NCBI GenBank assembly: GCA_015066515.1
Contig: SVOH01000009.1
Location: 1-64,000, forward strand
DNA from: Oscillospiraceae bacterium
GTDB lineage: Bacteria; Bacillota; Clostridia; Oscillospirales; Acutalibacteraceae
DNA length: 64,000 nucleotides
Direction of reading: 5' to 3'
The position numbers and the translations under genes are program-made. The notes beneath the pieces are model-generated. The model saw only the letters and a list, made by a program, of their open reading frames with translations. It was not told the DNA's origin and searched no databases. Below are positions 1 through 64,000 of this stretch, piece after piece. Within the stretch, counting starts at the first letter, position 1. Every line of letters starts with the position of its first letter.

Positions 1-2670
1 ACCATTTGCTACAACACATGCGTCGCGTACATGAAGATTCTTTACAGTGCCGCCTGCAAGCACAGGGATAAGACCTGCACTATCCTCACTATTAGCATAA
101 AGACCTGTTACTGCATAGCCGTCACCGTCAAGTACGCCTGCAAAAGGTCTATATGAATATTTAGGATCATCAAGAACACCGTCACCGTTAGAATCTATAG
201 CATAGTCTTTTTGATCGATCCAACGAAGGCCGCCAACATTTATGTCGTTGGTAAGCTTAAAGTAAAGCTTTTCGGTATAGTTGGTACCACCCGAGCCAAT
301 TACACGAGCAAGTGTTAACGCGTCGCTTATAAGATATGGGTCATCTTTTGTGCCCGAGCCCTGCATATTTTCATAGTTAATATATACGCCGTCTTCATGT
401 GCGCCTATCATAGTCCAGTTACCAACAGAAGAAGCAGGTTGGCTAAGACTCCAACGTGATTCGTTTGTGTAAGCGATTGCTTCTTTCCAGTTAGTAGCGT
501 GACTGTACGCTGCCGAATTACCTGTAACCGCAAGCATGCCGTCTATAACCGACCACTGTGTCCAGTTAAGGTTTGGCATTGTATCTGCCGAATATTCTGT
601 AATACCGCCTACAAGGCCTGATTTGGTAGAAGCTTCACTTGTATAGCAATTTACATATTGGGGATAATCATTTGCCTTATTGTCGGGATACACACCCAAT
701 GATACACAGTTTTCGAAATAGAAATGCTGTGTGCCCGACTGGCCAAGGTTTATAAATCCGCCTTTTCCCGTGCCTGCATCTGGAGCAAAACCGTCGGGAA
801 CTACAAGCTCGTTAGAAGAATCAAACAAGCAATTTGTAAAGCTACAAGCAGCCGGTGTGCCGTGTGAAGCAACAAAACCTGCAACACCACCAAAACCACT
901 AGTAGAGTTAGTTTGAACTCGTGAGTTTTTAACAGTTACATTGTGGATTCCAACACTTGTAACAGCAACTGTTGAACCGTTAACTGTCTGTCCACCGCTT
1001 GTGCTAGGATCAAGATCTGTATTAGTAGCCTTTGTATCATCATAACCTAGTGATGCTGTGATTACACCCGCATAGGTATATCCGGTGTTATGAATAAACG
1101 CCTTATCAAATGTAACGTTTTTAATAACGGCATCGTCCATAAGTGCAGGAACAAAACCAACACCTTCATTATTCCAACCACGGTCTACCGTTTTACTGTA
1201 AAGACCGTGAATTGTAACCCCGTTACCGTCAAACTCGCCACGGAAAGCAGTCGCCTGATCGCGAATGCCATCACCATCTGTATCGGCCGAAAACGAAGCA
1301 TTGGTAAAAAGACCCGCCGTCCAGTTGATTACTTTATTAGAACCTGCACTAACCAAATCCTTCAGTATATCAAGTGTACCGCCAACTACGGGGCTTAAAT
1401 AAATATCGGTTACGCCATCAGCTACCTTATAATATGCTTTTTCATACACTTTTACGGTAACCTTTGTGCCATTATTATCAACCTGCTTTGTCTTGCCTGT
1501 GTCAATGCGACCGCCTTCAAGCACCATCTTGCGAAGCTGCGCTGCAGTTTCAATAATATATGGGTCGTCTTTGGTACCCTTACCGCCTGCAAATTCGGTA
1601 GCGGCTGTACCGTCCCAAATATCAGGTGCTTCAATATATGTCCATCCTTCAGGTTTAATGTTTGCAGGGTATCCACTTTCACTTACATACCAAAATCCAT
1701 CTTCACTATCGGTCGCCCAATCAAGACCTGGCATGTTAACCTGCGCCATAACACCCTTCATACTCTCTGCAGGAAGTACTGTAACACCACTTGTAGATAC
1801 AGACTGATCGGTATAACAGTCTATATATGTACAGGTTTGGCCAATTTCTGTTTTAACGCCAATTGCAACAGTATCTTCAACCGTATTGCCTGTTGTAGCA
1901 TCGGTATAACCTATAATTTGCGAAATATTACCTGCGTTATCGTAAACCAAGCAATTTTTTACTGTTACTGGATCATTACCTGCATGACCAATTATAGCAC
2001 CCTTGGTGCCTGTTGAATTTATATAGTTAAGTGCTACAACGCAATTTTCTATAGTTGTAGAATATACTGTACCCCAACTGCTTACGCCAACAACTGCGCC
2101 CGCAAAGCCCGAACAGTTAGCATAGCCTTTCATAACCGACACATTTTTTATTGTGCCACCATTTATCTGATGGAAAAGGCCAAAAGTCGACTGTGAACCG
2201 CCTGTATATAAACCGTATACAGTCGCCCCATTACCGTCAAAATTACCTTGGAATGTACCGTTTGACCAATATATTCTGCAAGAAGCTGCGTTTGCTTCAT
2301 AAAAATCTTTTACTTCTGCCGCAGTGGTAAGAGCGTCAATACCACTTTTTAAAGACTCGGACTGCATATAAAATGCATCAACGCCGTCTTTTACCTTAAA
2401 GTATACACCGTCTGTAGTAACCTTATTTGCCGTAACAGCATAAAGCTGTTCGCAGGTTTCAATTATATATGGGTCGCCGGCTACACCAGTACCACCTGAA
2501 AAGCTTGTATTGCTGCTTCCATCCCAGGTGTCGTATACATAGCCATCATCTGCCGCATTGGCATTTATATTAAAGCCAATATTAGCGGTAAAGAGCGTAC
2601 CTATAACCATTGCAAGTGCAAGGGCTATACTTAATACTCTTTTAGCGCTTTTGTTTATTTTAATTTTCAT
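1..2670 (-). CDS. Giant secreted surface protein with beta-helix/GLUG-like repeat modules; 3' end lies beyond the left edge (partial)
   Basis: Open minus frame from ATG at 2670..2668 to position 1, not in the ORF track because no stop lies in the window. N-terminus MKIKINKSAKRVLSIALALAMVIGTLFTANIGFNINANA is a signal peptide; repeated DPYII and F(D)GN(F)DGNGxTxxGLY motifs; SNGDGVLDD-type insertion near 170-220. Confidence 0.85.
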   Translation of the reverse strand, partial: MKIKINKSAKRVLSIALALAMVIGTLFTANIGFNINANAADDGYVYDTWDGSSNTSFSGGTGVAGDPYIIETCEQLYAVTANKVTTDGVYFKVKDGVDAFYMQSESLKSGIDALTTAAEVKDFYEANAASCRIYWSNGTFQGNFDGNGATVYGLYTGGSQSTFGLFHQINGGTIKNVSVMKGYANCSGFAGAVVGVSSWGTVYSTTIENCVVALNYINSTGTKGAIIGHAGNDPVTVKNCLVYDNAGNISQIIGYTDATTGNTVEDTVAIGVKTEIGQTCTYIDCYTDQSVSTSGVTVLPAESMKGVMAQVNMPGLDWATDSEDGFWYVSESGYPANIKPEGWTYIEAPDIWDGTAATEFAGGKGTKDDPYIIETAAQLRKMVLEGGRIDTGKTKQVDNNGTKVTVKVYEKAYYKVADGVTDIYLSPVVGGTLDILKDLVSAGSNKVINWTAGLFTNASFSADTDGDGIRDQATAFRGEFDGNGVTIHGLYSKTVDRGWNNEGVGFVPALMDDAVIKNVTFDKAFIHNTGYTYAGVITASLGYDDTKATNTDLDPSTSGGQTVNGSTVAVTSVGIHNVTVKNSRVQTNSTSGFGGVAGFVASHGTPAACSFTNCLFDSSNELVVPDGFAPDAGTGKGGFINLGQSGTQHFYFENCVSLGVYPDNKANDYPQYVNCYTSEASTKSGLVGGITEYSADTMPNLNWTQWSVIDGMLAVTGNSAAYSHATNWKEAIAYTNESRWSLSQPASSVGNWTMIGAHEDGVYINYENMQGSGTKDDPYLISDALTLARVIGSGGTNYTEKLYFKLTNDINVGGLRWIDQKDYAIDSNGDGVLDDPKYSYRPFAGVLDGDGYAVTGLYANSEDSAGLIPVLAGGTVKNLHVRDACVVANG

Positions 2671-2736
2671 AAAAAACCTCTCTTTTCTTTTCACAAATTA
2701 AGTGAATTTATAGGTTTGTTTCTTTTGTTCTAATAA

Positions 2737-2862
2737 TTATCTAGGCCAAATTACGATATCATCGTCTTCATCGCCAAAGTTTGCGTTAGGGTCGCTTGTA
2801 ACGATAATATCTGTAAGGTCAAGTTCATATATTTCGATTTTAGATTTCTGGAACATATTCAT
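2737..2862 (-). CDS. 41-aa acidic small protein MNMFQKSKIEIYELDLTDIIVTSDPNANFGDEDDDIVIWPR
   Basis: ATG at 2862 preceded by AAAAGGAGAAAT (strong SD), stop at 2737; the 76-aa track ORF starts further upstream inside the preceding gene. Confidence 0.65.
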   Translation of the reverse strand: MNMFQKSKIEIYELDLTDIIVTSDPNANFGDEDDDIVIWPR

Positions 2863-2884
2863 ATTTCTCCTTTTTATATTATCA

Positions 2885-5800
2885 TTATGCGCCATAACGT
2901 GCTTCGAGCATCTGGCTGTAGAACAAAAGCGCTTTTGCTGCTTCGTATCTTGTTTCGTAATAATCACATGGGTTTATTCTGTTGGCTCTGTAAGCCTCTA
3001 GTGCAAAGCCCTCTGCGCTAAATGTACCAAAGTCGGTACCGTTTACTGTAACTGAAATGCCTGTACAAAGTGCTTTTACAGGAACATCTTTAAGCCTATA
3101 AAGGTGATATCTACCTGCACCATCGTTGTTAACCATTTCAGAAGCCTTAACGGTAGCGATAACAGTATCACCAGACTTAAATGTTGCCACAACAGAATCG
3201 CTCTGCCTGTAGTCACCCGCAAATGCAAAGGTAAATGCAATATAAGGATTAACCTTTAGATTAAGGCTTGTAGCGTACATACCGTAAGTATCTGTGCTTG
3301 CGCCATATATATCGTAGTTATCAAGCACAAGTGCATCATACTCTGCCTGAAGATCAGCCGGCATATAGGTTAATTTAACAGGTGTAAGTGAAGGATATTC
3401 TCCACGGTTTCCTGTATACCATACACTATCCCAAGCAAGAGCTGGCATATTATCCCTTGCTGCCGCACCCTTCATTTGAGAAATGTCAAGTTTTGTTATT
3501 TTGTCTGCATAACTTATACTAAATGCTGTTTCAGCTACGCTTAAATCTTGGTCGGTATAAACGTTTGTATATGCTTCTGCATTACTAATTCGCTTAAAGT
3601 CGCCAAGTTTTGTTGTATTTAATGTGTATGGTGCTGTTCCAATAGATATTGAGTTTTTAATTGTTGGTGTACTACCGGTAAATCCAACAAATCCCGGAAT
3701 AGTGTCACAAGCATTTTCTGTTATATTGCCTGCAACAAAACAGTTATCTATTGTAATTGTTGGACCCCAATATCCGTTACCAACAATCGTGCCTACACTG
3801 CCGTAATATGATGAATTGTCTGCGTTTTGCGATGCTAGATAACAATTTACTACTGAGCAGTTGTTAATTGTAAGTGTGCCTGCGTTTGTTGAGGTTGTTG
3901 CCACTATACCACCAACAACATTTGAACCTCCGGTTCCCGCCGTAGATGCAAAATAGCAGTTTTTAACATTTATGTTTTCAATCACAGCGGAAGTTCCTAC
4001 AATGTGGAACAAACCACCGTTTGCTTGATTATCTTTAGGAGAATACACACCGTATACTGTAGCACCGTTACCGTCGAAGTGACCGTTAAAACTACCATAT
4101 GACCACCAAATAGAACCACCGCTTGTTTCAAAATAATTCTTAACTTCAGTAGCACTTGTAAGATTAGCAACCGTTTCTCCGCCATTCATATAGAACGCTT
4201 CGATATTATCTGCAACCTTAAAATACATATTTGTGGTGTCTATACTGCCTTTTTCTGCGCCTAAAGTATCAGTTATTCTGTTAGCACAAACAGATGCTAA
4301 ATCGTTTGCATCATATATAATATATGGATTTTCTTCAGAGCCGTTGCCCTCTTGTGCAGGGTCAACTATAAAGTCGTCGTCATAGCCGCTATATGTGCTT
4401 GCAATTTTTTCAACCGCGTCAGATTTTACAGGTGCAATTGACGGATACTCGCCCTGGGCACCATATACCCAAACATTTTCCCAGTCAAAACCGCTAGCTG
4501 TAGCCATTGCCGCTACACCCTGTAGTGACTCTTTGCTTACACTTGTAACATTATATTTTGCAAGTGTTGTGTCAGTATTATCTGCATTTTTTGCCTTTAG
4601 ATCTGCCAAATCAGAATCTGTATATACGTTTTTGAAATATCCATTTCCTATATAGAACAAATTCCAACCCTGACCACATACAGAAGAACCAATAACTATA
4701 AGATTATTTACATATGAGTTTACTGTCACGCCATCAACGGTTGAACTGTTTGCAGAGTTAGATATTACCGGCATAACCTCGCCATCTTTGTAAGCAAATT
4801 TTGTAACATTGTCTGCAACAATGCAGTTTTCCGCATGTACTGTAGGTGTTGTGTTAGCAAGCAACACACCACCAAAGCTTCTGTAGTCGCTACCGTTTCG
4901 ATTACACTTTATATAGCAATCTTTCACGGAACAGTTTTCTATTGTAATAACACCCGCATCACTGCTGCTGCTTGCAACAATGCCTGCAGTCTTTGCTCCG
5001 CCTTCGATATATGAATTCTTTAAATTTATGTTTTTAATGGTTACACTTCCAGCAACCTTGGGGAATAATGCCGCAGAATCCTGCACGTAACCCTTAGCAG
5101 TAGAACCGGTATAAAGACCATATATTGTTACGCCGTTGCCATCAAAATGGCCTCTAAAATATTCAGAAACACTACTGCTTGTGGGCAACCACCATACTGC
5201 GCCACCATTTGCTGTAAAGTAATCTTCAACCGCCTCAGCACTTGTAAGGTTAGCAACGGTTTCGCCGCCATTCATATAAAACGCCTTAACGCCATCTGCA
5301 ACCTTAAAATACTTTCCTTCTGTTACAACATAACCACGTGCTACCGCCGCAAACTGATTTGCTGTCTCTACAATGTATGGGTCATCTTGAGTACCTGTAC
5401 CGGAAGTAAACTCAGTATATTGGCTTGCATCTGTATAAGTGCTGGATGTTATTTCTGGGGTAGTATTCGATGCCAATGCATCTTTTGCTGCGTGACCGTA
5501 ATTAATAAGTGCCGCGGCAACCTTTTTGTCGGCTGTTTTTTGATCATCTGTGGTAGAGCTAGCGTATGTAGCGTTACCGTCCATAACGTCTAACGCGTAA
5601 TCTTCTATAGAGATTTGCTGTGTTTCAGAGTATACTATCTCGCTATCATCTTCACTGGTAGTGATAATTGTTGGTAGCCAAACGGTATCAATCTCTCTTG
5701 CAGAGAGATTTTCAATTGTATACATTTTAGCGCCTGCAGGCAAAAGACTGCCGGCATATGGTGAATCGGTTGCCGTAGTAAGCTTGATAAAACCTTCTTT

Positions 5801-7678
5801 ACCGGTAGTTTTTGGAACATAGAGCGCCGCATCGTCTGAATCATATGGTGGAACAAAATGGAAATTAATATCAAAGCTTCCATCATCGGCATAGGTAATA
5901 TTTACCGCCTGTAAAGTCCAATCGTAATCAGTAGTATCGCTAGCTTCAAGGTCAAAGCCTTTAAGCAAGGTCGGATACTGACCCGATTTACCTACAAACC
6001 AAATACCGTCGGTATTGTCGGCTGTGTTCCAATCAAGGTCGGCACCAGGGAATGGCCAACCGTTTGCATCACGTATAGCTTTGTTTGCCGCAGTAGCTTC
6101 GGCTGTTGCAACAGAAGCATTAGCACCAAGAAAATCGCTGGATGCAATATTACCGTTTATGTTGAATTTAACTCTATTAGCCTCGGTATTTTGAGACGGA
6201 GCAAAATTAAGTAACGCTTGAACATCTTGATCGGTAAATATGTTTACAAAGTTACCGGTATCTATATGATTGCGTGACCACGGAGCCGCTAAGTCCCACG
6301 GAGTAGCACCTATTGAAATAACATTTGTTATATAAGTGGCGCCGCTACTGTAGCCTACTAATAGCTTTTTGTTGTAACTTGTTGAAAAACTGTTTTCTAT
6401 AGTATTGTCATAAACTAAACAGTTATTTACTGTAACAGCGCCATAACATCTACCTAACAGCGCGCCACCATTCATTTCACTTGTATTGGTGCAGCTTATA
6501 TAGTTATTAGTCGATGTACAATTTTCAATTATTGTGCTGCCCGCATTACCACGCATGTTACCTATAATTGCGCCTGCCGCAGTTGAAGCTGTAAGATATG
6601 AATTTTTAATAGTAATATTCTTTATTGTTTGAGGATCGGCGGTAGTGCTACCATAGCTCGAATACGGAAACAAACCTGCCGAATAACCGTCGGAGTATAA
6701 ACCGTAGATTGTAACACCATTACCATCAAAGTTGCCATTGAAAGTGACACTCTTACTCCACCACGTGTTTGTGGCACCATTTTCCTCAAAATAAGCCTTA
6801 ACTGCTGCAGCAGAGGTGAGATCAGCAACCGCCTCGCCACCATTCATATAGAACGCGTCTATACCGTCTGCTACTTTAAAGTACTCGTGATTTGTACCTA
6901 CAACAGTCCCATTACATGTAAGTTCATCCCTACTTAAAGCGAATATCTGACCGGGGTTGGTGATTATGTACGGATTGCTTTCTGAGTTTTCTTTTGTAGG
7001 ATCAAGAAGCTCAACAGTGGTAACCTTGCCAGTATAAGAAATTGCTGTATAATCTTTGGTTTCCACCACCGGTTTTACCTGATAACCGCTCTTTGCCTCG
7101 CCGCAAAGGGTACATACTGCGCTTGAGTAAACAGCATATCCGTTATCAACATCGGTGTAAACGGGATCACCGCTTACAGAATACACGTGAGTACAGCCGG
7201 CGGTAAACTTGCCGTTTGTGGCTGTGAATTCGGTATAGTTTTCATCATACAAGCCGCTAAAGTCAAGCTCACTCAAGGTGATGTCTATGTCGCTTGTAAT
7301 AGGTGCTGAAAACACAAAACTAAGATTAAAGCTTAGTGAGGTAAAAAGCTCTGCATCAAGAGTTCTAAACTCAACCCTGCCGTCTAATACCTCACATTCC
7401 ATATTTGCGGTATCACTGACAATAGGTTTAACATCAACCGATTCATACCAATCATTAGTATTATCGATTGTGAAGATACCTGCAGCCATACCGCCCGGCA
7501 CAGTGAACTCTACCGTAGCGGTAGCTTCGGTATCATTTTTTTTGCACTGAGCGCCTGTAATAACATAAGAGGGACCTTCAGCCGCGTTTACGGTTATAAG
7601 ACAACCCAAAACGGCTGTGGCGCAAATTGCTATTGAAAGAATTATTGATAGCAATTTGGCAAATGTTTTGTTAGACAT
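2885..7678 (-). CDS. Giant secreted protein: signal peptide, cohesin-like N-terminal domain, CxxC segment, three GLUG-like modules, C-terminal AKALLFYSQMLEARYGA motif
   Basis: 1597-aa ORF; three modules each beginning [ND]PYI[IV] and containing FNGxFDGNG; N-terminal region resembles a cohesin fold (ITLSELDFSGLYDENYTEFTATNGKFT). Confidence 0.85.
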   Translation of the reverse strand: MSNKTFAKLLSIILSIAICATAVLGCLITVNAAEGPSYVITGAQCKKNDTEATATVEFTVPGGMAAGIFTIDNTNDWYESVDVKPIVSDTANMECEVLDGRVEFRTLDAELFTSLSFNLSFVFSAPITSDIDITLSELDFSGLYDENYTEFTATNGKFTAGCTHVYSVSGDPVYTDVDNGYAVYSSAVCTLCGEAKSGYQVKPVVETKDYTAISYTGKVTTVELLDPTKENSESNPYIITNPGQIFALSRDELTCNGTVVGTNHEYFKVADGIDAFYMNGGEAVADLTSAAAVKAYFEENGATNTWWSKSVTFNGNFDGNGVTIYGLYSDGYSAGLFPYSSYGSTTADPQTIKNITIKNSYLTASTAAGAIIGNMRGNAGSTIIENCTSTNNYISCTNTSEMNGGALLGRCYGAVTVNNCLVYDNTIENSFSTSYNKKLLVGYSSGATYITNVISIGATPWDLAAPWSRNHIDTGNFVNIFTDQDVQALLNFAPSQNTEANRVKFNINGNIASSDFLGANASVATAEATAANKAIRDANGWPFPGADLDWNTADNTDGIWFVGKSGQYPTLLKGFDLEASDTTDYDWTLQAVNITYADDGSFDINFHFVPPYDSDDAALYVPKTTGKEGFIKLTTATDSPYAGSLLPAGAKMYTIENLSAREIDTVWLPTIITTSEDDSEIVYSETQQISIEDYALDVMDGNATYASSTTDDQKTADKKVAAALINYGHAAKDALASNTTPEITSSTYTDASQYTEFTSGTGTQDDPYIVETANQFAAVARGYVVTEGKYFKVADGVKAFYMNGGETVANLTSAEAVEDYFTANGGAVWWLPTSSSVSEYFRGHFDGNGVTIYGLYTGSTAKGYVQDSAALFPKVAGSVTIKNINLKNSYIEGGAKTAGIVASSSSDAGVITIENCSVKDCYIKCNRNGSDYRSFGGVLLANTTPTVHAENCIVADNVTKFAYKDGEVMPVISNSANSSTVDGVTVNSYVNNLIVIGSSVCGQGWNLFYIGNGYFKNVYTDSDLADLKAKNADNTDTTLAKYNVTSVSKESLQGVAAMATASGFDWENVWVYGAQGEYPSIAPVKSDAVEKIASTYSGYDDDFIVDPAQEGNGSEENPYIIYDANDLASVCANRITDTLGAEKGSIDTTNMYFKVADNIEAFYMNGGETVANLTSATEVKNYFETSGGSIWWSYGSFNGHFDGNGATVYGVYSPKDNQANGGLFHIVGTSAVIENINVKNCYFASTAGTGGSNVVGGIVATTSTNAGTLTINNCSVVNCYLASQNADNSSYYGSVGTIVGNGYWGPTITIDNCFVAGNITENACDTIPGFVGFTGSTPTIKNSISIGTAPYTLNTTKLGDFKRISNAEAYTNVYTDQDLSVAETAFSISYADKITKLDISQMKGAAARDNMPALAWDSVWYTGNRGEYPSLTPVKLTYMPADLQAEYDALVLDNYDIYGASTDTYGMYATSLNLKVNPYIAFTFAFAGDYRQSDSVVATFKSGDTVIATVKASEMVNNDGAGRYHLYRLKDVPVKALCTGISVTVNGTDFGTFSAEGFALEAYRANRINPCDYYETRYEAAKALLFYSQMLEARYGA

Positions 7679-7840
7679 AATCTCAATCTCCTTTTGATTT
7701 GAATGTTTTATGCTATTATTAAAAAAGTTGCAACGAGTCCATAATATAGCATGATAATCACATAATCATTTTATCACAAGTTAGTAAACACTACAATATA
7801 AGCATTTAAACTCATTATGTAACAATATAAACTTGAAAAA

Positions 7841-7875
7841 ATATACAACCCCCACAAAAAGTGAAGGTTGTATAT
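7841..7875 (-). terminator. Rho-independent terminator downstream of the beta-propeller gene
   Basis: ATATACAACC / GGTTGTATAT inverted repeat followed by T-run on the minus strand. Confidence 0.75.
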
Positions 7876-7893
7876 CAAAAATATTATGAAAAT

Positions 7894-9927
7894 TTAACCT
7901 ATTTTTGCTATTTGTAAAAAGGTATTTATATCAAATACCTGTAACGCATTTTTAGATACAATATAAAATGCATCGCCGACAAATAAGCCTCTTACATCGT
8001 CCATAGCATATTTATAATCGCTTTCTATTGTTAGAGTAGCTGCTTTTACAAAGCCTTCGTCCGTGTACTTAAAGATAATGTACTTGCCGTTACTGTAGTC
8101 ATCGGTTGCAGCAAAACCGATTAAGTTTTTATCCTTATGAACAAGCATTGCCTTGTGATTATTAAGTGCCGGAGAATAGCTGTAACCGTCAATTATGTTT
8201 TTATCTTGCTCGGTTACGTTTGCAGGGTCGGTAATATTAAACATAGAAAGCTTAAGGTCGCGAGTTCTGCCGGTGTTTTCATCGGCATCCATACCAAATC
8301 CCAAAAGCAAGCCGTCGCCGTATGGATACATATATTCTGAAAAGCCGGGTATTTTAAGCTCGCCCAAAATTTTTGGATTTGTAGGGTCGCTTAAGTCTGC
8401 ACTAAAAAGCGGGTCGGTTTGACGGAAGGTTACAAAGTAGGCCGTGTCCCCCATAAAACGAACCGAGTACACACGCTCGCCCTTTGCTAAATTGGTTATT
8501 TCGCCCACCTTTTTAAGCTCACTGTCAAGCACGGTAAGACGAGCGGTGGTATTGCGGCTATATGATATAATTTCGTGCTCGCTGTTATCAAACTTTTGCT
8601 TTACCTGAGTAGTTACAGTCGCTGTAGTGACAAAACGGAAATAGTCATTGTATTCGTCAATAAAAAACTGATTTTCAAGCGTGCCATCTACCTCGCCCGA
8701 GGTTTTATATTCGATTGTACCAGTCTTTATAGCAAGCCTTGATACTACTGTTTTTTCAGCAACATAACTTTCGGTATCATCAGACGTATCATTATATTGT
8801 GTATCGGCAAGAATTATATTACCCTGACTGCAATAAATGTTATCGGTGCCACCCAATAGACTTGCAGTGTCGCACATAGCGCCGTCTTTATAGTTATATG
8901 AGCCTATAACCGTATACTGACTATTGTAGTTTTCTTGTTCATAACGGTAAATACTGTCGGCGGGCACCGGTTTGCACACATCATTTACCTCGGTTGTGGG
9001 AACAAAGGTTGTGGGGTCATCTTTATCTATTTCATAAACATTTATATGACAGTTTGATATTAGGTACATATAGTCCCCTACCATACGCGCAGAATTGTAT
9101 ATACCATCTTGACAAACCTGTGCTATCTGCTTAGGATTTTTAGGATCGCTTATATCGTATATTAAAATCAGTACTGAGCTTTTGGCTTTATTGTAGTGGT
9201 CGGGTTGCAAAATTATGGCACGGTCGCCCTTTAAAAACATATCGCCGTAATCGGTAGTGTATTCGCGTGAAAGCTCGGTTTTACTCAAAAGCTTTGACGC
9301 TTCACCCTCGGCCGAAAAAATACTGAAGGTTGTTCCCTTGATGTAATAGATATGTTTGCCATCTGTTTTAACAATATCGGCCTCGGAGACACCCTCTACC
9401 TGCTCGGTGGTGTTAGAAAAATCCCCTTTGTCAGATTCGTCGCCTAAATTTGCGCTTGTGTCCTTACCACTTGAACCGCCCGGTTTTGCGTTGGTGCTGC
9501 TACCGTTTGTAGATGACGGCGCACTAACAACACCATCAGAATCGCCTTCTGCATATTCAATTTCCTCTTCATAAATAATAGCCTCATCGTCGGTTACGCC
9601 AAAGCCGTTCCAAAAGCTATAATCCTTTTTAGGCTTTATAAGCTTGTAAATCTCATCATATGATTTTGAAACCTTGAGTGTCTGAGTAGAGGATGTATTA
9701 TCCTTAACAAGTGGTTTAAAGCTATCGCGCGGCACAAATATAATACCTAAAACAATGGCAATACAAGCCACGCAAGCAAATGCTACGCGCCAAGGAATTG
9801 CAGGATTTTTACGGTCGCGAAGCTCTTCTTTGAGTATAATCTTATCTAAAATTTTATCGTGCGTTTCTCGGTCAACGGTTATATGGTCCATTGCAGACTT
9901 ATAATTCTTATCAAACATTAACCTCAT
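7894..9927 (-). CDS. Membrane-anchored beta-propeller domain protein (secreted C-terminal beta-propeller family), putative sigma-factor regulator
   Basis: Cytoplasmic-like N-terminus, one TM (VAFACVACIAIVLGIIF), long extracellular region with VEGVSEADIVKTDGKHIYYI and DPTNPKILGELKIPGFSEYMYP, typical of this family; overlaps the upstream sigma factor ORF. Confidence 0.85.
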   Translation of the reverse strand: MRLMFDKNYKSAMDHITVDRETHDKILDKIILKEELRDRKNPAIPWRVAFACVACIAIVLGIIFVPRDSFKPLVKDNTSSTQTLKVSKSYDEIYKLIKPKKDYSFWNGFGVTDDEAIIYEEEIEYAEGDSDGVVSAPSSTNGSSTNAKPGGSSGKDTSANLGDESDKGDFSNTTEQVEGVSEADIVKTDGKHIYYIKGTTFSIFSAEGEASKLLSKTELSREYTTDYGDMFLKGDRAIILQPDHYNKAKSSVLILIYDISDPKNPKQIAQVCQDGIYNSARMVGDYMYLISNCHINVYEIDKDDPTTFVPTTEVNDVCKPVPADSIYRYEQENYNSQYTVIGSYNYKDGAMCDTASLLGGTDNIYCSQGNIILADTQYNDTSDDTESYVAEKTVVSRLAIKTGTIEYKTSGEVDGTLENQFFIDEYNDYFRFVTTATVTTQVKQKFDNSEHEIISYSRNTTARLTVLDSELKKVGEITNLAKGERVYSVRFMGDTAYFVTFRQTDPLFSADLSDPTNPKILGELKIPGFSEYMYPYGDGLLLGFGMDADENTGRTRDLKLSMFNITDPANVTEQDKNIIDGYSYSPALNNHKAMLVHKDKNLIGFAATDDYSNGKYIIFKYTDEGFVKAATLTIESDYKYAMDDVRGLFVGDAFYIVSKNALQVFDINTFLQIAKIG

Positions 9928-10384
9928 CTCCTTTAAGGTCTATTTTTAGTTTTTGTCGTGCGCGGTAAAGCCAAGACTTAACCGTGGAGGGTTTGGATTT
10001 TAAAATCTCGGCAATCTCTTCCACACTGTAGCCCATATAGTAATGCATATGTATTACTGTGCGATACTTTTGTGGTAAGCGCATAACAATATCAAGCGTA
10101 TCAGAACATTCATCCGTTACACTTAAATTTTCATTCAAAGGCTCGGTACGCTTAAACCAACTGCTTGTAAGCATACTTTTTGAGCAGTTAATGGTAATGC
10201 GTATAAGCAGCGCTTTTAAATGCTCGTCATTTTCAACGCTGTCTTTACACTTAATAAAACGCAAAAAAACCTCCTGCAATATGTCGTCCGCATCATATTT
10301 ATTTTTTACTCTTGCAACGGCAAGACGGTACACCATATCGGAGTGTTTTTTAAAGGCTTCGGCAGCCGAAATTTTGTATTCCAT
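9911..10384 (-). CDS. RNA polymerase sigma factor, sigma-70/ECF family
   Basis: DADDILQEVFLRF (region 2) and LPQKYRTVIHMHYYMGYSVEEIAEILKSKPSTVKSWLYRARQKLK (region 4). Confidence 0.92.
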   Translation of the reverse strand: MEYKISAAEAFKKHSDMVYRLAVARVKNKYDADDILQEVFLRFIKCKDSVENDEHLKALLIRITINCSKSMLTSSWFKRTEPLNENLSVTDECSDTLDIVMRLPQKYRTVIHMHYYMGYSVEEIAEILKSKPSTVKSWLYRARQKLKIDLKGDEVNV

Positions 10385-10432
10385 TATTTTCCCTCCTTGA
10401 ACATAATACTTTTAAAGACCTAAAAAGGTTGC

Positions 10433-10466
10433 AAAAAATCGCCCAAAAAATTTTTGGGCGATTTTT
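10433..10466 (-). terminator. Rho-independent terminator of glnN (symmetrical)
   Basis: AAAAATCGCCCAAAAA / TTTTTGGGCGATTTTT perfect inverted repeat. Confidence 0.85.
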
Positions 10467-10475
10467 ATATTGCTA

Positions 10476-12566
10476 TTAGATTTTAAATAATATATCGCCG
10501 TATGTTGGATATGGCCAATATTCACGTGATACTATTGTTTCGGCTTCATCTGTAATGTAACGAATGTTATCCATTATAAATAATACCTTGTTACAATAAG
10601 TTTGAGCACGTGCAAGCAAATCGGTAGTTGACTGCGATTTGTCTACTGCGTTTTCCAACTCTTTAACAAGCTGGTTAAGATGCTCATTAAATGACGAAAG
10701 TTTTTCTATAACCTCTGTTTCGGCGGCACAATTAATTGCGTCACTTACACTCTGCTTTTTGATAACAGTATCACAAAGCACGCCCTGATATGCACTTATG
10801 GCAGGTATAACATCTCTTTTCACCATTTGCAATAAAGTTAGCGCTTCAATATGTATAGTTTTGCTATAGCTCTCAAGACTTATATCGGCACGACCGTTAA
10901 TTTCGGCGCCACTATATACACCATGGCGTTCAAAAAGTTCGATATTTTCTTTGGTTCGCCAATATGGCAATGCGTCTACCGTGCTTCTTAAATTAAGAAG
11001 TCCTCGTTTTGCCGCCTCTTGCTCCCAAGCTTTTGAATAACCGTCACCGTTAAATATAATACGCTTATGTGCCTTGACGGTAGTACGTATAAGCTCTAAA
11101 ACATCTTTTTCAAAATTCTTTGAAGCTTCAAGCTTGTCCGCAAAATCCATAAACACATCGGCAACTATAGTATTTAACACAACATTTGTTTCAGAAATTG
11201 ATGAAGCAGAGCCGAGCATTCTGAACTCAAATTTATTACCTGTAAACGCAAACGGCGAAGTACGGTTGCGGTCGGTATTATCTTTTCTTATATAAGGAAT
11301 TACATCGGTACCGACCGTCATTTTAACCTTGTCAGAATCGATGTGATGTTCACCATGTTCGATAGACTCTAAAATTTCATTAAGTTCATCGCCCAAATAC
11401 ATAGAAATTATTGCCGGCGGAGCCTCGGCGCCGCCAAGACGATGGTCGTTACCTGCAGTTGCAACCGAAACGCGCATCAAATCTTGATGCTCATCTACCG
11501 CGCGAATAACTGCAGCAAGTGTCAGCAAAAAGAGTAAGTTGTCACTTGGATTTTTACCAGCTTTAAGAAAATTGATACCTGTATCGGTAGAAAGCGACCA
11601 GTTATTATGCTTACCACTACCGCTTACATCTTTAAACGGTTTTTCGTGAAGCAAGCATACAAGTCCATGCTTTTCTGCAATCTTCTTCATCATTTCCATT
11701 GTAAGCTGATTATGGTCGGCCGCAATATTGGTGGTAGTGAAAACAGGCGCAAGCTCGTGCTGTGCGGGAGCCGCCTCGTTGTGTTCGGTTTTTGCAAAAA
11801 CACCAAGCTTCCAAAGCTCTTCATCAAGCTCACGCATAAACTCTTTTACACGAGGCTTAATTACACCAAAATAATGGTCGTACATCTCTTGACCCTTTGG
11901 CGGTGTTGCGCCCAATAAAGTTCTGCCACAAAACATAATATCAGGGCGTTTTTGTGCCATTTCGCTATCGATTAAAAAATACTCTTGCTCGGGACCCACC
12001 GTGGTGTTAATGCTTTTAACATTTTCAAGTTTAAAAAGCTTAGCAATACGCAACGCCTGTTTGCCTACAGCTTCCATAGAACGCAACAGCGGAGTCTTTT
12101 GGTCAAGGGCCTCACCGTTATATGAGCAGTACGCGGTGGGGATGCAAAGGGTATTATCCTTTACAAAGGCGTAAGAGCTTGGGTCCCACGCAGTGTAACC
12201 ACGCGCCTCAAATGTAGCGCGCAATCCGCCCGATGGAAAGGACGATGCGTCCGACTCGCCCTTAATAAGCTCCTTGCCCGAAAATTCCATTATAATATTT
12301 CCTTCACCGTCAGGTGATATAAAACTGTCGTGCTTTTCGGCAGTGATACCTGTCATTGGTTGGAACCAATGAGTATAGTGAGTGGCACCCATCTCTATTG
12401 CCCACTCTTTCATAGCGTTTGCAACAATATCTGCAATTTTACGGTCAATACTTTTACCGAGCGATATTGCGGTTTTAAGCTCGTTATACGCGTTTTCGGG
12501 AAGACGCTCTTTCATAACAGCGTCACCGAAAACATTTATACCAAAAAATTCATCTACCCTTTTCAA
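10476..12566 (-). CDS. glnN: Glutamine synthetase type III
   Basis: GSIII family features: [60 protein letters not shown]. Confidence 0.95.
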
Positions 12567-12605
12567 AATATTTCCCCCTAGATGAAAATGTATATACTTG
12601 CTTAA

Positions 12606-12634
12606 ATTATATAATATTGGGCAAAAAATGTCAA
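12606..12634 (-). promoter_or_regulatory. Consensus sigma-A promoter for glnN
   Basis: On minus strand TTGACA-17 bp-TATAAT (both hexamers perfect), about 40 nt upstream of the start codon. Confidence 0.85.
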
Positions 12635-12657
12635 CGATTTGAAATATAAAGCTTTTT

Positions 12658-13263
12658 CTAATTTACAAATTGCGCTCGGCTACTCATATCTTTTAGATAA
12701 TCTAACCATACAATACAATCCACAAAAGACAGGTTGCCTTCGCTGTTTTCGATTATATAAACAAAATCATCCTTTGAAAAATTGTTTTTAGAAATTTTGT
12801 CAAATACTTGTAAAACAATCTCGCGTTTCATATCCTTAGCGCGACCGTACGCAATAAGGTCTATCACCTGCACACCTGTATACCGCTGTTTTTGACCGTC
12901 GATTTCCAGTTCTATTCCACCTACACGGTCTACTATGCCCTCTATAAGCTCGTAACTTATTTGTATAGAGTAGTCTACTGTATATCCGTAGTATTCAGGA
13001 CACGACTCATCAAAGTTTTCTATATCTAAAAGTCTAATACATTCTTCATCAAAATCAAGATACGCAAGTGTTGCACTTCCGCTTGGAAACACTATGGCAA
13101 TACCTCGGCTTTCGGGAGTTCTTATATAAGGCACTGTATAATCCTTTTGGTCGGTATCGCGGGCAGGCTTACCAAGACTGTGATCAAGATACGCAAACGA
13201 CGCACCAAAGAAGATTGCACCGCTCAAAAATGTAATTATTGCCGTTTTCAATATTCTTTTCAA
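12658..13263 (-). CDS. Small LytR-CpsA-Psr (LCP)-like membrane protein
   Basis: N-terminal [20 protein letters not shown] and [21 protein letters not shown] resemble LCP motifs; apparent TTG start. Confidence 0.55.
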
Positions 13264-13297
13264 AAAAAATCACCCATATTATTATGGGTGATTTTTT
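13264..13297 (-). terminator. Rho-independent terminator of the GH16-like gene (cassette copy 1)
   Basis: AAAAAATCACCCAT / ATGGGTGATTTTTT inverted repeat. Confidence 0.85.
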
Positions 13298-13303
13298 GTT
13301 TAT

Positions 13304-15061
13304 TTATTCGTTATAAGCGGGTGTGCAAACATCGATTTGATCAGGCAACTGATATAGACGAACGTGATCTATCCAAGAAGAAATCGGAAGAGTTCTGTTG
13401 TCTTCTATAACTGCCCACTGACCAAGACTGGTACCCGGTGTATAGATAAACTGGTTCATAATAAGGTAGTAGTAAAGCTCGTATCCCCAACCGTTATTAT
13501 TATTACAGTCAAAGCCATCTACACCGTCGTATGCTGTATCCCAATCACGCTCGAGCCAGCATTCACCGTCAAGATATACCTTATATCCTTCGGCTGTGTG
13601 TAAATAACCATAGGTATGGTATGTATCATTTAGTTTTTCAAGAGCTTCGCCAGTGAAAACATACTGTTGCTTACTTTCTTCAATGCTGTCGTAATGGTCG
13701 CGCCAGCTTGTGATAGTACCCCAAGTTTGATAACGATCGCCATCTTCGCGAATGTTTATCTTATTGTATTTATCAATACCTGCTAAGCTATAAATTTCTT
13801 CGCCGTTGAATAAAATCCTATTTGCAAGATTACCGTTTTCATCGTATTGTTGATATGTAATACCGTTAGAATATCTTACACCGTCGTATACAACGTCATA
13901 TGACTTATAGTATTTATGGAAGCTTACATCCCAACGATTACCGTTTGAAAATGTTTCAAAAATATCAACCTCGCAAGTCCAAGGTGCAGTAAACTGTTCT
14001 CTTGGAATAGCTGAAGATTCTTCAGGGTTACTCATAAGCCAAAGTGGCGGAAGAGAACCTTGTGTATAAGCAAGCTTAGCGTGAATTTCGATATAACCGT
14101 TTCTGTATGCCATTGTATGAGCAGTATCGTATGAGCCGTGCGTTGCGTGTGCATACTGGTCGGTATCTTCAGGCAAATAACGGATACCGCTAAGACGCAG
14201 TCTGCCGTTTTCTACGCCACAAACCTCTTCATTGTCAATAAACGCAAGATCAGGGTTGGTTGCCATATGACCCGCAACCTGCCACTTGGTTTTATCAACG
14301 TGTTCAATACCGTCAAATTCATCGCCCCATACGTATACAAGGTCCATACCGTTAACGGTCTTGGTTGAAGTAAAGTTGTCTTGTGTACCTTTAAGTGTAG
14401 CAACCTTACCCTTTTCACGCTTGATGGTTATAAACCAGTCAACCGCTTTTTCTGCCATAACAAAGTGTCCGCCCTCAAACACAAGCTTGTCGCCCTTAAG
14501 ATTTACAGCAAACTCTGTTTCTTTAAGGTTTGATTTATAGTAGGCGGTATCGCCCACTATAATCATTTTGGTAACACCTTCAAGGGCCGGGTCGGTATCC
14601 TTGTAAACAGGTAGGTCTACGTTGTCGTTATCTTTAAAAAATACTGCAAGTTTGTTTGCCAAAACGCGCATATTTGTTGTAGCGCCATGCTTGTCAGTAG
14701 ATGGTGAATAAACAATAACATAACCCTCAGGTCCTGCCCAATCAACATTTTGTGACTCGTATTCGGGATAGAAGGTTTCCTTGTGCAGTTCATCAAAAGA
14801 AAGAACCTTTTCTTCCTTTTCCTTTTTAAGAAGATCACGCTTTGCACGTGTGACTGCATCCTCTGTATTATCGTTATCATTATTGGAAATGTCAGAGTTT
14901 GTAGAATCATCTTCATCTTTGTTGCTTGGTACTACCGTGATTTTGTCACGAACTACCACTTTTTGAGGCTTCTTTTTCTTTTCTTCTTTACAGCCTACTA
15001 CAGTAAGCACCATTAAAAGAGCGAGCAAAAAACAGCTAATTCTTTTTATAGAAATTTTCAT
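13304..15061 (-). CDS. GH16-like glycoside hydrolase lipoprotein (cassette copy 1)
   Basis: Lipobox LTVVGC; VWGDEFDG; NGYIEIHAKL...LPPLWLM; EVDIFE matches GH16 ExDxxE; N-terminal extra domain MIIVGDTAYYKSN...VFEGGHFVMAEKAVDWF. Confidence 0.8.
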   Translation of the reverse strand: MKISIKRISCFLLALLMVLTVVGCKEEKKKKPQKVVVRDKITVVPSNKDEDDSTNSDISNNDNDNTEDAVTRAKRDLLKKEKEEKVLSFDELHKETFYPEYESQNVDWAGPEGYVIVYSPSTDKHGATTNMRVLANKLAVFFKDNDNVDLPVYKDTDPALEGVTKMIIVGDTAYYKSNLKETEFAVNLKGDKLVFEGGHFVMAEKAVDWFITIKREKGKVATLKGTQDNFTSTKTVNGMDLVYVWGDEFDGIEHVDKTKWQVAGHMATNPDLAFIDNEEVCGVENGRLRLSGIRYLPEDTDQYAHATHGSYDTAHTMAYRNGYIEIHAKLAYTQGSLPPLWLMSNPEESSAIPREQFTAPWTCEVDIFETFSNGNRWDVSFHKYYKSYDVVYDGVRYSNGITYQQYDENGNLANRILFNGEEIYSLAGIDKYNKINIREDGDRYQTWGTITSWRDHYDSIEESKQQYVFTGEALEKLNDTYHTYGYLHTAEGYKVYLDGECWLERDWDTAYDGVDGFDCNNNNGWGYELYYYLIMNQFIYTPGTSLGQWAVIEDNRTLPISSWIDHVRLYQLPDQIDVCTPAYNE

Positions 15062-15082
15062 ACTTATAAACCCTTCCTTTCC

Positions 15083-18000
15083 TTAAAATTTTTCAATGCA
15101 ATTTTTCTTGGATACAACAGCAATAAGTGCGCAAGCCACGATTGCTGATACAAGAATTGTTGCCACTGCGGTGTCGGCAGTTTGTGGTGATATAGGAGCC
15201 TTATCGCCGTTTACCACAACATTATTACCGCCACTTACAACGGTGCCCTTTGGAGCAATTACAATGTCATCAAAATATAGACTTGAGTTACCCGATGCTC
15301 TTATAGACACCCAGTTGGTTTGTGCCTTAAAGTCATATGTGTACTGCTTCCACTCGCCAACTCGCAAGCCTGTAGCAGTTACCATAGGCTCTACGCCTAC
15401 TTCTGTACCTAAATAATCAGGATGATTATTGTGAACAAGTGACAATGTGCAGTTGGTATCAGCCTTGTCGGTTGCTACCCAAAATACCATTGTATATTCC
15501 TGACCAACATCTAACCATTCATCATAGTTGACAAGCAAATCTGCACTCTCTGAGGAATTGTCAAGCAATTGCATTGACTTTGTTCCTGAACGAACGTAGT
15601 CAAGCTTGTAACCGCCGCGTGAACCCGGCTTGTTATAGTTCCAACGGTCTAAGTCACAATCGTAGAACGAGTAAGTATAATTTTCAAAGTTTTGAATTAC
15701 ACCATTTTGCTCCCAACCGGCAAAAAGATTAATATTACGAGGAATTAGATAATCATACGGATATTCAAGTGTAATATCAGGATATGAATACCAACCTGTA
15801 AATGTATAACCAGGACGTGAAATTGTTGGTAAGGTAATTTTTTCATATGGCTTACCCGTGATAGGTTCAACCACTATTTCAGGATCGTCGGTAACAAAAT
15901 AAATGCTTACATCGGCAACCTCAAACTGCTTGTCAGAGAACATCGAAGCGCTTCTGCCCGGCTTGTCAAATACGCGAAGCACAGGAGTACCATCAGGCTC
16001 TGTGCGCCAGGTGTTTTCCCAGTCAAAATATGGCATAGCGGTTTGGGCATCTTCGCCAACACGCCAATTTGGACGCGCTACACGTGTAGTACCAACAATA
16101 TTTTTAGTACCGTAATAATAACAATTTTCAAGTGCGTAATATGAATTAGCGGCATCTCTTATCCACTGCTGATTACCGTTACAGAATTTAATGTCATTTT
16201 GTGGGAATGAAACCGAGTTGTAAATACGTTGACCATTTGACCACGCATTACCCATAAGGCCACCGGTTTGATTATCATTAGCGCCAACTATTGTTGCTGT
16301 TACTATACAGTCACGTACAACAATTATAGCACCGCCCGGACAACCTGTACCACCGGCAGAGTTTGCCTCGATATAACAAGTATGGTCTACAAAGCAGTTA
16401 GTAAATGAAGGAAGCTTTACATATTCTCCCTCTTTGGTTACATTGCCGTCTTTATCAACTGTAGGTGGTACATAGAACTGGTCGCCAACGGTTTCAGTAT
16501 AGCTGGTTTTTTGACCATAGAAGTCATAGAACGAACTACCCATACCAAAAAGACCGCCTGCATATACGCTTTCGTCACCGATAGCAGCCTTAATATATGC
16601 TTGTGAAACACCTACGTTTTTAATCTCGGCCGAGCCACCAATTCTTGGGAACAAGCCAAGATATGAGTTTTTAGGTGTAGCCTTGTAGTTATAGTACATA
16701 CCAAATACTACGTAGCCGTCACCATCAAAATGACCTGCAAAGGAATGATAACCAAGGTCGTTGTTATGAAGCCAAGTATTACAACCAACCTTTGCGGTCC
16801 ATAGCTCGTCTGATACGTCGTTAAGATAAATGTCGCATATCATCTTGTAATAAAGGTCGCCATTACTGTTATTGCGCGCAATAGCAAGAGCTAATTGTTC
16901 ACCTGTAGCAATTAAGTATGGATCTGTTTCGCTACCTGTACCGCCTGCAAAGTTACTTGCAATCTGGCCTGACCAAATTTCACCCTGAACACCGTCGAAG
17001 GATTTAACCTTATATATTGGCATTGGGTAAGTATCGGTAGTAGCCCAAATGTCTGTAAAATCGAGCTCGGTCATATAAGTCTTGGCGTTTGCGCCGATTA
17101 TCTGACTGTTTTCGAGTACAGTTACATTTTCAAGACTGCAATCAACATCAGTATAAATTGCATCTGCTTCAATCATATCTGTACTTGCAAATGGAACCAC
17201 GCCGACGCTTACTGATGTTTCAACATTAAGCTTACCGGTTACTTCACCAACAATACCGCCAACCTTACCTGTAGCAGTAATCTTGCCTGTGAAAATACTG
17301 TTGTCCATTCTAAGCTTGGTAAATCCTACTTTACCAACAATACCGCCTGCTGTAGCATTTCCTGCAAGGGTAACGCCCTCGCCAACATATGCTGCGCGAA
17401 GTGCGGTAATATTGGTTGCATTATCCTCTACCGCGCCAATTACCGCGCCAATTACCGCGCCGTTTTCGCCCGATAAATATGAATTGTCAACCTTAACGTT
17501 ACGTGCCTCGCCGCCCGAGCCAAGCACAGGTATAAGACCTGCCGACTCGCCCGACTTAGCGTCGCTATAAATTCCGTAAACGATATGGTCATTACCGTCA
17601 AAAATACCTGTAAATGCGCCTACGTCAGATGAAGTAAGCCATTTTCTTGCCGTACTGGTCCAATTATTCGCACTTGTATCATTTATATTGATATCGGCAG
17701 TCAGTGCGTAGTATTTGCCCGACTCGCTATACATAAGCATTTGAGCAAGTCTTTCGGCTGTGTTAATCTGATATGGGTTATTTGCGCTACCGTCACCACC
17801 GGCATAAATATCTGATATAGCGCCTGTCCAAGGTTTACCCTCAACGCCTGTCTCAGATATGTGCTTGCGTGGCATTGGTATGCTGTCAGTAGCAGTCCAA
17901 GATTTTTCCCAATCGAGCACGCTTGCCGTATCCTTTACAGCATTACCCTTAATTGCATCTGCTTCAACAACGTTAACGCCAACAGCGGTCTGTTCTGCCA

Positions 18001-20056
18001 TTGTAGAAGGAGCGGCTGTATCGGTCCAAACGTTTTTAAAGCTTGTAGAATATGACTGAAGATTGTCGGCTGCAGGATAAACACCAAAGGCAAAGCCGTT
18101 CTTTACTGCGTGTGAACCACTTAAAGAACCTGCTACGAAGGCTGCATGGTTTGTTGAGCCTAAATCAGACGTAATCTGACCGCCATAAACCACGCTATCA
18201 TCAATAAATACATTACTGCTGAGGTTTGATGATGCTACCATACCGGCTGCATTCTTTGTGCTAAATACGTAACAATCAATTACTGCAATATTACGCATAT
18301 TTACAGTAGCGCCACCGTAAAGGTCAGCTACCACTGCCGCTGCGCCTACTGTTTTAGTAGTGGTTTCCGACAAATTGTCGGTTGCAGTAAATGTTGAATT
18401 TTTAATAGTAAAATTCTTAAATGTTGAATTGCCTGCTTGTGGAATAAGGGCACAACGCTCTTTTGCAGTAGATTTAATACCGTGAATTGTAACACCGTTA
18501 CCATCAAAATAACCGCTAAAGTTATTTGTTTCACCGGGATTATAAACGTTCATCTTTTTTGACTTAAGCATATTCATAGCCTCTGAATAGTTAAGCCCCT
18601 TAACGTCGTTAAAGTAAAGGTCGGTAACGCCATCAGCAACCTTATAATAACCGCTTGCATTAAGTGTTGTTACCATAAGGTAGAACTGCTCGCAGTTTTC
18701 TATAAGATATGGGTCGTCAATTGTACCTGTACCTGCGGCGTAGTTTTTAGCTGCCTTGCCGTTCCAGAAGTCCTCGCTACTTGCAGGACCACCGTTTTCA
18801 TAATACTCGTCACCCGTAGGTGCTATGTAGTAATTTTGTGGAATGGGGTAGTCATCGTCAACTACTTTCCAGTTGTATTCCCAGTCGAGATTAAGCTTTT
18901 CTTCGGCCTTCTCTCCCTTTAAATAGCCTGATTTTACTACGTTGATTTCGGGATCGGTATAGTTTAACTTGCCGTGTGTATAATGATCTACCGAGTACTT
19001 GTGTTCAACGTTTGAATAAACGTTTTTAAAGAGGTATGACGTCTGAATTGAAGGAACCTGATATCCACCCCACATTACGTCACGACCACTTGCGCCATAA
19101 ACTTGAACGTCGGCAACGATACAGTCCTCAATAGTACCCATATCATCACCACCATATACATGGCTGAAAATACCTGCGGTAATACCTTGGACTCTGCTTT
19201 CGGTGCTTGTTGCATTAAGCTCTACATCTGCTACCAAGCAGTTTTTAACTGCCGGATAATGACCGTTTACAGCGCCTAAAATACCTGACGCAAAATAACT
19301 AGCCTCTACGTAAGCGTCTCTTATAGAGCAGTTATAAACAGATGGTGCTGCTTCTGCCCAAGTAATTAAAACTGCGGCCGAGCCATATCTAAGGTCGTAC
19401 CAAGTACGATTACCGCTTGTAATACCGTTTCCTGCGTCTTTGCCTTCTTGATCATTTGAATTAATATTTGCAGTATTTACACAGTATGAATTTCTTAAGT
19501 GAACATTCTTGATTACGGCTTCATCAGCAGCAGTCGGGAAAAGTCCGGCAAACTGGTAGCCTTCGGCATAAAGACCGTAAATAAAATGACTGTCACCATC
19601 AAAGTTACCGTGGAAGGAATAATTGTTTGGAGTTATTTTACTATTATAGTAATTGCTGAAATAACCCTCGTTTTCATACCAGTTGTTAAGCACCGACCTA
19701 TCAAAATTGTCATCGCCCCACTGGTTATAGTTTGTTATGTCGTTAAGATAAATATCGGCGCCAAGCTTATAGTATGTAGCTTGGTCGTTAGCACTTAAAC
19801 CAAGGTCATATATCATTCTAAACAACTGATCGCCGTTTGTAATAATATACGGATTCAATGCGCTACCATCGCCGCTGTCAAACGGAATAGCCAATTTTTG
19901 ACTATCATAGCCGCCCCAAATCTCTGCATCTACCGGTGTTTCAGCTACAGCCTTAAAATCAACACCAATAAACACCGAAAATATTGACACCGCTAAAATT
20001 GAAAGTACCGAAAGAATTGTTATAAGTTTTCTTCCGCCGTCAATAGTTTTTTTCAT
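15083..20056 (-). CDS. Giant surface protein B (cassette copy 1): signal peptide, four GLUG-like modules, InlB/Listeria-Bacteroides-type repeat, CBM-like domain, C-terminal membrane anchor
   Basis: PYITI/DPYLI module starts; YEKITLPTISRPGYTFTGWYSYPD...FAGW repeat; GTKSMQLLDNSSESADLLVNY...SLYFDDIVIAPKG jelly-roll CBM-like; SPQTADT + TM + SKKN tail. Confidence 0.88.
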   Translation of the reverse strand: MKKTIDGGRKLITILSVLSILAVSIFSVFIGVDFKAVAETPVDAEIWGGYDSQKLAIPFDSGDGSALNPYIITNGDQLFRMIYDLGLSANDQATYYKLGADIYLNDITNYNQWGDDNFDRSVLNNWYENEGYFSNYYNSKITPNNYSFHGNFDGDSHFIYGLYAEGYQFAGLFPTAADEAVIKNVHLRNSYCVNTANINSNDQEGKDAGNGITSGNRTWYDLRYGSAAVLITWAEAAPSVYNCSIRDAYVEASYFASGILGAVNGHYPAVKNCLVADVELNATSTESRVQGITAGIFSHVYGGDDMGTIEDCIVADVQVYGASGRDVMWGGYQVPSIQTSYLFKNVYSNVEHKYSVDHYTHGKLNYTDPEINVVKSGYLKGEKAEEKLNLDWEYNWKVVDDDYPIPQNYYIAPTGDEYYENGGPASSEDFWNGKAAKNYAAGTGTIDDPYLIENCEQFYLMVTTLNASGYYKVADGVTDLYFNDVKGLNYSEAMNMLKSKKMNVYNPGETNNFSGYFDGNGVTIHGIKSTAKERCALIPQAGNSTFKNFTIKNSTFTATDNLSETTTKTVGAAAVVADLYGGATVNMRNIAVIDCYVFSTKNAAGMVASSNLSSNVFIDDSVVYGGQITSDLGSTNHAAFVAGSLSGSHAVKNGFAFGVYPAADNLQSYSTSFKNVWTDTAAPSTMAEQTAVGVNVVEADAIKGNAVKDTASVLDWEKSWTATDSIPMPRKHISETGVEGKPWTGAISDIYAGGDGSANNPYQINTAERLAQMLMYSESGKYYALTADININDTSANNWTSTARKWLTSSDVGAFTGIFDGNDHIVYGIYSDAKSGESAGLIPVLGSGGEARNVKVDNSYLSGENGAVIGAVIGAVEDNATNITALRAAYVGEGVTLAGNATAGGIVGKVGFTKLRMDNSIFTGKITATGKVGGIVGEVTGKLNVETSVSVGVVPFASTDMIEADAIYTDVDCSLENVTVLENSQIIGANAKTYMTELDFTDIWATTDTYPMPIYKVKSFDGVQGEIWSGQIASNFAGGTGSETDPYLIATGEQLALAIARNNSNGDLYYKMICDIYLNDVSDELWTAKVGCNTWLHNNDLGYHSFAGHFDGDGYVVFGMYYNYKATPKNSYLGLFPRIGGSAEIKNVGVSQAYIKAAIGDESVYAGGLFGMGSSFYDFYGQKTSYTETVGDQFYVPPTVDKDGNVTKEGEYVKLPSFTNCFVDHTCYIEANSAGGTGCPGGAIIVVRDCIVTATIVGANDNQTGGLMGNAWSNGQRIYNSVSFPQNDIKFCNGNQQWIRDAANSYYALENCYYYGTKNIVGTTRVARPNWRVGEDAQTAMPYFDWENTWRTEPDGTPVLRVFDKPGRSASMFSDKQFEVADVSIYFVTDDPEIVVEPITGKPYEKITLPTISRPGYTFTGWYSYPDITLEYPYDYLIPRNINLFAGWEQNGVIQNFENYTYSFYDCDLDRWNYNKPGSRGGYKLDYVRSGTKSMQLLDNSSESADLLVNYDEWLDVGQEYTMVFWVATDKADTNCTLSLVHNNHPDYLGTEVGVEPMVTATGLRVGEWKQYTYDFKAQTNWVSIRASGNSSLYFDDIVIAPKGTVVSGGNNVVVNGDKAPISPQTADTAVATILVSAIVACALIAVVSKKNCIEKF

Positions 20057-20087
20057 TTAACTAGCGTCCTTTCTGAAAAATCTTATG

Positions 20088-20114
20088 TTACCGCCCCTAA
20101 AATAGAGGCGGTAA
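20088..20114 (-). other. Intercistronic hairpin between solute-binding protein and surface protein B (copy 1)
   Basis: TTACCGCC / GGCGGTAA inverted repeat with no strong following T-run. Confidence 0.6.
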
Positions 20115-20130
20115 AATCAAAAAGCTTATA

Positions 20131-21591
20131 TTATTCTCTGATACCTATATTTTTAGATACAAATTTGTTAAGTGTATCAACAGCCTTGTCAACCGAAGGT
20201 GACATAGCGTTAAGCTTAGTAGCCATCTGTGTTGGGTCGCCAAGATAAAGACCTTCCCAATCCCACTCAAAGAAGCCTGTTATACCTTGTGTTGAGTCAC
20301 CTGATGTAAACTGTGGGTGGAAATTATCCATAGAGATGCCTTCGGTCATCTTGAAGAAGAACTTTTCAGCTTCTGGAGAAATGAAAGCGCCCTGTGTGTC
20401 ATAGTTACCTGCATCGAGGTAATAGCGCAAGAACAGACCTGCAGCAACAGGTTCGTCGGCACCGCGGCAAATACCCCAAGCCTTAAACATTGATGTTCCG
20501 CCCGGTTTCATACCCTCTTTATAAGCGGGTAAAGTATAGAAGCCAATGTCAGCCCAGTTAGAATAGTTTGCGTTAGAACCTGTCTTTTTAAGTGACCAAC
20601 CAAGACCACATACAATACCGGTATTACCCTTTACAAATGGGTCAACTACAGAGTTTGTTACGAAGCCTTCTTTGTTCCAAGAAGAAATCTTTGAATATGC
20701 TGTTGCGTGTTCCGGATCCTTAAGACCATTTATGAACTTGCCGTCTTCAAACTTATAAAGCTGGAAGCCTGCAGAAGCAAGAAGATAACCGTCATCAATG
20801 TATGTACCGCGTATACCCTTACCTAAGCCGTCAATATTGTCAACAGCCTTCGCAATGGCAGCGTATGCGTCCCAAGTCCATTTACCCTGCTGGTCATATT
20901 GATATGGTTCATAAGCACCAGCACGCTTAAGTAAGTTCTTGCTGTAAACTACGCATGCGTTTTCGGTCCATACATTGTTGTTTGTATCGCAGCAATATGG
21001 CTCGCCGCCAAATGTTGTATACTTAAAGATTGACTGATTCCAGATAGGATCGGTCATATCAAGCTTTGCAGCGGTAAGTGGCTGTAAAACTGCCATTGCT
21101 GCAGGGAAGTCACCACAGGTACGCATTACGTCGATGTTTGTACCTGCCGCAATCTTACCTGCGATTTCGTTTACGTTGTCACCAACAAGAATTTCTTCAA
21201 CTGTGATGCCGTATTTCTTTTCAAAGGCATCTACAACAGGACCTGATTCGTCTGTTTTAGAAAGAATTGTTGTTGCAAAAACAACTTTTTTACCACGATA
21301 ATCCTCAGGATTTACACCGCCTGTAGTGGTATCGCCACCCGGCTTGGTATCGCCGCCCTGCTGAGTATCGCCACCCTGCTGAGTGTTGTCACCCTGCTGA
21401 GTTTCATCGTTGTCATCAACAACGTTATCATTAGTAATCGGATTACCATTTTCATCAACAAGTACTTCGTTGTCTACGTATGTAATGCCGCCTGAAGACA
21501 TTTCCTCTTCGTTATTGCTACAGCCGACAAGTGCAAATACCATAGCCAAAGCTAACACCAATGCGATTATTTTTTTAACTGTACTTAACAT
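20131..21591 (-). CDS. Extracellular solute-binding lipoprotein (family 1-like), no permease adjacent (cassette copy 1)
   Basis: Lipobox ALVGC; GKKVVFATTILSKTDESGPVVDAFEKKYGITVEEILVGDNVNEI; Trp/Gly-rich SBP pattern. Confidence 0.85.
   Translation of the reverse strand: MLSTVKKIIALVLALAMVFALVGCSNNEEEMSSGGITYVDNEVLVDENGNPITNDNVVDDNDETQQGDNTQQGGDTQQGGDTKPGGDTTTGGVNPEDYRGKKVVFATTILSKTDESGPVVDAFEKKYGITVEEILVGDNVNEIAGKIAAGTNIDVMRTCGDFPAAMAVLQPLTAAKLDMTDPIWNQSIFKYTTFGGEPYCCDTNNNVWTENACVVYSKNLLKRAGAYEPYQYDQQGKWTWDAYAAIAKAVDNIDGLGKGIRGTYIDDGYLLASAGFQLYKFEDGKFINGLKDPEHATAYSKISSWNKEGFVTNSVVDPFVKGNTGIVCGLGWSLKKTGSNANYSNWADIGFYTLPAYKEGMKPGGTSMFKAWGICRGADEPVAAGLFLRYYLDAGNYDTQGAFISPEAEKFFFKMTEGISMDNFHPQFTSGDSTQGITGFFEWDWEGLYLGDPTQMATKLNAMSPSVDKAVDTLNKFVSKNIGIRE
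21347..21400 (-). repeat. 18-bp tandem repeat (x3) encoding a TQQGG(D/N) linker
   Basis: GTATCGCCGCCCTGCTGA / GTATCGCCACCCTGCTGA / GTGTTGTCACCCTGCTGA in tandem. Confidence 0.85.
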
Positions 21592-21613
21592 CGTGTTCGT
21601 ATCTCCTTAATTA

Positions 21614-24600
21614 TTATAAATTTTTTATCTTGCGAGCAAATACAATTGCTGCAGCCGAAAGTGCTGCTACAACTGCTGCTGATGCAACATTTTGAGTCTT
21701 TGTTGCAGGGCTGGTAGAGCTTGTGTCACCATTAATGCCTGCATTATCGCCGTTATTTATGAAGCCGCCGTTAAAGTCTATGTCGGTGTCAGTGTCATCA
21801 TCAACAACGCCACCGCCTACGAGTTCTTTTGATGCAACCGCATAAAAACCTGTCTTATCTATGTTTGCAATAGCAACCAAGATTATGTTTTCGTCTTCGT
21901 CCTTGCGTTCTTCAAGCTTGACATCAATCATCTGAAGCTTACCGTTTTGAACATCAACGTAGTAAATTGCCGCATTGCTACCGTATATATCGCCGACTAC
22001 CATCTCTAATTTAATCGAGCCGCCCTCGGCGATTTCTTCGGTTGGTGAGAAATCGTATGCCGTAAAGTTTTTGTGACCCTCTTTTTCAAAAATTTCTTTA
22101 AGCTTACTATAATCAAGAGATTCTTCATCTATTTTGAAAATATCGGTAATTACGTCTTTGCTGAATACATTTTCGGTACCGGTAACACTAACTAAACCGT
22201 CATCACTTTCAAGTGAATAACTAAATGTTTCGTATCCGCAGCTGTTACCTTCGGCATCTTCACACCACTGGTATACGCCTTCGCCACTATCGTCAGTTTC
22301 AAGTGTGTGTTCGGCATATTCCGCCTTGCCGCAATCAGCACAATTATACCAGTGACCATTATCATCGTATGCCTGAATAGGTTTACCCTTTTCGTTAAAG
22401 TCTACATAATCGTGTACTTCATACAAACAAATTACACACTTACCCTTGTGTCCAACAGTAACTTCGGTATCGTACTGTACATCATGAGAAACTTTTTCGA
22501 ATTCGCAGCCGCAATATTTACATATCATCCAGTGTTTTTGACCGTTCATGCCATAAATAATATTGCCCTTTGAATCTTCAATAGGTAAATGTTTTTTGGT
22601 TGCCTTAAGAACTGTTTCGTCCAATTCAACAGCTGTATCCATTGCCGCCATTTTATCGTCGGTCAAAAATACTTTTTCACACTCTTCACAAGTCCAGTAA
22701 TCAATATTACCGTCCTTAGTACAAGTAGCTTCTTTAGCATCTGTCTTTACAAGTTTATGACCTTCTGCCGAACCGTGATATTCGGTGTGTACATATCCGC
22801 ACTCGCATTCAGTACGAGTGTAAGGAGCAGTTACACAATCGCCCGCATCATCTTTTACTGTTTTATAATCTGAATTTTCGTGATCACAAACAAATCCGCA
22901 AACCGAGCATGTGTATGTGTCGTTGTAAATATGTGCACTTACTGCAACACCCTTAATTCCGCACTCTTCGCAGTCTGCCTTGTGGCCCGAATAAGGCTCC
23001 GAAGCATTTGCTGTACCCTTAAGTGTATGGAAAATTTGAAGCTCGGGTGTGCCTTCATTTGCAAACCAAATCTTTGCATAATCAAGAGCTAGATTGTCAA
23101 GACTTGCTACGCCGCTCATTTCGGCTGTTGTAAGGCACTTGATTTGTTTTTCATTGTATGCAGCGCTTGTTTCTTTATCTGTGTAAACATTGTTATAACA
23201 ATCAGCGCTTGTTACAAATTCTTCTAAAACAGATGAAGTATTAGCGCTGGCTGTAGGATAAGGCAAAGTTCCTATTGATACCGAATTCTTAATTTCGGCC
23301 TTAGGAGCATAGTGCGAGGTGTTGCCGACAAATCCGCCTACAATGTTTATCGTTTCAAGCAAATTGCCCTTTGCAAGACAGTTATTTACTATTGTCTTAT
23401 TGTGTGCGACACGGCCTGCAATTGTGCCCGCTGTTCTTGAACAAGCCGGATTGGTATCACCGGCATCTGTCATATAACAGTTTTCTACCATACAGTTTTC
23501 AAAAACCAAATTTTGTGAAGTGGTTATCGCGGTTGCATTACCAACTATACCGCCTGCGCAGTGATAACCGGCAAAATACGAAGCCTTAACAGCAACGTTT
23601 TTAATTGTTACCGTTTTTTCATCATTATCGGTGTTAACGTTTGGGAATAATCCGCCATAACCCATTTTGGGGCCGTATACGTTATAAATAATAACACCGT
23701 TTCCATCAAAGTTACCGTTAAACTTAGCACCATCACTGGTCCATTTATATGCACCGTTCTTTGGTGCACTCTTAATCTCGGCCGCCGTAGAATTAAGCGT
23801 AATACCAATGGCGCCGTTCATATTGAATACAGCATTATCTGTAACCTTGAAATATTTGCCTTTACTGTCGAGTGTTGTACTGAGTGCTACATATGCCATT
23901 TGCTCAGCAGTTTTAATTATGTAAGGATCATCCTTGGTACCGGTACCACCGGCAAAAGCTGTAGCCTGTGTACCGTCCCAGCTGTCTTTCATTTGGGTGA
24001 TGGGTTTCTCGTACCCACAAGCACAGCTACTAACCATTGTATCAAAATTATCTACTAGGTTGTGTGTCTCTTCAAGAGACTTGCCACATTTTGAACAGCT
24101 TATTGAATGACCCGAATCGCCATTTGATGTGGTGGTAAGATTATGCGTTACTCTAAGGTCAGGATATTCGCCGTCAAAGGCAATAAGCTTTGACCAATCA
24201 AGTGATGGCATATTTGCCTTTGCCGCACTGCCCTTCATATCGTCAAGTGAAAGCTTTGTAACGTATCCTGTGTAAGTAGAGGCTACATCCTGATCAGTAT
24301 AAATATTGCTGTAGCAGGATGCCTTTGTAATCTTGTCCTGTATTACTTTTGTAGAACCTGTTTGCACAGTAGGATACGGTGTAGAACCGATAACAACCGA
24401 ATTTTTAAAGATACTTTCATCAGCGTAAGCTGAAGTATTACCAACAAAACCACCCTTTATATCGGTTGCGGCAATAACATTGCCAATTGCAATACATCCG
24501 TCAACTGTTACCTTGCTGTGCGCCGCGCCTGCCACCATCAAAGCACCTGTTCGATTACAAGCTGTATTGGAGTCGATGGCGTTAATATAGCAATTTTCAA

Positions 24601-25216
24601 CCTTAACTCCTGTAATATTTACACTGCGTCCAGAACCAGATGCATCTGCAAGACCAACCAATGCCGCCGCATAATGATATCCCTTGATATAAGAGGATTT
24701 GATTGTTATGTTGCTAAAACTACAGGTTTTATCGGTGCTTTCAATATAAAGCCATGGAAACAAGCCATTATACGCTCCCGACGAATGCATATTGTATATA
24801 ACAACGCCGTTACCATCAAAACTACCTGAAAATGTATGAGAACCACTGGTCCAGTTATTTCCTGTAGTCGCGGCATCATTTACTTCACTTGCGGTAGAAT
24901 CAAGTGTAATACCAACACGTCCGTTAAGGTTAAAGACTGCATTGTCAACAACCTTATAATTTTTATCTTTGGTCTCTTCGGTAGTGCCCTCAAGAGCAAC
25001 CCACGCCAAGTGTTCGGCATTTTCGATAAGAATATTGCCACCATCATCGGTCTTGGTGGGTTTCACCTTTGTACCATCCCAAGTGTCTTCAACCGCGGCC
25101 GCACTAGCTTTTAAATTGATTGCAGGCAATGCCGCAAACAATGACACTGCAATTACCGCAAAACTAACCGCAATGCTAAACGCAGATTGAACCACTTTAA
25201 ACAGTTTGTTCTTCAT
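21614..25216 (-). CDS. Giant surface protein A (cassette copy 1): signal peptide, two GLUG-like modules, Cys-rich CxxC repeat region, C-terminal anchor
   Basis: KDDPYIIKTAEQMA, FNGNFDGNGVIIYN; CSKCG, CECG, CEECEK, CKYCG, CADCG; tail TSPATKTQNVASAAVVAALSAAAIVFARKIKNL. Confidence 0.87.
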   Translation of the reverse strand: MKNKLFKVVQSAFSIAVSFAVIAVSLFAALPAINLKASAAAVEDTWDGTKVKPTKTDDGGNILIENAEHLAWVALEGTTEETKDKNYKVVDNAVFNLNGRVGITLDSTASEVNDAATTGNNWTSGSHTFSGSFDGNGVVIYNMHSSGAYNGLFPWLYIESTDKTCSFSNITIKSSYIKGYHYAAALVGLADASGSGRSVNITGVKVENCYINAIDSNTACNRTGALMVAGAAHSKVTVDGCIAIGNVIAATDIKGGFVGNTSAYADESIFKNSVVIGSTPYPTVQTGSTKVIQDKITKASCYSNIYTDQDVASTYTGYVTKLSLDDMKGSAAKANMPSLDWSKLIAFDGEYPDLRVTHNLTTTSNGDSGHSISCSKCGKSLEETHNLVDNFDTMVSSCACGYEKPITQMKDSWDGTQATAFAGGTGTKDDPYIIKTAEQMAYVALSTTLDSKGKYFKVTDNAVFNMNGAIGITLNSTAAEIKSAPKNGAYKWTSDGAKFNGNFDGNGVIIYNVYGPKMGYGGLFPNVNTDNDEKTVTIKNVAVKASYFAGYHCAGGIVGNATAITTSQNLVFENCMVENCYMTDAGDTNPACSRTAGTIAGRVAHNKTIVNNCLAKGNLLETINIVGGFVGNTSHYAPKAEIKNSVSIGTLPYPTASANTSSVLEEFVTSADCYNNVYTDKETSAAYNEKQIKCLTTAEMSGVASLDNLALDYAKIWFANEGTPELQIFHTLKGTANASEPYSGHKADCEECGIKGVAVSAHIYNDTYTCSVCGFVCDHENSDYKTVKDDAGDCVTAPYTRTECECGYVHTEYHGSAEGHKLVKTDAKEATCTKDGNIDYWTCEECEKVFLTDDKMAAMDTAVELDETVLKATKKHLPIEDSKGNIIYGMNGQKHWMICKYCGCEFEKVSHDVQYDTEVTVGHKGKCVICLYEVHDYVDFNEKGKPIQAYDDNGHWYNCADCGKAEYAEHTLETDDSGEGVYQWCEDAEGNSCGYETFSYSLESDDGLVSVTGTENVFSKDVITDIFKIDEESLDYSKLKEIFEKEGHKNFTAYDFSPTEEIAEGGSIKLEMVVGDIYGSNAAIYYVDVQNGKLQMIDVKLEERKDEDENIILVAIANIDKTGFYAVASKELVGGGVVDDDTDTDIDFNGGFINNGDNAGINGDTSSTSPATKTQNVASAAVVAALSAAAIVFARKIKNL

Positions 25217-25288
25217 AAAATCATCCTTTCATATAATGCATCTACAATATCATCAAATGTTTATCGACAATAATAATTACACAATTTA

Positions 25289-25317
25289 ATTATAAATTAT
25301 CTTTCAAACAAAAGCAA
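25289..25317 (-). promoter_or_regulatory. Sigma-A-type promoter for cassette copy 1
   Basis: Minus strand TTGCTT-17 bp-TATAAT upstream of the 25216 start. Confidence 0.7.
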
Positions 25318-25546
25318 GTATTCGCCTTTTGTTTCCTTGTTTTTTCTTTTTAAGTTTTTTATCTTTTTTTTACAATTGTAATTTTAAAATATATATGATA
25401 CACTGTGTTAAATGAAAATTCCCCCAAAATGAAAAGATATTAAAAAATATTATAATTATTTTCTATTGTATTATATCAAGAAATTATTATTTTGTATAGT
25501 GTTTTTATTTTAAAAATAGCATTTTTGTACTAAATTTTAAAAAATA

Positions 25547-25575
25547 TTGACATTGTGCGCGTTTGCTAGTAAAAT
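25547..25575 (+). promoter_or_regulatory. Sigma-A-type promoter for the ABC/GldFG/DUF4340 operon
   Basis: TTGACA-17 bp-TAAAAT about 250 nt upstream of the ABC gene. Confidence 0.65.
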
Positions 25576-25831
25576 TCAGTGTGCAAACACATTCTTTATT
25601 GCAACACCATATTTCGAATGATATAATCTTAATCTAAAGGTTTTTAATAAATCCATAATAGTTATGTGCCGTATATCTTACGGTTGCGTTTTTTCTTTAT
25701 TTAATGTATAATAATTTTTGTTATTATTATATATTTATATATAATGCGTAATGATTAACATTTTGTTTACAAATTAAATTGATTTGTTTGTTATGATTAA
25801 TCAAAATCTTTACCACAAAGGAGTAGTAAAA

Positions 25832-26881
25832 ATGATTGAAGTTACCGGACTCAGCAAAAGATACGGTACATACCTTGCTGTTGAAAATGTAAGTTTTTCA
25901 ATTAACAAGGGTGAGATTGTAGGTTTTTTGGGCCCTAACGGCGCAGGTAAATCTACAATTATGAATATTCTTACCGGATATCTTTCTCTGACACAAGGCA
26001 AGGTTACCATTGACGGATTTGACATTGCCGAAAATCCTGAGGAAGCCAAAAAGCGTATAGGCTATCTGCCTGAGCTTCCACCACTTTATACAGATATGAA
26101 GGTCCGTGAATACCTTAACTTTGTATACGATCTTAAAAAAGTTAAGTTTCCAAAGGGCCCACATATTGATGAAATTATGCGACTTGTGCGTATAGACCAC
26201 GTTCAAAATCGACTTATCAGAAATCTTTCAAAGGGATACCGTCAGCGTGTTGGTTTTGCGCAAGCTCTTATAGGCAACCCGGACGTACTTATTCTTGACG
26301 AGCCTACTGTTGGTCTTGACCCACAGCAGATTATCGAAATCCGCAATCTTATTACAAGACTTGGTAAAAATCACACTATTATTTTATCATCACATATTCT
26401 TTCTGAAATTCAGGCGGTTTGCGACCGTATTATAATCATCAACTACGGCGAAATTATTGCCGACGATCTACAAGACAACTTGTCTGAAAAACTTTCTACC
26501 GATCACTCACTTGTAGCGCGTGTTATTTGTGACGACCGCGATATGCTGGCGGCTCTAAAAACCGTTAAGGACGTTAAAGATGTTGTGTTACTCGGTAAAA
26601 AAGAAAGCGGTGCATATGACTTTGAAATTATACCTGAAGAGGGCGCTGATATTAGAGCAGGTGTTTCGAACAGAATTGCCGAACGCAAAAAAACCTTGCT
26701 GTCTCTTACAAGTAACCGCTTAACGCTTGAACAAATATTCCTAAAACTTACTCAAGCACCAAATAATGATGAGGCAAGAAAGATGCTTGGACTTAACGAG
26801 CAAAAGGACGACATCTCTGTCGATACATCTGATATAGTTATCGAAATGCCTACAGAGACCGAAAAGGAGGATGAAGAATAA
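25832..26881 (+). CDS. ABC transporter ATP-binding protein (GldA-like)
   Basis: GPNGAGKST Walker A, LSKGYRQRVGFAQAL signature, VLILDEPTVGLDP Walker B; ATG at 25832 preceded by AAAGGAG. Confidence 0.95.
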   Translation: MIEVTGLSKRYGTYLAVENVSFSINKGEIVGFLGPNGAGKSTIMNILTGYLSLTQGKVTIDGFDIAENPEEAKKRIGYLPELPPLYTDMKVREYLNFVYDLKKVKFPKGPHIDEIMRLVRIDHVQNRLIRNLSKGYRQRVGFAQALIGNPDVLILDEPTVGLDPQQIIEIRNLITRLGKNHTIILSSHILSEIQAVCDRIIIINYGEIIADDLQDNLSEKLSTDHSLVARVICDDRDMLAALKTVKDVKDVVLLGKKESGAYDFEIIPEEGADIRAGVSNRIAERKKTLLSLTSNRLTLEQIFLKLTQAPNNDEARKMLGLNEQKDDISVDTSDIVIEMPTETEKEDEE

Positions 26882-27636
26882 TGTTAGCAGTATTTAAACG
26901 TGAATTTAAAGCATACTTTGCAAACCCATTAGGCTTTATATTTCTTGCGGTAATTTTCTTCTTTATAGGCTTTGGATTTTACCAAATGTTTGGTGCAGGA
27001 GCTCCTATGGTTGAATTTGCCGTGCTTTTCCCTGCTCAAGTTGGTATTTTGTTTTTTGTTATACCCGTTATAACGATGCGTCTTTTCAGCGACGAACGAC
27101 GCACCAAAACCGACCAGGTACTGTTTACCGCACCGGTTAAACTCATAAACATCGTTTTAGGTAAATTTTTAGCTTCTTTTGTACTGTATGCCATTAGCTT
27201 TGCTCCCACAATTATTTTCCAGATAATTGTAATGAGTTTTGTTTCGGTAAATGTGTTTTACTACATTTACGCACTTATTGGCGCTATGCTCTTTGGCGCT
27301 GCACTTATTGCTGTAGGTATGTTTATTTCATCGCTTACAGAGAGTCCCATCATTTCAATAATATTTACACTCGTTGCAAATGTGTTTATTATGTTTGCCG
27401 GTAGCTTTGCAGGTATGATATCCGTGCCAAGCACAACCAATAATATCTTTGAAACTGTATGGGCTTTTATATTAAAAACATTTGTAAATTTCCTTAATGG
27501 TATGGATTTTGTTAACGTGCTCTCCAGTTTTAGTAATCAAGCTCTTGCTTTAAAAGACATTGTGTTCTTTGTTAGCATTACAGCTGCATTTATATTCCTT
27601 ACCGAGCGCTCGCTCGAGAAGAGAAGATGGTCTTAA
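26881..27636 (+). CDS. ABC-2 type permease (GldF-like)
   Basis: Six-TM-like hydrophobic protein, FKREFKAYFANPLGFIFLAV...TMRLFSDERRTKTDQVLFTAPV. Confidence 0.9.
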   Translation: MLAVFKREFKAYFANPLGFIFLAVIFFFIGFGFYQMFGAGAPMVEFAVLFPAQVGILFFVIPVITMRLFSDERRTKTDQVLFTAPVKLINIVLGKFLASFVLYAISFAPTIIFQIIVMSFVSVNVFYYIYALIGAMLFGAALIAVGMFISSLTESPIISIIFTLVANVFIMFAGSFAGMISVPSTTNNIFETVWAFILKTFVNFLNGMDFVNVLSSFSNQALALKDIVFFVSITAAFIFLTERSLEKRRWS

Positions 27637-27650
27637 GGAGGTAGAAAATT

Positions 27651-29336
27651 ATGGAAAAAAAAGATAATAATTTAGAAATAATCGAAACCTCTGCTACTGT
27701 TGAGGAAGCTCCCGAGGTGAAAACAAATAATTTCAAAAACATTCTTTCTTCAATCGGTTCTTTCTTTAAGAAATTTAAAAGCGGTAAAATAAAGAACGAG
27801 GCATTGCTTCGTCGCGGTGGTTATTCGGTTATTATTACCGCGCTTGTTCTTGCGGGCCTTATAGTTGTTAATGTGCTTACCGCATCCCTTGCTGACCGTT
27901 TTAACCTAACACTTGATATGACCTCCGACAAGAAAAACTCTATCAGTGAAGAAAATATTGACTACATCAAAAAGCTTGATGCAGATGTGTCTGTTACCGT
28001 TGTCGGCACAGAGGAAGAATACTCAAACTACATGGCTTATTATGCACAAAATCTCTATGGTGTTGCCATTAGTTCTCAATCAGAACTAGAGTATTTTGAA
28101 CAAACAGTAACTCTTGTTTCAAAATATCATGATTACAACGATAGAATTACCGTAAAATATATTGACCCACAATCTACCGAATTTACCGCAATTACCACCA
28201 CCTATTCTTCATACGAGCTTGGCTATGGTGATATGATAGTAACCAGCAATGTTGGTGGCAAAGAGCGTGTTAAGGTTTTAAGATTTGATGATATATATGT
28301 TACAAGCAGTTCGGATTCAAACCCCTACTACCAGTCATCCACACTTGCAGCAAACAAGTTAGAAACCGCCCTTACCAGCGCTATCGCTTACGTTACAAGT
28401 GCTGATAGCAAAAAGGTTGCGGTGCTTTCAGGTCATAGTCAAAACAACTACACCGATGCTTACAAGGAATTGCTTACTGCTAATAACTACGATATAACCG
28501 ATATTTCAGATAAGCTTATCACCAATATTTCAAGCGAATATGATGCCATCATAATTTCGGCTCCATCAATTGACTTTATCGGTAGCGAGCTTGATGTAAT
28601 TGGCAATTACCTTGAAAACGGCGGCAAGAAGGGTAAGGGTTTGATATTCTTTGCCGATGCTACATGCCCTGCTCTTCCTAACTTCTATTCGTTCCTAAAG
28701 CAATGGGGTATTGAGGTTGGCGAAGGCATACTCTTTGAAACAGATTCTAGCAATCATATGCCCGACGAGCCTACTACAATGGGTATTTACCCTGTACCGC
28801 TCGAAGATGATGACATAACAGAAAAACTCAATATGGCCATTGCAAACTATATTGTACCAATGAAGGTTTGCGAGGATTCGTCACTGCAGATAACTGCAAC
28901 ATCACTTATGCATACGCTCGAAAGCGCAGTTGCGGCACCTATTGGTTCATCAAAAACTTGGGCTGATTACACCGATGACGATAAACAACAATACGACTGC
29001 GTTATTCAGTCGGTTAACAGCGATTTTGACAGCGAAAACAATAAAATTACAAGCTATATAATGGCTTTCTCAAGCGTAGAGTTTGTGCAGTCAACATGGG
29101 CTTCATACTCCGACCTTTCAAACCAGGATGTAGTTATGGCTTGTACCGATAGAGCTGCTCACGTAGGTGATACAAGTATGACCTTTACTTCAAAGGTTAT
29201 CACAAACGAAAGTTTTGCTTCATCCGTTAATGCCGGTAATACCAGGGCTGTACTTATAATATTTGTATTTGTAATTCCTATAGTTGTTATTGCTTTAGGT
29301 ATTGTAGTATTTGTAAGGAGAAGAAATGCACGATGA
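27651..29336 (+). CDS. GldG-like ABC auxiliary protein
   Basis: Two terminal TMs with extracellular region; KVAVLSGHSQNNYTDAYKELLTANNYDI typical of GldG/ABC_transp_aux proteins. Confidence 0.85.
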   Translation: MEKKDNNLEIIETSATVEEAPEVKTNNFKNILSSIGSFFKKFKSGKIKNEALLRRGGYSVIITALVLAGLIVVNVLTASLADRFNLTLDMTSDKKNSISEENIDYIKKLDADVSVTVVGTEEEYSNYMAYYAQNLYGVAISSQSELEYFEQTVTLVSKYHDYNDRITVKYIDPQSTEFTAITTTYSSYELGYGDMIVTSNVGGKERVKVLRFDDIYVTSSSDSNPYYQSSTLAANKLETALTSAIAYVTSADSKKVAVLSGHSQNNYTDAYKELLTANNYDITDISDKLITNISSEYDAIIISAPSIDFIGSELDVIGNYLENGGKKGKGLIFFADATCPALPNFYSFLKQWGIEVGEGILFETDSSNHMPDEPTTMGIYPVPLEDDDITEKLNMAIANYIVPMKVCEDSSLQITATSLMHTLESAVAAPIGSSKTWADYTDDDKQQYDCVIQSVNSDFDSENNKITSYIMAFSSVEFVQSTWASYSDLSNQDVVMACTDRAAHVGDTSMTFTSKVITNESFASSVNAGNTRAVLIIFVFVIPIVVIALGIVVFVRRRNAR

Positions 29337-30949
29337 GTGACCTTTTCGAAAACCAACCCAACGAATTAAAAACCGATGCTGCTGACGAAACCGTCAGCAG
29401 CACGGAAAATACAGTAAATGAGGAAAGTACTGTTTTTTCGGCACCTGTAGAGCACAAGGCTAAGGCTCCTGTAAACGCAGGCAAAAAACGTATTACCTCT
29501 ATCATAGCTGCTTGCGTTGCAGTTGCGGTGCTCGTAGGCGGCACAATAGCCATAGTAAAGCTTATCCCCGAAATGAAGGGTGACGAAACCGTTAGCTCTG
29601 TGTTTGAGGATATTGCCGTTGTCGATGCTGACTCTAACGCGTTTACCGCGGTTACCGTAAACAATAAAAATGGTGAGTTTAAGTTTGTAACACAACAACT
29701 AAACGGTGTCGATGCTGACGGAAAAGAAGAAGTTACAAACTATTGGACGGTTGAGGGCATAGATGTTTCAAAGCTAAGCACAACAACAACCAACACAATC
29801 ATTAAAGCAGCAGCCGACGTTATTGCTACACGCGAAATAGATACAAAAACACCTGCCGAATGTGGATTTGATTCACCAAAATATAAAATCTCGGTTACAT
29901 CAAGTGCTACTGACCCATACACAATTTTGGTTGGCAATACATCTCCAGATGGCTTAGGTTCTTATATGATGCTTGAGGGCAGTGAAAAAATCTATGTAGC
30001 GCCCGATTCGGAATTTAGTGATTTTGATTTTGCTTTACTTGACCTTTCGGATAAAACCTCTATTCCAATCACAACATTCTCGTCAAGTACGGCTGATAAC
30101 AAAACCGCCGATGGAACTTATGCATTCTTTGATTCGTTAACACTTTCGGGTAAGCTTTTCCCCGAAACCGTAACAATAGTAAACAACAAAGATACCGGCG
30201 ATTCAGCCGCATTGTTACCGTACATTATAACAACACCTACCCAGCGATATGCCAACCACGAAAACCTTAGTTCGCTTGTTGCGCTTTTCTCTACCGAGTC
30301 TGCTGTTGCCGGTAACTATGCACTCGATGTTAACGATGAAACCATTAAATTACTTGGACTTAACAATCCTGACGCCATAGTTACTATGACCATCAACGGC
30401 GAAGCAAGAACATTTAAGTTTGTAAAAGTAGATAGCGAGTACAGTGCGGTTATTTATGACGGCGCACCAATGATACGTAAAGTTATTACAAGCAACTTTG
30501 CTTTCTTATCACTCAAGTCTGAAGACCTTTATTACAAGAACTTGTTTATGAATTCCATAAACGACATTAAAGGATTAAAGTTAAAAGACGCTGAAGGCGA
30601 AGTGAATTTTGATATTTCTTACACAGAGGATGAAAACTCTAACAAGACATATAAAATAATTGCTAACTCAAAAGAAATTGTAGCTAAGAATTTTCAAGAC
30701 TTTTACGCCGACTTTGTTGGTATACAATGTTCTGATTTTAAGACACAGGAAATAAATACCGAGCCTGACGGAACAATCACATTTACGTTCCACGACGATT
30801 CAGAAACAGTTATTGAGTTTTATCGAGCAAACGATACCGAGTATCAATATTCACGTGATGGCAAAGCAATGGGTAAAATTACATCATCTGAATACAACAA
30901 AATGATTAACAATATCCGCAAGATTGCCGCTGGCGAAGCTCCGGTATAA
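29333..30949 (+). CDS. DUF4340 domain-containing protein
   Basis: N-terminal TM, position after a GldG-like gene, PKYKISVTSSATDPYTILVGNTSPDGLGSYMMLEGSEKIY. Confidence 0.85.
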   Translation: MSDLFENQPNELKTDAADETVSSTENTVNEESTVFSAPVEHKAKAPVNAGKKRITSIIAACVAVAVLVGGTIAIVKLIPEMKGDETVSSVFEDIAVVDADSNAFTAVTVNNKNGEFKFVTQQLNGVDADGKEEVTNYWTVEGIDVSKLSTTTTNTIIKAAADVIATREIDTKTPAECGFDSPKYKISVTSSATDPYTILVGNTSPDGLGSYMMLEGSEKIYVAPDSEFSDFDFALLDLSDKTSIPITTFSSSTADNKTADGTYAFFDSLTLSGKLFPETVTIVNNKDTGDSAALLPYIITTPTQRYANHENLSSLVALFSTESAVAGNYALDVNDETIKLLGLNNPDAIVTMTINGEARTFKFVKVDSEYSAVIYDGAPMIRKVITSNFAFLSLKSEDLYYKNLFMNSINDIKGLKLKDAEGEVNFDISYTEDENSNKTYKIIANSKEIVAKNFQDFYADFVGIQCSDFKTQEINTEPDGTITFTFHDDSETVIEFYRANDTEYQYSRDGKAMGKITSSEYNKMINNIRKIAAGEAPV

Positions 30950-30962
30950 TTCACAAATTAAG

Positions 30963-30994
30963 AACTCCCCGATTAGATTTCTAATCGGGGAGTT
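30963..30994. terminator. Bidirectional terminator between convergent genes
   Basis: AACTCCCCGATTAG-ATTT-CTAATCGGGGAGTT perfect stem. Confidence 0.9.
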
Positions 30995-31009
30995 TTGTTT
31001 TATTATGTT

Positions 31010-32785
31010 TTATTCAACGTATGCGGGGGTTTCTATTTCAATAGAATCAGGCAACTGATAAATACGAACCGAGTTGATATATGAAGAAATTGGAGTATCA
31101 AATGCATCTATCCACATATCAGGTGTGTATCCACTGTTTTCGGTATATGGATGTTGGTTCATAATAAGATAGTAGTAAAGATCATATCCCCAGCCGTTGT
31201 TTTTGCTAAGAGCTTCATCTGTGAGATCCCAGTCATAAACCCAGTCACGCTCAAGCCAGCACTTACCGTCAATATACATCTTATAACCCTCTTTGGTATA
31301 AAGCAAACCATATTTATGGTAAGAGTCGTTAAGTTTTTCAAGCTCTTCGCCTGTAAACTTATACTTTTGCTTCTCGTTATCTTCAGGATTATAATACGGG
31401 TTATTTGGGTCTGAATAGGCAGGGCGCCAACTTGTAATAAAGCCCCAAGCTTCCCAGTCAAGAATTCTTGAACGGAATTTGTCAACCCTAGGTTTTGCTT
31501 CACCCGGAACGTTATGATAAACAACATCGCCGTGGAAGGTTGTAAGCTCCACAGGATTACCGTTTTCATCTACGCTCGTATTCACAATGCCGTTTGTTAT
31601 AAACTTTCCATTATGATTATAGCTGTAAGGCTTATAGTATTTGTGCAAGCTTACGTCCCAAGTATCACCGTTAGAAAAGGTTTCAAAAATATCAAATTCC
31701 AAAATCCACGCTGCGCTATACTGTTCTTTTGGAATTATAAGACCACCGTCAGGGTTGCTCATAAGCCATAACGGCATAATAATACCGTCGGTGTACGAAA
31801 TTTTAGCGTCAAACTCTATATAACCGTTACGGTATGCCATCGTGTCTTCAGTATCGTATGAACCGCAAGAAGCATATCCAATATCAGGATTATCTTCCGA
31901 AAGCTTACGTATAACCGTCATACGCAGTCTGCCATCTTTAACATAGCAAACGTCTTCGTCGTTTTTGAGGTATTCAAGGTCTGACCACTGTGGCATATGA
32001 GAACCAATGTGCCACTTACTGCGGTCTACAAGCTCATCGCCGTCGAATTCGTCGCCCCAAACGTAAACAAGCTCTTTATCGTAATTTTCAAGTGTGATGG
32101 TTGAGGTAAAGTCTTTTTGTTCACCCTTTAGTGTTGCGATTTTACCCTTTTCACGCTTAACTGTTCTAAACCAGTCAACCGCTTTTTCAGCCATTACTAT
32201 ATGTCCGCCTTCAAACACAATATTGTCGCCTTTAATATTTACGGCAAATTCCTGTTCAGAAAGGTTTGACTTATAGTAGGCGGTGTCGCCTACTATAATC
32301 ATCTTTTCATTGCCTGTTACAGTCTTTTCTTCTTTAACCGGAATTATAACGTTGTCATTATCCTTAAAGAAGCTCGCAAGCTTTTCTGCCAAAACACGCG
32401 CATTTGTAGGAGCGCCATTTTTATCCTTTGAATTTGAGTACACAATAATGTAGTCGGCAAGATTACCTGCAAAATCTACATTTTTATATTCAAATTCAGG
32501 AACGTACTCCTCTTTATGTAATTCATCAAATGAAATTTTTTCCCCTTCTTCTTCCGGTTCGGGAAGCAATTGTCGTTTTGCACGGGTTGTAACATCCTCT
32601 ACCTTGTCAATAGGTTTAGAAGTGTCAACATTTGAATTATCATTGCTTGGTTCACGAAGAATAACCTTATCGCGAATAACAACCTTGGGCGGTTTCTTTT
32701 TCTTGTTTTCTTTACAGCCTACTACTGAAAGCACCATAAAAACCGCAAGCAAAAAGCATATTACTTTTTTTGCTGAAATATTCAT
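31010..32785 (-). CDS. GH16-like glycoside hydrolase lipoprotein (cassette copy 2)
   Basis: Start MNISAKKVICFLLAVFMVLSVVGC at 32785 with AAGGAAGGG SD; EFDIFE matches ExDxxE; paralog of 13304..15061. Confidence 0.8.
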   Translation of the reverse strand: MNISAKKVICFLLAVFMVLSVVGCKENKKKKPPKVVIRDKVILREPSNDNSNVDTSKPIDKVEDVTTRAKRQLLPEPEEEGEKISFDELHKEEYVPEFEYKNVDFAGNLADYIIVYSNSKDKNGAPTNARVLAEKLASFFKDNDNVIIPVKEEKTVTGNEKMIIVGDTAYYKSNLSEQEFAVNIKGDNIVFEGGHIVMAEKAVDWFRTVKREKGKIATLKGEQKDFTSTITLENYDKELVYVWGDEFDGDELVDRSKWHIGSHMPQWSDLEYLKNDEDVCYVKDGRLRMTVIRKLSEDNPDIGYASCGSYDTEDTMAYRNGYIEFDAKISYTDGIIMPLWLMSNPDGGLIIPKEQYSAAWILEFDIFETFSNGDTWDVSLHKYYKPYSYNHNGKFITNGIVNTSVDENGNPVELTTFHGDVVYHNVPGEAKPRVDKFRSRILDWEAWGFITSWRPAYSDPNNPYYNPEDNEKQKYKFTGEELEKLNDSYHKYGLLYTKEGYKMYIDGKCWLERDWVYDWDLTDEALSKNNGWGYDLYYYLIMNQHPYTENSGYTPDMWIDAFDTPISSYINSVRIYQLPDSIEIETPAYVE

Positions 32786-32807
32786 TCTATTCTGACCCTT
32801 CCTTTCC

Positions 32808-35800
32808 TTAATTTTTTTCAATAACTTCGGTAGAATTTTTCTTGGATACTACCCAAATTACAGCGCCACAAACAATTACAGATATAAGTGCGATAATTGT
32901 TGTTGTATCCGCAGTTTGCGGAGATACAGTACTTGTTGTGCCACCGCCTACTATATAATTGTTACCACTGGTATCAACCTGTATCATACCTTTAGGAGCT
33001 ATAACAATATCATCAACAAACAAGCTTGAATTACCTGTAGCTCTTAAAGATACCCACTGAGTCTTAGCTGTAAAGTTAATGGAATATTGTTTCCATATAC
33101 CTGATTGCTGATTGGTTATAGTGGCAATTGGCTCTACGCTTACTTCAGTGTCTAAATAATCTGGGTGATTATTTTGAACCAAAGACAATGTAACGTTGTT
33201 ATTGGGCTTATCTGTTGCTACCCATAAGGTCATTGTATAGTCCTGACCCACTTTTAATCTTTCTTCGTAATTAATCAGTAAATCAGCACTTGTAGCCGCG
33301 TTGTCGAGCAGTTGCATCGACTTGGTGCCTGTATGCACATACTCAAATTTATAACCAACACGAGAACCCGGTTTGTTATAGTTCCAACGGTTTAAGTCGC
33401 AGTCATATGAAGAATAGGTGTAGCTTTCAAAGTCCTGAGAAATACCAACCTTCTTCCAACCTGCATAAACGTTGATATCGCGTGACAAGAAGAATTCATA
33501 AGGATAGAGTAGTGAGCAGTCGGCAAATGCATACCAACCGGTAAATACATATCCCTGTCTTGAAATTGTTGGGAAGGTTATAGGTTCATATGGTTTACCA
33601 ACAATAGGCTCTAACTCTATACTTGAGTCACCGGTAATAAAGTTAACCTTTACTTCACCTGTGTCATACTGTTTATCAGAGAATAGAGATGCACTTCTGT
33701 CATCTTTATCAAATACGCGAAGTACAGGCGTGCCGTCCTCTTCTGTGCGCCATGTGTTCTCCCAGTCAAGCTCAGGCATAGCGGTCTTTGCCTCTTCGCC
33801 AAGACGCCACTGTGGACGCTTAACGCGAGTAGTACCAAATACATTCTTGCTGCCGTAATAATATACATTTTCAAGGTGAATTACATTACCACCGGCATCA
33901 CGCACATTGGCCTGTGTACCGCCTATTGCACCACTATTGCTTTGTGTAAACGAAACGCAGTTATAAACACGTGAAGCATATGTCCAGAAAGAACCAATTA
34001 TACCGCCTTCACGCGATTTAACCGTGTCGTCACCTTTAATTCTTGCAGTAACAATACAATCACGCACCGCTACCGCAGCGCCACCTGGGCAACCAATACC
34101 GCCAACGCTTGTTGCCTCAATATAACACGTATGGTCTACAAAACAGTTGGAAATTTCAGGCAGCTTTGTTGGTTTTGAATTGCCTGGAACTAAATACTCA
34201 TCACCAACAGTATCGTGATAATAAATTTTCTGGCCGTAGAAGTCATAAAACGCGCTACCCATACCAAATATACCACCTGCGTATACACTGGTATCAGTAA
34301 CTGTAGCCTTGATATATGCTTCTGATATGCCAATATTTTTAACAGTTGCCGAACCGCCAATACGAGGTATAAGAGCTAAGTATGAATTTTGCGGTGTTGT
34401 TTCATAGTTGTAGTACATACCAAATACTACGTAGCCGTCACCATCAAGGTGAGAAGTAAATGCATGGGAGAAGTTTGCACCGTTAAACCAAGTGTTGCAT
34501 CCAACCTTTGCCTGCCATAATTCATCTGAAACATCGTTAAGATATATGTCGGCAATAAGCTTAAAGTGCTTATCCCCATAAGTATTAGAGCTAATAAGCA
34601 ATGCCAATTGTTCGCCGGTTGCAATAAGATACGGTGACAATTTTGTACCCTTACCGCCTGCAAACTTGCTTGCAATTTCGCCTGACCATACCTGACCCTC
34701 TACACCGTCAAAGGATTGAACCTTATGTTTAGGCACAGGATATTTTTCGGTTGTGCTCCAAACATCACCAAATGGAAGCTCTTCCATATTGTCAGAAGCG
34801 TTGTTGCCTATCATTTCACTGTTTTTAATGGTAATTACTCCAGTGGTTTTGATGTCAACATCAGTATAAACCGCACTTGCAACTACTTTATCAGCAGATG
34901 CAAATGGAGCAATACCTACAGAAACACTTTGCTTCACGTCAAGCTTACCTACAATCTCGCCAGCCAAACCGCCTATTTTACCGGTAGCCTTAATTGTACC
35001 CATAAAGATACTATTATCAAGGCGGAGTTTGGTAAAGCCTATGCGACCCACAACACCACCGGCATTAGCAGCGCCTTCAAGAGTTACGTTTTCACCTACC
35101 GCTGCTGCACGAATTGATACAATGTTTGAAGCGTCATCCTCGATACCGCCTACAACCGCACCAATATTTGCACCACTGTTACCTGAAAGGTAAGAATTAT
35201 CAATCTTAACATTTCTAAGCTCAGCCGCGGACGCCAATACAGGTATTAAGCCTGCGTAAACGCCCGACTTAACATCTTTATTGTAAAGGCCGTAAACTGT
35301 ATGGTCGTTACCGTCAAATATACCACCAAAATTGTTTACGTCTTCCGATGTATACCACTGTTTTGCATTTTTTGTCCAATCAGCAGTACTTGTATCATTA
35401 AGATAAATGTCTGCCGTAAGAGTATAGTATGCACCTGTACGGCTATAGTTTAACATTTGCGCAAGTCGCTCGGCTGTATCAATCTGATACGGATTGTTCT
35501 TACTGCCGTTACCGCCTGCATATATGTCGGAAATATTGCCCGACCATACCTCACCCTTAGTTCCTAAGGTTGAAACATGGTTTAAAATTTCAGGAATATC
35601 CTTGGTTACCTTCCAAGTATTTTCCCAATCGAACGCTGCAGCTGTCTTTTTTACTGCCTCGCCCTTAAGCTCGTCTGTAGCTACTTTCTTTATACCGGTT
35701 GCAAATTCCTCTACCTTGGGCGACGGAGCGTCTACATCGGTATAAACATTTTTATACGTACTTATATATGACAATTCATTGTCAGCAGACGGATGAATAC

Positions 35801-37793
35801 CATATGCGATACTATTTTTAATCTTATGTGAGCCGCTGTTTGATGTTGCAACAAATGCTGCTTGATGCGAAGTACCCTGATCAGACATAATACTTCCACC
35901 CGCTGCTATGCAATCGTCAATAAACACTGTGCCGTTTATGTTTGAACAGCCAACAAATGCGGCAGCGCCCTTTATACTGTTCACATTACAATCAATAACA
36001 TCAACGTTACGAATGCTCGCGTTACCGTTTGGTGAAAGGTCACCTATAATAGCTGCGGCACCTACAGTTTTGGTGGTTGCCACAGGGAAAAGGTCGTTCG
36101 CATAGAATTTTGAATTTTTAACGGTAAAGTTTTTAAGAGTTGCATTACCCGCCTGAGGAATTATACCTGCGCGGAGAGCACCCTCCGACTTAATACCGTA
36201 AATAGTAACACCGTTACCGTCAAAATAACCGCTAAATGAATTATTTTCACCCGGAGCATAAAGATTCATCTTTTTTGATTTGAGTACATTCATGGTTTCG
36301 GCATAAGTAAGTCCCTTGACATTATTAAAGTAAAGAGCCTTCACGCCGTCGGCAATCTTATAATTACCGGTAGCCTTGAGTGTACTTACCATAAGATAAA
36401 ACTGCTCACAGTTTTCAATCAAGTATGGGTCGTTTATAGTACCCGTTCCTGCAGCAAAGTTTTTAGCAGTTGTGCCATCCCAAAAATCTTCTTCGGCTTT
36501 AGGACCACCTGCTGCATAATAATCTTCACCGGTAGGAGTAATATACTGCTTTGCAGGCATTGGATAATCTCCGTCTACTACAACCCAGTTGTGTTCCCAG
36601 TCAAGATTAAGTGTTTCCTTTGCCTTGTAACCCTTGAGATAATTGGTTTTAACAACCTTAATTTCAGGGTCAGCATAAGTCAATTTGCCATATGTAGAAT
36701 GATCTACCGTATATGTGTGATCTACGTCCGAATAAACGTCCTTAAACGAATATACAGAAGCCGCAGTAGGAAGCTTATAACCATTCCAAGCACTATCGCG
36801 ATCATCTGCACCGTAAACCTTTACACCTGCCGAAATTACACCGTCAATCATTGCCGAATCAGCATAACCTTGTGGTGTGTTTATAATACCACCTTCAACA
36901 CCCTCGGCATGTTCTTCTTTACAGGTTGTTTTAAGTGTAACGTCTGCAACCAAACAGTTCTTTACCGTAGGATAAGCAGCGTTTGATAAAGAAACACCGA
37001 TAATTGCAGATGTAAATGCGCTTGCCTTTACGTAAGCATATCTTACCGAGCAGTTATTAATAGCAAGCGGTGCGTTTTCAACGTAGTTAACAATAACCGA
37101 TGCAGTACCATAGTTAGCGTCATTCCATGAGCGGTGACCCGAATTAACACCGGATTTATTGTTAAAGCCTTCTTTATCTGTGAAGCTAGCAAGTTCTTCT
37201 TCGCTAAGAGTGTTACGATCAACCTCAGGCTGATCCTTAACGTTTACACAGTAAGAGTTTCTAAAGTGAACATTTTTAATAACGGCACTGCCTTCAACCT
37301 TGGGCAAAAAAGCCGCATAGAGCGTACCTTCGGAATAAAGACCGTAAATATAGTGACCGTCACCATCAAGCGTACCTGCAAACTTTGCAAAGTTGCTTAT
37401 ATTTGATGCTTGATTCCAGTTATTGAGTGAAGCCATATCAAAATCTTCTGTGCCCCACTTTTCATAATCTGAAATATCATTAAGATAAATATCTTTTGCC
37501 AACTTATAATACGCAGGTGCACCATTTGATTTACCATTACTACTCACCATTGTATAAAGCTGGTCGCCGTTTGAAATTATGTACGGATTTACTGCAGTAC
37601 CTTCGCCGGCATCAAACGGAGTTTTCTCTACGTTTTCATGCCAGCCGCCCCAAATATCACTATTGACTTCGGGGTTTTCTGCAACAGCGGTAAAATCTAC
37701 ACCAATAAGTGCCGAGAACACCGATACTGCGAGAATAGAAAGCACCGAAAGAAATGTCAGCAGTTTTCTTCCGTACTGAATAGTTTTTTTCAT
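32808..37793 (-). CDS. Giant surface protein B (cassette copy 2)
   Basis: Start MKKTIQYGRKLLTFLS at 37793 with AAGGGAGAT SD; same module order as 15083..20056, InlB-type repeat, CBM-like domain, SPQTADT tail. Confidence 0.88.
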   Translation of the reverse strand: MKKTIQYGRKLLTFLSVLSILAVSVFSALIGVDFTAVAENPEVNSDIWGGWHENVEKTPFDAGEGTAVNPYIISNGDQLYTMVSSNGKSNGAPAYYKLAKDIYLNDISDYEKWGTEDFDMASLNNWNQASNISNFAKFAGTLDGDGHYIYGLYSEGTLYAAFLPKVEGSAVIKNVHFRNSYCVNVKDQPEVDRNTLSEEELASFTDKEGFNNKSGVNSGHRSWNDANYGTASVIVNYVENAPLAINNCSVRYAYVKASAFTSAIIGVSLSNAAYPTVKNCLVADVTLKTTCKEEHAEGVEGGIINTPQGYADSAMIDGVISAGVKVYGADDRDSAWNGYKLPTAASVYSFKDVYSDVDHTYTVDHSTYGKLTYADPEIKVVKTNYLKGYKAKETLNLDWEHNWVVVDGDYPMPAKQYITPTGEDYYAAGGPKAEEDFWDGTTAKNFAAGTGTINDPYLIENCEQFYLMVSTLKATGNYKIADGVKALYFNNVKGLTYAETMNVLKSKKMNLYAPGENNSFSGYFDGNGVTIYGIKSEGALRAGIIPQAGNATLKNFTVKNSKFYANDLFPVATTKTVGAAAIIGDLSPNGNASIRNVDVIDCNVNSIKGAAAFVGCSNINGTVFIDDCIAAGGSIMSDQGTSHQAAFVATSNSGSHKIKNSIAYGIHPSADNELSYISTYKNVYTDVDAPSPKVEEFATGIKKVATDELKGEAVKKTAAAFDWENTWKVTKDIPEILNHVSTLGTKGEVWSGNISDIYAGGNGSKNNPYQIDTAERLAQMLNYSRTGAYYTLTADIYLNDTSTADWTKNAKQWYTSEDVNNFGGIFDGNDHTVYGLYNKDVKSGVYAGLIPVLASAAELRNVKIDNSYLSGNSGANIGAVVGGIEDDASNIVSIRAAAVGENVTLEGAANAGGVVGRIGFTKLRLDNSIFMGTIKATGKIGGLAGEIVGKLDVKQSVSVGIAPFASADKVVASAVYTDVDIKTTGVITIKNSEMIGNNASDNMEELPFGDVWSTTEKYPVPKHKVQSFDGVEGQVWSGEIASKFAGGKGTKLSPYLIATGEQLALLISSNTYGDKHFKLIADIYLNDVSDELWQAKVGCNTWFNGANFSHAFTSHLDGDGYVVFGMYYNYETTPQNSYLALIPRIGGSATVKNIGISEAYIKATVTDTSVYAGGIFGMGSAFYDFYGQKIYYHDTVGDEYLVPGNSKPTKLPEISNCFVDHTCYIEATSVGGIGCPGGAAVAVRDCIVTARIKGDDTVKSREGGIIGSFWTYASRVYNCVSFTQSNSGAIGGTQANVRDAGGNVIHLENVYYYGSKNVFGTTRVKRPQWRLGEEAKTAMPELDWENTWRTEEDGTPVLRVFDKDDRSASLFSDKQYDTGEVKVNFITGDSSIELEPIVGKPYEPITFPTISRQGYVFTGWYAFADCSLLYPYEFFLSRDINVYAGWKKVGISQDFESYTYSSYDCDLNRWNYNKPGSRVGYKFEYVHTGTKSMQLLDNAATSADLLINYEERLKVGQDYTMTLWVATDKPNNNVTLSLVQNNHPDYLDTEVSVEPIATITNQQSGIWKQYSINFTAKTQWVSLRATGNSSLFVDDIVIAPKGMIQVDTSGNNYIVGGGTTSTVSPQTADTTTIIALISVIVCGAVIWVVSKKNSTEVIEKN

Positions 37794-37829
37794 CAAACTA
37801 TCTCCCTTTCTCAAAATTTTACACACGCT

Positions 37830-37861
37830 AAACCCCTGCCGCTATAAGAGCGGCAAGGTTT
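37830..37861 (-). other. Intercistronic hairpin between solute-binding protein and surface protein B (copy 2)
   Basis: AAACC-cc-TGCCGCT / AGCGGCA-a-GGTTT. Confidence 0.65.
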
Positions 37862-37874
37862 AAAGGAGATTTAA

Positions 37875-39302
37875 TTATTCGCGTATACCTGTGTTCTTTG
37901 CAACGAATTTATTCATAACGTCACAAGCTCTGTCAACACCGTCAGAAAGCTTATCAAAAGTAACGTTAACCTGACTTGGGTCGCCATAATTACACTCTTC
38001 CCAAGGTTGCTCGTCAAAACCTGTAAGTTTTTCGGTTGAATCCTCTTTTGTGTATAGAGGAGTAAAATTATCCATACCGATGTTGTCTGTCATACTAAAG
38101 AAGAAGGTTGCAGCCTCGTCAGAAATAAATGCGTCCTTTGTATTATAGTTGCTTGAGTCAAGATACTGACGAAGGAATATACCTGCGGCAACAGGCTCAT
38201 CAGCACCACGGCAAATACCCCAAAGCTTAAGCATTGCGGTACCGCCTGCCTTCATACCTTCTTTATATGCAGGCATATAATAGAAACCTATGTCATTCCA
38301 GTTGTAATTTGCGTTAGAACCATTCTTTTTAAGAGACCAACCTGCAAGACCGGTGGTAATACCAACTCTGCCTTCTGGGAATGGAATCCAACCAGAAACG
38401 AAGCCTTCCTTGTTCCAAGTAGCCAGCTTTGTCATAGCCTCACGATGCAACGGATCGTTAAGACCGTTTACAAATTTACCGTCTTCATATTTGTAAAGCA
38501 CGCAACCAATTGAACCCAATAGATAGTTTGCAACGTCGTGACAACCACGAATACCTGTACCCATACCATCAATACTGTCTACTGCTCTTGCTATAGCTGC
38601 AAAAGCGTCCCAAGTCCATTTACCTTCTTTATCATACTGTTCTGGAGTATAGCAGTTTGCACGCTGAAGAAGATTTTTTGAATAGATAACGCAAGCGTTT
38701 TCTGTCCAAATGTTACTAATTGTATTGCAAAGATATGGCTCACCGCCGAATGTGGTGTACTTAAATACTGATTGATCCCAAATAGGATCTGTCATATCAA
38801 GCTTTGCTGCGGTAATAGGCTGTAAAACTGCCATCGCTGCAGGGAAGTCAGAGTTAACACGCATTACGTCAACGTTTGTACCTGCTGCCAAAAGACCTGC
38901 TATTTCGTTTACGTTGTCTCCAACGAGAATTTCTTTAACGGTGATACCGTAGTCTTTTTCGAACTTGTCAATAACAGGACCTGATTCGTCAGCCTCTGAC
39001 AAAATTGTTGTAGCAAATACAACGGTTTTGCCGCGGTAATCTTCGGGATTTACACCGTTTGTGTATATAGCATTGCCGCTTTGTGTTGTGTTGCCACCCT
39101 GCTGAGTGTTGCCACCCTGCTGAGTGTTGCCGCCCTGCTGAGTGCCGTCACCGCTCGAAGTTTCAACGTCTTCATATATAGTGTTATACTGATAGATAAC
39201 ACTGCCTTCAGAATAATCATCCTCTGTATTGCTGCATCCTGCAAGCGAGAAAACCAAAACAAGTGCCAAAAGTAAAGCAATTATTCTTTTAGATGTGTTC
39301 AT
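37875..39302 (-). CDS. Extracellular solute-binding lipoprotein (cassette copy 2), no permease adjacent
   Basis: Lipobox SLAGC; long identical stretches with 20131..21591 (NPEDYRGK, VVFATTILS, EILVGDNVNEIAG, FPAAMAVLQP, TAAKLDMTDPIW). Confidence 0.87.
   Translation of the reverse strand: MNTSKRIIALLLALVLVFSLAGCSNTEDDYSEGSVIYQYNTIYEDVETSSGDGTQQGGNTQQGGNTQQGGNTTQSGNAIYTNGVNPEDYRGKTVVFATTILSEADESGPVIDKFEKDYGITVKEILVGDNVNEIAGLLAAGTNVDVMRVNSDFPAAMAVLQPITAAKLDMTDPIWDQSVFKYTTFGGEPYLCNTISNIWTENACVIYSKNLLQRANCYTPEQYDKEGKWTWDAFAAIARAVDSIDGMGTGIRGCHDVANYLLGSIGCVLYKYEDGKFVNGLNDPLHREAMTKLATWNKEGFVSGWIPFPEGRVGITTGLAGWSLKKNGSNANYNWNDIGFYYMPAYKEGMKAGGTAMLKLWGICRGADEPVAAGIFLRQYLDSSNYNTKDAFISDEAATFFFSMTDNIGMDNFTPLYTKEDSTEKLTGFDEQPWEECNYGDPSQVNVTFDKLSDGVDRACDVMNKFVAKNTGIRE
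39088..39141 (-). repeat. 18-bp tandem repeat (x3) encoding TQQGGN linker
   Basis: GTGTTGCCACCCTGCTGA x2 + GTGTTGCCGCCCTGCTGA. Confidence 0.9.
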
Positions 39303-39325
39303 AGTGTTTATACTCCTTTTTAATA

Positions 39326-42300
39326 TTATATCTTTGCCTTGCGAACAAACAAAAGTGTTACGCTTGCAAGAATTGCAATGATTGATTCAGGGAAAATAAC
39401 ATTTTCACCTGTTGGTGGGCTGGTCATACTGTTATCACCATTAACTCCACCCATATTGCCGATTGCTCCGTCCTCTGCAACTGCATCGCCCGCAGCCAAT
39501 ACAAAGTAACCAAACTTGTCGAGAGTAATGGTTGCAATATTTACGGGAATTGCAACCTTTTTAACTTCCTCGGGGTCGTTTTCGTTAACAATATTGCCCG
39601 ATTTATCCAACAAAATAGTCTTTGTAGTGGTAGGCATTTTTATAAGCTTGCCACTTTCAATATCAACAAGATACATTGCTGCATTCAAGCCTAAATCGTT
39701 AGGAATTTCCATAATTACGGTAGCATTACTACCAGCAGGAAGCTCCTGACTTGGAGAAATTTCGTATGGATAGAGATGCTTTTGACCTGTTTTGTCAAAT
39801 ATAGCCTTTATATCCTCATAAACCAAATCATCCTTTTTGATTGCAAAGATGTCGGTAATAACATCCTTAGTAAAGGCATTGGTAGGTGCAGTTATTTGCA
39901 ACTTATTTTCCTCGTCTAAAACACAGTAATCAAACGTACTGTAGTTGCAACCGTAGCCGCTTTCATCTTCACACCATCTGTATGTACCTTCGTAATTTTC
40001 ATTGTCTTCTACCATAGTATGCTCGGCATAATCGCCCTTGCCGCATACGTTACAGTTGTACCAGTGATGTGTATCATTAAATTCGTGCACAGGAGTGCCG
40101 TTAGCATCAAAGTCAATGTAATCGTGACCAAGCTTTTCTATTGTTACGGTTTCTTTTTCAATCACAGTAGTTGCCTGTGCATCGCTAAATCGAACATCAC
40201 ATACAGTACATCTATAGTGAGCAGTGCTTACTCCCTCTTCGCTACAGGTAGCGTCTGAAAGCTCAACCGCCTCAATAGTACCTTCATGTGTACAAATCCA
40301 CTTACAGTCACGACATTTTTCGCTATCGGTCAAAAAGGCATGAGCCTCATTTTCAGCAACCTCGTAAAGACAAACTTCACATAAACCATCGTGTGAAGCT
40401 GTTCCATCACTTGTAAACTTAACGGTGTGTTCCACACGAGAAAGTTTTGCTAAACACACCTCGCAGGTAGTCCAATGACTTTCGTAATCCATAAAGTATA
40501 CGATTTTACCTTCGGAGTCTTTGATTTCAGTGTGCATACCAGTTGCTTTCAATACAACTTCACTGGCAGAAACGGCAGAATCATAAGGCGCCATTACATC
40601 ATTTGTCAAGAATATGCACTCGCAGTTTTCACAAGTGTAGTATTCTACATTACCATCCGCAGCGCAGGTAGGTGCTTTTGCCTCGGTCTTTTCAAATATA
40701 TGACCTTTTGCTTCGGTGTGGTTTAACTGCTCTGTGTATCCGCAAGCACATTCGGTTTTTGTGTGTTTGGGGGTTATACAGTCATTTTCTTTATATTCAG
40801 TCACCTTGTGATATTCTGTATTTTTATGGTCGCAGGTAAATCCACAAACCGTACAGTTATAATTATCGGTATATTGGTGATTTAAAATCACTACGCCTGC
40901 AAGTCCGCAAGCCTTACAAACGGCTGTATGACCTGCATAGCCGTCACCAGGATTTACGGAACCCTCTATATTGTGGCAAACCAGAAGATCCAATACACCT
41001 TCATTTGCAAACCAATGTTTACCAAAGTCAAGGTTCGTTTTTTGAGGAGCATTTGTACCGCTTAAATCGTCAATAGTAAGAGTTCTTATCTGTGCTTTTC
41101 CGTATCCGTTTATTACCTGATCGGTATAAACATTGGCAAAGCAGTTTACATTAACAGCATGATCGTGTATTGTTTTGTTTCCAGCTGAGGTCGGCATAAT
41201 CTCGGGATATGGCATACTGCCAATCATTACAGAATTTGTAATTGTGGCATAACCGCCCCACGCACCCGCTTGAGCCAAGAAACCACCGCTGATATCGGTA
41301 GCTACAAACTTGTTGTTAACAGATAGGCAGTTATTAATTGTAGCCACGTTGTTACCACAATTACCAACAATAGCACCGGCTGTTCTTTGGCAAGCGTTAT
41401 TAGTGTTACCGTTATCGCCCATTAAACAGTTCTTTACCGCGCAGTTTTCTACAATAAGTGTTTGACCGCCGGTTGAACATTCTGCAGCACCTATGATACC
41501 GCCTGAGCTGTGATAACCTGCAAAACGCGACGCTACAATCGTAATATTTTTAATTGTAACGGTTTTCTCGGTATTGTCAGTAACAGGGTGTGGGAACAAA
41601 CCACCATAACCGTTTGACCTACCGTTGCCCGAACGAAGGTTATAAATTATTACACCGTTACCATCAAAATTGCCCGCAAACGTTTTGCTATCGTTTACCC
41701 AATCCTTACCTTCGGTTGCATTTTTAACATCTTCTACAGTTGAATCAAGTGTTATACCTACCATACCATTCATATTGAATATCATGTTAGGAGCAACCTG
41801 ATAATATTTACCAGCCGATTCTGCCGTTGTGGTTTTAAGTGCTACATAGGCCATATTTTCGGCAGTCTTTACTATGTATGGATTTTCTTTAGAACCATCA
41901 CCCGCAGGGAAGTTGCTGTCGTATGAACCATCCCACACATCAGTACGTCTTTCGGTAATTGGAGCCGAAAAACCGCACGCACATATGCCTATGGTACCGG
42001 TAGCATTTTCAACAAAAGTATGGGTCTCTGCCATAGCTTTGCCGCAGTCGGTGCAGGTTATATTATGTGTAGCATCATCTTTTTGCTCAAGTACCAAGGT
42101 ATGATTTGCTCTATAGTCAGGCAATTCGTCTTCAAAAGCAATCCATATTCCCCAGTCAAAGTCGGGCATATTGATTTTTGCGTTAGGCCCTTTCATATCG
42201 GCCTCTGCAACCTGCTTTATCTGATTCGCAGCATAGTTTGTATCTACCGGCTGATCGGTATAAACACCGGCGTAAGTACCGGGAACATTAAGATGCTTAT

Positions 42301-43192
42301 TTATTTTTTGGTTACTGCCGGTTACTATTGGATAAGCGCTGGAGCCTAACACGATACAGCTTTGTATTGAAATACTAGGACAATATAAACTTGTCTGACC
42401 TACAATACCGCCGCTTATCTCGGTAGCGCTTGTAACGTTTCCGGAAGCAAAACAGTTTTTAATTGTTGCAGTATTGTGAGTAATGTTACCAACAATTATA
42501 CCACTAGATTTTTGAGCACTTGGGTTTGTATTGTTGTTATCGGTAATCCAACAGTTTAATACCTTGCAATTTTCAACCGCCGCTGTTCTTGAGGTATCAG
42601 GTGCGTGATATTCACCCACGATACCTCCCGCTGTATGATAACCTATAGAACGAGAAGCAAGTAGTGTGATACCTTTTATCCAAGACGTTTTTTGAGTATT
42701 ATCGTTGGTAGGACGTGGAAAAAGGCCGCCCTGAGCATAGCCGCCAGAATACATATTATAAATTATGACACCATTACCGTCAAAGTAACCTGCAAAGGTT
42801 CGGGCACCATCGCCGGATGTTCTCCAATTTTTGTCGGTATCAGCCGTCATAACGTCACCAACTGTTGAGTCAACCGTTATATCCTTCATACCGCTAAGGT
42901 TAAATGTAGCATCGGCTATAACTTTAAAGTATTTGCCGCTTGACACTGTAGACGGACCCAATATCGCATAAGCCAATTCCTCAGCTGTGGCAATTATATA
43001 TGGGTCTTCCTCAGTACCGCTACCACTCGAAAAGCCCGTAGCCAAAGTACCGTCCCAAGTGTCTGTCACGGTAGCTGCAGATGCGCCAAAGCTAATACCG
43101 GGCACAGCCACAAATAAGGACACCACCAAAATTGCAACCGCAACCATAACGCTAAGCAATGACTTAACCGCTTGAAACAGTTTGTTTTTCAT
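39326..43192 (-). CDS. Giant surface protein A (cassette copy 2), Cys-rich
   Basis: Paralog of 21614..25216; two GLUG-like modules, CxxC repeats (CACG, CENCE, CEVC, CTVC, CNVC), tail TSPPTGENVIFPESIIAILASVTLLFVRKAKI. Confidence 0.87.
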   Translation of the reverse strand: MKNKLFQAVKSLLSVMVAVAILVVSLFVAVPGISFGASAATVTDTWDGTLATGFSSGSGTEEDPYIIATAEELAYAILGPSTVSSGKYFKVIADATFNLSGMKDITVDSTVGDVMTADTDKNWRTSGDGARTFAGYFDGNGVIIYNMYSGGYAQGGLFPRPTNDNTQKTSWIKGITLLASRSIGYHTAGGIVGEYHAPDTSRTAAVENCKVLNCWITDNNNTNPSAQKSSGIIVGNITHNTATIKNCFASGNVTSATEISGGIVGQTSLYCPSISIQSCIVLGSSAYPIVTGSNQKINKHLNVPGTYAGVYTDQPVDTNYAANQIKQVAEADMKGPNAKINMPDFDWGIWIAFEDELPDYRANHTLVLEQKDDATHNITCTDCGKAMAETHTFVENATGTIGICACGFSAPITERRTDVWDGSYDSNFPAGDGSKENPYIVKTAENMAYVALKTTTAESAGKYYQVAPNMIFNMNGMVGITLDSTVEDVKNATEGKDWVNDSKTFAGNFDGNGVIIYNLRSGNGRSNGYGGLFPHPVTDNTEKTVTIKNITIVASRFAGYHSSGGIIGAAECSTGGQTLIVENCAVKNCLMGDNGNTNNACQRTAGAIVGNCGNNVATINNCLSVNNKFVATDISGGFLAQAGAWGGYATITNSVMIGSMPYPEIMPTSAGNKTIHDHAVNVNCFANVYTDQVINGYGKAQIRTLTIDDLSGTNAPQKTNLDFGKHWFANEGVLDLLVCHNIEGSVNPGDGYAGHTAVCKACGLAGVVILNHQYTDNYNCTVCGFTCDHKNTEYHKVTEYKENDCITPKHTKTECACGYTEQLNHTEAKGHIFEKTEAKAPTCAADGNVEYYTCENCECIFLTNDVMAPYDSAVSASEVVLKATGMHTEIKDSEGKIVYFMDYESHWTTCEVCLAKLSRVEHTVKFTSDGTASHDGLCEVCLYEVAENEAHAFLTDSEKCRDCKWICTHEGTIEAVELSDATCSEEGVSTAHYRCTVCDVRFSDAQATTVIEKETVTIEKLGHDYIDFDANGTPVHEFNDTHHWYNCNVCGKGDYAEHTMVEDNENYEGTYRWCEDESGYGCNYSTFDYCVLDEENKLQITAPTNAFTKDVITDIFAIKKDDLVYEDIKAIFDKTGQKHLYPYEISPSQELPAGSNATVIMEIPNDLGLNAAMYLVDIESGKLIKMPTTTKTILLDKSGNIVNENDPEEVKKVAIPVNIATITLDKFGYFVLAAGDAVAEDGAIGNMGGVNGDNSMTSPPTGENVIFPESIIAILASVTLLFVRKAKI

Positions 43193-43234
43193 CTAATCTC
43201 CCTTTCTTTATGCATAGATATTTATACTTTATTG

Positions 43235-43263
43235 ATTATACCACAAATCAGTACTACCGTCAA
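43235..43263 (-). promoter_or_regulatory. Sigma-A-type promoter for cassette copy 2
   Basis: Minus strand TTGACG-17 bp-TATAAT upstream of 43192 start. Confidence 0.8.
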
Positions 43264-43496
43264 CCAGAAGCCTACTAAATCAACACCCGAAACGCAATGA
43301 AAATATTGGATGTTTATTCCTTTACGGCAATCTTACGATTGACTTGCATATACTCTTATCTAATTTATATTATAATTGGTCCAAAAGCATAAATCTATAT
43401 AAATTTAGACTAATATGTGTGATTTTGGTTCAAAAAACAGTTGATAAGCTACAAAAAACAAAAACAGATACATTATACCCCTGACAAATGACGCAA

Positions 43497-43525
43497 AAAC
43501 CTAGATTTAAAAGAATCTCGGTTTT
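43497..43525 (-). terminator. Terminator of the GH95 operon
   Basis: AAAACCTAGATT / AATCTCGGTTTT imperfect stem just downstream of the GH95 stop. Confidence 0.6.
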
Positions 43526-43529
43526 GTTT

Positions 43530-46142
43530 TTACCTCTTTAAATAATTGATTACATTAAAGCGTAAATTGTATCTATCTACCTCTAACTGACTTGCGGGAT
43601 GAAGGGTACTAAGCGCACCGTCAACCGCAGCATCATAACTACCGTCAACGCAAACAAGTTTATATGTTAATCTCGCCTTATTGTTGACATTGTGCGTAGC
43701 ATCAATAAATTCACACTTTTCGGTTTCGCCAATAAGTGTGTAGCAGCTATCATTACCCTCTGCTCTGTAAATGGCATATTTACTTGCCGTGCCGTTCCAG
43801 CGAAGCTTTACACCCTCCGTTGTCCAATCAGATGTAAAGTTCGTAGCTATTTCTCGCCTTTTTACCGGCTTAAAGCCACTGAAAATATATGTACTTCCCG
43901 CCACTGTTTCAAATTCGGCAAAGAAACCATCACATACTACGTCTATTATCTTGCCGCCACACATTACCGTTACATTATCAAAGCCCTCATAACGTAGTTT
44001 TAACCTACCGCCACACTCGGATTTTATTTGTAAACTACTAACCGTACCGTTTGTATAGTCGCAATCAACCGTAAAATTACCACGTGCCTTAAGTCCTTTA
44101 AAACTAATGCTTTTCCAAGCGTCCGGTAATGCGGGCAATAGTGTTACATAGCCCTCGTGACTTTGAAGTACCATCTCGGTCATACCCGACGTTGCACCAA
44201 AGTTACCGTCTATTTGGAAAGGTGGATGCACATCCCAAAGATTTGGGTGTGTACGCTCTTTAAGTAAATTTTGTAAAAGAACGTATGCGTGATTACCGTC
44301 ACCCACACGTGCCCACGCATTAAGTCTGTGTGCAAGTGCCCAACCGGTTGATTTATCTCCGCGCATTTCGAGCGTGAGCCGCGCAGCATCTAGCCAAGCG
44401 GGTGTACTGTGGGTTACGGTGCTACCCGGTGTAAGTGCTACAAGCTGTGAAATATGGCGGTGATTTGCTTCACCGATTTCACCATAAAAATGCTCTTCGT
44501 CATATTCTTTAATCTGACCGCTATAGCCTATTTGAACAGGACCGTAATATGCAAGCTGCTGCCTTTCGGTTTCGGTAGTTTCGTCTGTTACACCAAGCAA
44601 TTCAGAACACTTAATATCATCCAAAGCATTCTCATAAATAAACTGTTGGTCAAAAGCGCAACCTACCGTTTGCCAATACTGTTGATGCTTATGTGCCATT
44701 ACCCAATCGCCCGAAAGTATCTGCTCCGGAGAGGCCGAAAAAGCGCACAAATATCTACCGTCATAATTCTTGACATTTTTAGTGAGAAATTTTGACATAC
44801 CGTGAATTGCGGGATAAGAATAATTTTTAAGTATTTCATTATCACGTGTAAAATCATAATAATCCCAGAACATTTTACTGGTCATACCGCCCGTACCGGG
44901 GCCTGAATGGGTATATTTACCCATACCTTCAACCTGATACATCCAAGCGCCTGTGCCTATAATCCAGCCACATTCACCCTCGCCCTCGACGTATTGCTCG
45001 GGGTTGATTTCTCTTATCCAGTTAGCCGCGCTAATAAAAGCTGCGTGCTTATAATTGTTCCAATATTCAGCATAAGCCTTAAAGGTTTCGGCAAGATTGG
45101 TGCTGAATGCCGGCCAATAGTTCATCTGAACGTTTATATTATGCCAAAAGCCACAAGTCCATGGGGATTTGTCGTGTACAGTCCATACGCCCTGAAGTGA
45201 TGCTGGTGGTGTACCCTCTCTTGAAGATGAAACAAGCAAATGTCTACCGTAAGCGTAGTATATTTCTTCAAGATACAATTCTTCATTTCCGCCTTTGTAT
45301 GATTCCAGCAACTCTTCGGTTCCTCTGCCGTCATCTTTGCCACCCAAATCAAATTTTACTCTACCTATTAGCTCGGTATAGTCTTTGATATGGCGTTCGT
45401 AAAGTTTATCCCAACCGAGCATTTTAGCATTTTCAAGACAGGCAACAACCCTTTCGTGTGGGTCAGTACCAAGAGCTTTAAAGCAGCCGTTCATAAACAC
45501 CTCGGGACAAAGCTTGTACGAAGTATCAAGTGTGTAATACACGGTTGCTACAGTAGCATCCTTTACGCAAAGAGTTTTGTCATTTATTGAAACTATACCA
45601 TCGGTATCCACAGCCAAACGTGCCTCGTAAATGAGCTCGCGCGAGGGCAAAGTGCCACGCATTACGAGAGTATTATCTTCTATAGTTATGTCACCCGTTC
45701 TGCCACCATCATCTAAAGAACGATCGCCAAGATATGGGATAACAAGCTCTATATCAAAATTAACCGAGCCGTTTTGTGCATCAATTTTGTAAGCGAAAAC
45801 CTTATCGGGATAGCTTGTAATAGCTTGACGATTAATTGCAACACCGTTTGAAACATAACGCGAATATGCAACACCGCTGTCAAGCAATAGACCACGCTCA
45901 TAATCGGTTACATTTTGGCTGTTAAAATGAATTAAAAACTCTCCAAAATTTGAAACACCGCCTTTGCTATAGTCATTAGCAAAGGTGTTGGTTGTAAACT
46001 GTATACGCTCGGTGTCATAGCCTCCGAATATGCTTGCGCCAAAATATCCGTTACCTATGGGCATTGAATATTTTTCCCATCCCTCGTTACTGCGCTCAGC
46101 CGGAGAAAAATATCTCATAATAAGTTTTTTCATTGTCTTCAC
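43530..46142 (-). CDS. Glycoside hydrolase family 95-like (alpha-L-fucosidase-type) with C-terminal FN3-like extension, cytoplasmic
   Basis: WEKYSMPIGNGYFGASIFGGYDTERIQFTTNTF; PPASLQGVWT; MNYWPAFSTNLAE; HLNP-type C-terminal motifs (DGNFGATSGMTEMVLQSHEG). No signal peptide. Confidence 0.88.
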   Translation of the reverse strand: MKTMKKLIMRYFSPAERSNEGWEKYSMPIGNGYFGASIFGGYDTERIQFTTNTFANDYSKGGVSNFGEFLIHFNSQNVTDYERGLLLDSGVAYSRYVSNGVAINRQAITSYPDKVFAYKIDAQNGSVNFDIELVIPYLGDRSLDDGGRTGDITIEDNTLVMRGTLPSRELIYEARLAVDTDGIVSINDKTLCVKDATVATVYYTLDTSYKLCPEVFMNGCFKALGTDPHERVVACLENAKMLGWDKLYERHIKDYTELIGRVKFDLGGKDDGRGTEELLESYKGGNEELYLEEIYYAYGRHLLVSSSREGTPPASLQGVWTVHDKSPWTCGFWHNINVQMNYWPAFSTNLAETFKAYAEYWNNYKHAAFISAANWIREINPEQYVEGEGECGWIIGTGAWMYQVEGMGKYTHSGPGTGGMTSKMFWDYYDFTRDNEILKNYSYPAIHGMSKFLTKNVKNYDGRYLCAFSASPEQILSGDWVMAHKHQQYWQTVGCAFDQQFIYENALDDIKCSELLGVTDETTETERQQLAYYGPVQIGYSGQIKEYDEEHFYGEIGEANHRHISQLVALTPGSTVTHSTPAWLDAARLTLEMRGDKSTGWALAHRLNAWARVGDGNHAYVLLQNLLKERTHPNLWDVHPPFQIDGNFGATSGMTEMVLQSHEGYVTLLPALPDAWKSISFKGLKARGNFTVDCDYTNGTVSSLQIKSECGGRLKLRYEGFDNVTVMCGGKIIDVVCDGFFAEFETVAGSTYIFSGFKPVKRREIATNFTSDWTTEGVKLRWNGTASKYAIYRAEGNDSCYTLIGETEKCEFIDATHNVNNKARLTYKLVCVDGSYDAAVDGALSTLHPASQLEVDRYNLRFNVINYLKR

Positions 46143-46148
46143 CCCAAA

Positions 46149-46865
46149 TTAAATATAAAAAGCATTACTATATTTTGTAGGTAATCCCTCACGATAAATG
46201 TGAGAATCGTTTGAAAGTGTAAGAATTGTTGGTAATACGTAGCCATCTTTTTCAGGAAATTCAATAATCGTCACGCCCGTATGCGTCATATCAAAGCGTG
46301 TACTAAAGGTGGGATATGGGATTAGTGAAATTATGCTAAGCAGTAATAGTCCCATTCCTTGATGTGCAAAAAGGGCCACTCGTTTGTTACCCTTGGCGGT
46401 GCATTTATACATTCCCTTTTGCTCATCGTATGTAAAACCAAACCCTGCCAAAAACTCAAAGGCTTTTTTGCGTGTAACCTCTATTCCCTCTTTAAAGTTT
46501 TTGTCGGCAAAATCGGTGTGCTCGTACCACTTGTCACCTAAATCGACAACCTCTTTTGATGCAAATTTCTCAATATAGCTCGGCTGTGCAAAAACCCAGC
46601 CACGCTCACCGTTTTTACTGTCAAAGAAAAAATATTTTGCCGCCACAGCCTCGTGACACCATTCGAGTATGGTAGCCTCTTTATTTAGTATCTCACAGGT
46701 GGGCTGTGATGTAAGTATTGCACGATTTGAGCTTGAAGAATATATTTCATCAATGCCGTGAAGCGCGAGTCTTTTGGCCACCGCCTCAGCTTGCCTGTGA
46801 CCAAGCGGTGTTAAACTGTCGGGATTGTAGATAGGGTCGCCATGTCTTACGTAATATAAAAGCAT
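46149..46865 (-). CDS. Histidine phosphatase family protein
   Basis: YYVRHGDPIYN RHG motif and LTPLGHRQAEAVAKRL. Confidence 0.88.
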   Translation of the reverse strand: MLLYYVRHGDPIYNPDSLTPLGHRQAEAVAKRLALHGIDEIYSSSSNRAILTSQPTCEILNKEATILEWCHEAVAAKYFFFDSKNGERGWVFAQPSYIEKFASKEVVDLGDKWYEHTDFADKNFKEGIEVTRKKAFEFLAGFGFTYDEQKGMYKCTAKGNKRVALFAHQGMGLLLLSIISLIPYPTFSTRFDMTHTGVTIIEFPEKDGYVLPTILTLSNDSHIYREGLPTKYSNAFYI

Positions 46866-46876
46866 AATTTTTCTTC

Positions 46877-48106
46877 CTATTCTTTATTCTTATTTCGGGT
46901 AATTGCCAGCATAAACGGTATGGCAAGTAACGGAAAAATCGCTCCCGAAAGTATACCGATTTTCATACTCAATTGCTCGGTTGTAAGTGAAAGCTGTGTT
47001 GCAAGCTCAGTTACGGCAGGCAGTGTCATTGCCTTGTCGGTAACTACACCCAAAAGCTGTGGGCCCAAAGCCGCACCCAAGTCGCCGCCCGATGCCATCA
47101 TAGCAAAAATGAACACACCGCCCGTCGGAAAACGCTCGGACGATACAAGTATACTGCCCGGCCAAAGCATAGACACACAAAAGCCCGTAAATACACAAGC
47201 AATAATTCCAATTATAGCATTACTTGTAAGTGCCGCTGTTATGTAACAGATAAATGCGCCTGCCGAGCCGAAAATCAAAACCCTGCTAACGCTTTTGCCC
47301 CTTGCACTGTAAATTGTGCGGCCCAGTCCCAAAAATAGTGCAAAAAGCGCCATGCCCAATAGGTCACCCCAAATTTTTGGAATACCCATTGATTTTTCAA
47401 GATAAGCCGAACACCACTGTGTCATTGTCATCTCGGCGGCACCGCCAAAGAATATTGCCGTAACGCATAGCCAAAGCATTTTGTTTTTTAGCAAAGCGGA
47501 AATTCCCGACGCCTTTTGTGGTGTTTCTATTTCGGGCATATCGGTAGAGAAAAACAAAGCGGTTGAGGTTATGGGAATAAGTAAAAACAGCATTGCCAAC
47601 CACTGCCAATTCTCACTACCTACAAAAAACAAAAACGCAGTGCCCACAATTATTACACCAACTACACCCCAAGGGTATACCGCGTGTAATTTGCTGATTT
47701 CTTTGTCGGGGTTATCGGACGGAATAGACAGTATTAGCGGATTTGCCAAAACCTCATTAAAGCCGCTTGATGCAGAGAAAATTACCGTGCCTATTACAAG
47801 CCCCGTATATACGTGGTTTGGGAAAACAAACGGAAATACTGCATATATTAAAAGTCCTATTGTCACAAGTACAGGAATAAGCCGCACAGTTTTTTTGATA
47901 TTGAATTTATGCGGAATAAACGACAGCATCAAATCAATGCCAAGCTGGGTTAAAAAGTTTATTAAAACAAGAAGTCCAAGCTTGGTGAAAGAAATGCCAT
48001 AAAGTGTACGAAATGTTACAAACAGCAGCGGCGAAAGACAGGCCACCACCGACATTGAAAGATTGGCGGTATATGCCGCCCATTTAAGACGATTATAGTT
48101 TATCAT
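46877..48106 (-). CDS. MFS transporter
   Basis: About 12 hydrophobic segments, 409 aa; overlaps the amidohydrolase start by 4 nt. Confidence 0.88.
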   Translation of the reverse strand: MINYNRLKWAAYTANLSMSVVACLSPLLFVTFRTLYGISFTKLGLLVLINFLTQLGIDLMLSFIPHKFNIKKTVRLIPVLVTIGLLIYAVFPFVFPNHVYTGLVIGTVIFSASSGFNEVLANPLILSIPSDNPDKEISKLHAVYPWGVVGVIIVGTAFLFFVGSENWQWLAMLFLLIPITSTALFFSTDMPEIETPQKASGISALLKNKMLWLCVTAIFFGGAAEMTMTQWCSAYLEKSMGIPKIWGDLLGMALFALFLGLGRTIYSARGKSVSRVLIFGSAGAFICYITAALTSNAIIGIIACVFTGFCVSMLWPGSILVSSERFPTGGVFIFAMMASGGDLGAALGPQLLGVVTDKAMTLPAVTELATQLSLTTEQLSMKIGILSGAIFPLLAIPFMLAITRNKNKE

Positions 48107-48900
48107 TTTTCTATCCCCAATAGCTTCCCAGCGTTTTTGTGCGTAATTTTATCCATATCTTCGCTTGTAAGTCCAAGTGTACCGAGTAGTCGCTTTTCCA
48201 TATCGGGTGTGTGCCACGGAGTATCGGTACCAAAAAGCATACGGTCGGGTGTGTGAAGCGACATAATCTTTTCGGCGTAATATTTTGGCATCATTGCATA
48301 GCCAAACGAAATATCAAAATAAATATCTTTTCCGCAAAGATATTTAATTACATCCTCGTTACAGTTAATGCCGCCCCAATGAGCCGCCACCACAGGCGTG
48401 CTAAACCACTCAAGCGCACGTGCCATTTTGTCGGGCGTGGCGCCGTAAGGCGGTGCAAAGCCGTAGTCAAACCCTGCGTGAAAAACGGTAATAAGTCCAA
48501 GCTCCGAAATCTTTTTATAAAGCGGTTTAAGGCGAATGTCGTCAACATTAAAGCCCTGATAATCAGGATGCAGCTTAACGCCCTTAAGTCCTAACTCTTT
48601 TATGCGTTCAAGCTCATCGAACGCATCCTCACTGAACGGAAAAACCGAACCTAATGAAAAAATAGTTTTATTATCATTTATCGACGCGGCAAAGTCATTT
48701 ACACTGTGTTGCTGATGCGCGTTGGTAGCAATATTTAACACTACCGATGCATCTACCCCACCCTTTTTCATAGAATCCTTTAGCCCTGATACCGTGCCAT
48801 CGGTATATGGGGTCAGTCCTCCCGAAGTAAAGCTTAATTTTTCGATAGCCTTGGGCGCTATTTTGTCGGGGAAACAGTGGGTATGAAAATCTATAAGCAT
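48103..48900 (-). CDS. Amidohydrolase family (metal-dependent TIM-barrel hydrolase)
   Basis: MLIDFHTHCFPDKIAPKAIEKL, VFHAG, AAHWGG, MLFGTDTPWH. Confidence 0.9.
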   Translation of the reverse strand: MLIDFHTHCFPDKIAPKAIEKLSFTSGGLTPYTDGTVSGLKDSMKKGGVDASVVLNIATNAHQQHSVNDFAASINDNKTIFSLGSVFPFSEDAFDELERIKELGLKGVKLHPDYQGFNVDDIRLKPLYKKISELGLITVFHAGFDYGFAPPYGATPDKMARALEWFSTPVVAAHWGGINCNEDVIKYLCGKDIYFDISFGYAMMPKYYAEKIMSLHTPDRMLFGTDTPWHTPDMEKRLLGTLGLTSEDMDKITHKNAGKLLGIEK

Positions 48901-48955
48901 TTAAAAACCTTCTTTTTTGAGATAAACTTATTATCTCCCATTGCAAATACAAAAT

Positions 48956-48985
48956 TCGGCGCGGCGTAAAATCGCCACGCCGAAC
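48956..48985 (-). terminator. GC-rich hairpin/terminator downstream of 48998..49228
   Basis: TTCGGCGcGGCG / CGCCaCGCCGAA stem. Confidence 0.6.
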
Positions 48986-48997
48986 CTGTGTTTAAAA

Positions 48998-49228
48998 TTA
49001 GTGAGCCTTGCGCCACTCGTCAGCCTTTTCGGCAGACATTCTCTTGATGTTTTCCTCAGGGTAAATAGAGTCAACACCGCCATTTACATAAAGAAAATAT
49101 TTTCCGCTTTCGGTTACGTAAAGGCTTTCTTCATAACCGTCGGTGTCACCAAATGCGCCGTATGTATGCTTTTTAATAAGCGCTGCGGTTTCGGTATCGT
49201 ATTCTACCTTGCAAATAATCTTTTTCAT
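48998..49228 (-). CDS. Hypothetical 76-aa protein
   Basis: ATG with AAAGGAGAAAG SD; sequence MKKIICKVEYDTETAALIKKHTYGAFGDTDGYEESLYVTESGKYFLYVNGG. Confidence 0.7.
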   Translation of the reverse strand: MKKIICKVEYDTETAALIKKHTYGAFGDTDGYEESLYVTESGKYFLYVNGGVDSIYPEENIKRMSAEKADEWRKAH

Positions 49229-49283
49229 TTACTTTCTCCTTTATTTTTGTCGTGTAATATTATATATTGCAATAAAGATAATT

Positions 49284-50036
49284 TCAAGTTTTTTTAAAAA
49301 CAAATAAATATTCGTGAGCAATAAGTAAAAAATTATATTTTATACTATTTGTTTTCCAGTAACCTGTAGCTTTACAATTATGCTGTTCTTTTATGATAAG
49401 TTCTTTTAATTTAAATCCTGCGTCTTCAAAGATCCGCATAACGTCAAATGACATTGGTATCATATGACCTTTTTGGCGAGTATCGCCCATAAGAATAGCG
49501 CAAAACTTATCTTTTTTAAGAACGCGGTAACTTTCACTTGCTACCTTTTTCATTTCCTCTAAAAAATCTTTAACTTTTAGTAGAGATAAATCTTCGGGTA
49601 TATCTTCGCTATAATTGATTATGTCGGCATAGGGTGGATGAGTGCATATTAAGTCAATGCTATCATTAGGTACAAAATCTAAATTTCGTGCATCGCCTTT
49701 ATGGATATAAACCTTGCCGTTTGCACCTTCATGTTCAAAATTAGTCTTATCTTTACATCGTTCAAGGGCAACGTCATTTACATCAACGCCGATTATATCT
49801 CTATTAAGCAACTTTGCCTCTACAAGTGTTGTTCCGCCACCAGCAAATTGATCAAGAATTAAATCCCCCTCATTAGAATAGCGCAGAATAATATTCCTTG
49901 GGATATATGGTGACCAATTTCCACGCCATTTTGCATCGTGAGTAGCCCAATCACCACGTTTTGGAAAAGACCAGTGCGTTGTCATTTCCAGTTCAAAATC
50001 TTCGGGTTCCCATTTTGTAATCTTTTTATTAGGCAT
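49284..50036 (-). CDS. Site-specific DNA methyltransferase (second MTase of R-M module)
   Basis: FAGGGTTLVEAKLLNRDIIGVDVN (SAM motif) and CTHPPYADII (catalytic PPY). Confidence 0.88.
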   Translation of the reverse strand: MPNKKITKWEPEDFELEMTTHWSFPKRGDWATHDAKWRGNWSPYIPRNIILRYSNEGDLILDQFAGGGTTLVEAKLLNRDIIGVDVNDVALERCKDKTNFEHEGANGKVYIHKGDARNLDFVPNDSIDLICTHPPYADIINYSEDIPEDLSLLKVKDFLEEMKKVASESYRVLKKDKFCAILMGDTRQKGHMIPMSFDVMRIFEDAGFKLKELIIKEQHNCKATGYWKTNSIKYNFLLIAHEYLFVFKKT

Positions 50037-50575
50037 TATACAGTTTCCTCTTTTTCATCAGGAACAGGTAATCCCAATTTTGAAAGCGGAATATAACCGA
50101 AGTAATACTGACATCTTACACTTATTATATAGTCTAATACATCCTTATATTTGGGATCTCTAAACCAATCATCCAATATATAAATGTATTCAACATCTAT
50201 ATTTGCAGGTGCCAAAAGTTTCTGATACTGTTTTCTTTTAAAATCGCACGTTTGTAATTTTTCATCAACCGAACCCGCTACCTGTTGGTGTTTACATTCA
50301 ATAACATATAGTGTATTTTTTACAATTACATATATACTATCGTCGGGAAATAATCGTTTAGAAATAATTTTCTCCCACTCAATTCCAATCTCTTTCAAGA
50401 AGGTATAAAAAGCGTGCTTTTTAAAAATACGCCCCACTTGGGTGCCTTTGTAATAAACTTTTCCGTCAGTTACTGAATAACCGTCCTGTTTTGCCAAAAA
50501 AGTTGCCAAGTCAGTTTTGCCTTCAAAAATTAGACCTGTTTTTGTGTTGCCGCCGCCTTTGCCACCTTTTATCAT
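50036..50575 (-). CDS. Putative Type II restriction endonuclease, PD-(D/E)XK fold
   Basis: DDSIYVIVKNTLYVIECKHQ (D...ExK core); sits between two MTases with overlapping stop/start. Confidence 0.75.
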   Translation of the reverse strand: MIKGGKGGGNTKTGLIFEGKTDLATFLAKQDGYSVTDGKVYYKGTQVGRIFKKHAFYTFLKEIGIEWEKIISKRLFPDDSIYVIVKNTLYVIECKHQQVAGSVDEKLQTCDFKRKQYQKLLAPANIDVEYIYILDDWFRDPKYKDVLDYIISVRCQYYFGYIPLSKLGLPVPDEKEETV

Positions 50576-50587
50576 TTTTATTCCTCC

Positions 50588-51658
50588 TTAAAAATTACTA
50601 ATAAGTAATTCTTTAATTTTTCCTCTTGAAGCACCCTTGCTGTTAATCATTCGATTTGCTTCTACGCGATTTATATTATGCTTCGAGTAAATGTCATCAA
50701 AGAAATTATCTTCCGAATTCGTGTTTTTGGGATCGGAGTTACTAATAACTATTTTTGCACCCTTTTTGTCCATCAAATCAACAAACTTTGCAAGCTCAAT
50801 TTGTTCTGCATCATTAAAAAGATTTTCGGTATATGCCGTAAAACCAGATGTTTCGGTAATTGGTCTATAAGGCGGATCAAAATAAACGAAAGTTTTCTCG
50901 TCTATAAAATCTGCCGCTTCTCTATAATCGCCGCATACTATTGTAACATCCTGCAACTTTTCTGAAACCAAACGCAGATTTTCTTCATCACAAATCAATG
51001 GATTTTTATACGCCCCCATAGGTACATTGAAAAACCCTTTTTTATTAACACGATATAAGCCATTAAAGCACGTTTTATTCAAAAATATCATTAAAGCCGC
51101 TTTTTCAATGTTCGCATTTATATCGCCATTAACTTTCAAATAATTGAATCTATCTCGTTTTTTTGAGTAATAAGATTTTCGATTTTCTGCATCTAACGGA
51201 AGAAAGTCATTTTGTAATGTATAAAGCGTTTCAATTAAGTAATCGACATTATCACGAATTACCATATATGTATTGATAAGTTCTACGTTGATATCGCTAA
51301 TATAAATTTCTTTTAAATCATATTTACCGAGTATATCAAATAAAACTGCGCCACCGCCAACAAAAGGCTCGGCATATTTTGTTACACCGTTATTAAACGG
51401 ATAATATTTTTGAATTTCGTGAAGCAGTTGACCTTTTCCTCCAGCCCATTTAAAAAACGGTTTAACAGATTTTTCTGCAGTTGTATTATATCGTAAACTT
51501 CTTGCATCTTCAGGCTTTTTAGCGTCAATAGGAATTATCCACATATTTCCAAGAGTTGCAACGTTTGTTATACGGTTTTCTTTGCATAACGTTAAAACTC
51601 GTCTATGTGATATATTCCATTTTTCAGCAGCTTCGCTTGCAGTCATATACGCCAACAT
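50588..51658 (-). CDS. DNA adenine methylase (Dam/MboI-type) with N-terminal helix-turn-helix domain
   Basis: FFKWAGGKGQLL, AEPFVGGGAVLF, FVYFDPPYRPI; N-terminus MTASEAAEKWNISHRRVLTLCKENRI is HTH-like. Confidence 0.92.
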   Translation of the reverse strand: MLAYMTASEAAEKWNISHRRVLTLCKENRITNVATLGNMWIIPIDAKKPEDARSLRYNTTAEKSVKPFFKWAGGKGQLLHEIQKYYPFNNGVTKYAEPFVGGGAVLFDILGKYDLKEIYISDINVELINTYMVIRDNVDYLIETLYTLQNDFLPLDAENRKSYYSKKRDRFNYLKVNGDINANIEKAALMIFLNKTCFNGLYRVNKKGFFNVPMGAYKNPLICDEENLRLVSEKLQDVTIVCGDYREAADFIDEKTFVYFDPPYRPITETSGFTAYTENLFNDAEQIELAKFVDLMDKKGAKIVISNSDPKNTNSEDNFFDDIYSKHNINRVEANRMINSKGASRGKIKELLISNF

Positions 51659-51721
51659 TCAAATCACATCCTTATATGTATGATTATATTCCAAAACTGG
51701 AACAAATGCAATACCAATTTA

Positions 51722-51753
51722 AAATTCCCAAAGAAAATCCTTTGGGAATTTTT
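51722..51753 (-). terminator. Terminator of GH38 gene
   Basis: AATTCCCAAAG-AAAATC-CTTTGGGAATT. Confidence 0.8.
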
Positions 51754-51757
51754 GTGT

Positions 51758-54700
51758 TTATTTTATAAATTTAAGTGTAACTATCTCAAAATTCGACACG
51801 GGAACGGTGACCTTGTTGCCGTCGAATTTAAGCTCCTCTATTTCGTTTTCCATAAGATCGCACAGATATGCCGCCTTAAAGCCATCTGCTACGGTGATGG
51901 TAGCGTTTGCACGACGGTTAAATGCGTCGTACATACGAACTATCATACCATCGTCTGCCTCTGCCTTTTTAACCGTTTCAACAATAACGTTTGGCTTGTT
52001 GCAAGAAACGAGTGAGAACTCGTCGGCAAGTGTGCCGCTGTTTGCCTTGACCTCAGTTACGGTAAATGGCTGATTTAACGCATATGCTTCGTTTATAAGA
52101 CCTGCTTCGCGGAAATCGCCCTCGTAAGCCATAATTGAATAGGTAAGCTTATGCTCGCCCTGATCGGCCTCGGCATTGGGGTACTGGCTGCATTTAAGTA
52201 CGGTAAGCTTCATTGTGCTACCCTCGGTATTAAAACCGTACTTACAATCGTTAAGCAGTCCCACACCATAACCGTTTTCGGCTACAGTCATCCACTTGTG
52301 AGCGCAAACTTCAAATTTCGCAGCATCCCAACTTGTGTTAGTGTGTGTTGGTCTCTCAATATGACCAAACTGTGTTTCATAAGTTGCAGTATTGGTATGC
52401 ACGTCAACCGGGAAAGCAACCTTTAACACCTGATGATGCTCGTGCCAGTCGAGTGTTGTATCAAAATCAATACGGTTTGTATCAGAATATAGCCATATAT
52501 GCTGACAAATTGAAGAGTCAAGATAGCGCTTTTCAACCTTAAAGCCTGCACGTGAGCCATCGGTAACAGGTGTAATGTCAGCCGTATCATCGAGCACCCA
52601 TTTCTTTTGCTTGTAGTAATCGGTAAGCTCCCAGTTTTCATATACACGCGGTATATCCTCAAAGGCTTGAAACTCGTTACCGTATTCGCCACTCTTTAAC
52701 ACCTGACGGTCCGCCTTTTTGTCATAAAGTTCTACTATTCTACCCGCGTTATCGAGTGTCATCTTATAGAACTTGTTTTCGGCGGTAAGTCCGCCAACTT
52801 CAACATCGGTTGTATCCTTAAACTCTTTTACTACCTTGTAACCAAACGGTGCTACTGTATCGCAAAGTTCAACCGTTTTACCGTCAACTTGGGCCACACC
52901 CTTGCGGCTAAAGCCCGATGGGTTATACACAAGCACGCCACCGTCGGTAGTAATGCTTTTAGCGATAGTATTCATTTTTTCCTTAGTTACGCTGTCGGTA
53001 TATTCAAGTATTTCCCTATAATCAATATCGGTACCGTCATAAACCTCTTTGATAGATGAACCCGGTATAATATCATGAAACTGATTATGTAAAACACGAT
53101 TCCAATTATAATATAACCCGTTGGCATCATAATCGCTGCCAAGCATCAAACCAAGATATGAAAGTCCCTCTGCGCGTGAAAGTGCAAATTCGCTTATACG
53201 GTTAGCACGCTTGTTTTTTGCGATTGAAGTGTACGTGCCTCGATGAAATTCAAGATACAATTCGCCCACCCATTTTGGTGTACGCTTTAACTTTTTGCAG
53301 GCGGTGTCAAATTCCTCACGTTTTGTATCAAGATGTTCGAGTAATGTCGGTAATTTTGTGACAGGCATACCCGGAATTCCAAGCGACAAGCGTCGTTGAT
53401 TTTCGAGCATTTCTTTTGTGGGACCGCCGCCGCCATCACCAAAGCCATAGGTTGTAAGCGCGTGGTTAGAGTACTGCTTTTCAATAAATTTATTCCATGT
53501 GCCTTTGATTTCGCTTGGATTTAGTCGACCAACATAGGTAGTATATCTGTCTGGATTTATGCCCTTATAATCTTGCGCTGTAATAAAATTGGTAAAAATC
53601 TCACTTCCGTCAAGGCCCTCCCACATAAATGTGTCAACAGGCATTGTATTTGTCTCGTTCCAGGCAATTTTAGATGTTACAAAGTGACGTATGCCCGACT
53701 TGTTGAGTATTTGCGGTAATGCCGCAGAATACCCAAAAACATCGGGTAAAAACAGCACCTTACAATCAACGTTAAACTCATCTTTAAAGAATTTTTTACC
53801 CTGATAAATTTGGCGAATGAGGCTCTCGCCACTTGCAAGATTACAGTCCGCTTCAACATACATAGCGCCTTCAGGTTCCCAGCGGCCGTCGATTACGAGT
53901 TGTTTTAACTCCTTATACTTTTCGGGAGCCTCTTCCTTTAAATAGCGGTAAAGTTCAGGTTGAGAAAGCATAAACTTAAACTCAGGATACTTTTTCATAA
54001 GAGCCAGCACATTTGTAAAACTACGCTGAATTTTTTCTTTTGTTTGGGCACGTGTCCAAAGCCACTCGATGTCAATATGTGTATGCGCTATGCAGTCAAC
54101 GATAGGCTTGCCTTCTGTTGTACAAGCTTTTTCATAAAATTCCTGTTTTATGAAATCTATTGCCTCATTAACACTCTTTTTATACTCATTACTGCGTGGC
54201 TTTCTAAAGTCGATAATATTACAGGTCTGCTCTAGTATTGGCACAATAATCTCGTGCGCATCTTCGTTACTGTGATGCATCATAGCAACCTCATAAGGCA
54301 CACGAATATCGTAATAAAGCTGCTCGCTGTTTTCATCAAGCTCATAAAGTGCCATATTAAGCGGTACGCTGTTTTGATTTAGACCTACGTAAAAATAGTT
54401 GTGCATTACATATTCGGTGTCGGGCTGTAAATATATTTCGGTATGGTTGGTATCAACGCCCTGCACCATTTCACCATTTAAGTATATTAATCCTTGTGGA
54501 TTTGTAGCGTCCCACTGGCCCTCAAATCCGCTAGTACACTTAATGTAATAAGACGTATTTTCCTTTGCGGGTGGAGTTTTAAAGCTTGCACGCAACCAAT
54601 AGTGCGCGTCACGGCCACTCATTCGACTGTCGGCAGTAAAGGGCCGCCAATCGCAATCGGGCATAATATTATTAGTTTTGTAATCGCTTTTTATATACTC

Positions 54701-54787
54701 TACACCCTCAAGGTTATAAAGCTTAGTGTTAGCAATGCTGTTAAGTTTTTGGAAAGTAAGACGTATTTTTTCAGCAATAAAAGCCAT
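51758..54787 (-). CDS. Alpha-mannosidase, glycoside hydrolase family 38
   Basis: IAHTHIDIEWLWT, FLPDVFGYSAALPQI, HNQFHDIIPGSSI; 1009 aa, no signal peptide. Confidence 0.93.
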   Translation of the reverse strand: MAFIAEKIRLTFQKLNSIANTKLYNLEGVEYIKSDYKTNNIMPDCDWRPFTADSRMSGRDAHYWLRASFKTPPAKENTSYYIKCTSGFEGQWDATNPQGLIYLNGEMVQGVDTNHTEIYLQPDTEYVMHNYFYVGLNQNSVPLNMALYELDENSEQLYYDIRVPYEVAMMHHSNEDAHEIIVPILEQTCNIIDFRKPRSNEYKKSVNEAIDFIKQEFYEKACTTEGKPIVDCIAHTHIDIEWLWTRAQTKEKIQRSFTNVLALMKKYPEFKFMLSQPELYRYLKEEAPEKYKELKQLVIDGRWEPEGAMYVEADCNLASGESLIRQIYQGKKFFKDEFNVDCKVLFLPDVFGYSAALPQILNKSGIRHFVTSKIAWNETNTMPVDTFMWEGLDGSEIFTNFITAQDYKGINPDRYTTYVGRLNPSEIKGTWNKFIEKQYSNHALTTYGFGDGGGGPTKEMLENQRRLSLGIPGMPVTKLPTLLEHLDTKREEFDTACKKLKRTPKWVGELYLEFHRGTYTSIAKNKRANRISEFALSRAEGLSYLGLMLGSDYDANGLYYNWNRVLHNQFHDIIPGSSIKEVYDGTDIDYREILEYTDSVTKEKMNTIAKSITTDGGVLVYNPSGFSRKGVAQVDGKTVELCDTVAPFGYKVVKEFKDTTDVEVGGLTAENKFYKMTLDNAGRIVELYDKKADRQVLKSGEYGNEFQAFEDIPRVYENWELTDYYKQKKWVLDDTADITPVTDGSRAGFKVEKRYLDSSICQHIWLYSDTNRIDFDTTLDWHEHHQVLKVAFPVDVHTNTATYETQFGHIERPTHTNTSWDAAKFEVCAHKWMTVAENGYGVGLLNDCKYGFNTEGSTMKLTVLKCSQYPNAEADQGEHKLTYSIMAYEGDFREAGLINEAYALNQPFTVTEVKANSGTLADEFSLVSCNKPNVIVETVKKAEADDGMIVRMYDAFNRRANATITVADGFKAAYLCDLMENEIEELKFDGNKVTVPVSNFEIVTLKFIK

Positions 54788-54799
54788 TTGTTTTCTCCT

Positions 54800-56941
54800 T
54801 TATTTAAAAAGAATCATTACTACGGAATTTCGGGGTACATTGATTGTGCAAACTTCGGCCGAAAGTGTTTTTATAACATTACCGTTTTGGTCCATCACTT
54901 CTGCGCCCTTTGTGTTGCTTAAATCAATAGTACAAACCTTATCCTGAAGACAGTAATTTGCCAAAAACTGCGCGTGTGTACCGTCGCTTGCCTTCCAAGC
55001 GGTTGTAAGCACGCACGGGTATTCGGTAAAGCGCTCGGCATTTGTTTTATACATTTTCACTGTGTCGCAGTCAACATAGTAAGGCTTTATCATCTCGCCA
55101 AATGTTAGATATTTTTTACCAATGCCACGCTTATATGAAGTAGCAGATTTTATAAAGCTTAAAACAGCCTCTTGGTCGGGCAGATAATCAAATTCGCGTT
55201 CGCCCCATGCCCAAGCAATTTTACCGTCTTCATTTATAACCAAAGTCATAAAGTCACCGGCAAGGAAGGAATGTGCCGCACGAAGCAGATAACTGTCAGG
55301 AGAACGGCGTTCGTCAAAAATATCTTGCGAGCAGACCGAATTGCCCGAAAAATTTTGTAAATATTTGTGATAAATGTACCCATAAAGCGGTATAAATTTA
55401 CCGACATAGCCGTTAAGATTAAAACGGTTATCGCTAAGATTCATATACGGTATGTAGCTTTCGGCGGCGGCAGATTCACAGCCTAAAAGCACGTTTTTAC
55501 CAACAGTAGCTTTCAGCTTAACCAAAAAATCGGTCATATGCTCAACCATCCATTTGCCCGGTACTGCAGGATGAGAGTGCTTATCACTAAAGCAAAAATA
55601 TGGTGTGCCACCGTGATTTTGGTCGAGAATTTGTATGTAATCAAGACCGCTTGATGCCATTTTACGAGCCTCGTCTAAAAGCACCCGCTTTGTAAAGTCC
55701 TCGGCTATACACATGTCATAACTCTTGCGTTGTGCCTGACAGGTTTTAGATATTATTTCGCCTGTGGGTGACGCACACATATGACGAGAAAGTCCCTTTT
55801 CGTCATATTCGTTTTGCATATTGTAATCATTAATATTACTTTGTAGGGTGTAGCTTATGCCGCTACAGTAAACGCCCAACATATAATTTCTTTTGTGCAG
55901 TTCGTTACAAAAATCGGCAAGCATTTTTTCTCCACCCAAAGGTGGCCATACATAAGGCGGAGCCCACGGGGCTGTGCTTTCCCAATGCATAAGCACCGCC
56001 ATAATACGACTGTCTGTCGCCTTACCTATTTTTTCAAGATAAGGCAGAGCGTTACTATAAGGAAAAAGTCGATTTGGGCCCGATGGATCCATATCGTGAA
56101 TACCTTGTACGGGATATGTTACAACAAGCGGCGAATCGGTATACCACTCCGGAAGGTCTTGGTTTTCTTCTATAGGTAAAAGATATTTGGGCAAATTTTC
56201 TTCAAACCACTCACGATACATTTGGGCTGCATTATACCAATCACCACAAAAGAAATCCATTACAAGATTATAGCCAAGATTAAATTGAGTAACGCCTTTT
56301 TCTATACCGGGATACAGCTTAAACTGCAACTTTATCGCATCGTCTAAAGGACCAAAATCTATACCCTTTACAGTTCTTTCGGTATCTTCCGCCGCAATAT
56401 AAATACCTGCGGTATCATCATAATAGCTTAAAAACTGACTTTGCACCACAGCGGGAAACATAGCGTATAAACCTTCGCTTGGATAATCGAGCGACCTAAA
56501 TTTATACGGGTAAAAGTTTTCTTTAAGCTTTATATCCTCAATAAGCATACCCTCGTTTGTATCTATTATAATATGGCCGTTACCGCCCGTGCTTACCAAA
56601 TCGTTTGGTACTGCAAGAGGGCAAAACGATACCCACTCAACATACATATTAGTATAATTTTGAAATGAAAAGGTTGCTTCTATTCTATTGCCAAAAACCA
56701 TTTTTATGTCAAAGGTTAAACTTTTAAATTCGTATTTAAGCTTTATATTATCGCCATTATCACAAAGTGTAATGTTTTGTGCTTGATCTGAATTTATTAT
56801 TTGTGTGTTGCCACCATCACGCAACTGAAAGACAAAAAGAGGCAATCGCTGCTTTATAAACTGCTTTCCCATACTTTTAAGTGACATTACAGCGCCCATC
56901 TTATCAAGTTGTAATTCATACTTTTGGTTTGAAAATTTCAT
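54800..56941 (-). CDS. DUF6259-like putative glycoside hydrolase
   Basis: FFCGDWYNAAQMYREWFEENLP, HWESTAPWAPPYVWPP, GLDYIQILDQNHGG; TIM-barrel-like putative glycosidase. Confidence 0.65.
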   Translation of the reverse strand: MKFSNQKYELQLDKMGAVMSLKSMGKQFIKQRLPLFVFQLRDGGNTQIINSDQAQNITLCDNGDNIKLKYEFKSLTFDIKMVFGNRIEATFSFQNYTNMYVEWVSFCPLAVPNDLVSTGGNGHIIIDTNEGMLIEDIKLKENFYPYKFRSLDYPSEGLYAMFPAVVQSQFLSYYDDTAGIYIAAEDTERTVKGIDFGPLDDAIKLQFKLYPGIEKGVTQFNLGYNLVMDFFCGDWYNAAQMYREWFEENLPKYLLPIEENQDLPEWYTDSPLVVTYPVQGIHDMDPSGPNRLFPYSNALPYLEKIGKATDSRIMAVLMHWESTAPWAPPYVWPPLGGEKMLADFCNELHKRNYMLGVYCSGISYTLQSNINDYNMQNEYDEKGLSRHMCASPTGEIISKTCQAQRKSYDMCIAEDFTKRVLLDEARKMASSGLDYIQILDQNHGGTPYFCFSDKHSHPAVPGKWMVEHMTDFLVKLKATVGKNVLLGCESAAAESYIPYMNLSDNRFNLNGYVGKFIPLYGYIYHKYLQNFSGNSVCSQDIFDERRSPDSYLLRAAHSFLAGDFMTLVINEDGKIAWAWGEREFDYLPDQEAVLSFIKSATSYKRGIGKKYLTFGEMIKPYYVDCDTVKMYKTNAERFTEYPCVLTTAWKASDGTHAQFLANYCLQDKVCTIDLSNTKGAEVMDQNGNVIKTLSAEVCTINVPRNSVVMILFK

Positions 56942-57011
56942 TTTTTAACGCCGCCTTTTATATGCGCTCAATTTAACCTTAATATACACCAAAACACAAT
57001 ATAATACAAGA

Positions 57012-57039
57012 AAAATCTCCCGTAAATTCGGGAGATTTT
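57012..57039 (-). terminator. Terminator of GH130 copy 1
   Basis: AAAATCTCCCG / CGGGAGATTTT. Confidence 0.85.
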
Positions 57040-57044
57040 AAAAT

Positions 57045-58034
57045 TTAAAGCGAATTTTCTTTTGTAAATTTAATAAGCTCGTCAACGGTTGTAAAGGCTA
57101 CGCCTACGTAAGTGTCAGCCGCACCGTAGTAAAGAGCTATTCTGCCTGTGTCGGCATCGCATAGAGTTGATACAGGGAACACAACGTTTGGCACGTCGCC
57201 TGCGCGCTCATATATTTCACGCGGTCCTAACACGTAATGCTTTGTGCGATAAAGCACCTTGGTAGGATCATCAAGGTCCAAAAGCGCTGCGCCCGCATAG
57301 TAACAAAGTCCATTACAGGTACCCTTTACGCCATGATAGATAAGAAGCCAACCTTCGTCAGTCTCAATAGGTGTGGGACCTCCGCCGATTTTTCCGCTTT
57401 GCCAACCGCCTGCCGGTGACATAACAAGGCGATGCTTGCCCCAATATGTAAGGTCGGGACTTTCGCTATAATAAATACTGCCGGCACCAAGTGTTCCATG
57501 ACCTGCTTCTGACGGACGTGAGAACATAACATATTTACCGTTTATCTTACGTGGAAACAACACACCGTTGCGGTTATATGGCAAAAACGCATTTTCCATA
57601 TGATAAAATTTTTCAAAATCGTCGGTATATGCCATACCGATTGTAGGATCCCAGTTAGCCATACCGGTACACCAAACGATATAGTATCTGCCATCGAGTT
57701 CGCAAACGCGCGGGTCGTAACCGTATTCGTAAGGAACACCGTCAATTTTATTTTCAAACTCAAGAGGTTCATCATTTATGTCCCAATGAATACCGTCCTT
57801 GCTCTTGCCAACGTGAAGTTTAGGCAACATATCGGTACGGTCGCAACGGAACACACCGCGAAATTCACCGTTAAATGTTATAACCGAGCTGTTAAATAAC
57901 GTATTTGCCTTTTTAATATCTTTGTATGAAAGTATTGGGTTTTCACTATATCTCCAAACAACCTCGTCACAATCGACAGGTTTGTCCTGCCAAGGCATAT
58001 TTGGGATTGATTTTCCGTTAATTACTTTTGCCAT
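57045..58034 (-). CDS. GH130 family glycoside phosphorylase (tandem copy 1)
   Basis: NSSVITFNGEFRGVFRCD, YGYDPRVCELDGRYYIVWC, GGGPTPIETDEGWLLIYHGV, YYGAADTYVGVA. Confidence 0.92.
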   Translation of the reverse strand: MAKVINGKSIPNMPWQDKPVDCDEVVWRYSENPILSYKDIKKANTLFNSSVITFNGEFRGVFRCDRTDMLPKLHVGKSKDGIHWDINDEPLEFENKIDGVPYEYGYDPRVCELDGRYYIVWCTGMANWDPTIGMAYTDDFEKFYHMENAFLPYNRNGVLFPRKINGKYVMFSRPSEAGHGTLGAGSIYYSESPDLTYWGKHRLVMSPAGGWQSGKIGGGPTPIETDEGWLLIYHGVKGTCNGLCYYAGAALLDLDDPTKVLYRTKHYVLGPREIYERAGDVPNVVFPVSTLCDADTGRIALYYGAADTYVGVAFTTVDELIKFTKENSL

Positions 58035-58096
58035 GGTTACATCTCCTTAAATACTTTATTGTCTTTATTATACACAAAGGCATTACATTGCACAAG

Positions 58097-58126
58097 AAAA
58101 ATCTCCCAAAAAATCGGGAGATTTTT
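58097..58126 (-). terminator. Terminator of GH130 copy 2
   Basis: AAAAATCTCCC / GGGAGATTTTT. Confidence 0.85.
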
Positions 58127-58129
58127 AAT

Positions 58130-59119
58130 TTAAAACGTATTTTTCTTTGCAAATTCAATTAAGTCATCAACTGTGGTGTGCGCCATACCGACAACTGTAT
58201 CGGCAGCGCCATAGTAAATGGTAATTCTACCGGTATCAGCATCACACAGAGCAGACACAGGGAACACAACGTTTGGCACGTCACCCACACACTCATAAGC
58301 TTCACGAGGACTAAGTATGTATTTTTTTGAGCGGTAGAGTACTTTGGTTGGATCCTCAAGGTCTAATATAGCAATACCCGCATAGTAGCAAAGACCGTTA
58401 CAAGTCGATTTAACGCCGTGGTAGATAAGAAGCCAACCCTCGTCGGTTTCGATAGGGGTAGGACCTGAGCCTATCTTGCAAGATTGCCAGCCACCTTTTG
58501 GCCCCATAACAAAACGATGGTGTCCCCAAAATTCTAAATCTTTACTGACGCTACAATGAATACTACCAACCCTTGGGTTGCCGGGTGACATAGGGCGAGT
58601 AAGCATTGTATAGTAACCGTTTATCTTACGAGGAAAGAGTGAACCGTTACGGTTAAATGGCAAAAACGGATTTTCCATAAGATAGAATTTTTCAAAATCC
58701 TCGGTCCAAGCTAACCCTAACGCTTCTGCCCACTGACCGCTATATGCATTTCTGCACCAGATGATATAATACTTGCCTTCAAGCTCGCATATACGTGGGT
58801 CATAGCCATATTCATAACGCTGACCTTCAACCTCGTTTTCAAACTTGAGTGGCTCGTCATCAATATCCCAGTTGATACCGTCTTTACTTTTTCCCTTGTG
58901 AAGAAGCGGAAGCATATCGGTCTTATCGCAACGGAATACGCCACGGAACTCGCCCTTATATGCTATAACAGAACTATTGAAAAGGCTGTTTGCGTCTTCA
59001 ATGTCATCGCGAGTAAGAATTGGGTTAAGTGAGCTTCTCCAACAAACGTCTTTGCAATTTGAAGGTTTTTCTTCCCATGGAATGTTTGGTATAGATGTGC
59101 CGTTAAGTACCTTTGCCAT
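58130..59119 (-). CDS. GH130 family glycoside phosphorylase (tandem copy 2)
   Basis: Same motifs as 57045..58034; same length (329 aa). Confidence 0.92.
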   Translation of the reverse strand: MAKVLNGTSIPNIPWEEKPSNCKDVCWRSSLNPILTRDDIEDANSLFNSSVIAYKGEFRGVFRCDKTDMLPLLHKGKSKDGINWDIDDEPLKFENEVEGQRYEYGYDPRICELEGKYYIIWCRNAYSGQWAEALGLAWTEDFEKFYLMENPFLPFNRNGSLFPRKINGYYTMLTRPMSPGNPRVGSIHCSVSKDLEFWGHHRFVMGPKGGWQSCKIGSGPTPIETDEGWLLIYHGVKSTCNGLCYYAGIAILDLEDPTKVLYRSKKYILSPREAYECVGDVPNVVFPVSALCDADTGRITIYYGAADTVVGMAHTTVDDLIEFAKKNTF

Positions 59120-59195
59120 AGAATCAACTCCTGATTATTATTTTAGTTAAATATATCACCAAGCCTAAAAAATAACAAGAAGTATTTAATTCACT

Positions 59196-60005
59196 TTAGG
59201 AATTATTTTTACTTTTTGCGTACTCTTTTGGTGTAATTCCATACTTTTCTTTAAAGCGACGGCTAAAATTACGCACGGTACCAAAACCGCTTTCAAGGCA
59301 AGCGTCAATTACCCTATTTCCATTTCTGAGTAGCTTTTTGGCATAGTCAAAACGCTTTTCCGCGAGATAATCGTTAAAGCACACACCGGTTCGTCGCTTG
59401 AATTCGCGGCTAAAATATGCCGGCGAAATATTAAACCTGTCTTTTATTACGTTAAGGGTAATTTCTTGTCTGAAATTTATATTTATATATCCTATCGCTT
59501 GCGAAACGCTGTCTGAAGCATACTTTTGTTCAAAGCTAAATGCCTTACCGCCAAAAAGGTCAAGAATAATTATTTCTATAACATTTTTAATTTGTAAAAT
59601 AGCGTAGTTACGGTTAGCTTTAAAAACCTTTACAAGATATTCTAAATCGGCAACCGTTTTCTCGCCTACACCCTTTACAATATCGGCATTAAGGAAGCCA
59701 AGTATTTGTGCAATTTCGGGTGACATATCTTTGGCAAAAAAATGCAGCGTTATGGTTTTTATATTTTGGGTTTCAAAGCCGTGAAAATCCATAGGGGTAA
59801 TAAACAGCAAATCACCCTTTTGTACAGAATATGACCTGTCGTTTATAAGATGGGTGCCGCTACCCTCGGTTATATATTCTATTTCATAAAAATCATGCTG
59901 ATGTACAGGATGATTTTGTTGCATAATGTTTTCATTAACCAAAAAATCTCCAATTTTTCTCCAATTGTTTTGATTATAGATTAAAGGAACTGTTTTCTTT
60001 TTCAT
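59196..60005 (-). CDS. AraC-family transcriptional regulator
   Basis: Cupin-like N-terminus; ISPAYFSREFKRRTGVCFNDYLAEKRFDYAKKLL...FGTVRNFSRRFKEKYGITPKEYA. Confidence 0.93.
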   Translation of the reverse strand: MKKKTVPLIYNQNNWRKIGDFLVNENIMQQNHPVHQHDFYEIEYITEGSGTHLINDRSYSVQKGDLLFITPMDFHGFETQNIKTITLHFFAKDMSPEIAQILGFLNADIVKGVGEKTVADLEYLVKVFKANRNYAILQIKNVIEIIILDLFGGKAFSFEQKYASDSVSQAIGYININFRQEITLNVIKDRFNISPAYFSREFKRRTGVCFNDYLAEKRFDYAKKLLRNGNRVIDACLESGFGTVRNFSRRFKEKYGITPKEYAKSKNNS

Positions 60006-60008
60006 ATC

Positions 60009-60923
60009 TTACTTTACCGTTTCAATTTTTATAATTTCTATATCGCCCGTATCGGTTGTAATTTCACATTTACCGCCGTTCGTAGTTTTTGGGACATCAA
60101 TATCGCCAGTATCGGTTTTACATATAAACACTTTATCAGTAAGCAGAGTACCGCTTACGTCACCCGTGTCGGTCGTTATAAAAATCTCACCCGCATCACA
60201 CGCGACAAACCTTATATCACCCGTACTTCTTTTAATATTAAAGTCTTTTGCCGCTATAACGTCTGTTAGTTTTATATCGCCTGTATTGCCGTTTGATACT
60301 AAAGAATTGCAGTTTACATTAGTTAAATACGTTTCACCGGTATCGGTTTCAAGCGTTATGTTTTGTGCTGTGATATCTTGTATTTTAACATCGCCCGTAT
60401 CGGTGGTTATATCAAGCGTATCAAATACCTGTGACAGCAGTTGAATGTCGCCTGTATCGGTTTCGATATCTACGTTACCAAATGTAAAATCTTTTTGTAT
60501 TACTATATCACTTGTTGATGCCTCTATATTAAGTAAATCATAACTATCCTTTGGTAAGTGAATTGTTAGTGACGGCGACATAGTAAAAACACCAATATAA
60601 TCATACCATTTGCGGCTATCTTCTAACGAAATCATAAGAGTGCCATTTTCTACCGTGATTATGTGCCTTGTCTTTTCTGTATCAATAGAAACTATCATAC
60701 AGTCATTGTTTTCAGAACGCACAAACTCTATGTTAGAAGTGTCTACGTCAATTTTAATATTTGTAAAATCTTCGGCAAAAATGTGTTCGTTAGATATGTA
60801 TTTTTGCGTATTAAGATTATTAAAATCAAAACTCATTTCGGCAAGTGATACTGTGCTTATTAAAGCGCCCAAAACTATTAAAGAAACGGCTATAATTATC
60901 CATACTATTTTAGATTTTTTCAT
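60009..60923 (-). CDS. DUF4097-type beta-strand repeat protein, membrane-anchored
   Basis: N-terminal TM then repeated TDTGDI units; ATG at 60923 with AAAGGGTG SD. Confidence 0.85.
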   Translation of the reverse strand: MKKSKIVWIIIAVSLIVLGALISTVSLAEMSFDFNNLNTQKYISNEHIFAEDFTNIKIDVDTSNIEFVRSENNDCMIVSIDTEKTRHIITVENGTLMISLEDSRKWYDYIGVFTMSPSLTIHLPKDSYDLLNIEASTSDIVIQKDFTFGNVDIETDTGDIQLLSQVFDTLDITTDTGDVKIQDITAQNITLETDTGETYLTNVNCNSLVSNGNTGDIKLTDVIAAKDFNIKRSTGDIRFVACDAGEIFITTDTGDVSGTLLTDKVFICKTDTGDIDVPKTTNGGKCEITTDTGDIEIIKIETVK

Positions 60924-61521
60924 TACTGTCACCCTTTCTTATAAAGCAGCTTTTTACGCAAAGCCATATTTTTTTACTTGTCCAAATAAGACCCTTAGCT
61001 ACCAAATTTGATACCATAAACATAAATATACCAAGTCCCAAACACAGTAATCCGGCTCCAAGCATAAATGCACCTACTGCACCCTTACCCAGACATATAA
61101 ATACTACTCCCGAAACCACACCGCCAACAGCAGATGCTACAAAAGCGGCGGCCACACTGTATAGGCTTATTATAACAGACCACAACGATACATAAACCGC
61201 AAACACAACAGCCATTACTGCAATAATAAGCGATAACCATATCGGTGAACCGAGAATAAGCAGCACAATTTCTAATGCACTGATTCGACGTTTTGGTTTT
61301 ATTTTTTGCCGCACAAGCTTTGTAATTGGAATGTCTGCTAAAATTTGTTTTGCAATCTCTTGAGGCTCGCCTATGGCGGCTACCGCCTCTTGCTCGCCTA
61401 AACCATCTTCTATCAAGTCGTCTATCATTTCGCTGTAAAAATCTAATGACTTTTGAATATCATCATCGGGCAGACCTACAAGCGCATTTTTAAGCGCATC
61501 TAAAAACTCGTGTTTGTTCAT
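60910..61521 (-). CDS. DUF1700 domain-containing membrane protein
   Basis: MNKHEFLDALKNALVGLPDDDIQKSLDFYSEMIDDLIEDGLGEQEAVAAIGEPQEIAKQIL plus TM segments. Confidence 0.88.
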   Translation of the reverse strand: MNKHEFLDALKNALVGLPDDDIQKSLDFYSEMIDDLIEDGLGEQEAVAAIGEPQEIAKQILADIPITKLVRQKIKPKRRISALEIVLLILGSPIWLSLIIAVMAVVFAVYVSLWSVIISLYSVAAAFVASAVGGVVSGVVFICLGKGAVGAFMLGAGLLCLGLGIFMFMVSNLVAKGLIWTSKKIWLCVKSCFIRKGDSNEKI

Positions 61522-61832
61522 TTTTCTTCCTCCCTTGTCACAAAGTTATAGATACCGATTATCTCTTGCCACTCGCATTTAAAATCTTCTATTCGTTTTA
61601 AGCCTAATTCGGTTATATGGTAATATTTTCGCAGTCTGCCATTGTGCTCGGCAGTACGCACGGTAAGTAAATCGGCCGTTTCAAGTCGTCGTAAAATAGG
61701 ATAGAGCGTCGACTCTGAAATCTCGACAAAAGGCTTCATATCTTTTATAATCTGATACCCGTAAGAATCCTCTCCCTTTATGGCCGAAAGAACACAAATA
61801 TCTAATAGTCCACGTTTAAGTTGAATATCCAT
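61518..61832 (-). CDS. PadR-family transcriptional regulator
   Basis: LKRGLLDICVLSAIKGEDSYGYQIIKDM...ISESTLYPILRRLE; ATG at 61832 with AAAGGGAGG SD. Confidence 0.93.
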   Translation of the reverse strand: MDIQLKRGLLDICVLSAIKGEDSYGYQIIKDMKPFVEISESTLYPILRRLETADLLTVRTAEHNGRLRKYYHITELGLKRIEDFKCEWQEIIGIYNFVTREEEK

Positions 61833-61851
61833 ACGATACCTCCCTTTGTAT

Positions 61852-61874
61852 AATACTATACAACGCATAGTATT
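61852..61874. promoter_or_regulatory. Putative PadR operator
   Basis: Perfect inverted repeat AATACTAT-7-ATAGTATT just upstream of the padR-like gene. Confidence 0.6.
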
Positions 61875-61918
61875 ATTTGTCAAGCGACATTTTTTTGCAC
61901 TTGTATTATATAGAAAAA

Positions 61919-61938
61919 GGCGCGGATTAATCCGCGCC
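61919..61938 (-). terminator. Perfect 20-bp GC-rich palindrome; likely serpin terminator and possibly a dispersed intergenic palindrome
   Basis: GGCGCGGATTAATCCGCGCC followed on minus strand by TTTTT. Confidence 0.65.
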
Positions 61939-61952
61939 CTACAGTATATTAT

Positions 61953-63212
61953 TTAGTTTTCTACACTCATAACCGTACCCATAAATATAGGCACATTGTT
62001 TTGGCAATCAATTATCACATAAACAAACGGTCGGTCAAGGTGGACTGTTTTTATTTCTTTATCCACATTAACAAGCGCTGTCTTTTTCTTTATTCTTGTT
62101 TCGGTTGCCGCTGCCGCTTTAGTGCCGTCTTCATTAACACCGATAAATGTTTTGTGAAGAACTTCGCCAATATAAAGGTGAGCTCCCGTTGCGTGACCTA
62201 ATTTTGATAAATCGGCTTTGTCTTCATCAAATGCCAACGGCATACCCATTTGTTTTAAATTCTCGTTTAGTGTTATTTCGTATTTATGTTCAAACTTTGG
62301 TATTGCCGCGTTTACTATAACATTGGGTTTACTCACAAGAAGATTGCTTATTTTTTCACCGTTAAGTAAATTCACATATTTAGAAATAGTAATATTTTCG
62401 TTTGGAAGCAGTGCCACAAAAGCATACTTGCAATCATAATAATACTTTGAAAAGCCTACTGTGTTTTCGTCTTCGTGATATAGGGTTTCTGTACTGTACA
62501 TAAACTTTACGTTCTGCGTTGTGCCGTCTTCTTGCGTAAACACACCCGATTTTACGTTGGCATCTTTATATTTTGTCGACCACTCCGCATCAAAGGTTAA
62601 CGCGTTTATCAAAAACATTACATCGTCATCTTCAATTTTTTCAACAATTTCAGGTATCATTTTTTCGGTTTTAAGGCTTGCCCATTTGTTTATATCGTTC
62701 AAGGTTGACTTTTTTGAAAAATCAGCCTCATAAATATTGGCATCGTAATAGTTTGCATTGGTTTGTAAAAAAACTTGATTAGCTTTAAAATCTTTTGCTT
62801 TGCTAAACCATATCGAATTTGCAAGATTTAATTTATATTTTTCGCCCTGCGGCAAAGCATTTTTATAACTGTACAAATATTCGTTTAAATCATTTATCGG
62901 CATACCCAAAACATCTTCCATTTCTGCAAGAGTGTCGCCATCTGCACCGTTTGCCGTCATTGCAAGGGAGTACATAACCGATAGGGGTGAAGTAAGCGTG
63001 TTTTTGCCACTTTGCTCGCACTCTTTAAAAAGGCGCACCGCAAAATCGATAGCAGCAATATTGCCGTTTTGAAGGTCGGTAATGGGCTTTGTTTTTTGAG
63101 CGGTTATATCTTTCATAAGATTTTGTGACTTTATATTGCCGCAACCAACAAGATTAAGACATAAGATAAAAATCAACAAAAACGATATAAGCATAAACAG
63201 TTTTTTCTTCAC
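61953..63212 (-). CDS. Serpin (serine protease inhibitor) lipoprotein
   Basis: Lipobox LNLVGC; SPLSVMYSLAMTANGADGDT; RCL hinge EDGTKAAAATE; DRPFVYVI. Confidence 0.93.
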   Translation of the reverse strand: MKKKLFMLISFLLIFILCLNLVGCGNIKSQNLMKDITAQKTKPITDLQNGNIAAIDFAVRLFKECEQSGKNTLTSPLSVMYSLAMTANGADGDTLAEMEDVLGMPINDLNEYLYSYKNALPQGEKYKLNLANSIWFSKAKDFKANQVFLQTNANYYDANIYEADFSKKSTLNDINKWASLKTEKMIPEIVEKIEDDDVMFLINALTFDAEWSTKYKDANVKSGVFTQEDGTTQNVKFMYSTETLYHEDENTVGFSKYYYDCKYAFVALLPNENITISKYVNLLNGEKISNLLVSKPNVIVNAAIPKFEHKYEITLNENLKQMGMPLAFDEDKADLSKLGHATGAHLYIGEVLHKTFIGVNEDGTKAAAATETRIKKKTALVNVDKEIKTVHLDRPFVYVIIDCQNNVPIFMGTVMSVEN

Positions 63213-63267
63213 ATTATCTCCTCCTTACATTTGTATTCTAATATAAATACACCTAAAAAGCAAGGAA

Positions 63268-63294
63268 AAACGGGAGACGCTATGTCTCCCGTTT
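63268..63294 (-). terminator. Terminator of the GltS-like gene
   Basis: AAACGGGAGAC / GTCTCCCGTTT. Confidence 0.8.
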
Positions 63295-63321
63295 GAAAAA
63301 TGTTTATTTTTAAGATGTGTC

Positions 63322-64000
63322 TTACTCTGCCTCGTCTACCCATTCTTCAACAGTAGAATTTTTGTATTTCTTTTTAAGGATTCTTCTACGGAATATAAAT
63401 ATTGTATATACAAGCCATAACACAAAGAAAATTGCGCAAGCGATTATTGTGTGGGTTAGTGATTTTCCTGCAAAAGCAAGAAGCAGTAACAGTGGCGCAA
63501 TCATAACCATAGCCGGAAAATTAGAAAGGATATACAGGCTTGACGTTGGTGTGCGAAGACCGGGATCTACCTCTTTCATCAAAATCATACCGTTTGATGC
63601 AGTTCCTGTAAGTGTGCCAAAGCTCATTAAGAACATTTCGTGCTCAAAGCCCTTAAAGCATTCTTTAGAAGCCAGACGAATATATGCGTATGTAATTACA
63701 GCGCCTACTACACTTAAAATTATAACCGGTAAAATATAATTTTTTATATCGTTAATTTCAATAGCCGCAACACCCGCAACAATCATAAGGTCAAACATAA
63801 AGCCTGAAATACGATCCATCTGATAATTGTTGATATGCTCACGGTTCATCAGTTTACTTTTACGCAAGCTTTTTACAACAAGCTTAATAAGCATAGCCGC
63901 CAAAGATGCCCATAAGAAGTTAAAGCCCCAGGCAATTTTATTTGTAAAATCAGAAAGCGAACCCAGTAAATACATAAACCCAAACGAAAGCGCATACGCA
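63322..64000 (-). CDS. Sodium:glutamate symporter (GltS)-like membrane protein, N-terminus beyond right edge (partial)
   Basis: Frame stays open past the listed ATG (…AYALSFGFMYLLGSL); FMFDLMIVAGVAAI, SFGTLTGTASNGMILMKEVDP resemble GltS C-terminal half. Confidence 0.65.
   Translation of the reverse strand, partial: AYALSFGFMYLLGSLSDFTNKIAWGFNFLWASLAAMLIKLVVKSLRKSKLMNREHINNYQMDRISGFMFDLMIVAGVAAIEINDIKNYILPVIILSVVGAVITYAYIRLASKECFKGFEHEMFLMSFGTLTGTASNGMILMKEVDPGLRTPTSSLYILSNFPAMVMIAPLLLLLAFAGKSLTHTIIACAIFFVLWLVYTIFIFRRRILKKKYKNSTVEEWVDEAE

Follow-up and report, generated by a model that had tools for sequence, protein, structure and literature searches.

The Sus-type polysaccharide-utilisation loci (PULs) of Bacteroidota combine surface glycan binding, a surface endo-enzyme, and uptake. 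Here we analyse two operons in a window of 64,000 nucleotides (the whole stretch of DNA under study) from an Oscillospiraceae bacterium, a gut inhabitant of a ruminant-associated group, each with genes for two giant proteins (A and B), a solute-binding protein (SBP; S), and a GH16 lipoprotein (E). They resemble the Sus-type PULs in function only: there is no SusC/SusD and no outer membrane. The mixed-linkage beta-glucan locus of Blautia producta, a Gram-positive PUL (gpPUL), comprises BpGH16MLG, BpSBPMLG, ABC genes, and a GH94 (PMC10318527). An earlier note on this DNA knew of no described Firmicutes system of such composition, but the general make-up, an anchored GH16 with an SBP and an ABC importer, has been described for this locus (PMC10318527). 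At the core of both systems, an endo-acting GH16 is anchored to the cell and accompanied by CBM4-type modules and an SBP. In Blautia, a single protein joins the CBMs to the GH16, and the locus also encodes the permease, ATPase, phosphorylase, and regulator (PMC10318527). Here, the GH16 and the CBM/beta-helix parts come as individual proteins, and the genes for the permeases and the ATPase lie elsewhere.

Two other types of systems invite comparison. MsmX-type ATPases serve many carbohydrate importers and are usually encoded apart from them in Gram-positives (PMC7658222). As in the CUT1 importers sharing such an ATPase (MsmX/MsmK), we find a MalE-like SBP, MalF/MalG in paralogous loci, and an ATPase in trans. 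Unlike in those importers (PMC7658222), the SBP is also split from the permeases, together with the surface enzyme and the giants, and in the parent importer, NHL/Yip1 and DUF5696 genes are flanked by two pairs of permeases. The genome also encodes cohesins, dockerin-bearing beta-helix giants, and GH16s, like cellulosome-like systems including the Limousia mucinolysome (PMC12997984). Unlike the components of these systems (PMC12997984), A, B, S, and E are devoid of dockerins and cohesins and have lipoboxes and C-terminal anchors instead; the search for dockerins and cohesins gave no match on contig C14.

Calling ORFs in the source genome (G000) revealed two intact operons with the order A-S-B-E, both on the minus strand (Table 1). 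This agrees with the genes, order, strand, and coordinates claimed in the earlier note, except for two starts that we revise: B2 most likely begins at ATG 37793 (instead of GTG 37826) and E2 at ATG 32785 (instead of TTG 32821), both with a good Shine-Dalgarno ahead. With these starts, 21 nt separate B from E in operon 1 and 22 nt in operon 2. The duplication of the cassette and the lack of ABC permease genes in either operon, claimed as well, were also borne out. Between operons, the proteins are 38% (A), 63% (S), 59% (B), and 56% (E) identical, and the DNA is about 65-75% identical in its alignable parts. Because the paralogues are only 38-63% identical, the duplication is old, and we ruled out an assembly artefact as the source of the two operons. 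Neither operon includes a transcriptional regulator; an AraC gene is found outside both (59196-60005). Each A-S-B-E operon is a discrete unit, and a glycoside hydrolase (E) and an SBP (S) share one operon, twice. Compared with a gpPUL, the GH beside the SBP is present, the in-locus permeases and regulator are absent, and permeases occur in a paralogous locus on another contig (C17). We did not file the operons as gpPUL because the permeases and the regulator are missing from the locus; in predicted function they resemble one, and they have kinship with an importer locus.

Table 1. Genes and regulatory features of the two operons, in window coordinates.
Feature	Position	Strand	Description
E1 terminator	13262..13297	-	intrinsic terminator of operon 1, after E1
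E1	13304..15061	-	585-aa lipoprotein, GH16
B1	15083..20056	-	1657-aa giant
S1/B1 hairpin	20088..20114	-	GC-rich; probable internal terminator or mRNA stabiliser
S1	20131..21591	-	486-aa SBP lipoprotein (CUT1/MalE-like, predicted)
A1	21614..25216	-	1200 aa, secreted
Operon 1 promoter	25289..25317	-	probable; TTGCTT-17-TATAAT, sigma-A-like, found by eye
E2 terminator	30963..30994	-	intrinsic terminator of operon 2, between E2 and the convergent DUF4340 gene
E2	31010..32785	-	591-aa GH16 lipoprotein
B2	32808..37793	-	1661 aa, paralogue of B1
S2/B2 hairpin	37830..37861	-	position as in operon 1, sequence different
S2	37875..39302	-	475-aa SBP lipoprotein
A2	39326..43192	-	1288 aa, paralogue of A1
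Operon 2 promoter	43235..43263	-	probable; TTGACG-17-TATAAT, extended -10, sigma-A-like

A candidate promoter was found ahead of A in both operons, in line with the claim that each has its own. The promoter scan listed the A2 site only (score of 11 out of 12), the A1 candidate being absent from its list, and promoter-like matches are frequent by chance in the AT-rich DNA of these operons. The position of the hairpin after S, not its sequence, is kept in most of the closer S homologues, and the hairpin is missing from several E-S-B loci. Internal terminators raise the dosage of the SBP in clostridial importer operons (PMC9045158), and the hairpin after S probably corresponds to these elements.

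Profile comparisons identify S as an SBP, putatively of a CUT1-type importer (CUT1/MalE-like). Searched alone, S1 and S2 had no match in Pfam, nor S1 in NCBIfam. Their paralogue S4, from the same alignment, matches SBP_bac_8 (5e-14), and the profile of the family matches the PDB structure 2zyk (1.6e-5). Both S1 and S2 are lipoproteins, and in S1 the lipobox is followed by a low-complexity linker of about 65 residues. Strong S homologues number four in the source genome: besides S1 and S2 of the window, there are S3 and S4 on C17, which are 45-46% identical to S1.

By its sequence and modelled fold, E is a GH16 protein with an intact catalytic motif. In E1, a disordered linker is followed by an N-terminal alpha/beta domain, conserved and spanning about residues 95-235, and by a divergent GH16 domain, which is about 18% identical to solved structures. 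The motifs W245-GDE (Trp245, Gly246, Asp247, Glu248) and ExDxxE (E364/D366/E369) are invariant in 33 homologues. Searches of the PDB with a four-row profile of E retrieved GH16 structures (6xqf, 9e-16), and a 33-row profile matched the mucin O-glycanase 6t2n (2.4e-32) marginally better than laminarinases (1.2e-30). The AlphaFold2 model (mean pLDDT of 80) is well predicted over most of the GH16 domain and has the GH16 beta-jelly-roll fold; Foldseek matched it to the endo-beta-1,3(4)-glucanase SCLam (1.3e-15), with TMt of about 0.7 to GH16s. In Pfam, E2 scores 20.9 against PF00722, whose gathering score is 22, and E1 has no match, while relatives in three loci (L035, L023, L111) exceed the threshold. 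NCBIfam gave no match for E1, E2, or a 201-aa protein. A Pfam search with the isolated N-terminal domain identified no family; it may resemble GH20b-type accessory domains, a likeness that enters none of the readings below.

The giants A and B contain the same kind of beta-helix module. Neither has a curated domain above the Pfam cut-off, their full-length profiles had no match among PDB sequences, and A1 had none in NCBIfam. By its structural matches, B is a beta-helix giant, probably anchored, that carries a CBM4/22-like domain: B1 shows repeated beta-helix modules, an InlB-type B repeat, and, at about residues 1457-1605 close to the C-terminus, a CBM4/22-like sandwich, and the C-terminal part of B retrieves CBM22/CBM4 and beta-helix tailspikes with Foldseek, and an IgA1-protease-like chain and the InlB repeat in profile searches. 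Some proteins that bind no glycans have CBM-like folds as well. Foldseek matches of B to iota-toxin/CDTb had TM-scores below 0.25, and we read them as shared beta-sandwich/CBM-like folds, not as kinship. A1 has two beta-helix-like modules and a Cys-rich (CxxC) segment; the Cys-richness and C-terminal anchors noted earlier for A are correct, with 36 Cys and 7 CxxC in A1 and 44 and 9 in A2. Beta-helix modules akin to those of A are found in about a dozen more giants of this 2-Mb genome, several with dockerins. One protein, on C24, combines A-type modules with a weak dockerin and with a GH16 domain, a fusion that is evidence for joint action of the giants and the GH16.

The genome encodes two sortases, and the C-terminal ends of A and B carry (S/P)PxT-type signals that resemble the SPKTG/SPQTG sortase substrate signals of C. 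difficile (PMC5569036). A2 ends in SPPTGE, a transmembrane segment (TM), and RKAK, and fits the clostridial sortase pattern. The signals of A1 (SPATKT, TM, basic tail) and B (SPQTAD, followed in B1 by TM and KK) are degenerate. Because of this, the safest guess from these signals is covalent wall anchoring of A2 alone; A1 and the B proteins may stay in the membrane.

The search for S homologues (E < 1e-15) found them in 50 of 70 genomes of the same genus, compared with 3 of 79 outside it. We analysed the neighbourhoods of the 46 S homologues with at least 200 bits in the loci fetched for the best 60 matches, counting genes within four of S (GH16 on the same strand): a GH16 accompanied 34 of them, a B-type giant 40, both of these 33, and a permease 19, with several of the exceptions located at contig ends. 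The check for recurrent co-occurrence of the four genes thus came out positive for S, B, and E, which form a conserved core triad, and negative for A, restricted to one sublineage. Three architectures recur. MalF-MalG-S-B-E, the usual order in sister genomes, is contiguous in five of them (L097, L104, L106, L107, L108); permease-less E-S-B is found in L035, L041, L042, L109, and L115-L119; and A-S-B-E is found in the window, L096, and L098, with the contigs of L099 and L102 cut at S. In terms of genomes, A-S-B-E is present only in G000, G009, and G018, the contig of G034 ending at S. Hence, A is not the core partner that the earlier note took it for, and we dropped it as such: it is a lineage-specific addition to S-B-E. 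All four genomes of this clade also hold a permease-linked S paralogue. Across the genus, 20 genomes have a permease-less S, and only about half of these also show a linked one in the loci of the best 60 matches, a count that omits the source genome's own, since S3 falls just beyond the 7-kb limit. Among the same matches, no permease-linked S was found in several carriers of permease-less S, among them G010, G015, and G057. The named members are MAGs of uncultured Clostridia, mostly from ruminant colon, caecum, and rectum.

The S tree, a quick reconstruction rooted at the midpoint, places S1 and S2 in a set of seven permease-less SBPs (SH-aLRT of 100) beside permease-linked SBPs. S1 and S2 pair with different SBPs of the same genome, RGIG3004 (G018), in L096 and L099, respectively. 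This implies that the duplication is older than the split of the species and that both copies were kept. The dN/dS values of the orthologues of A1, S1, B1, E1, S2, B2, and E2 range from 0.02 to 0.24 (A2 is left out because the relatives' contigs end there), so the tested cassette genes are under purifying selection. The cassettes are real and conserved and probably functional; glycan harvesting, their likely general purpose, is an ordinary one.

The paralogues S3 and S4 are part of an importer locus. In transcription order, the C17 locus encodes an SBP (976 aa), MalF', MalG', NHL/Yip1, DUF5696, MalF, MalG, B3, E3, S3, S4, and B4, where the contig ends. Contig C20 ends with the rest of a B protein followed by E4, and the genes past E4 match in sizes and order those past S-B-E in RGIG3004 (L025). 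Because of this match, C17 and C20 very probably join. The only MsmX/UgpC-type ATPase above the family cut-off is also on C20 (26910-28034), outside the importer locus. The earlier note had set the cassettes apart from conventional importers. The genome does not support this distinction: paralogues of S, B, and E share a single C17 locus with MalF/MalG, and the closest relatives outside the clade are mostly permease-linked.

We favour, with a probability of roughly 60%, the reading that the operons are permease-less modules of a Gram-positive polysaccharide-utilisation system feeding an importer in trans. Its surface part, glycan capture together with a GH16, is well supported: the function as a capture or processing unit proposed earlier from gene content is consistent with the invariant ExDxxE of E, the SBP nature of S, and the CBM4/22-like domain of B, from which activity and binding are predicted. 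B, and in this lineage also A, would be wall- or membrane-anchored giants holding the polysaccharide via CBM-like and beta-helix surfaces. E, lipid-anchored on a flexible tether, would act as an endo-acting GH16 cutting the chain, and S, lipid-anchored on its long linker, would trap the oligosaccharides. S may then dock on the MalF/MalG-type permeases of the paralogous C17 locus, which would be powered by the ATPase from C20. The cassettes may have arisen from an importer operon of the MalF-MalG-S-B-E type by loss of the permease linkage and gain of A, followed by the duplication before the related species split. The two copies would probably provide two SBP/enzyme specificities for one importer. 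Counting against this reading are the carriers of a permease-less S with no linked one among the best 60 matches, the divergence of the GH16 domain, the lack of curated domains in A and B, and the existence of CBM-like folds in proteins that do not bind sugars. More tentatively, several permease-less cassettes, each with its own glycan specificity, might all plug into one importer encoded elsewhere.

The substrate may be a beta-1,3/1,4-glucan or a host galactan. The presence of one GH94-type phosphorylase in the genome, where no BNR_2 sialidase was found, makes us lean to beta-glucan; the GH95 fucosidase gene directly upstream of A2 and, beyond it, GH38, two GH130, and the AraC regulator lean towards host or mannose-containing glycans. 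The same surface system could thus target host glycans, with E1 and E2 as endo-beta-galactosidases (GH16s like the mucin O-glycanase) harvesting mucus in the hindgut. The best match of the 33-row profile and the origin of sister MAGs from rectum, colon, and caecum fit this option as well. Yet laminarinase-type enzymes come out on top with the window-type (four-row) profile and with the structural model, the phosphorylase and sialidase results point away from mucus, and the flanking CAZymes were not seen beside the sister cassettes, whose flanks were checked by gene size and cassette profiles. We regard the mucus target as possible but somewhat unlikely.

With no permease in either operon, S might be a lipid-anchored glycan lectin in self-contained attachment units, with no hand-over and no import, which would suit its long flexible linker and the fact that more than half of the S loci of the genus have no permease within four genes. 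Set against this, the S paralogues nearest to the clade from outside are linked to permeases, and the hairpin typical of importer SBP genes is retained downstream of S (PMC9045158), which leaves pure attachment unlikely. That the permeases are missing could also mean that the operons are decaying relics of the importer locus, but all ORFs are intact, promoters, terminators, and hairpin are in place, and both copies are kept across species; with dN/dS of 0.02-0.24, we rejected decay as scarcely credible. Finally, the cassettes could serve to remodel exopolysaccharide or wall glycan of the cell itself, without a foreign target, given the many beta-helix giants and the cohesin/dockerin set on the same surface. 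This is improbable: the annotated genes of the window include no glycosyltransferase or polysaccharide export gene, and the cassette paralogues are linked to an importer.

The favoured reading, that of permease-less modules feeding an importer in trans, describes an unusual arrangement: duplicated cassettes without permeases, a split of enzyme and giant scaffold into separate proteins, and an undescribed parent importer. Of the 117 genomes sampled in the order, 61 have DUF5696, and we found no description of DUF5696, of Yip1-type importers, or of GLUG/beta-helix plus SBP systems in the literature searched. For these reasons, the parent importer, whose neighbours were examined within the genus, may belong to a widespread type that has not been described. 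The analysis links the beta-helix giants, the divergent GH16 lipoproteins, and the DUF5696/Yip1 importers of uncultured Clostridia of the ruminant hindgut into one system. It suggests that Gram-positive gut bacteria could broaden the range of glycans they live on if just the surface half of an importer locus is duplicated. If several cassettes do plug into one importer, the range of the diet would evolve by duplication or swap of cassettes, leaving the transporter untouched.

Beyond the two cassettes, the window carries further genes of several kinds (Table). The GH38, DUF6259, GH130 and AraC genes past the fucosidase gene form a probable mannoside/host-glycan cluster, and the methylase and nuclease genes a probable restriction-modification system. 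Proteins with the helix modules typical of A, the anchored beta-helix giant that opens each cassette, number six in total in the window. At L018:5499-10406, such modules, a weak dockerin and a GH16 domain are combined in one protein.

Table. Window features outside the two cassettes
Feature	Position (nt)	Strand	Location
Beta-helix giant with A-type modules (additional)	about 1-2600	-	Contig start
Beta-helix giant with A-type modules (additional)	2885-7678	-	
ABC ATPase, ABC-2 type permease, GldG-like (ABC_transp_aux), DUF4340	25784-30949	+	Between the cassettes
GH95 fucosidase	43530-46142	-	Directly upstream of A2 (A of operon 2), same strand
D12 adenine methylase, N6/N4 methylase, PD-(D/E)XK-like nuclease (clustered)	49284-51658	-	
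GH38, DUF6259, two GH130, AraC regulator	51758-60005		Further out from A2 than GH95
Serpin-family protease inhibitor	61953-63212	-	

In the related genomes G009 (L098) and G018 (L096), A is also flanked by genes sized like the intercassette ABC/GldG/DUF4340 set. One homologue of E, the GH16 lipoprotein, is split into two ORFs in G009 (L101:7827-9646), probably by a frameshift or an assembly error. Two G018 contigs (L099, L100) start at the identical point within near-identical copies of S, the solute-binding lipoprotein, probably because the assembly broke where S had recently been duplicated. On L100, S is accompanied by neither B nor E.

Elsewhere in the window's own genome, the large SBP-MalF'-MalG'-NHL/Yip1-DUF5696-MalF-MalG locus occurs a second time in diverged form, on contig C26 (47000-62000; L185); after this copy, a 1344-aa anchored protein takes the place of S-B-E. 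Contig C12 carries a lone MalG permease (L174:771-1805) with 78% identity to the MalG of the C17 importer locus. This genome also encodes seven cohesins (C7, C23, C26, C30, C35), several in small TM-anchored proteins, and about 20 dockerins (C3, C16, C18, C26, C29, C31, C40 and others), many carried by beta-helix giants. This set is a cellulosome-like system of an unusual kind.
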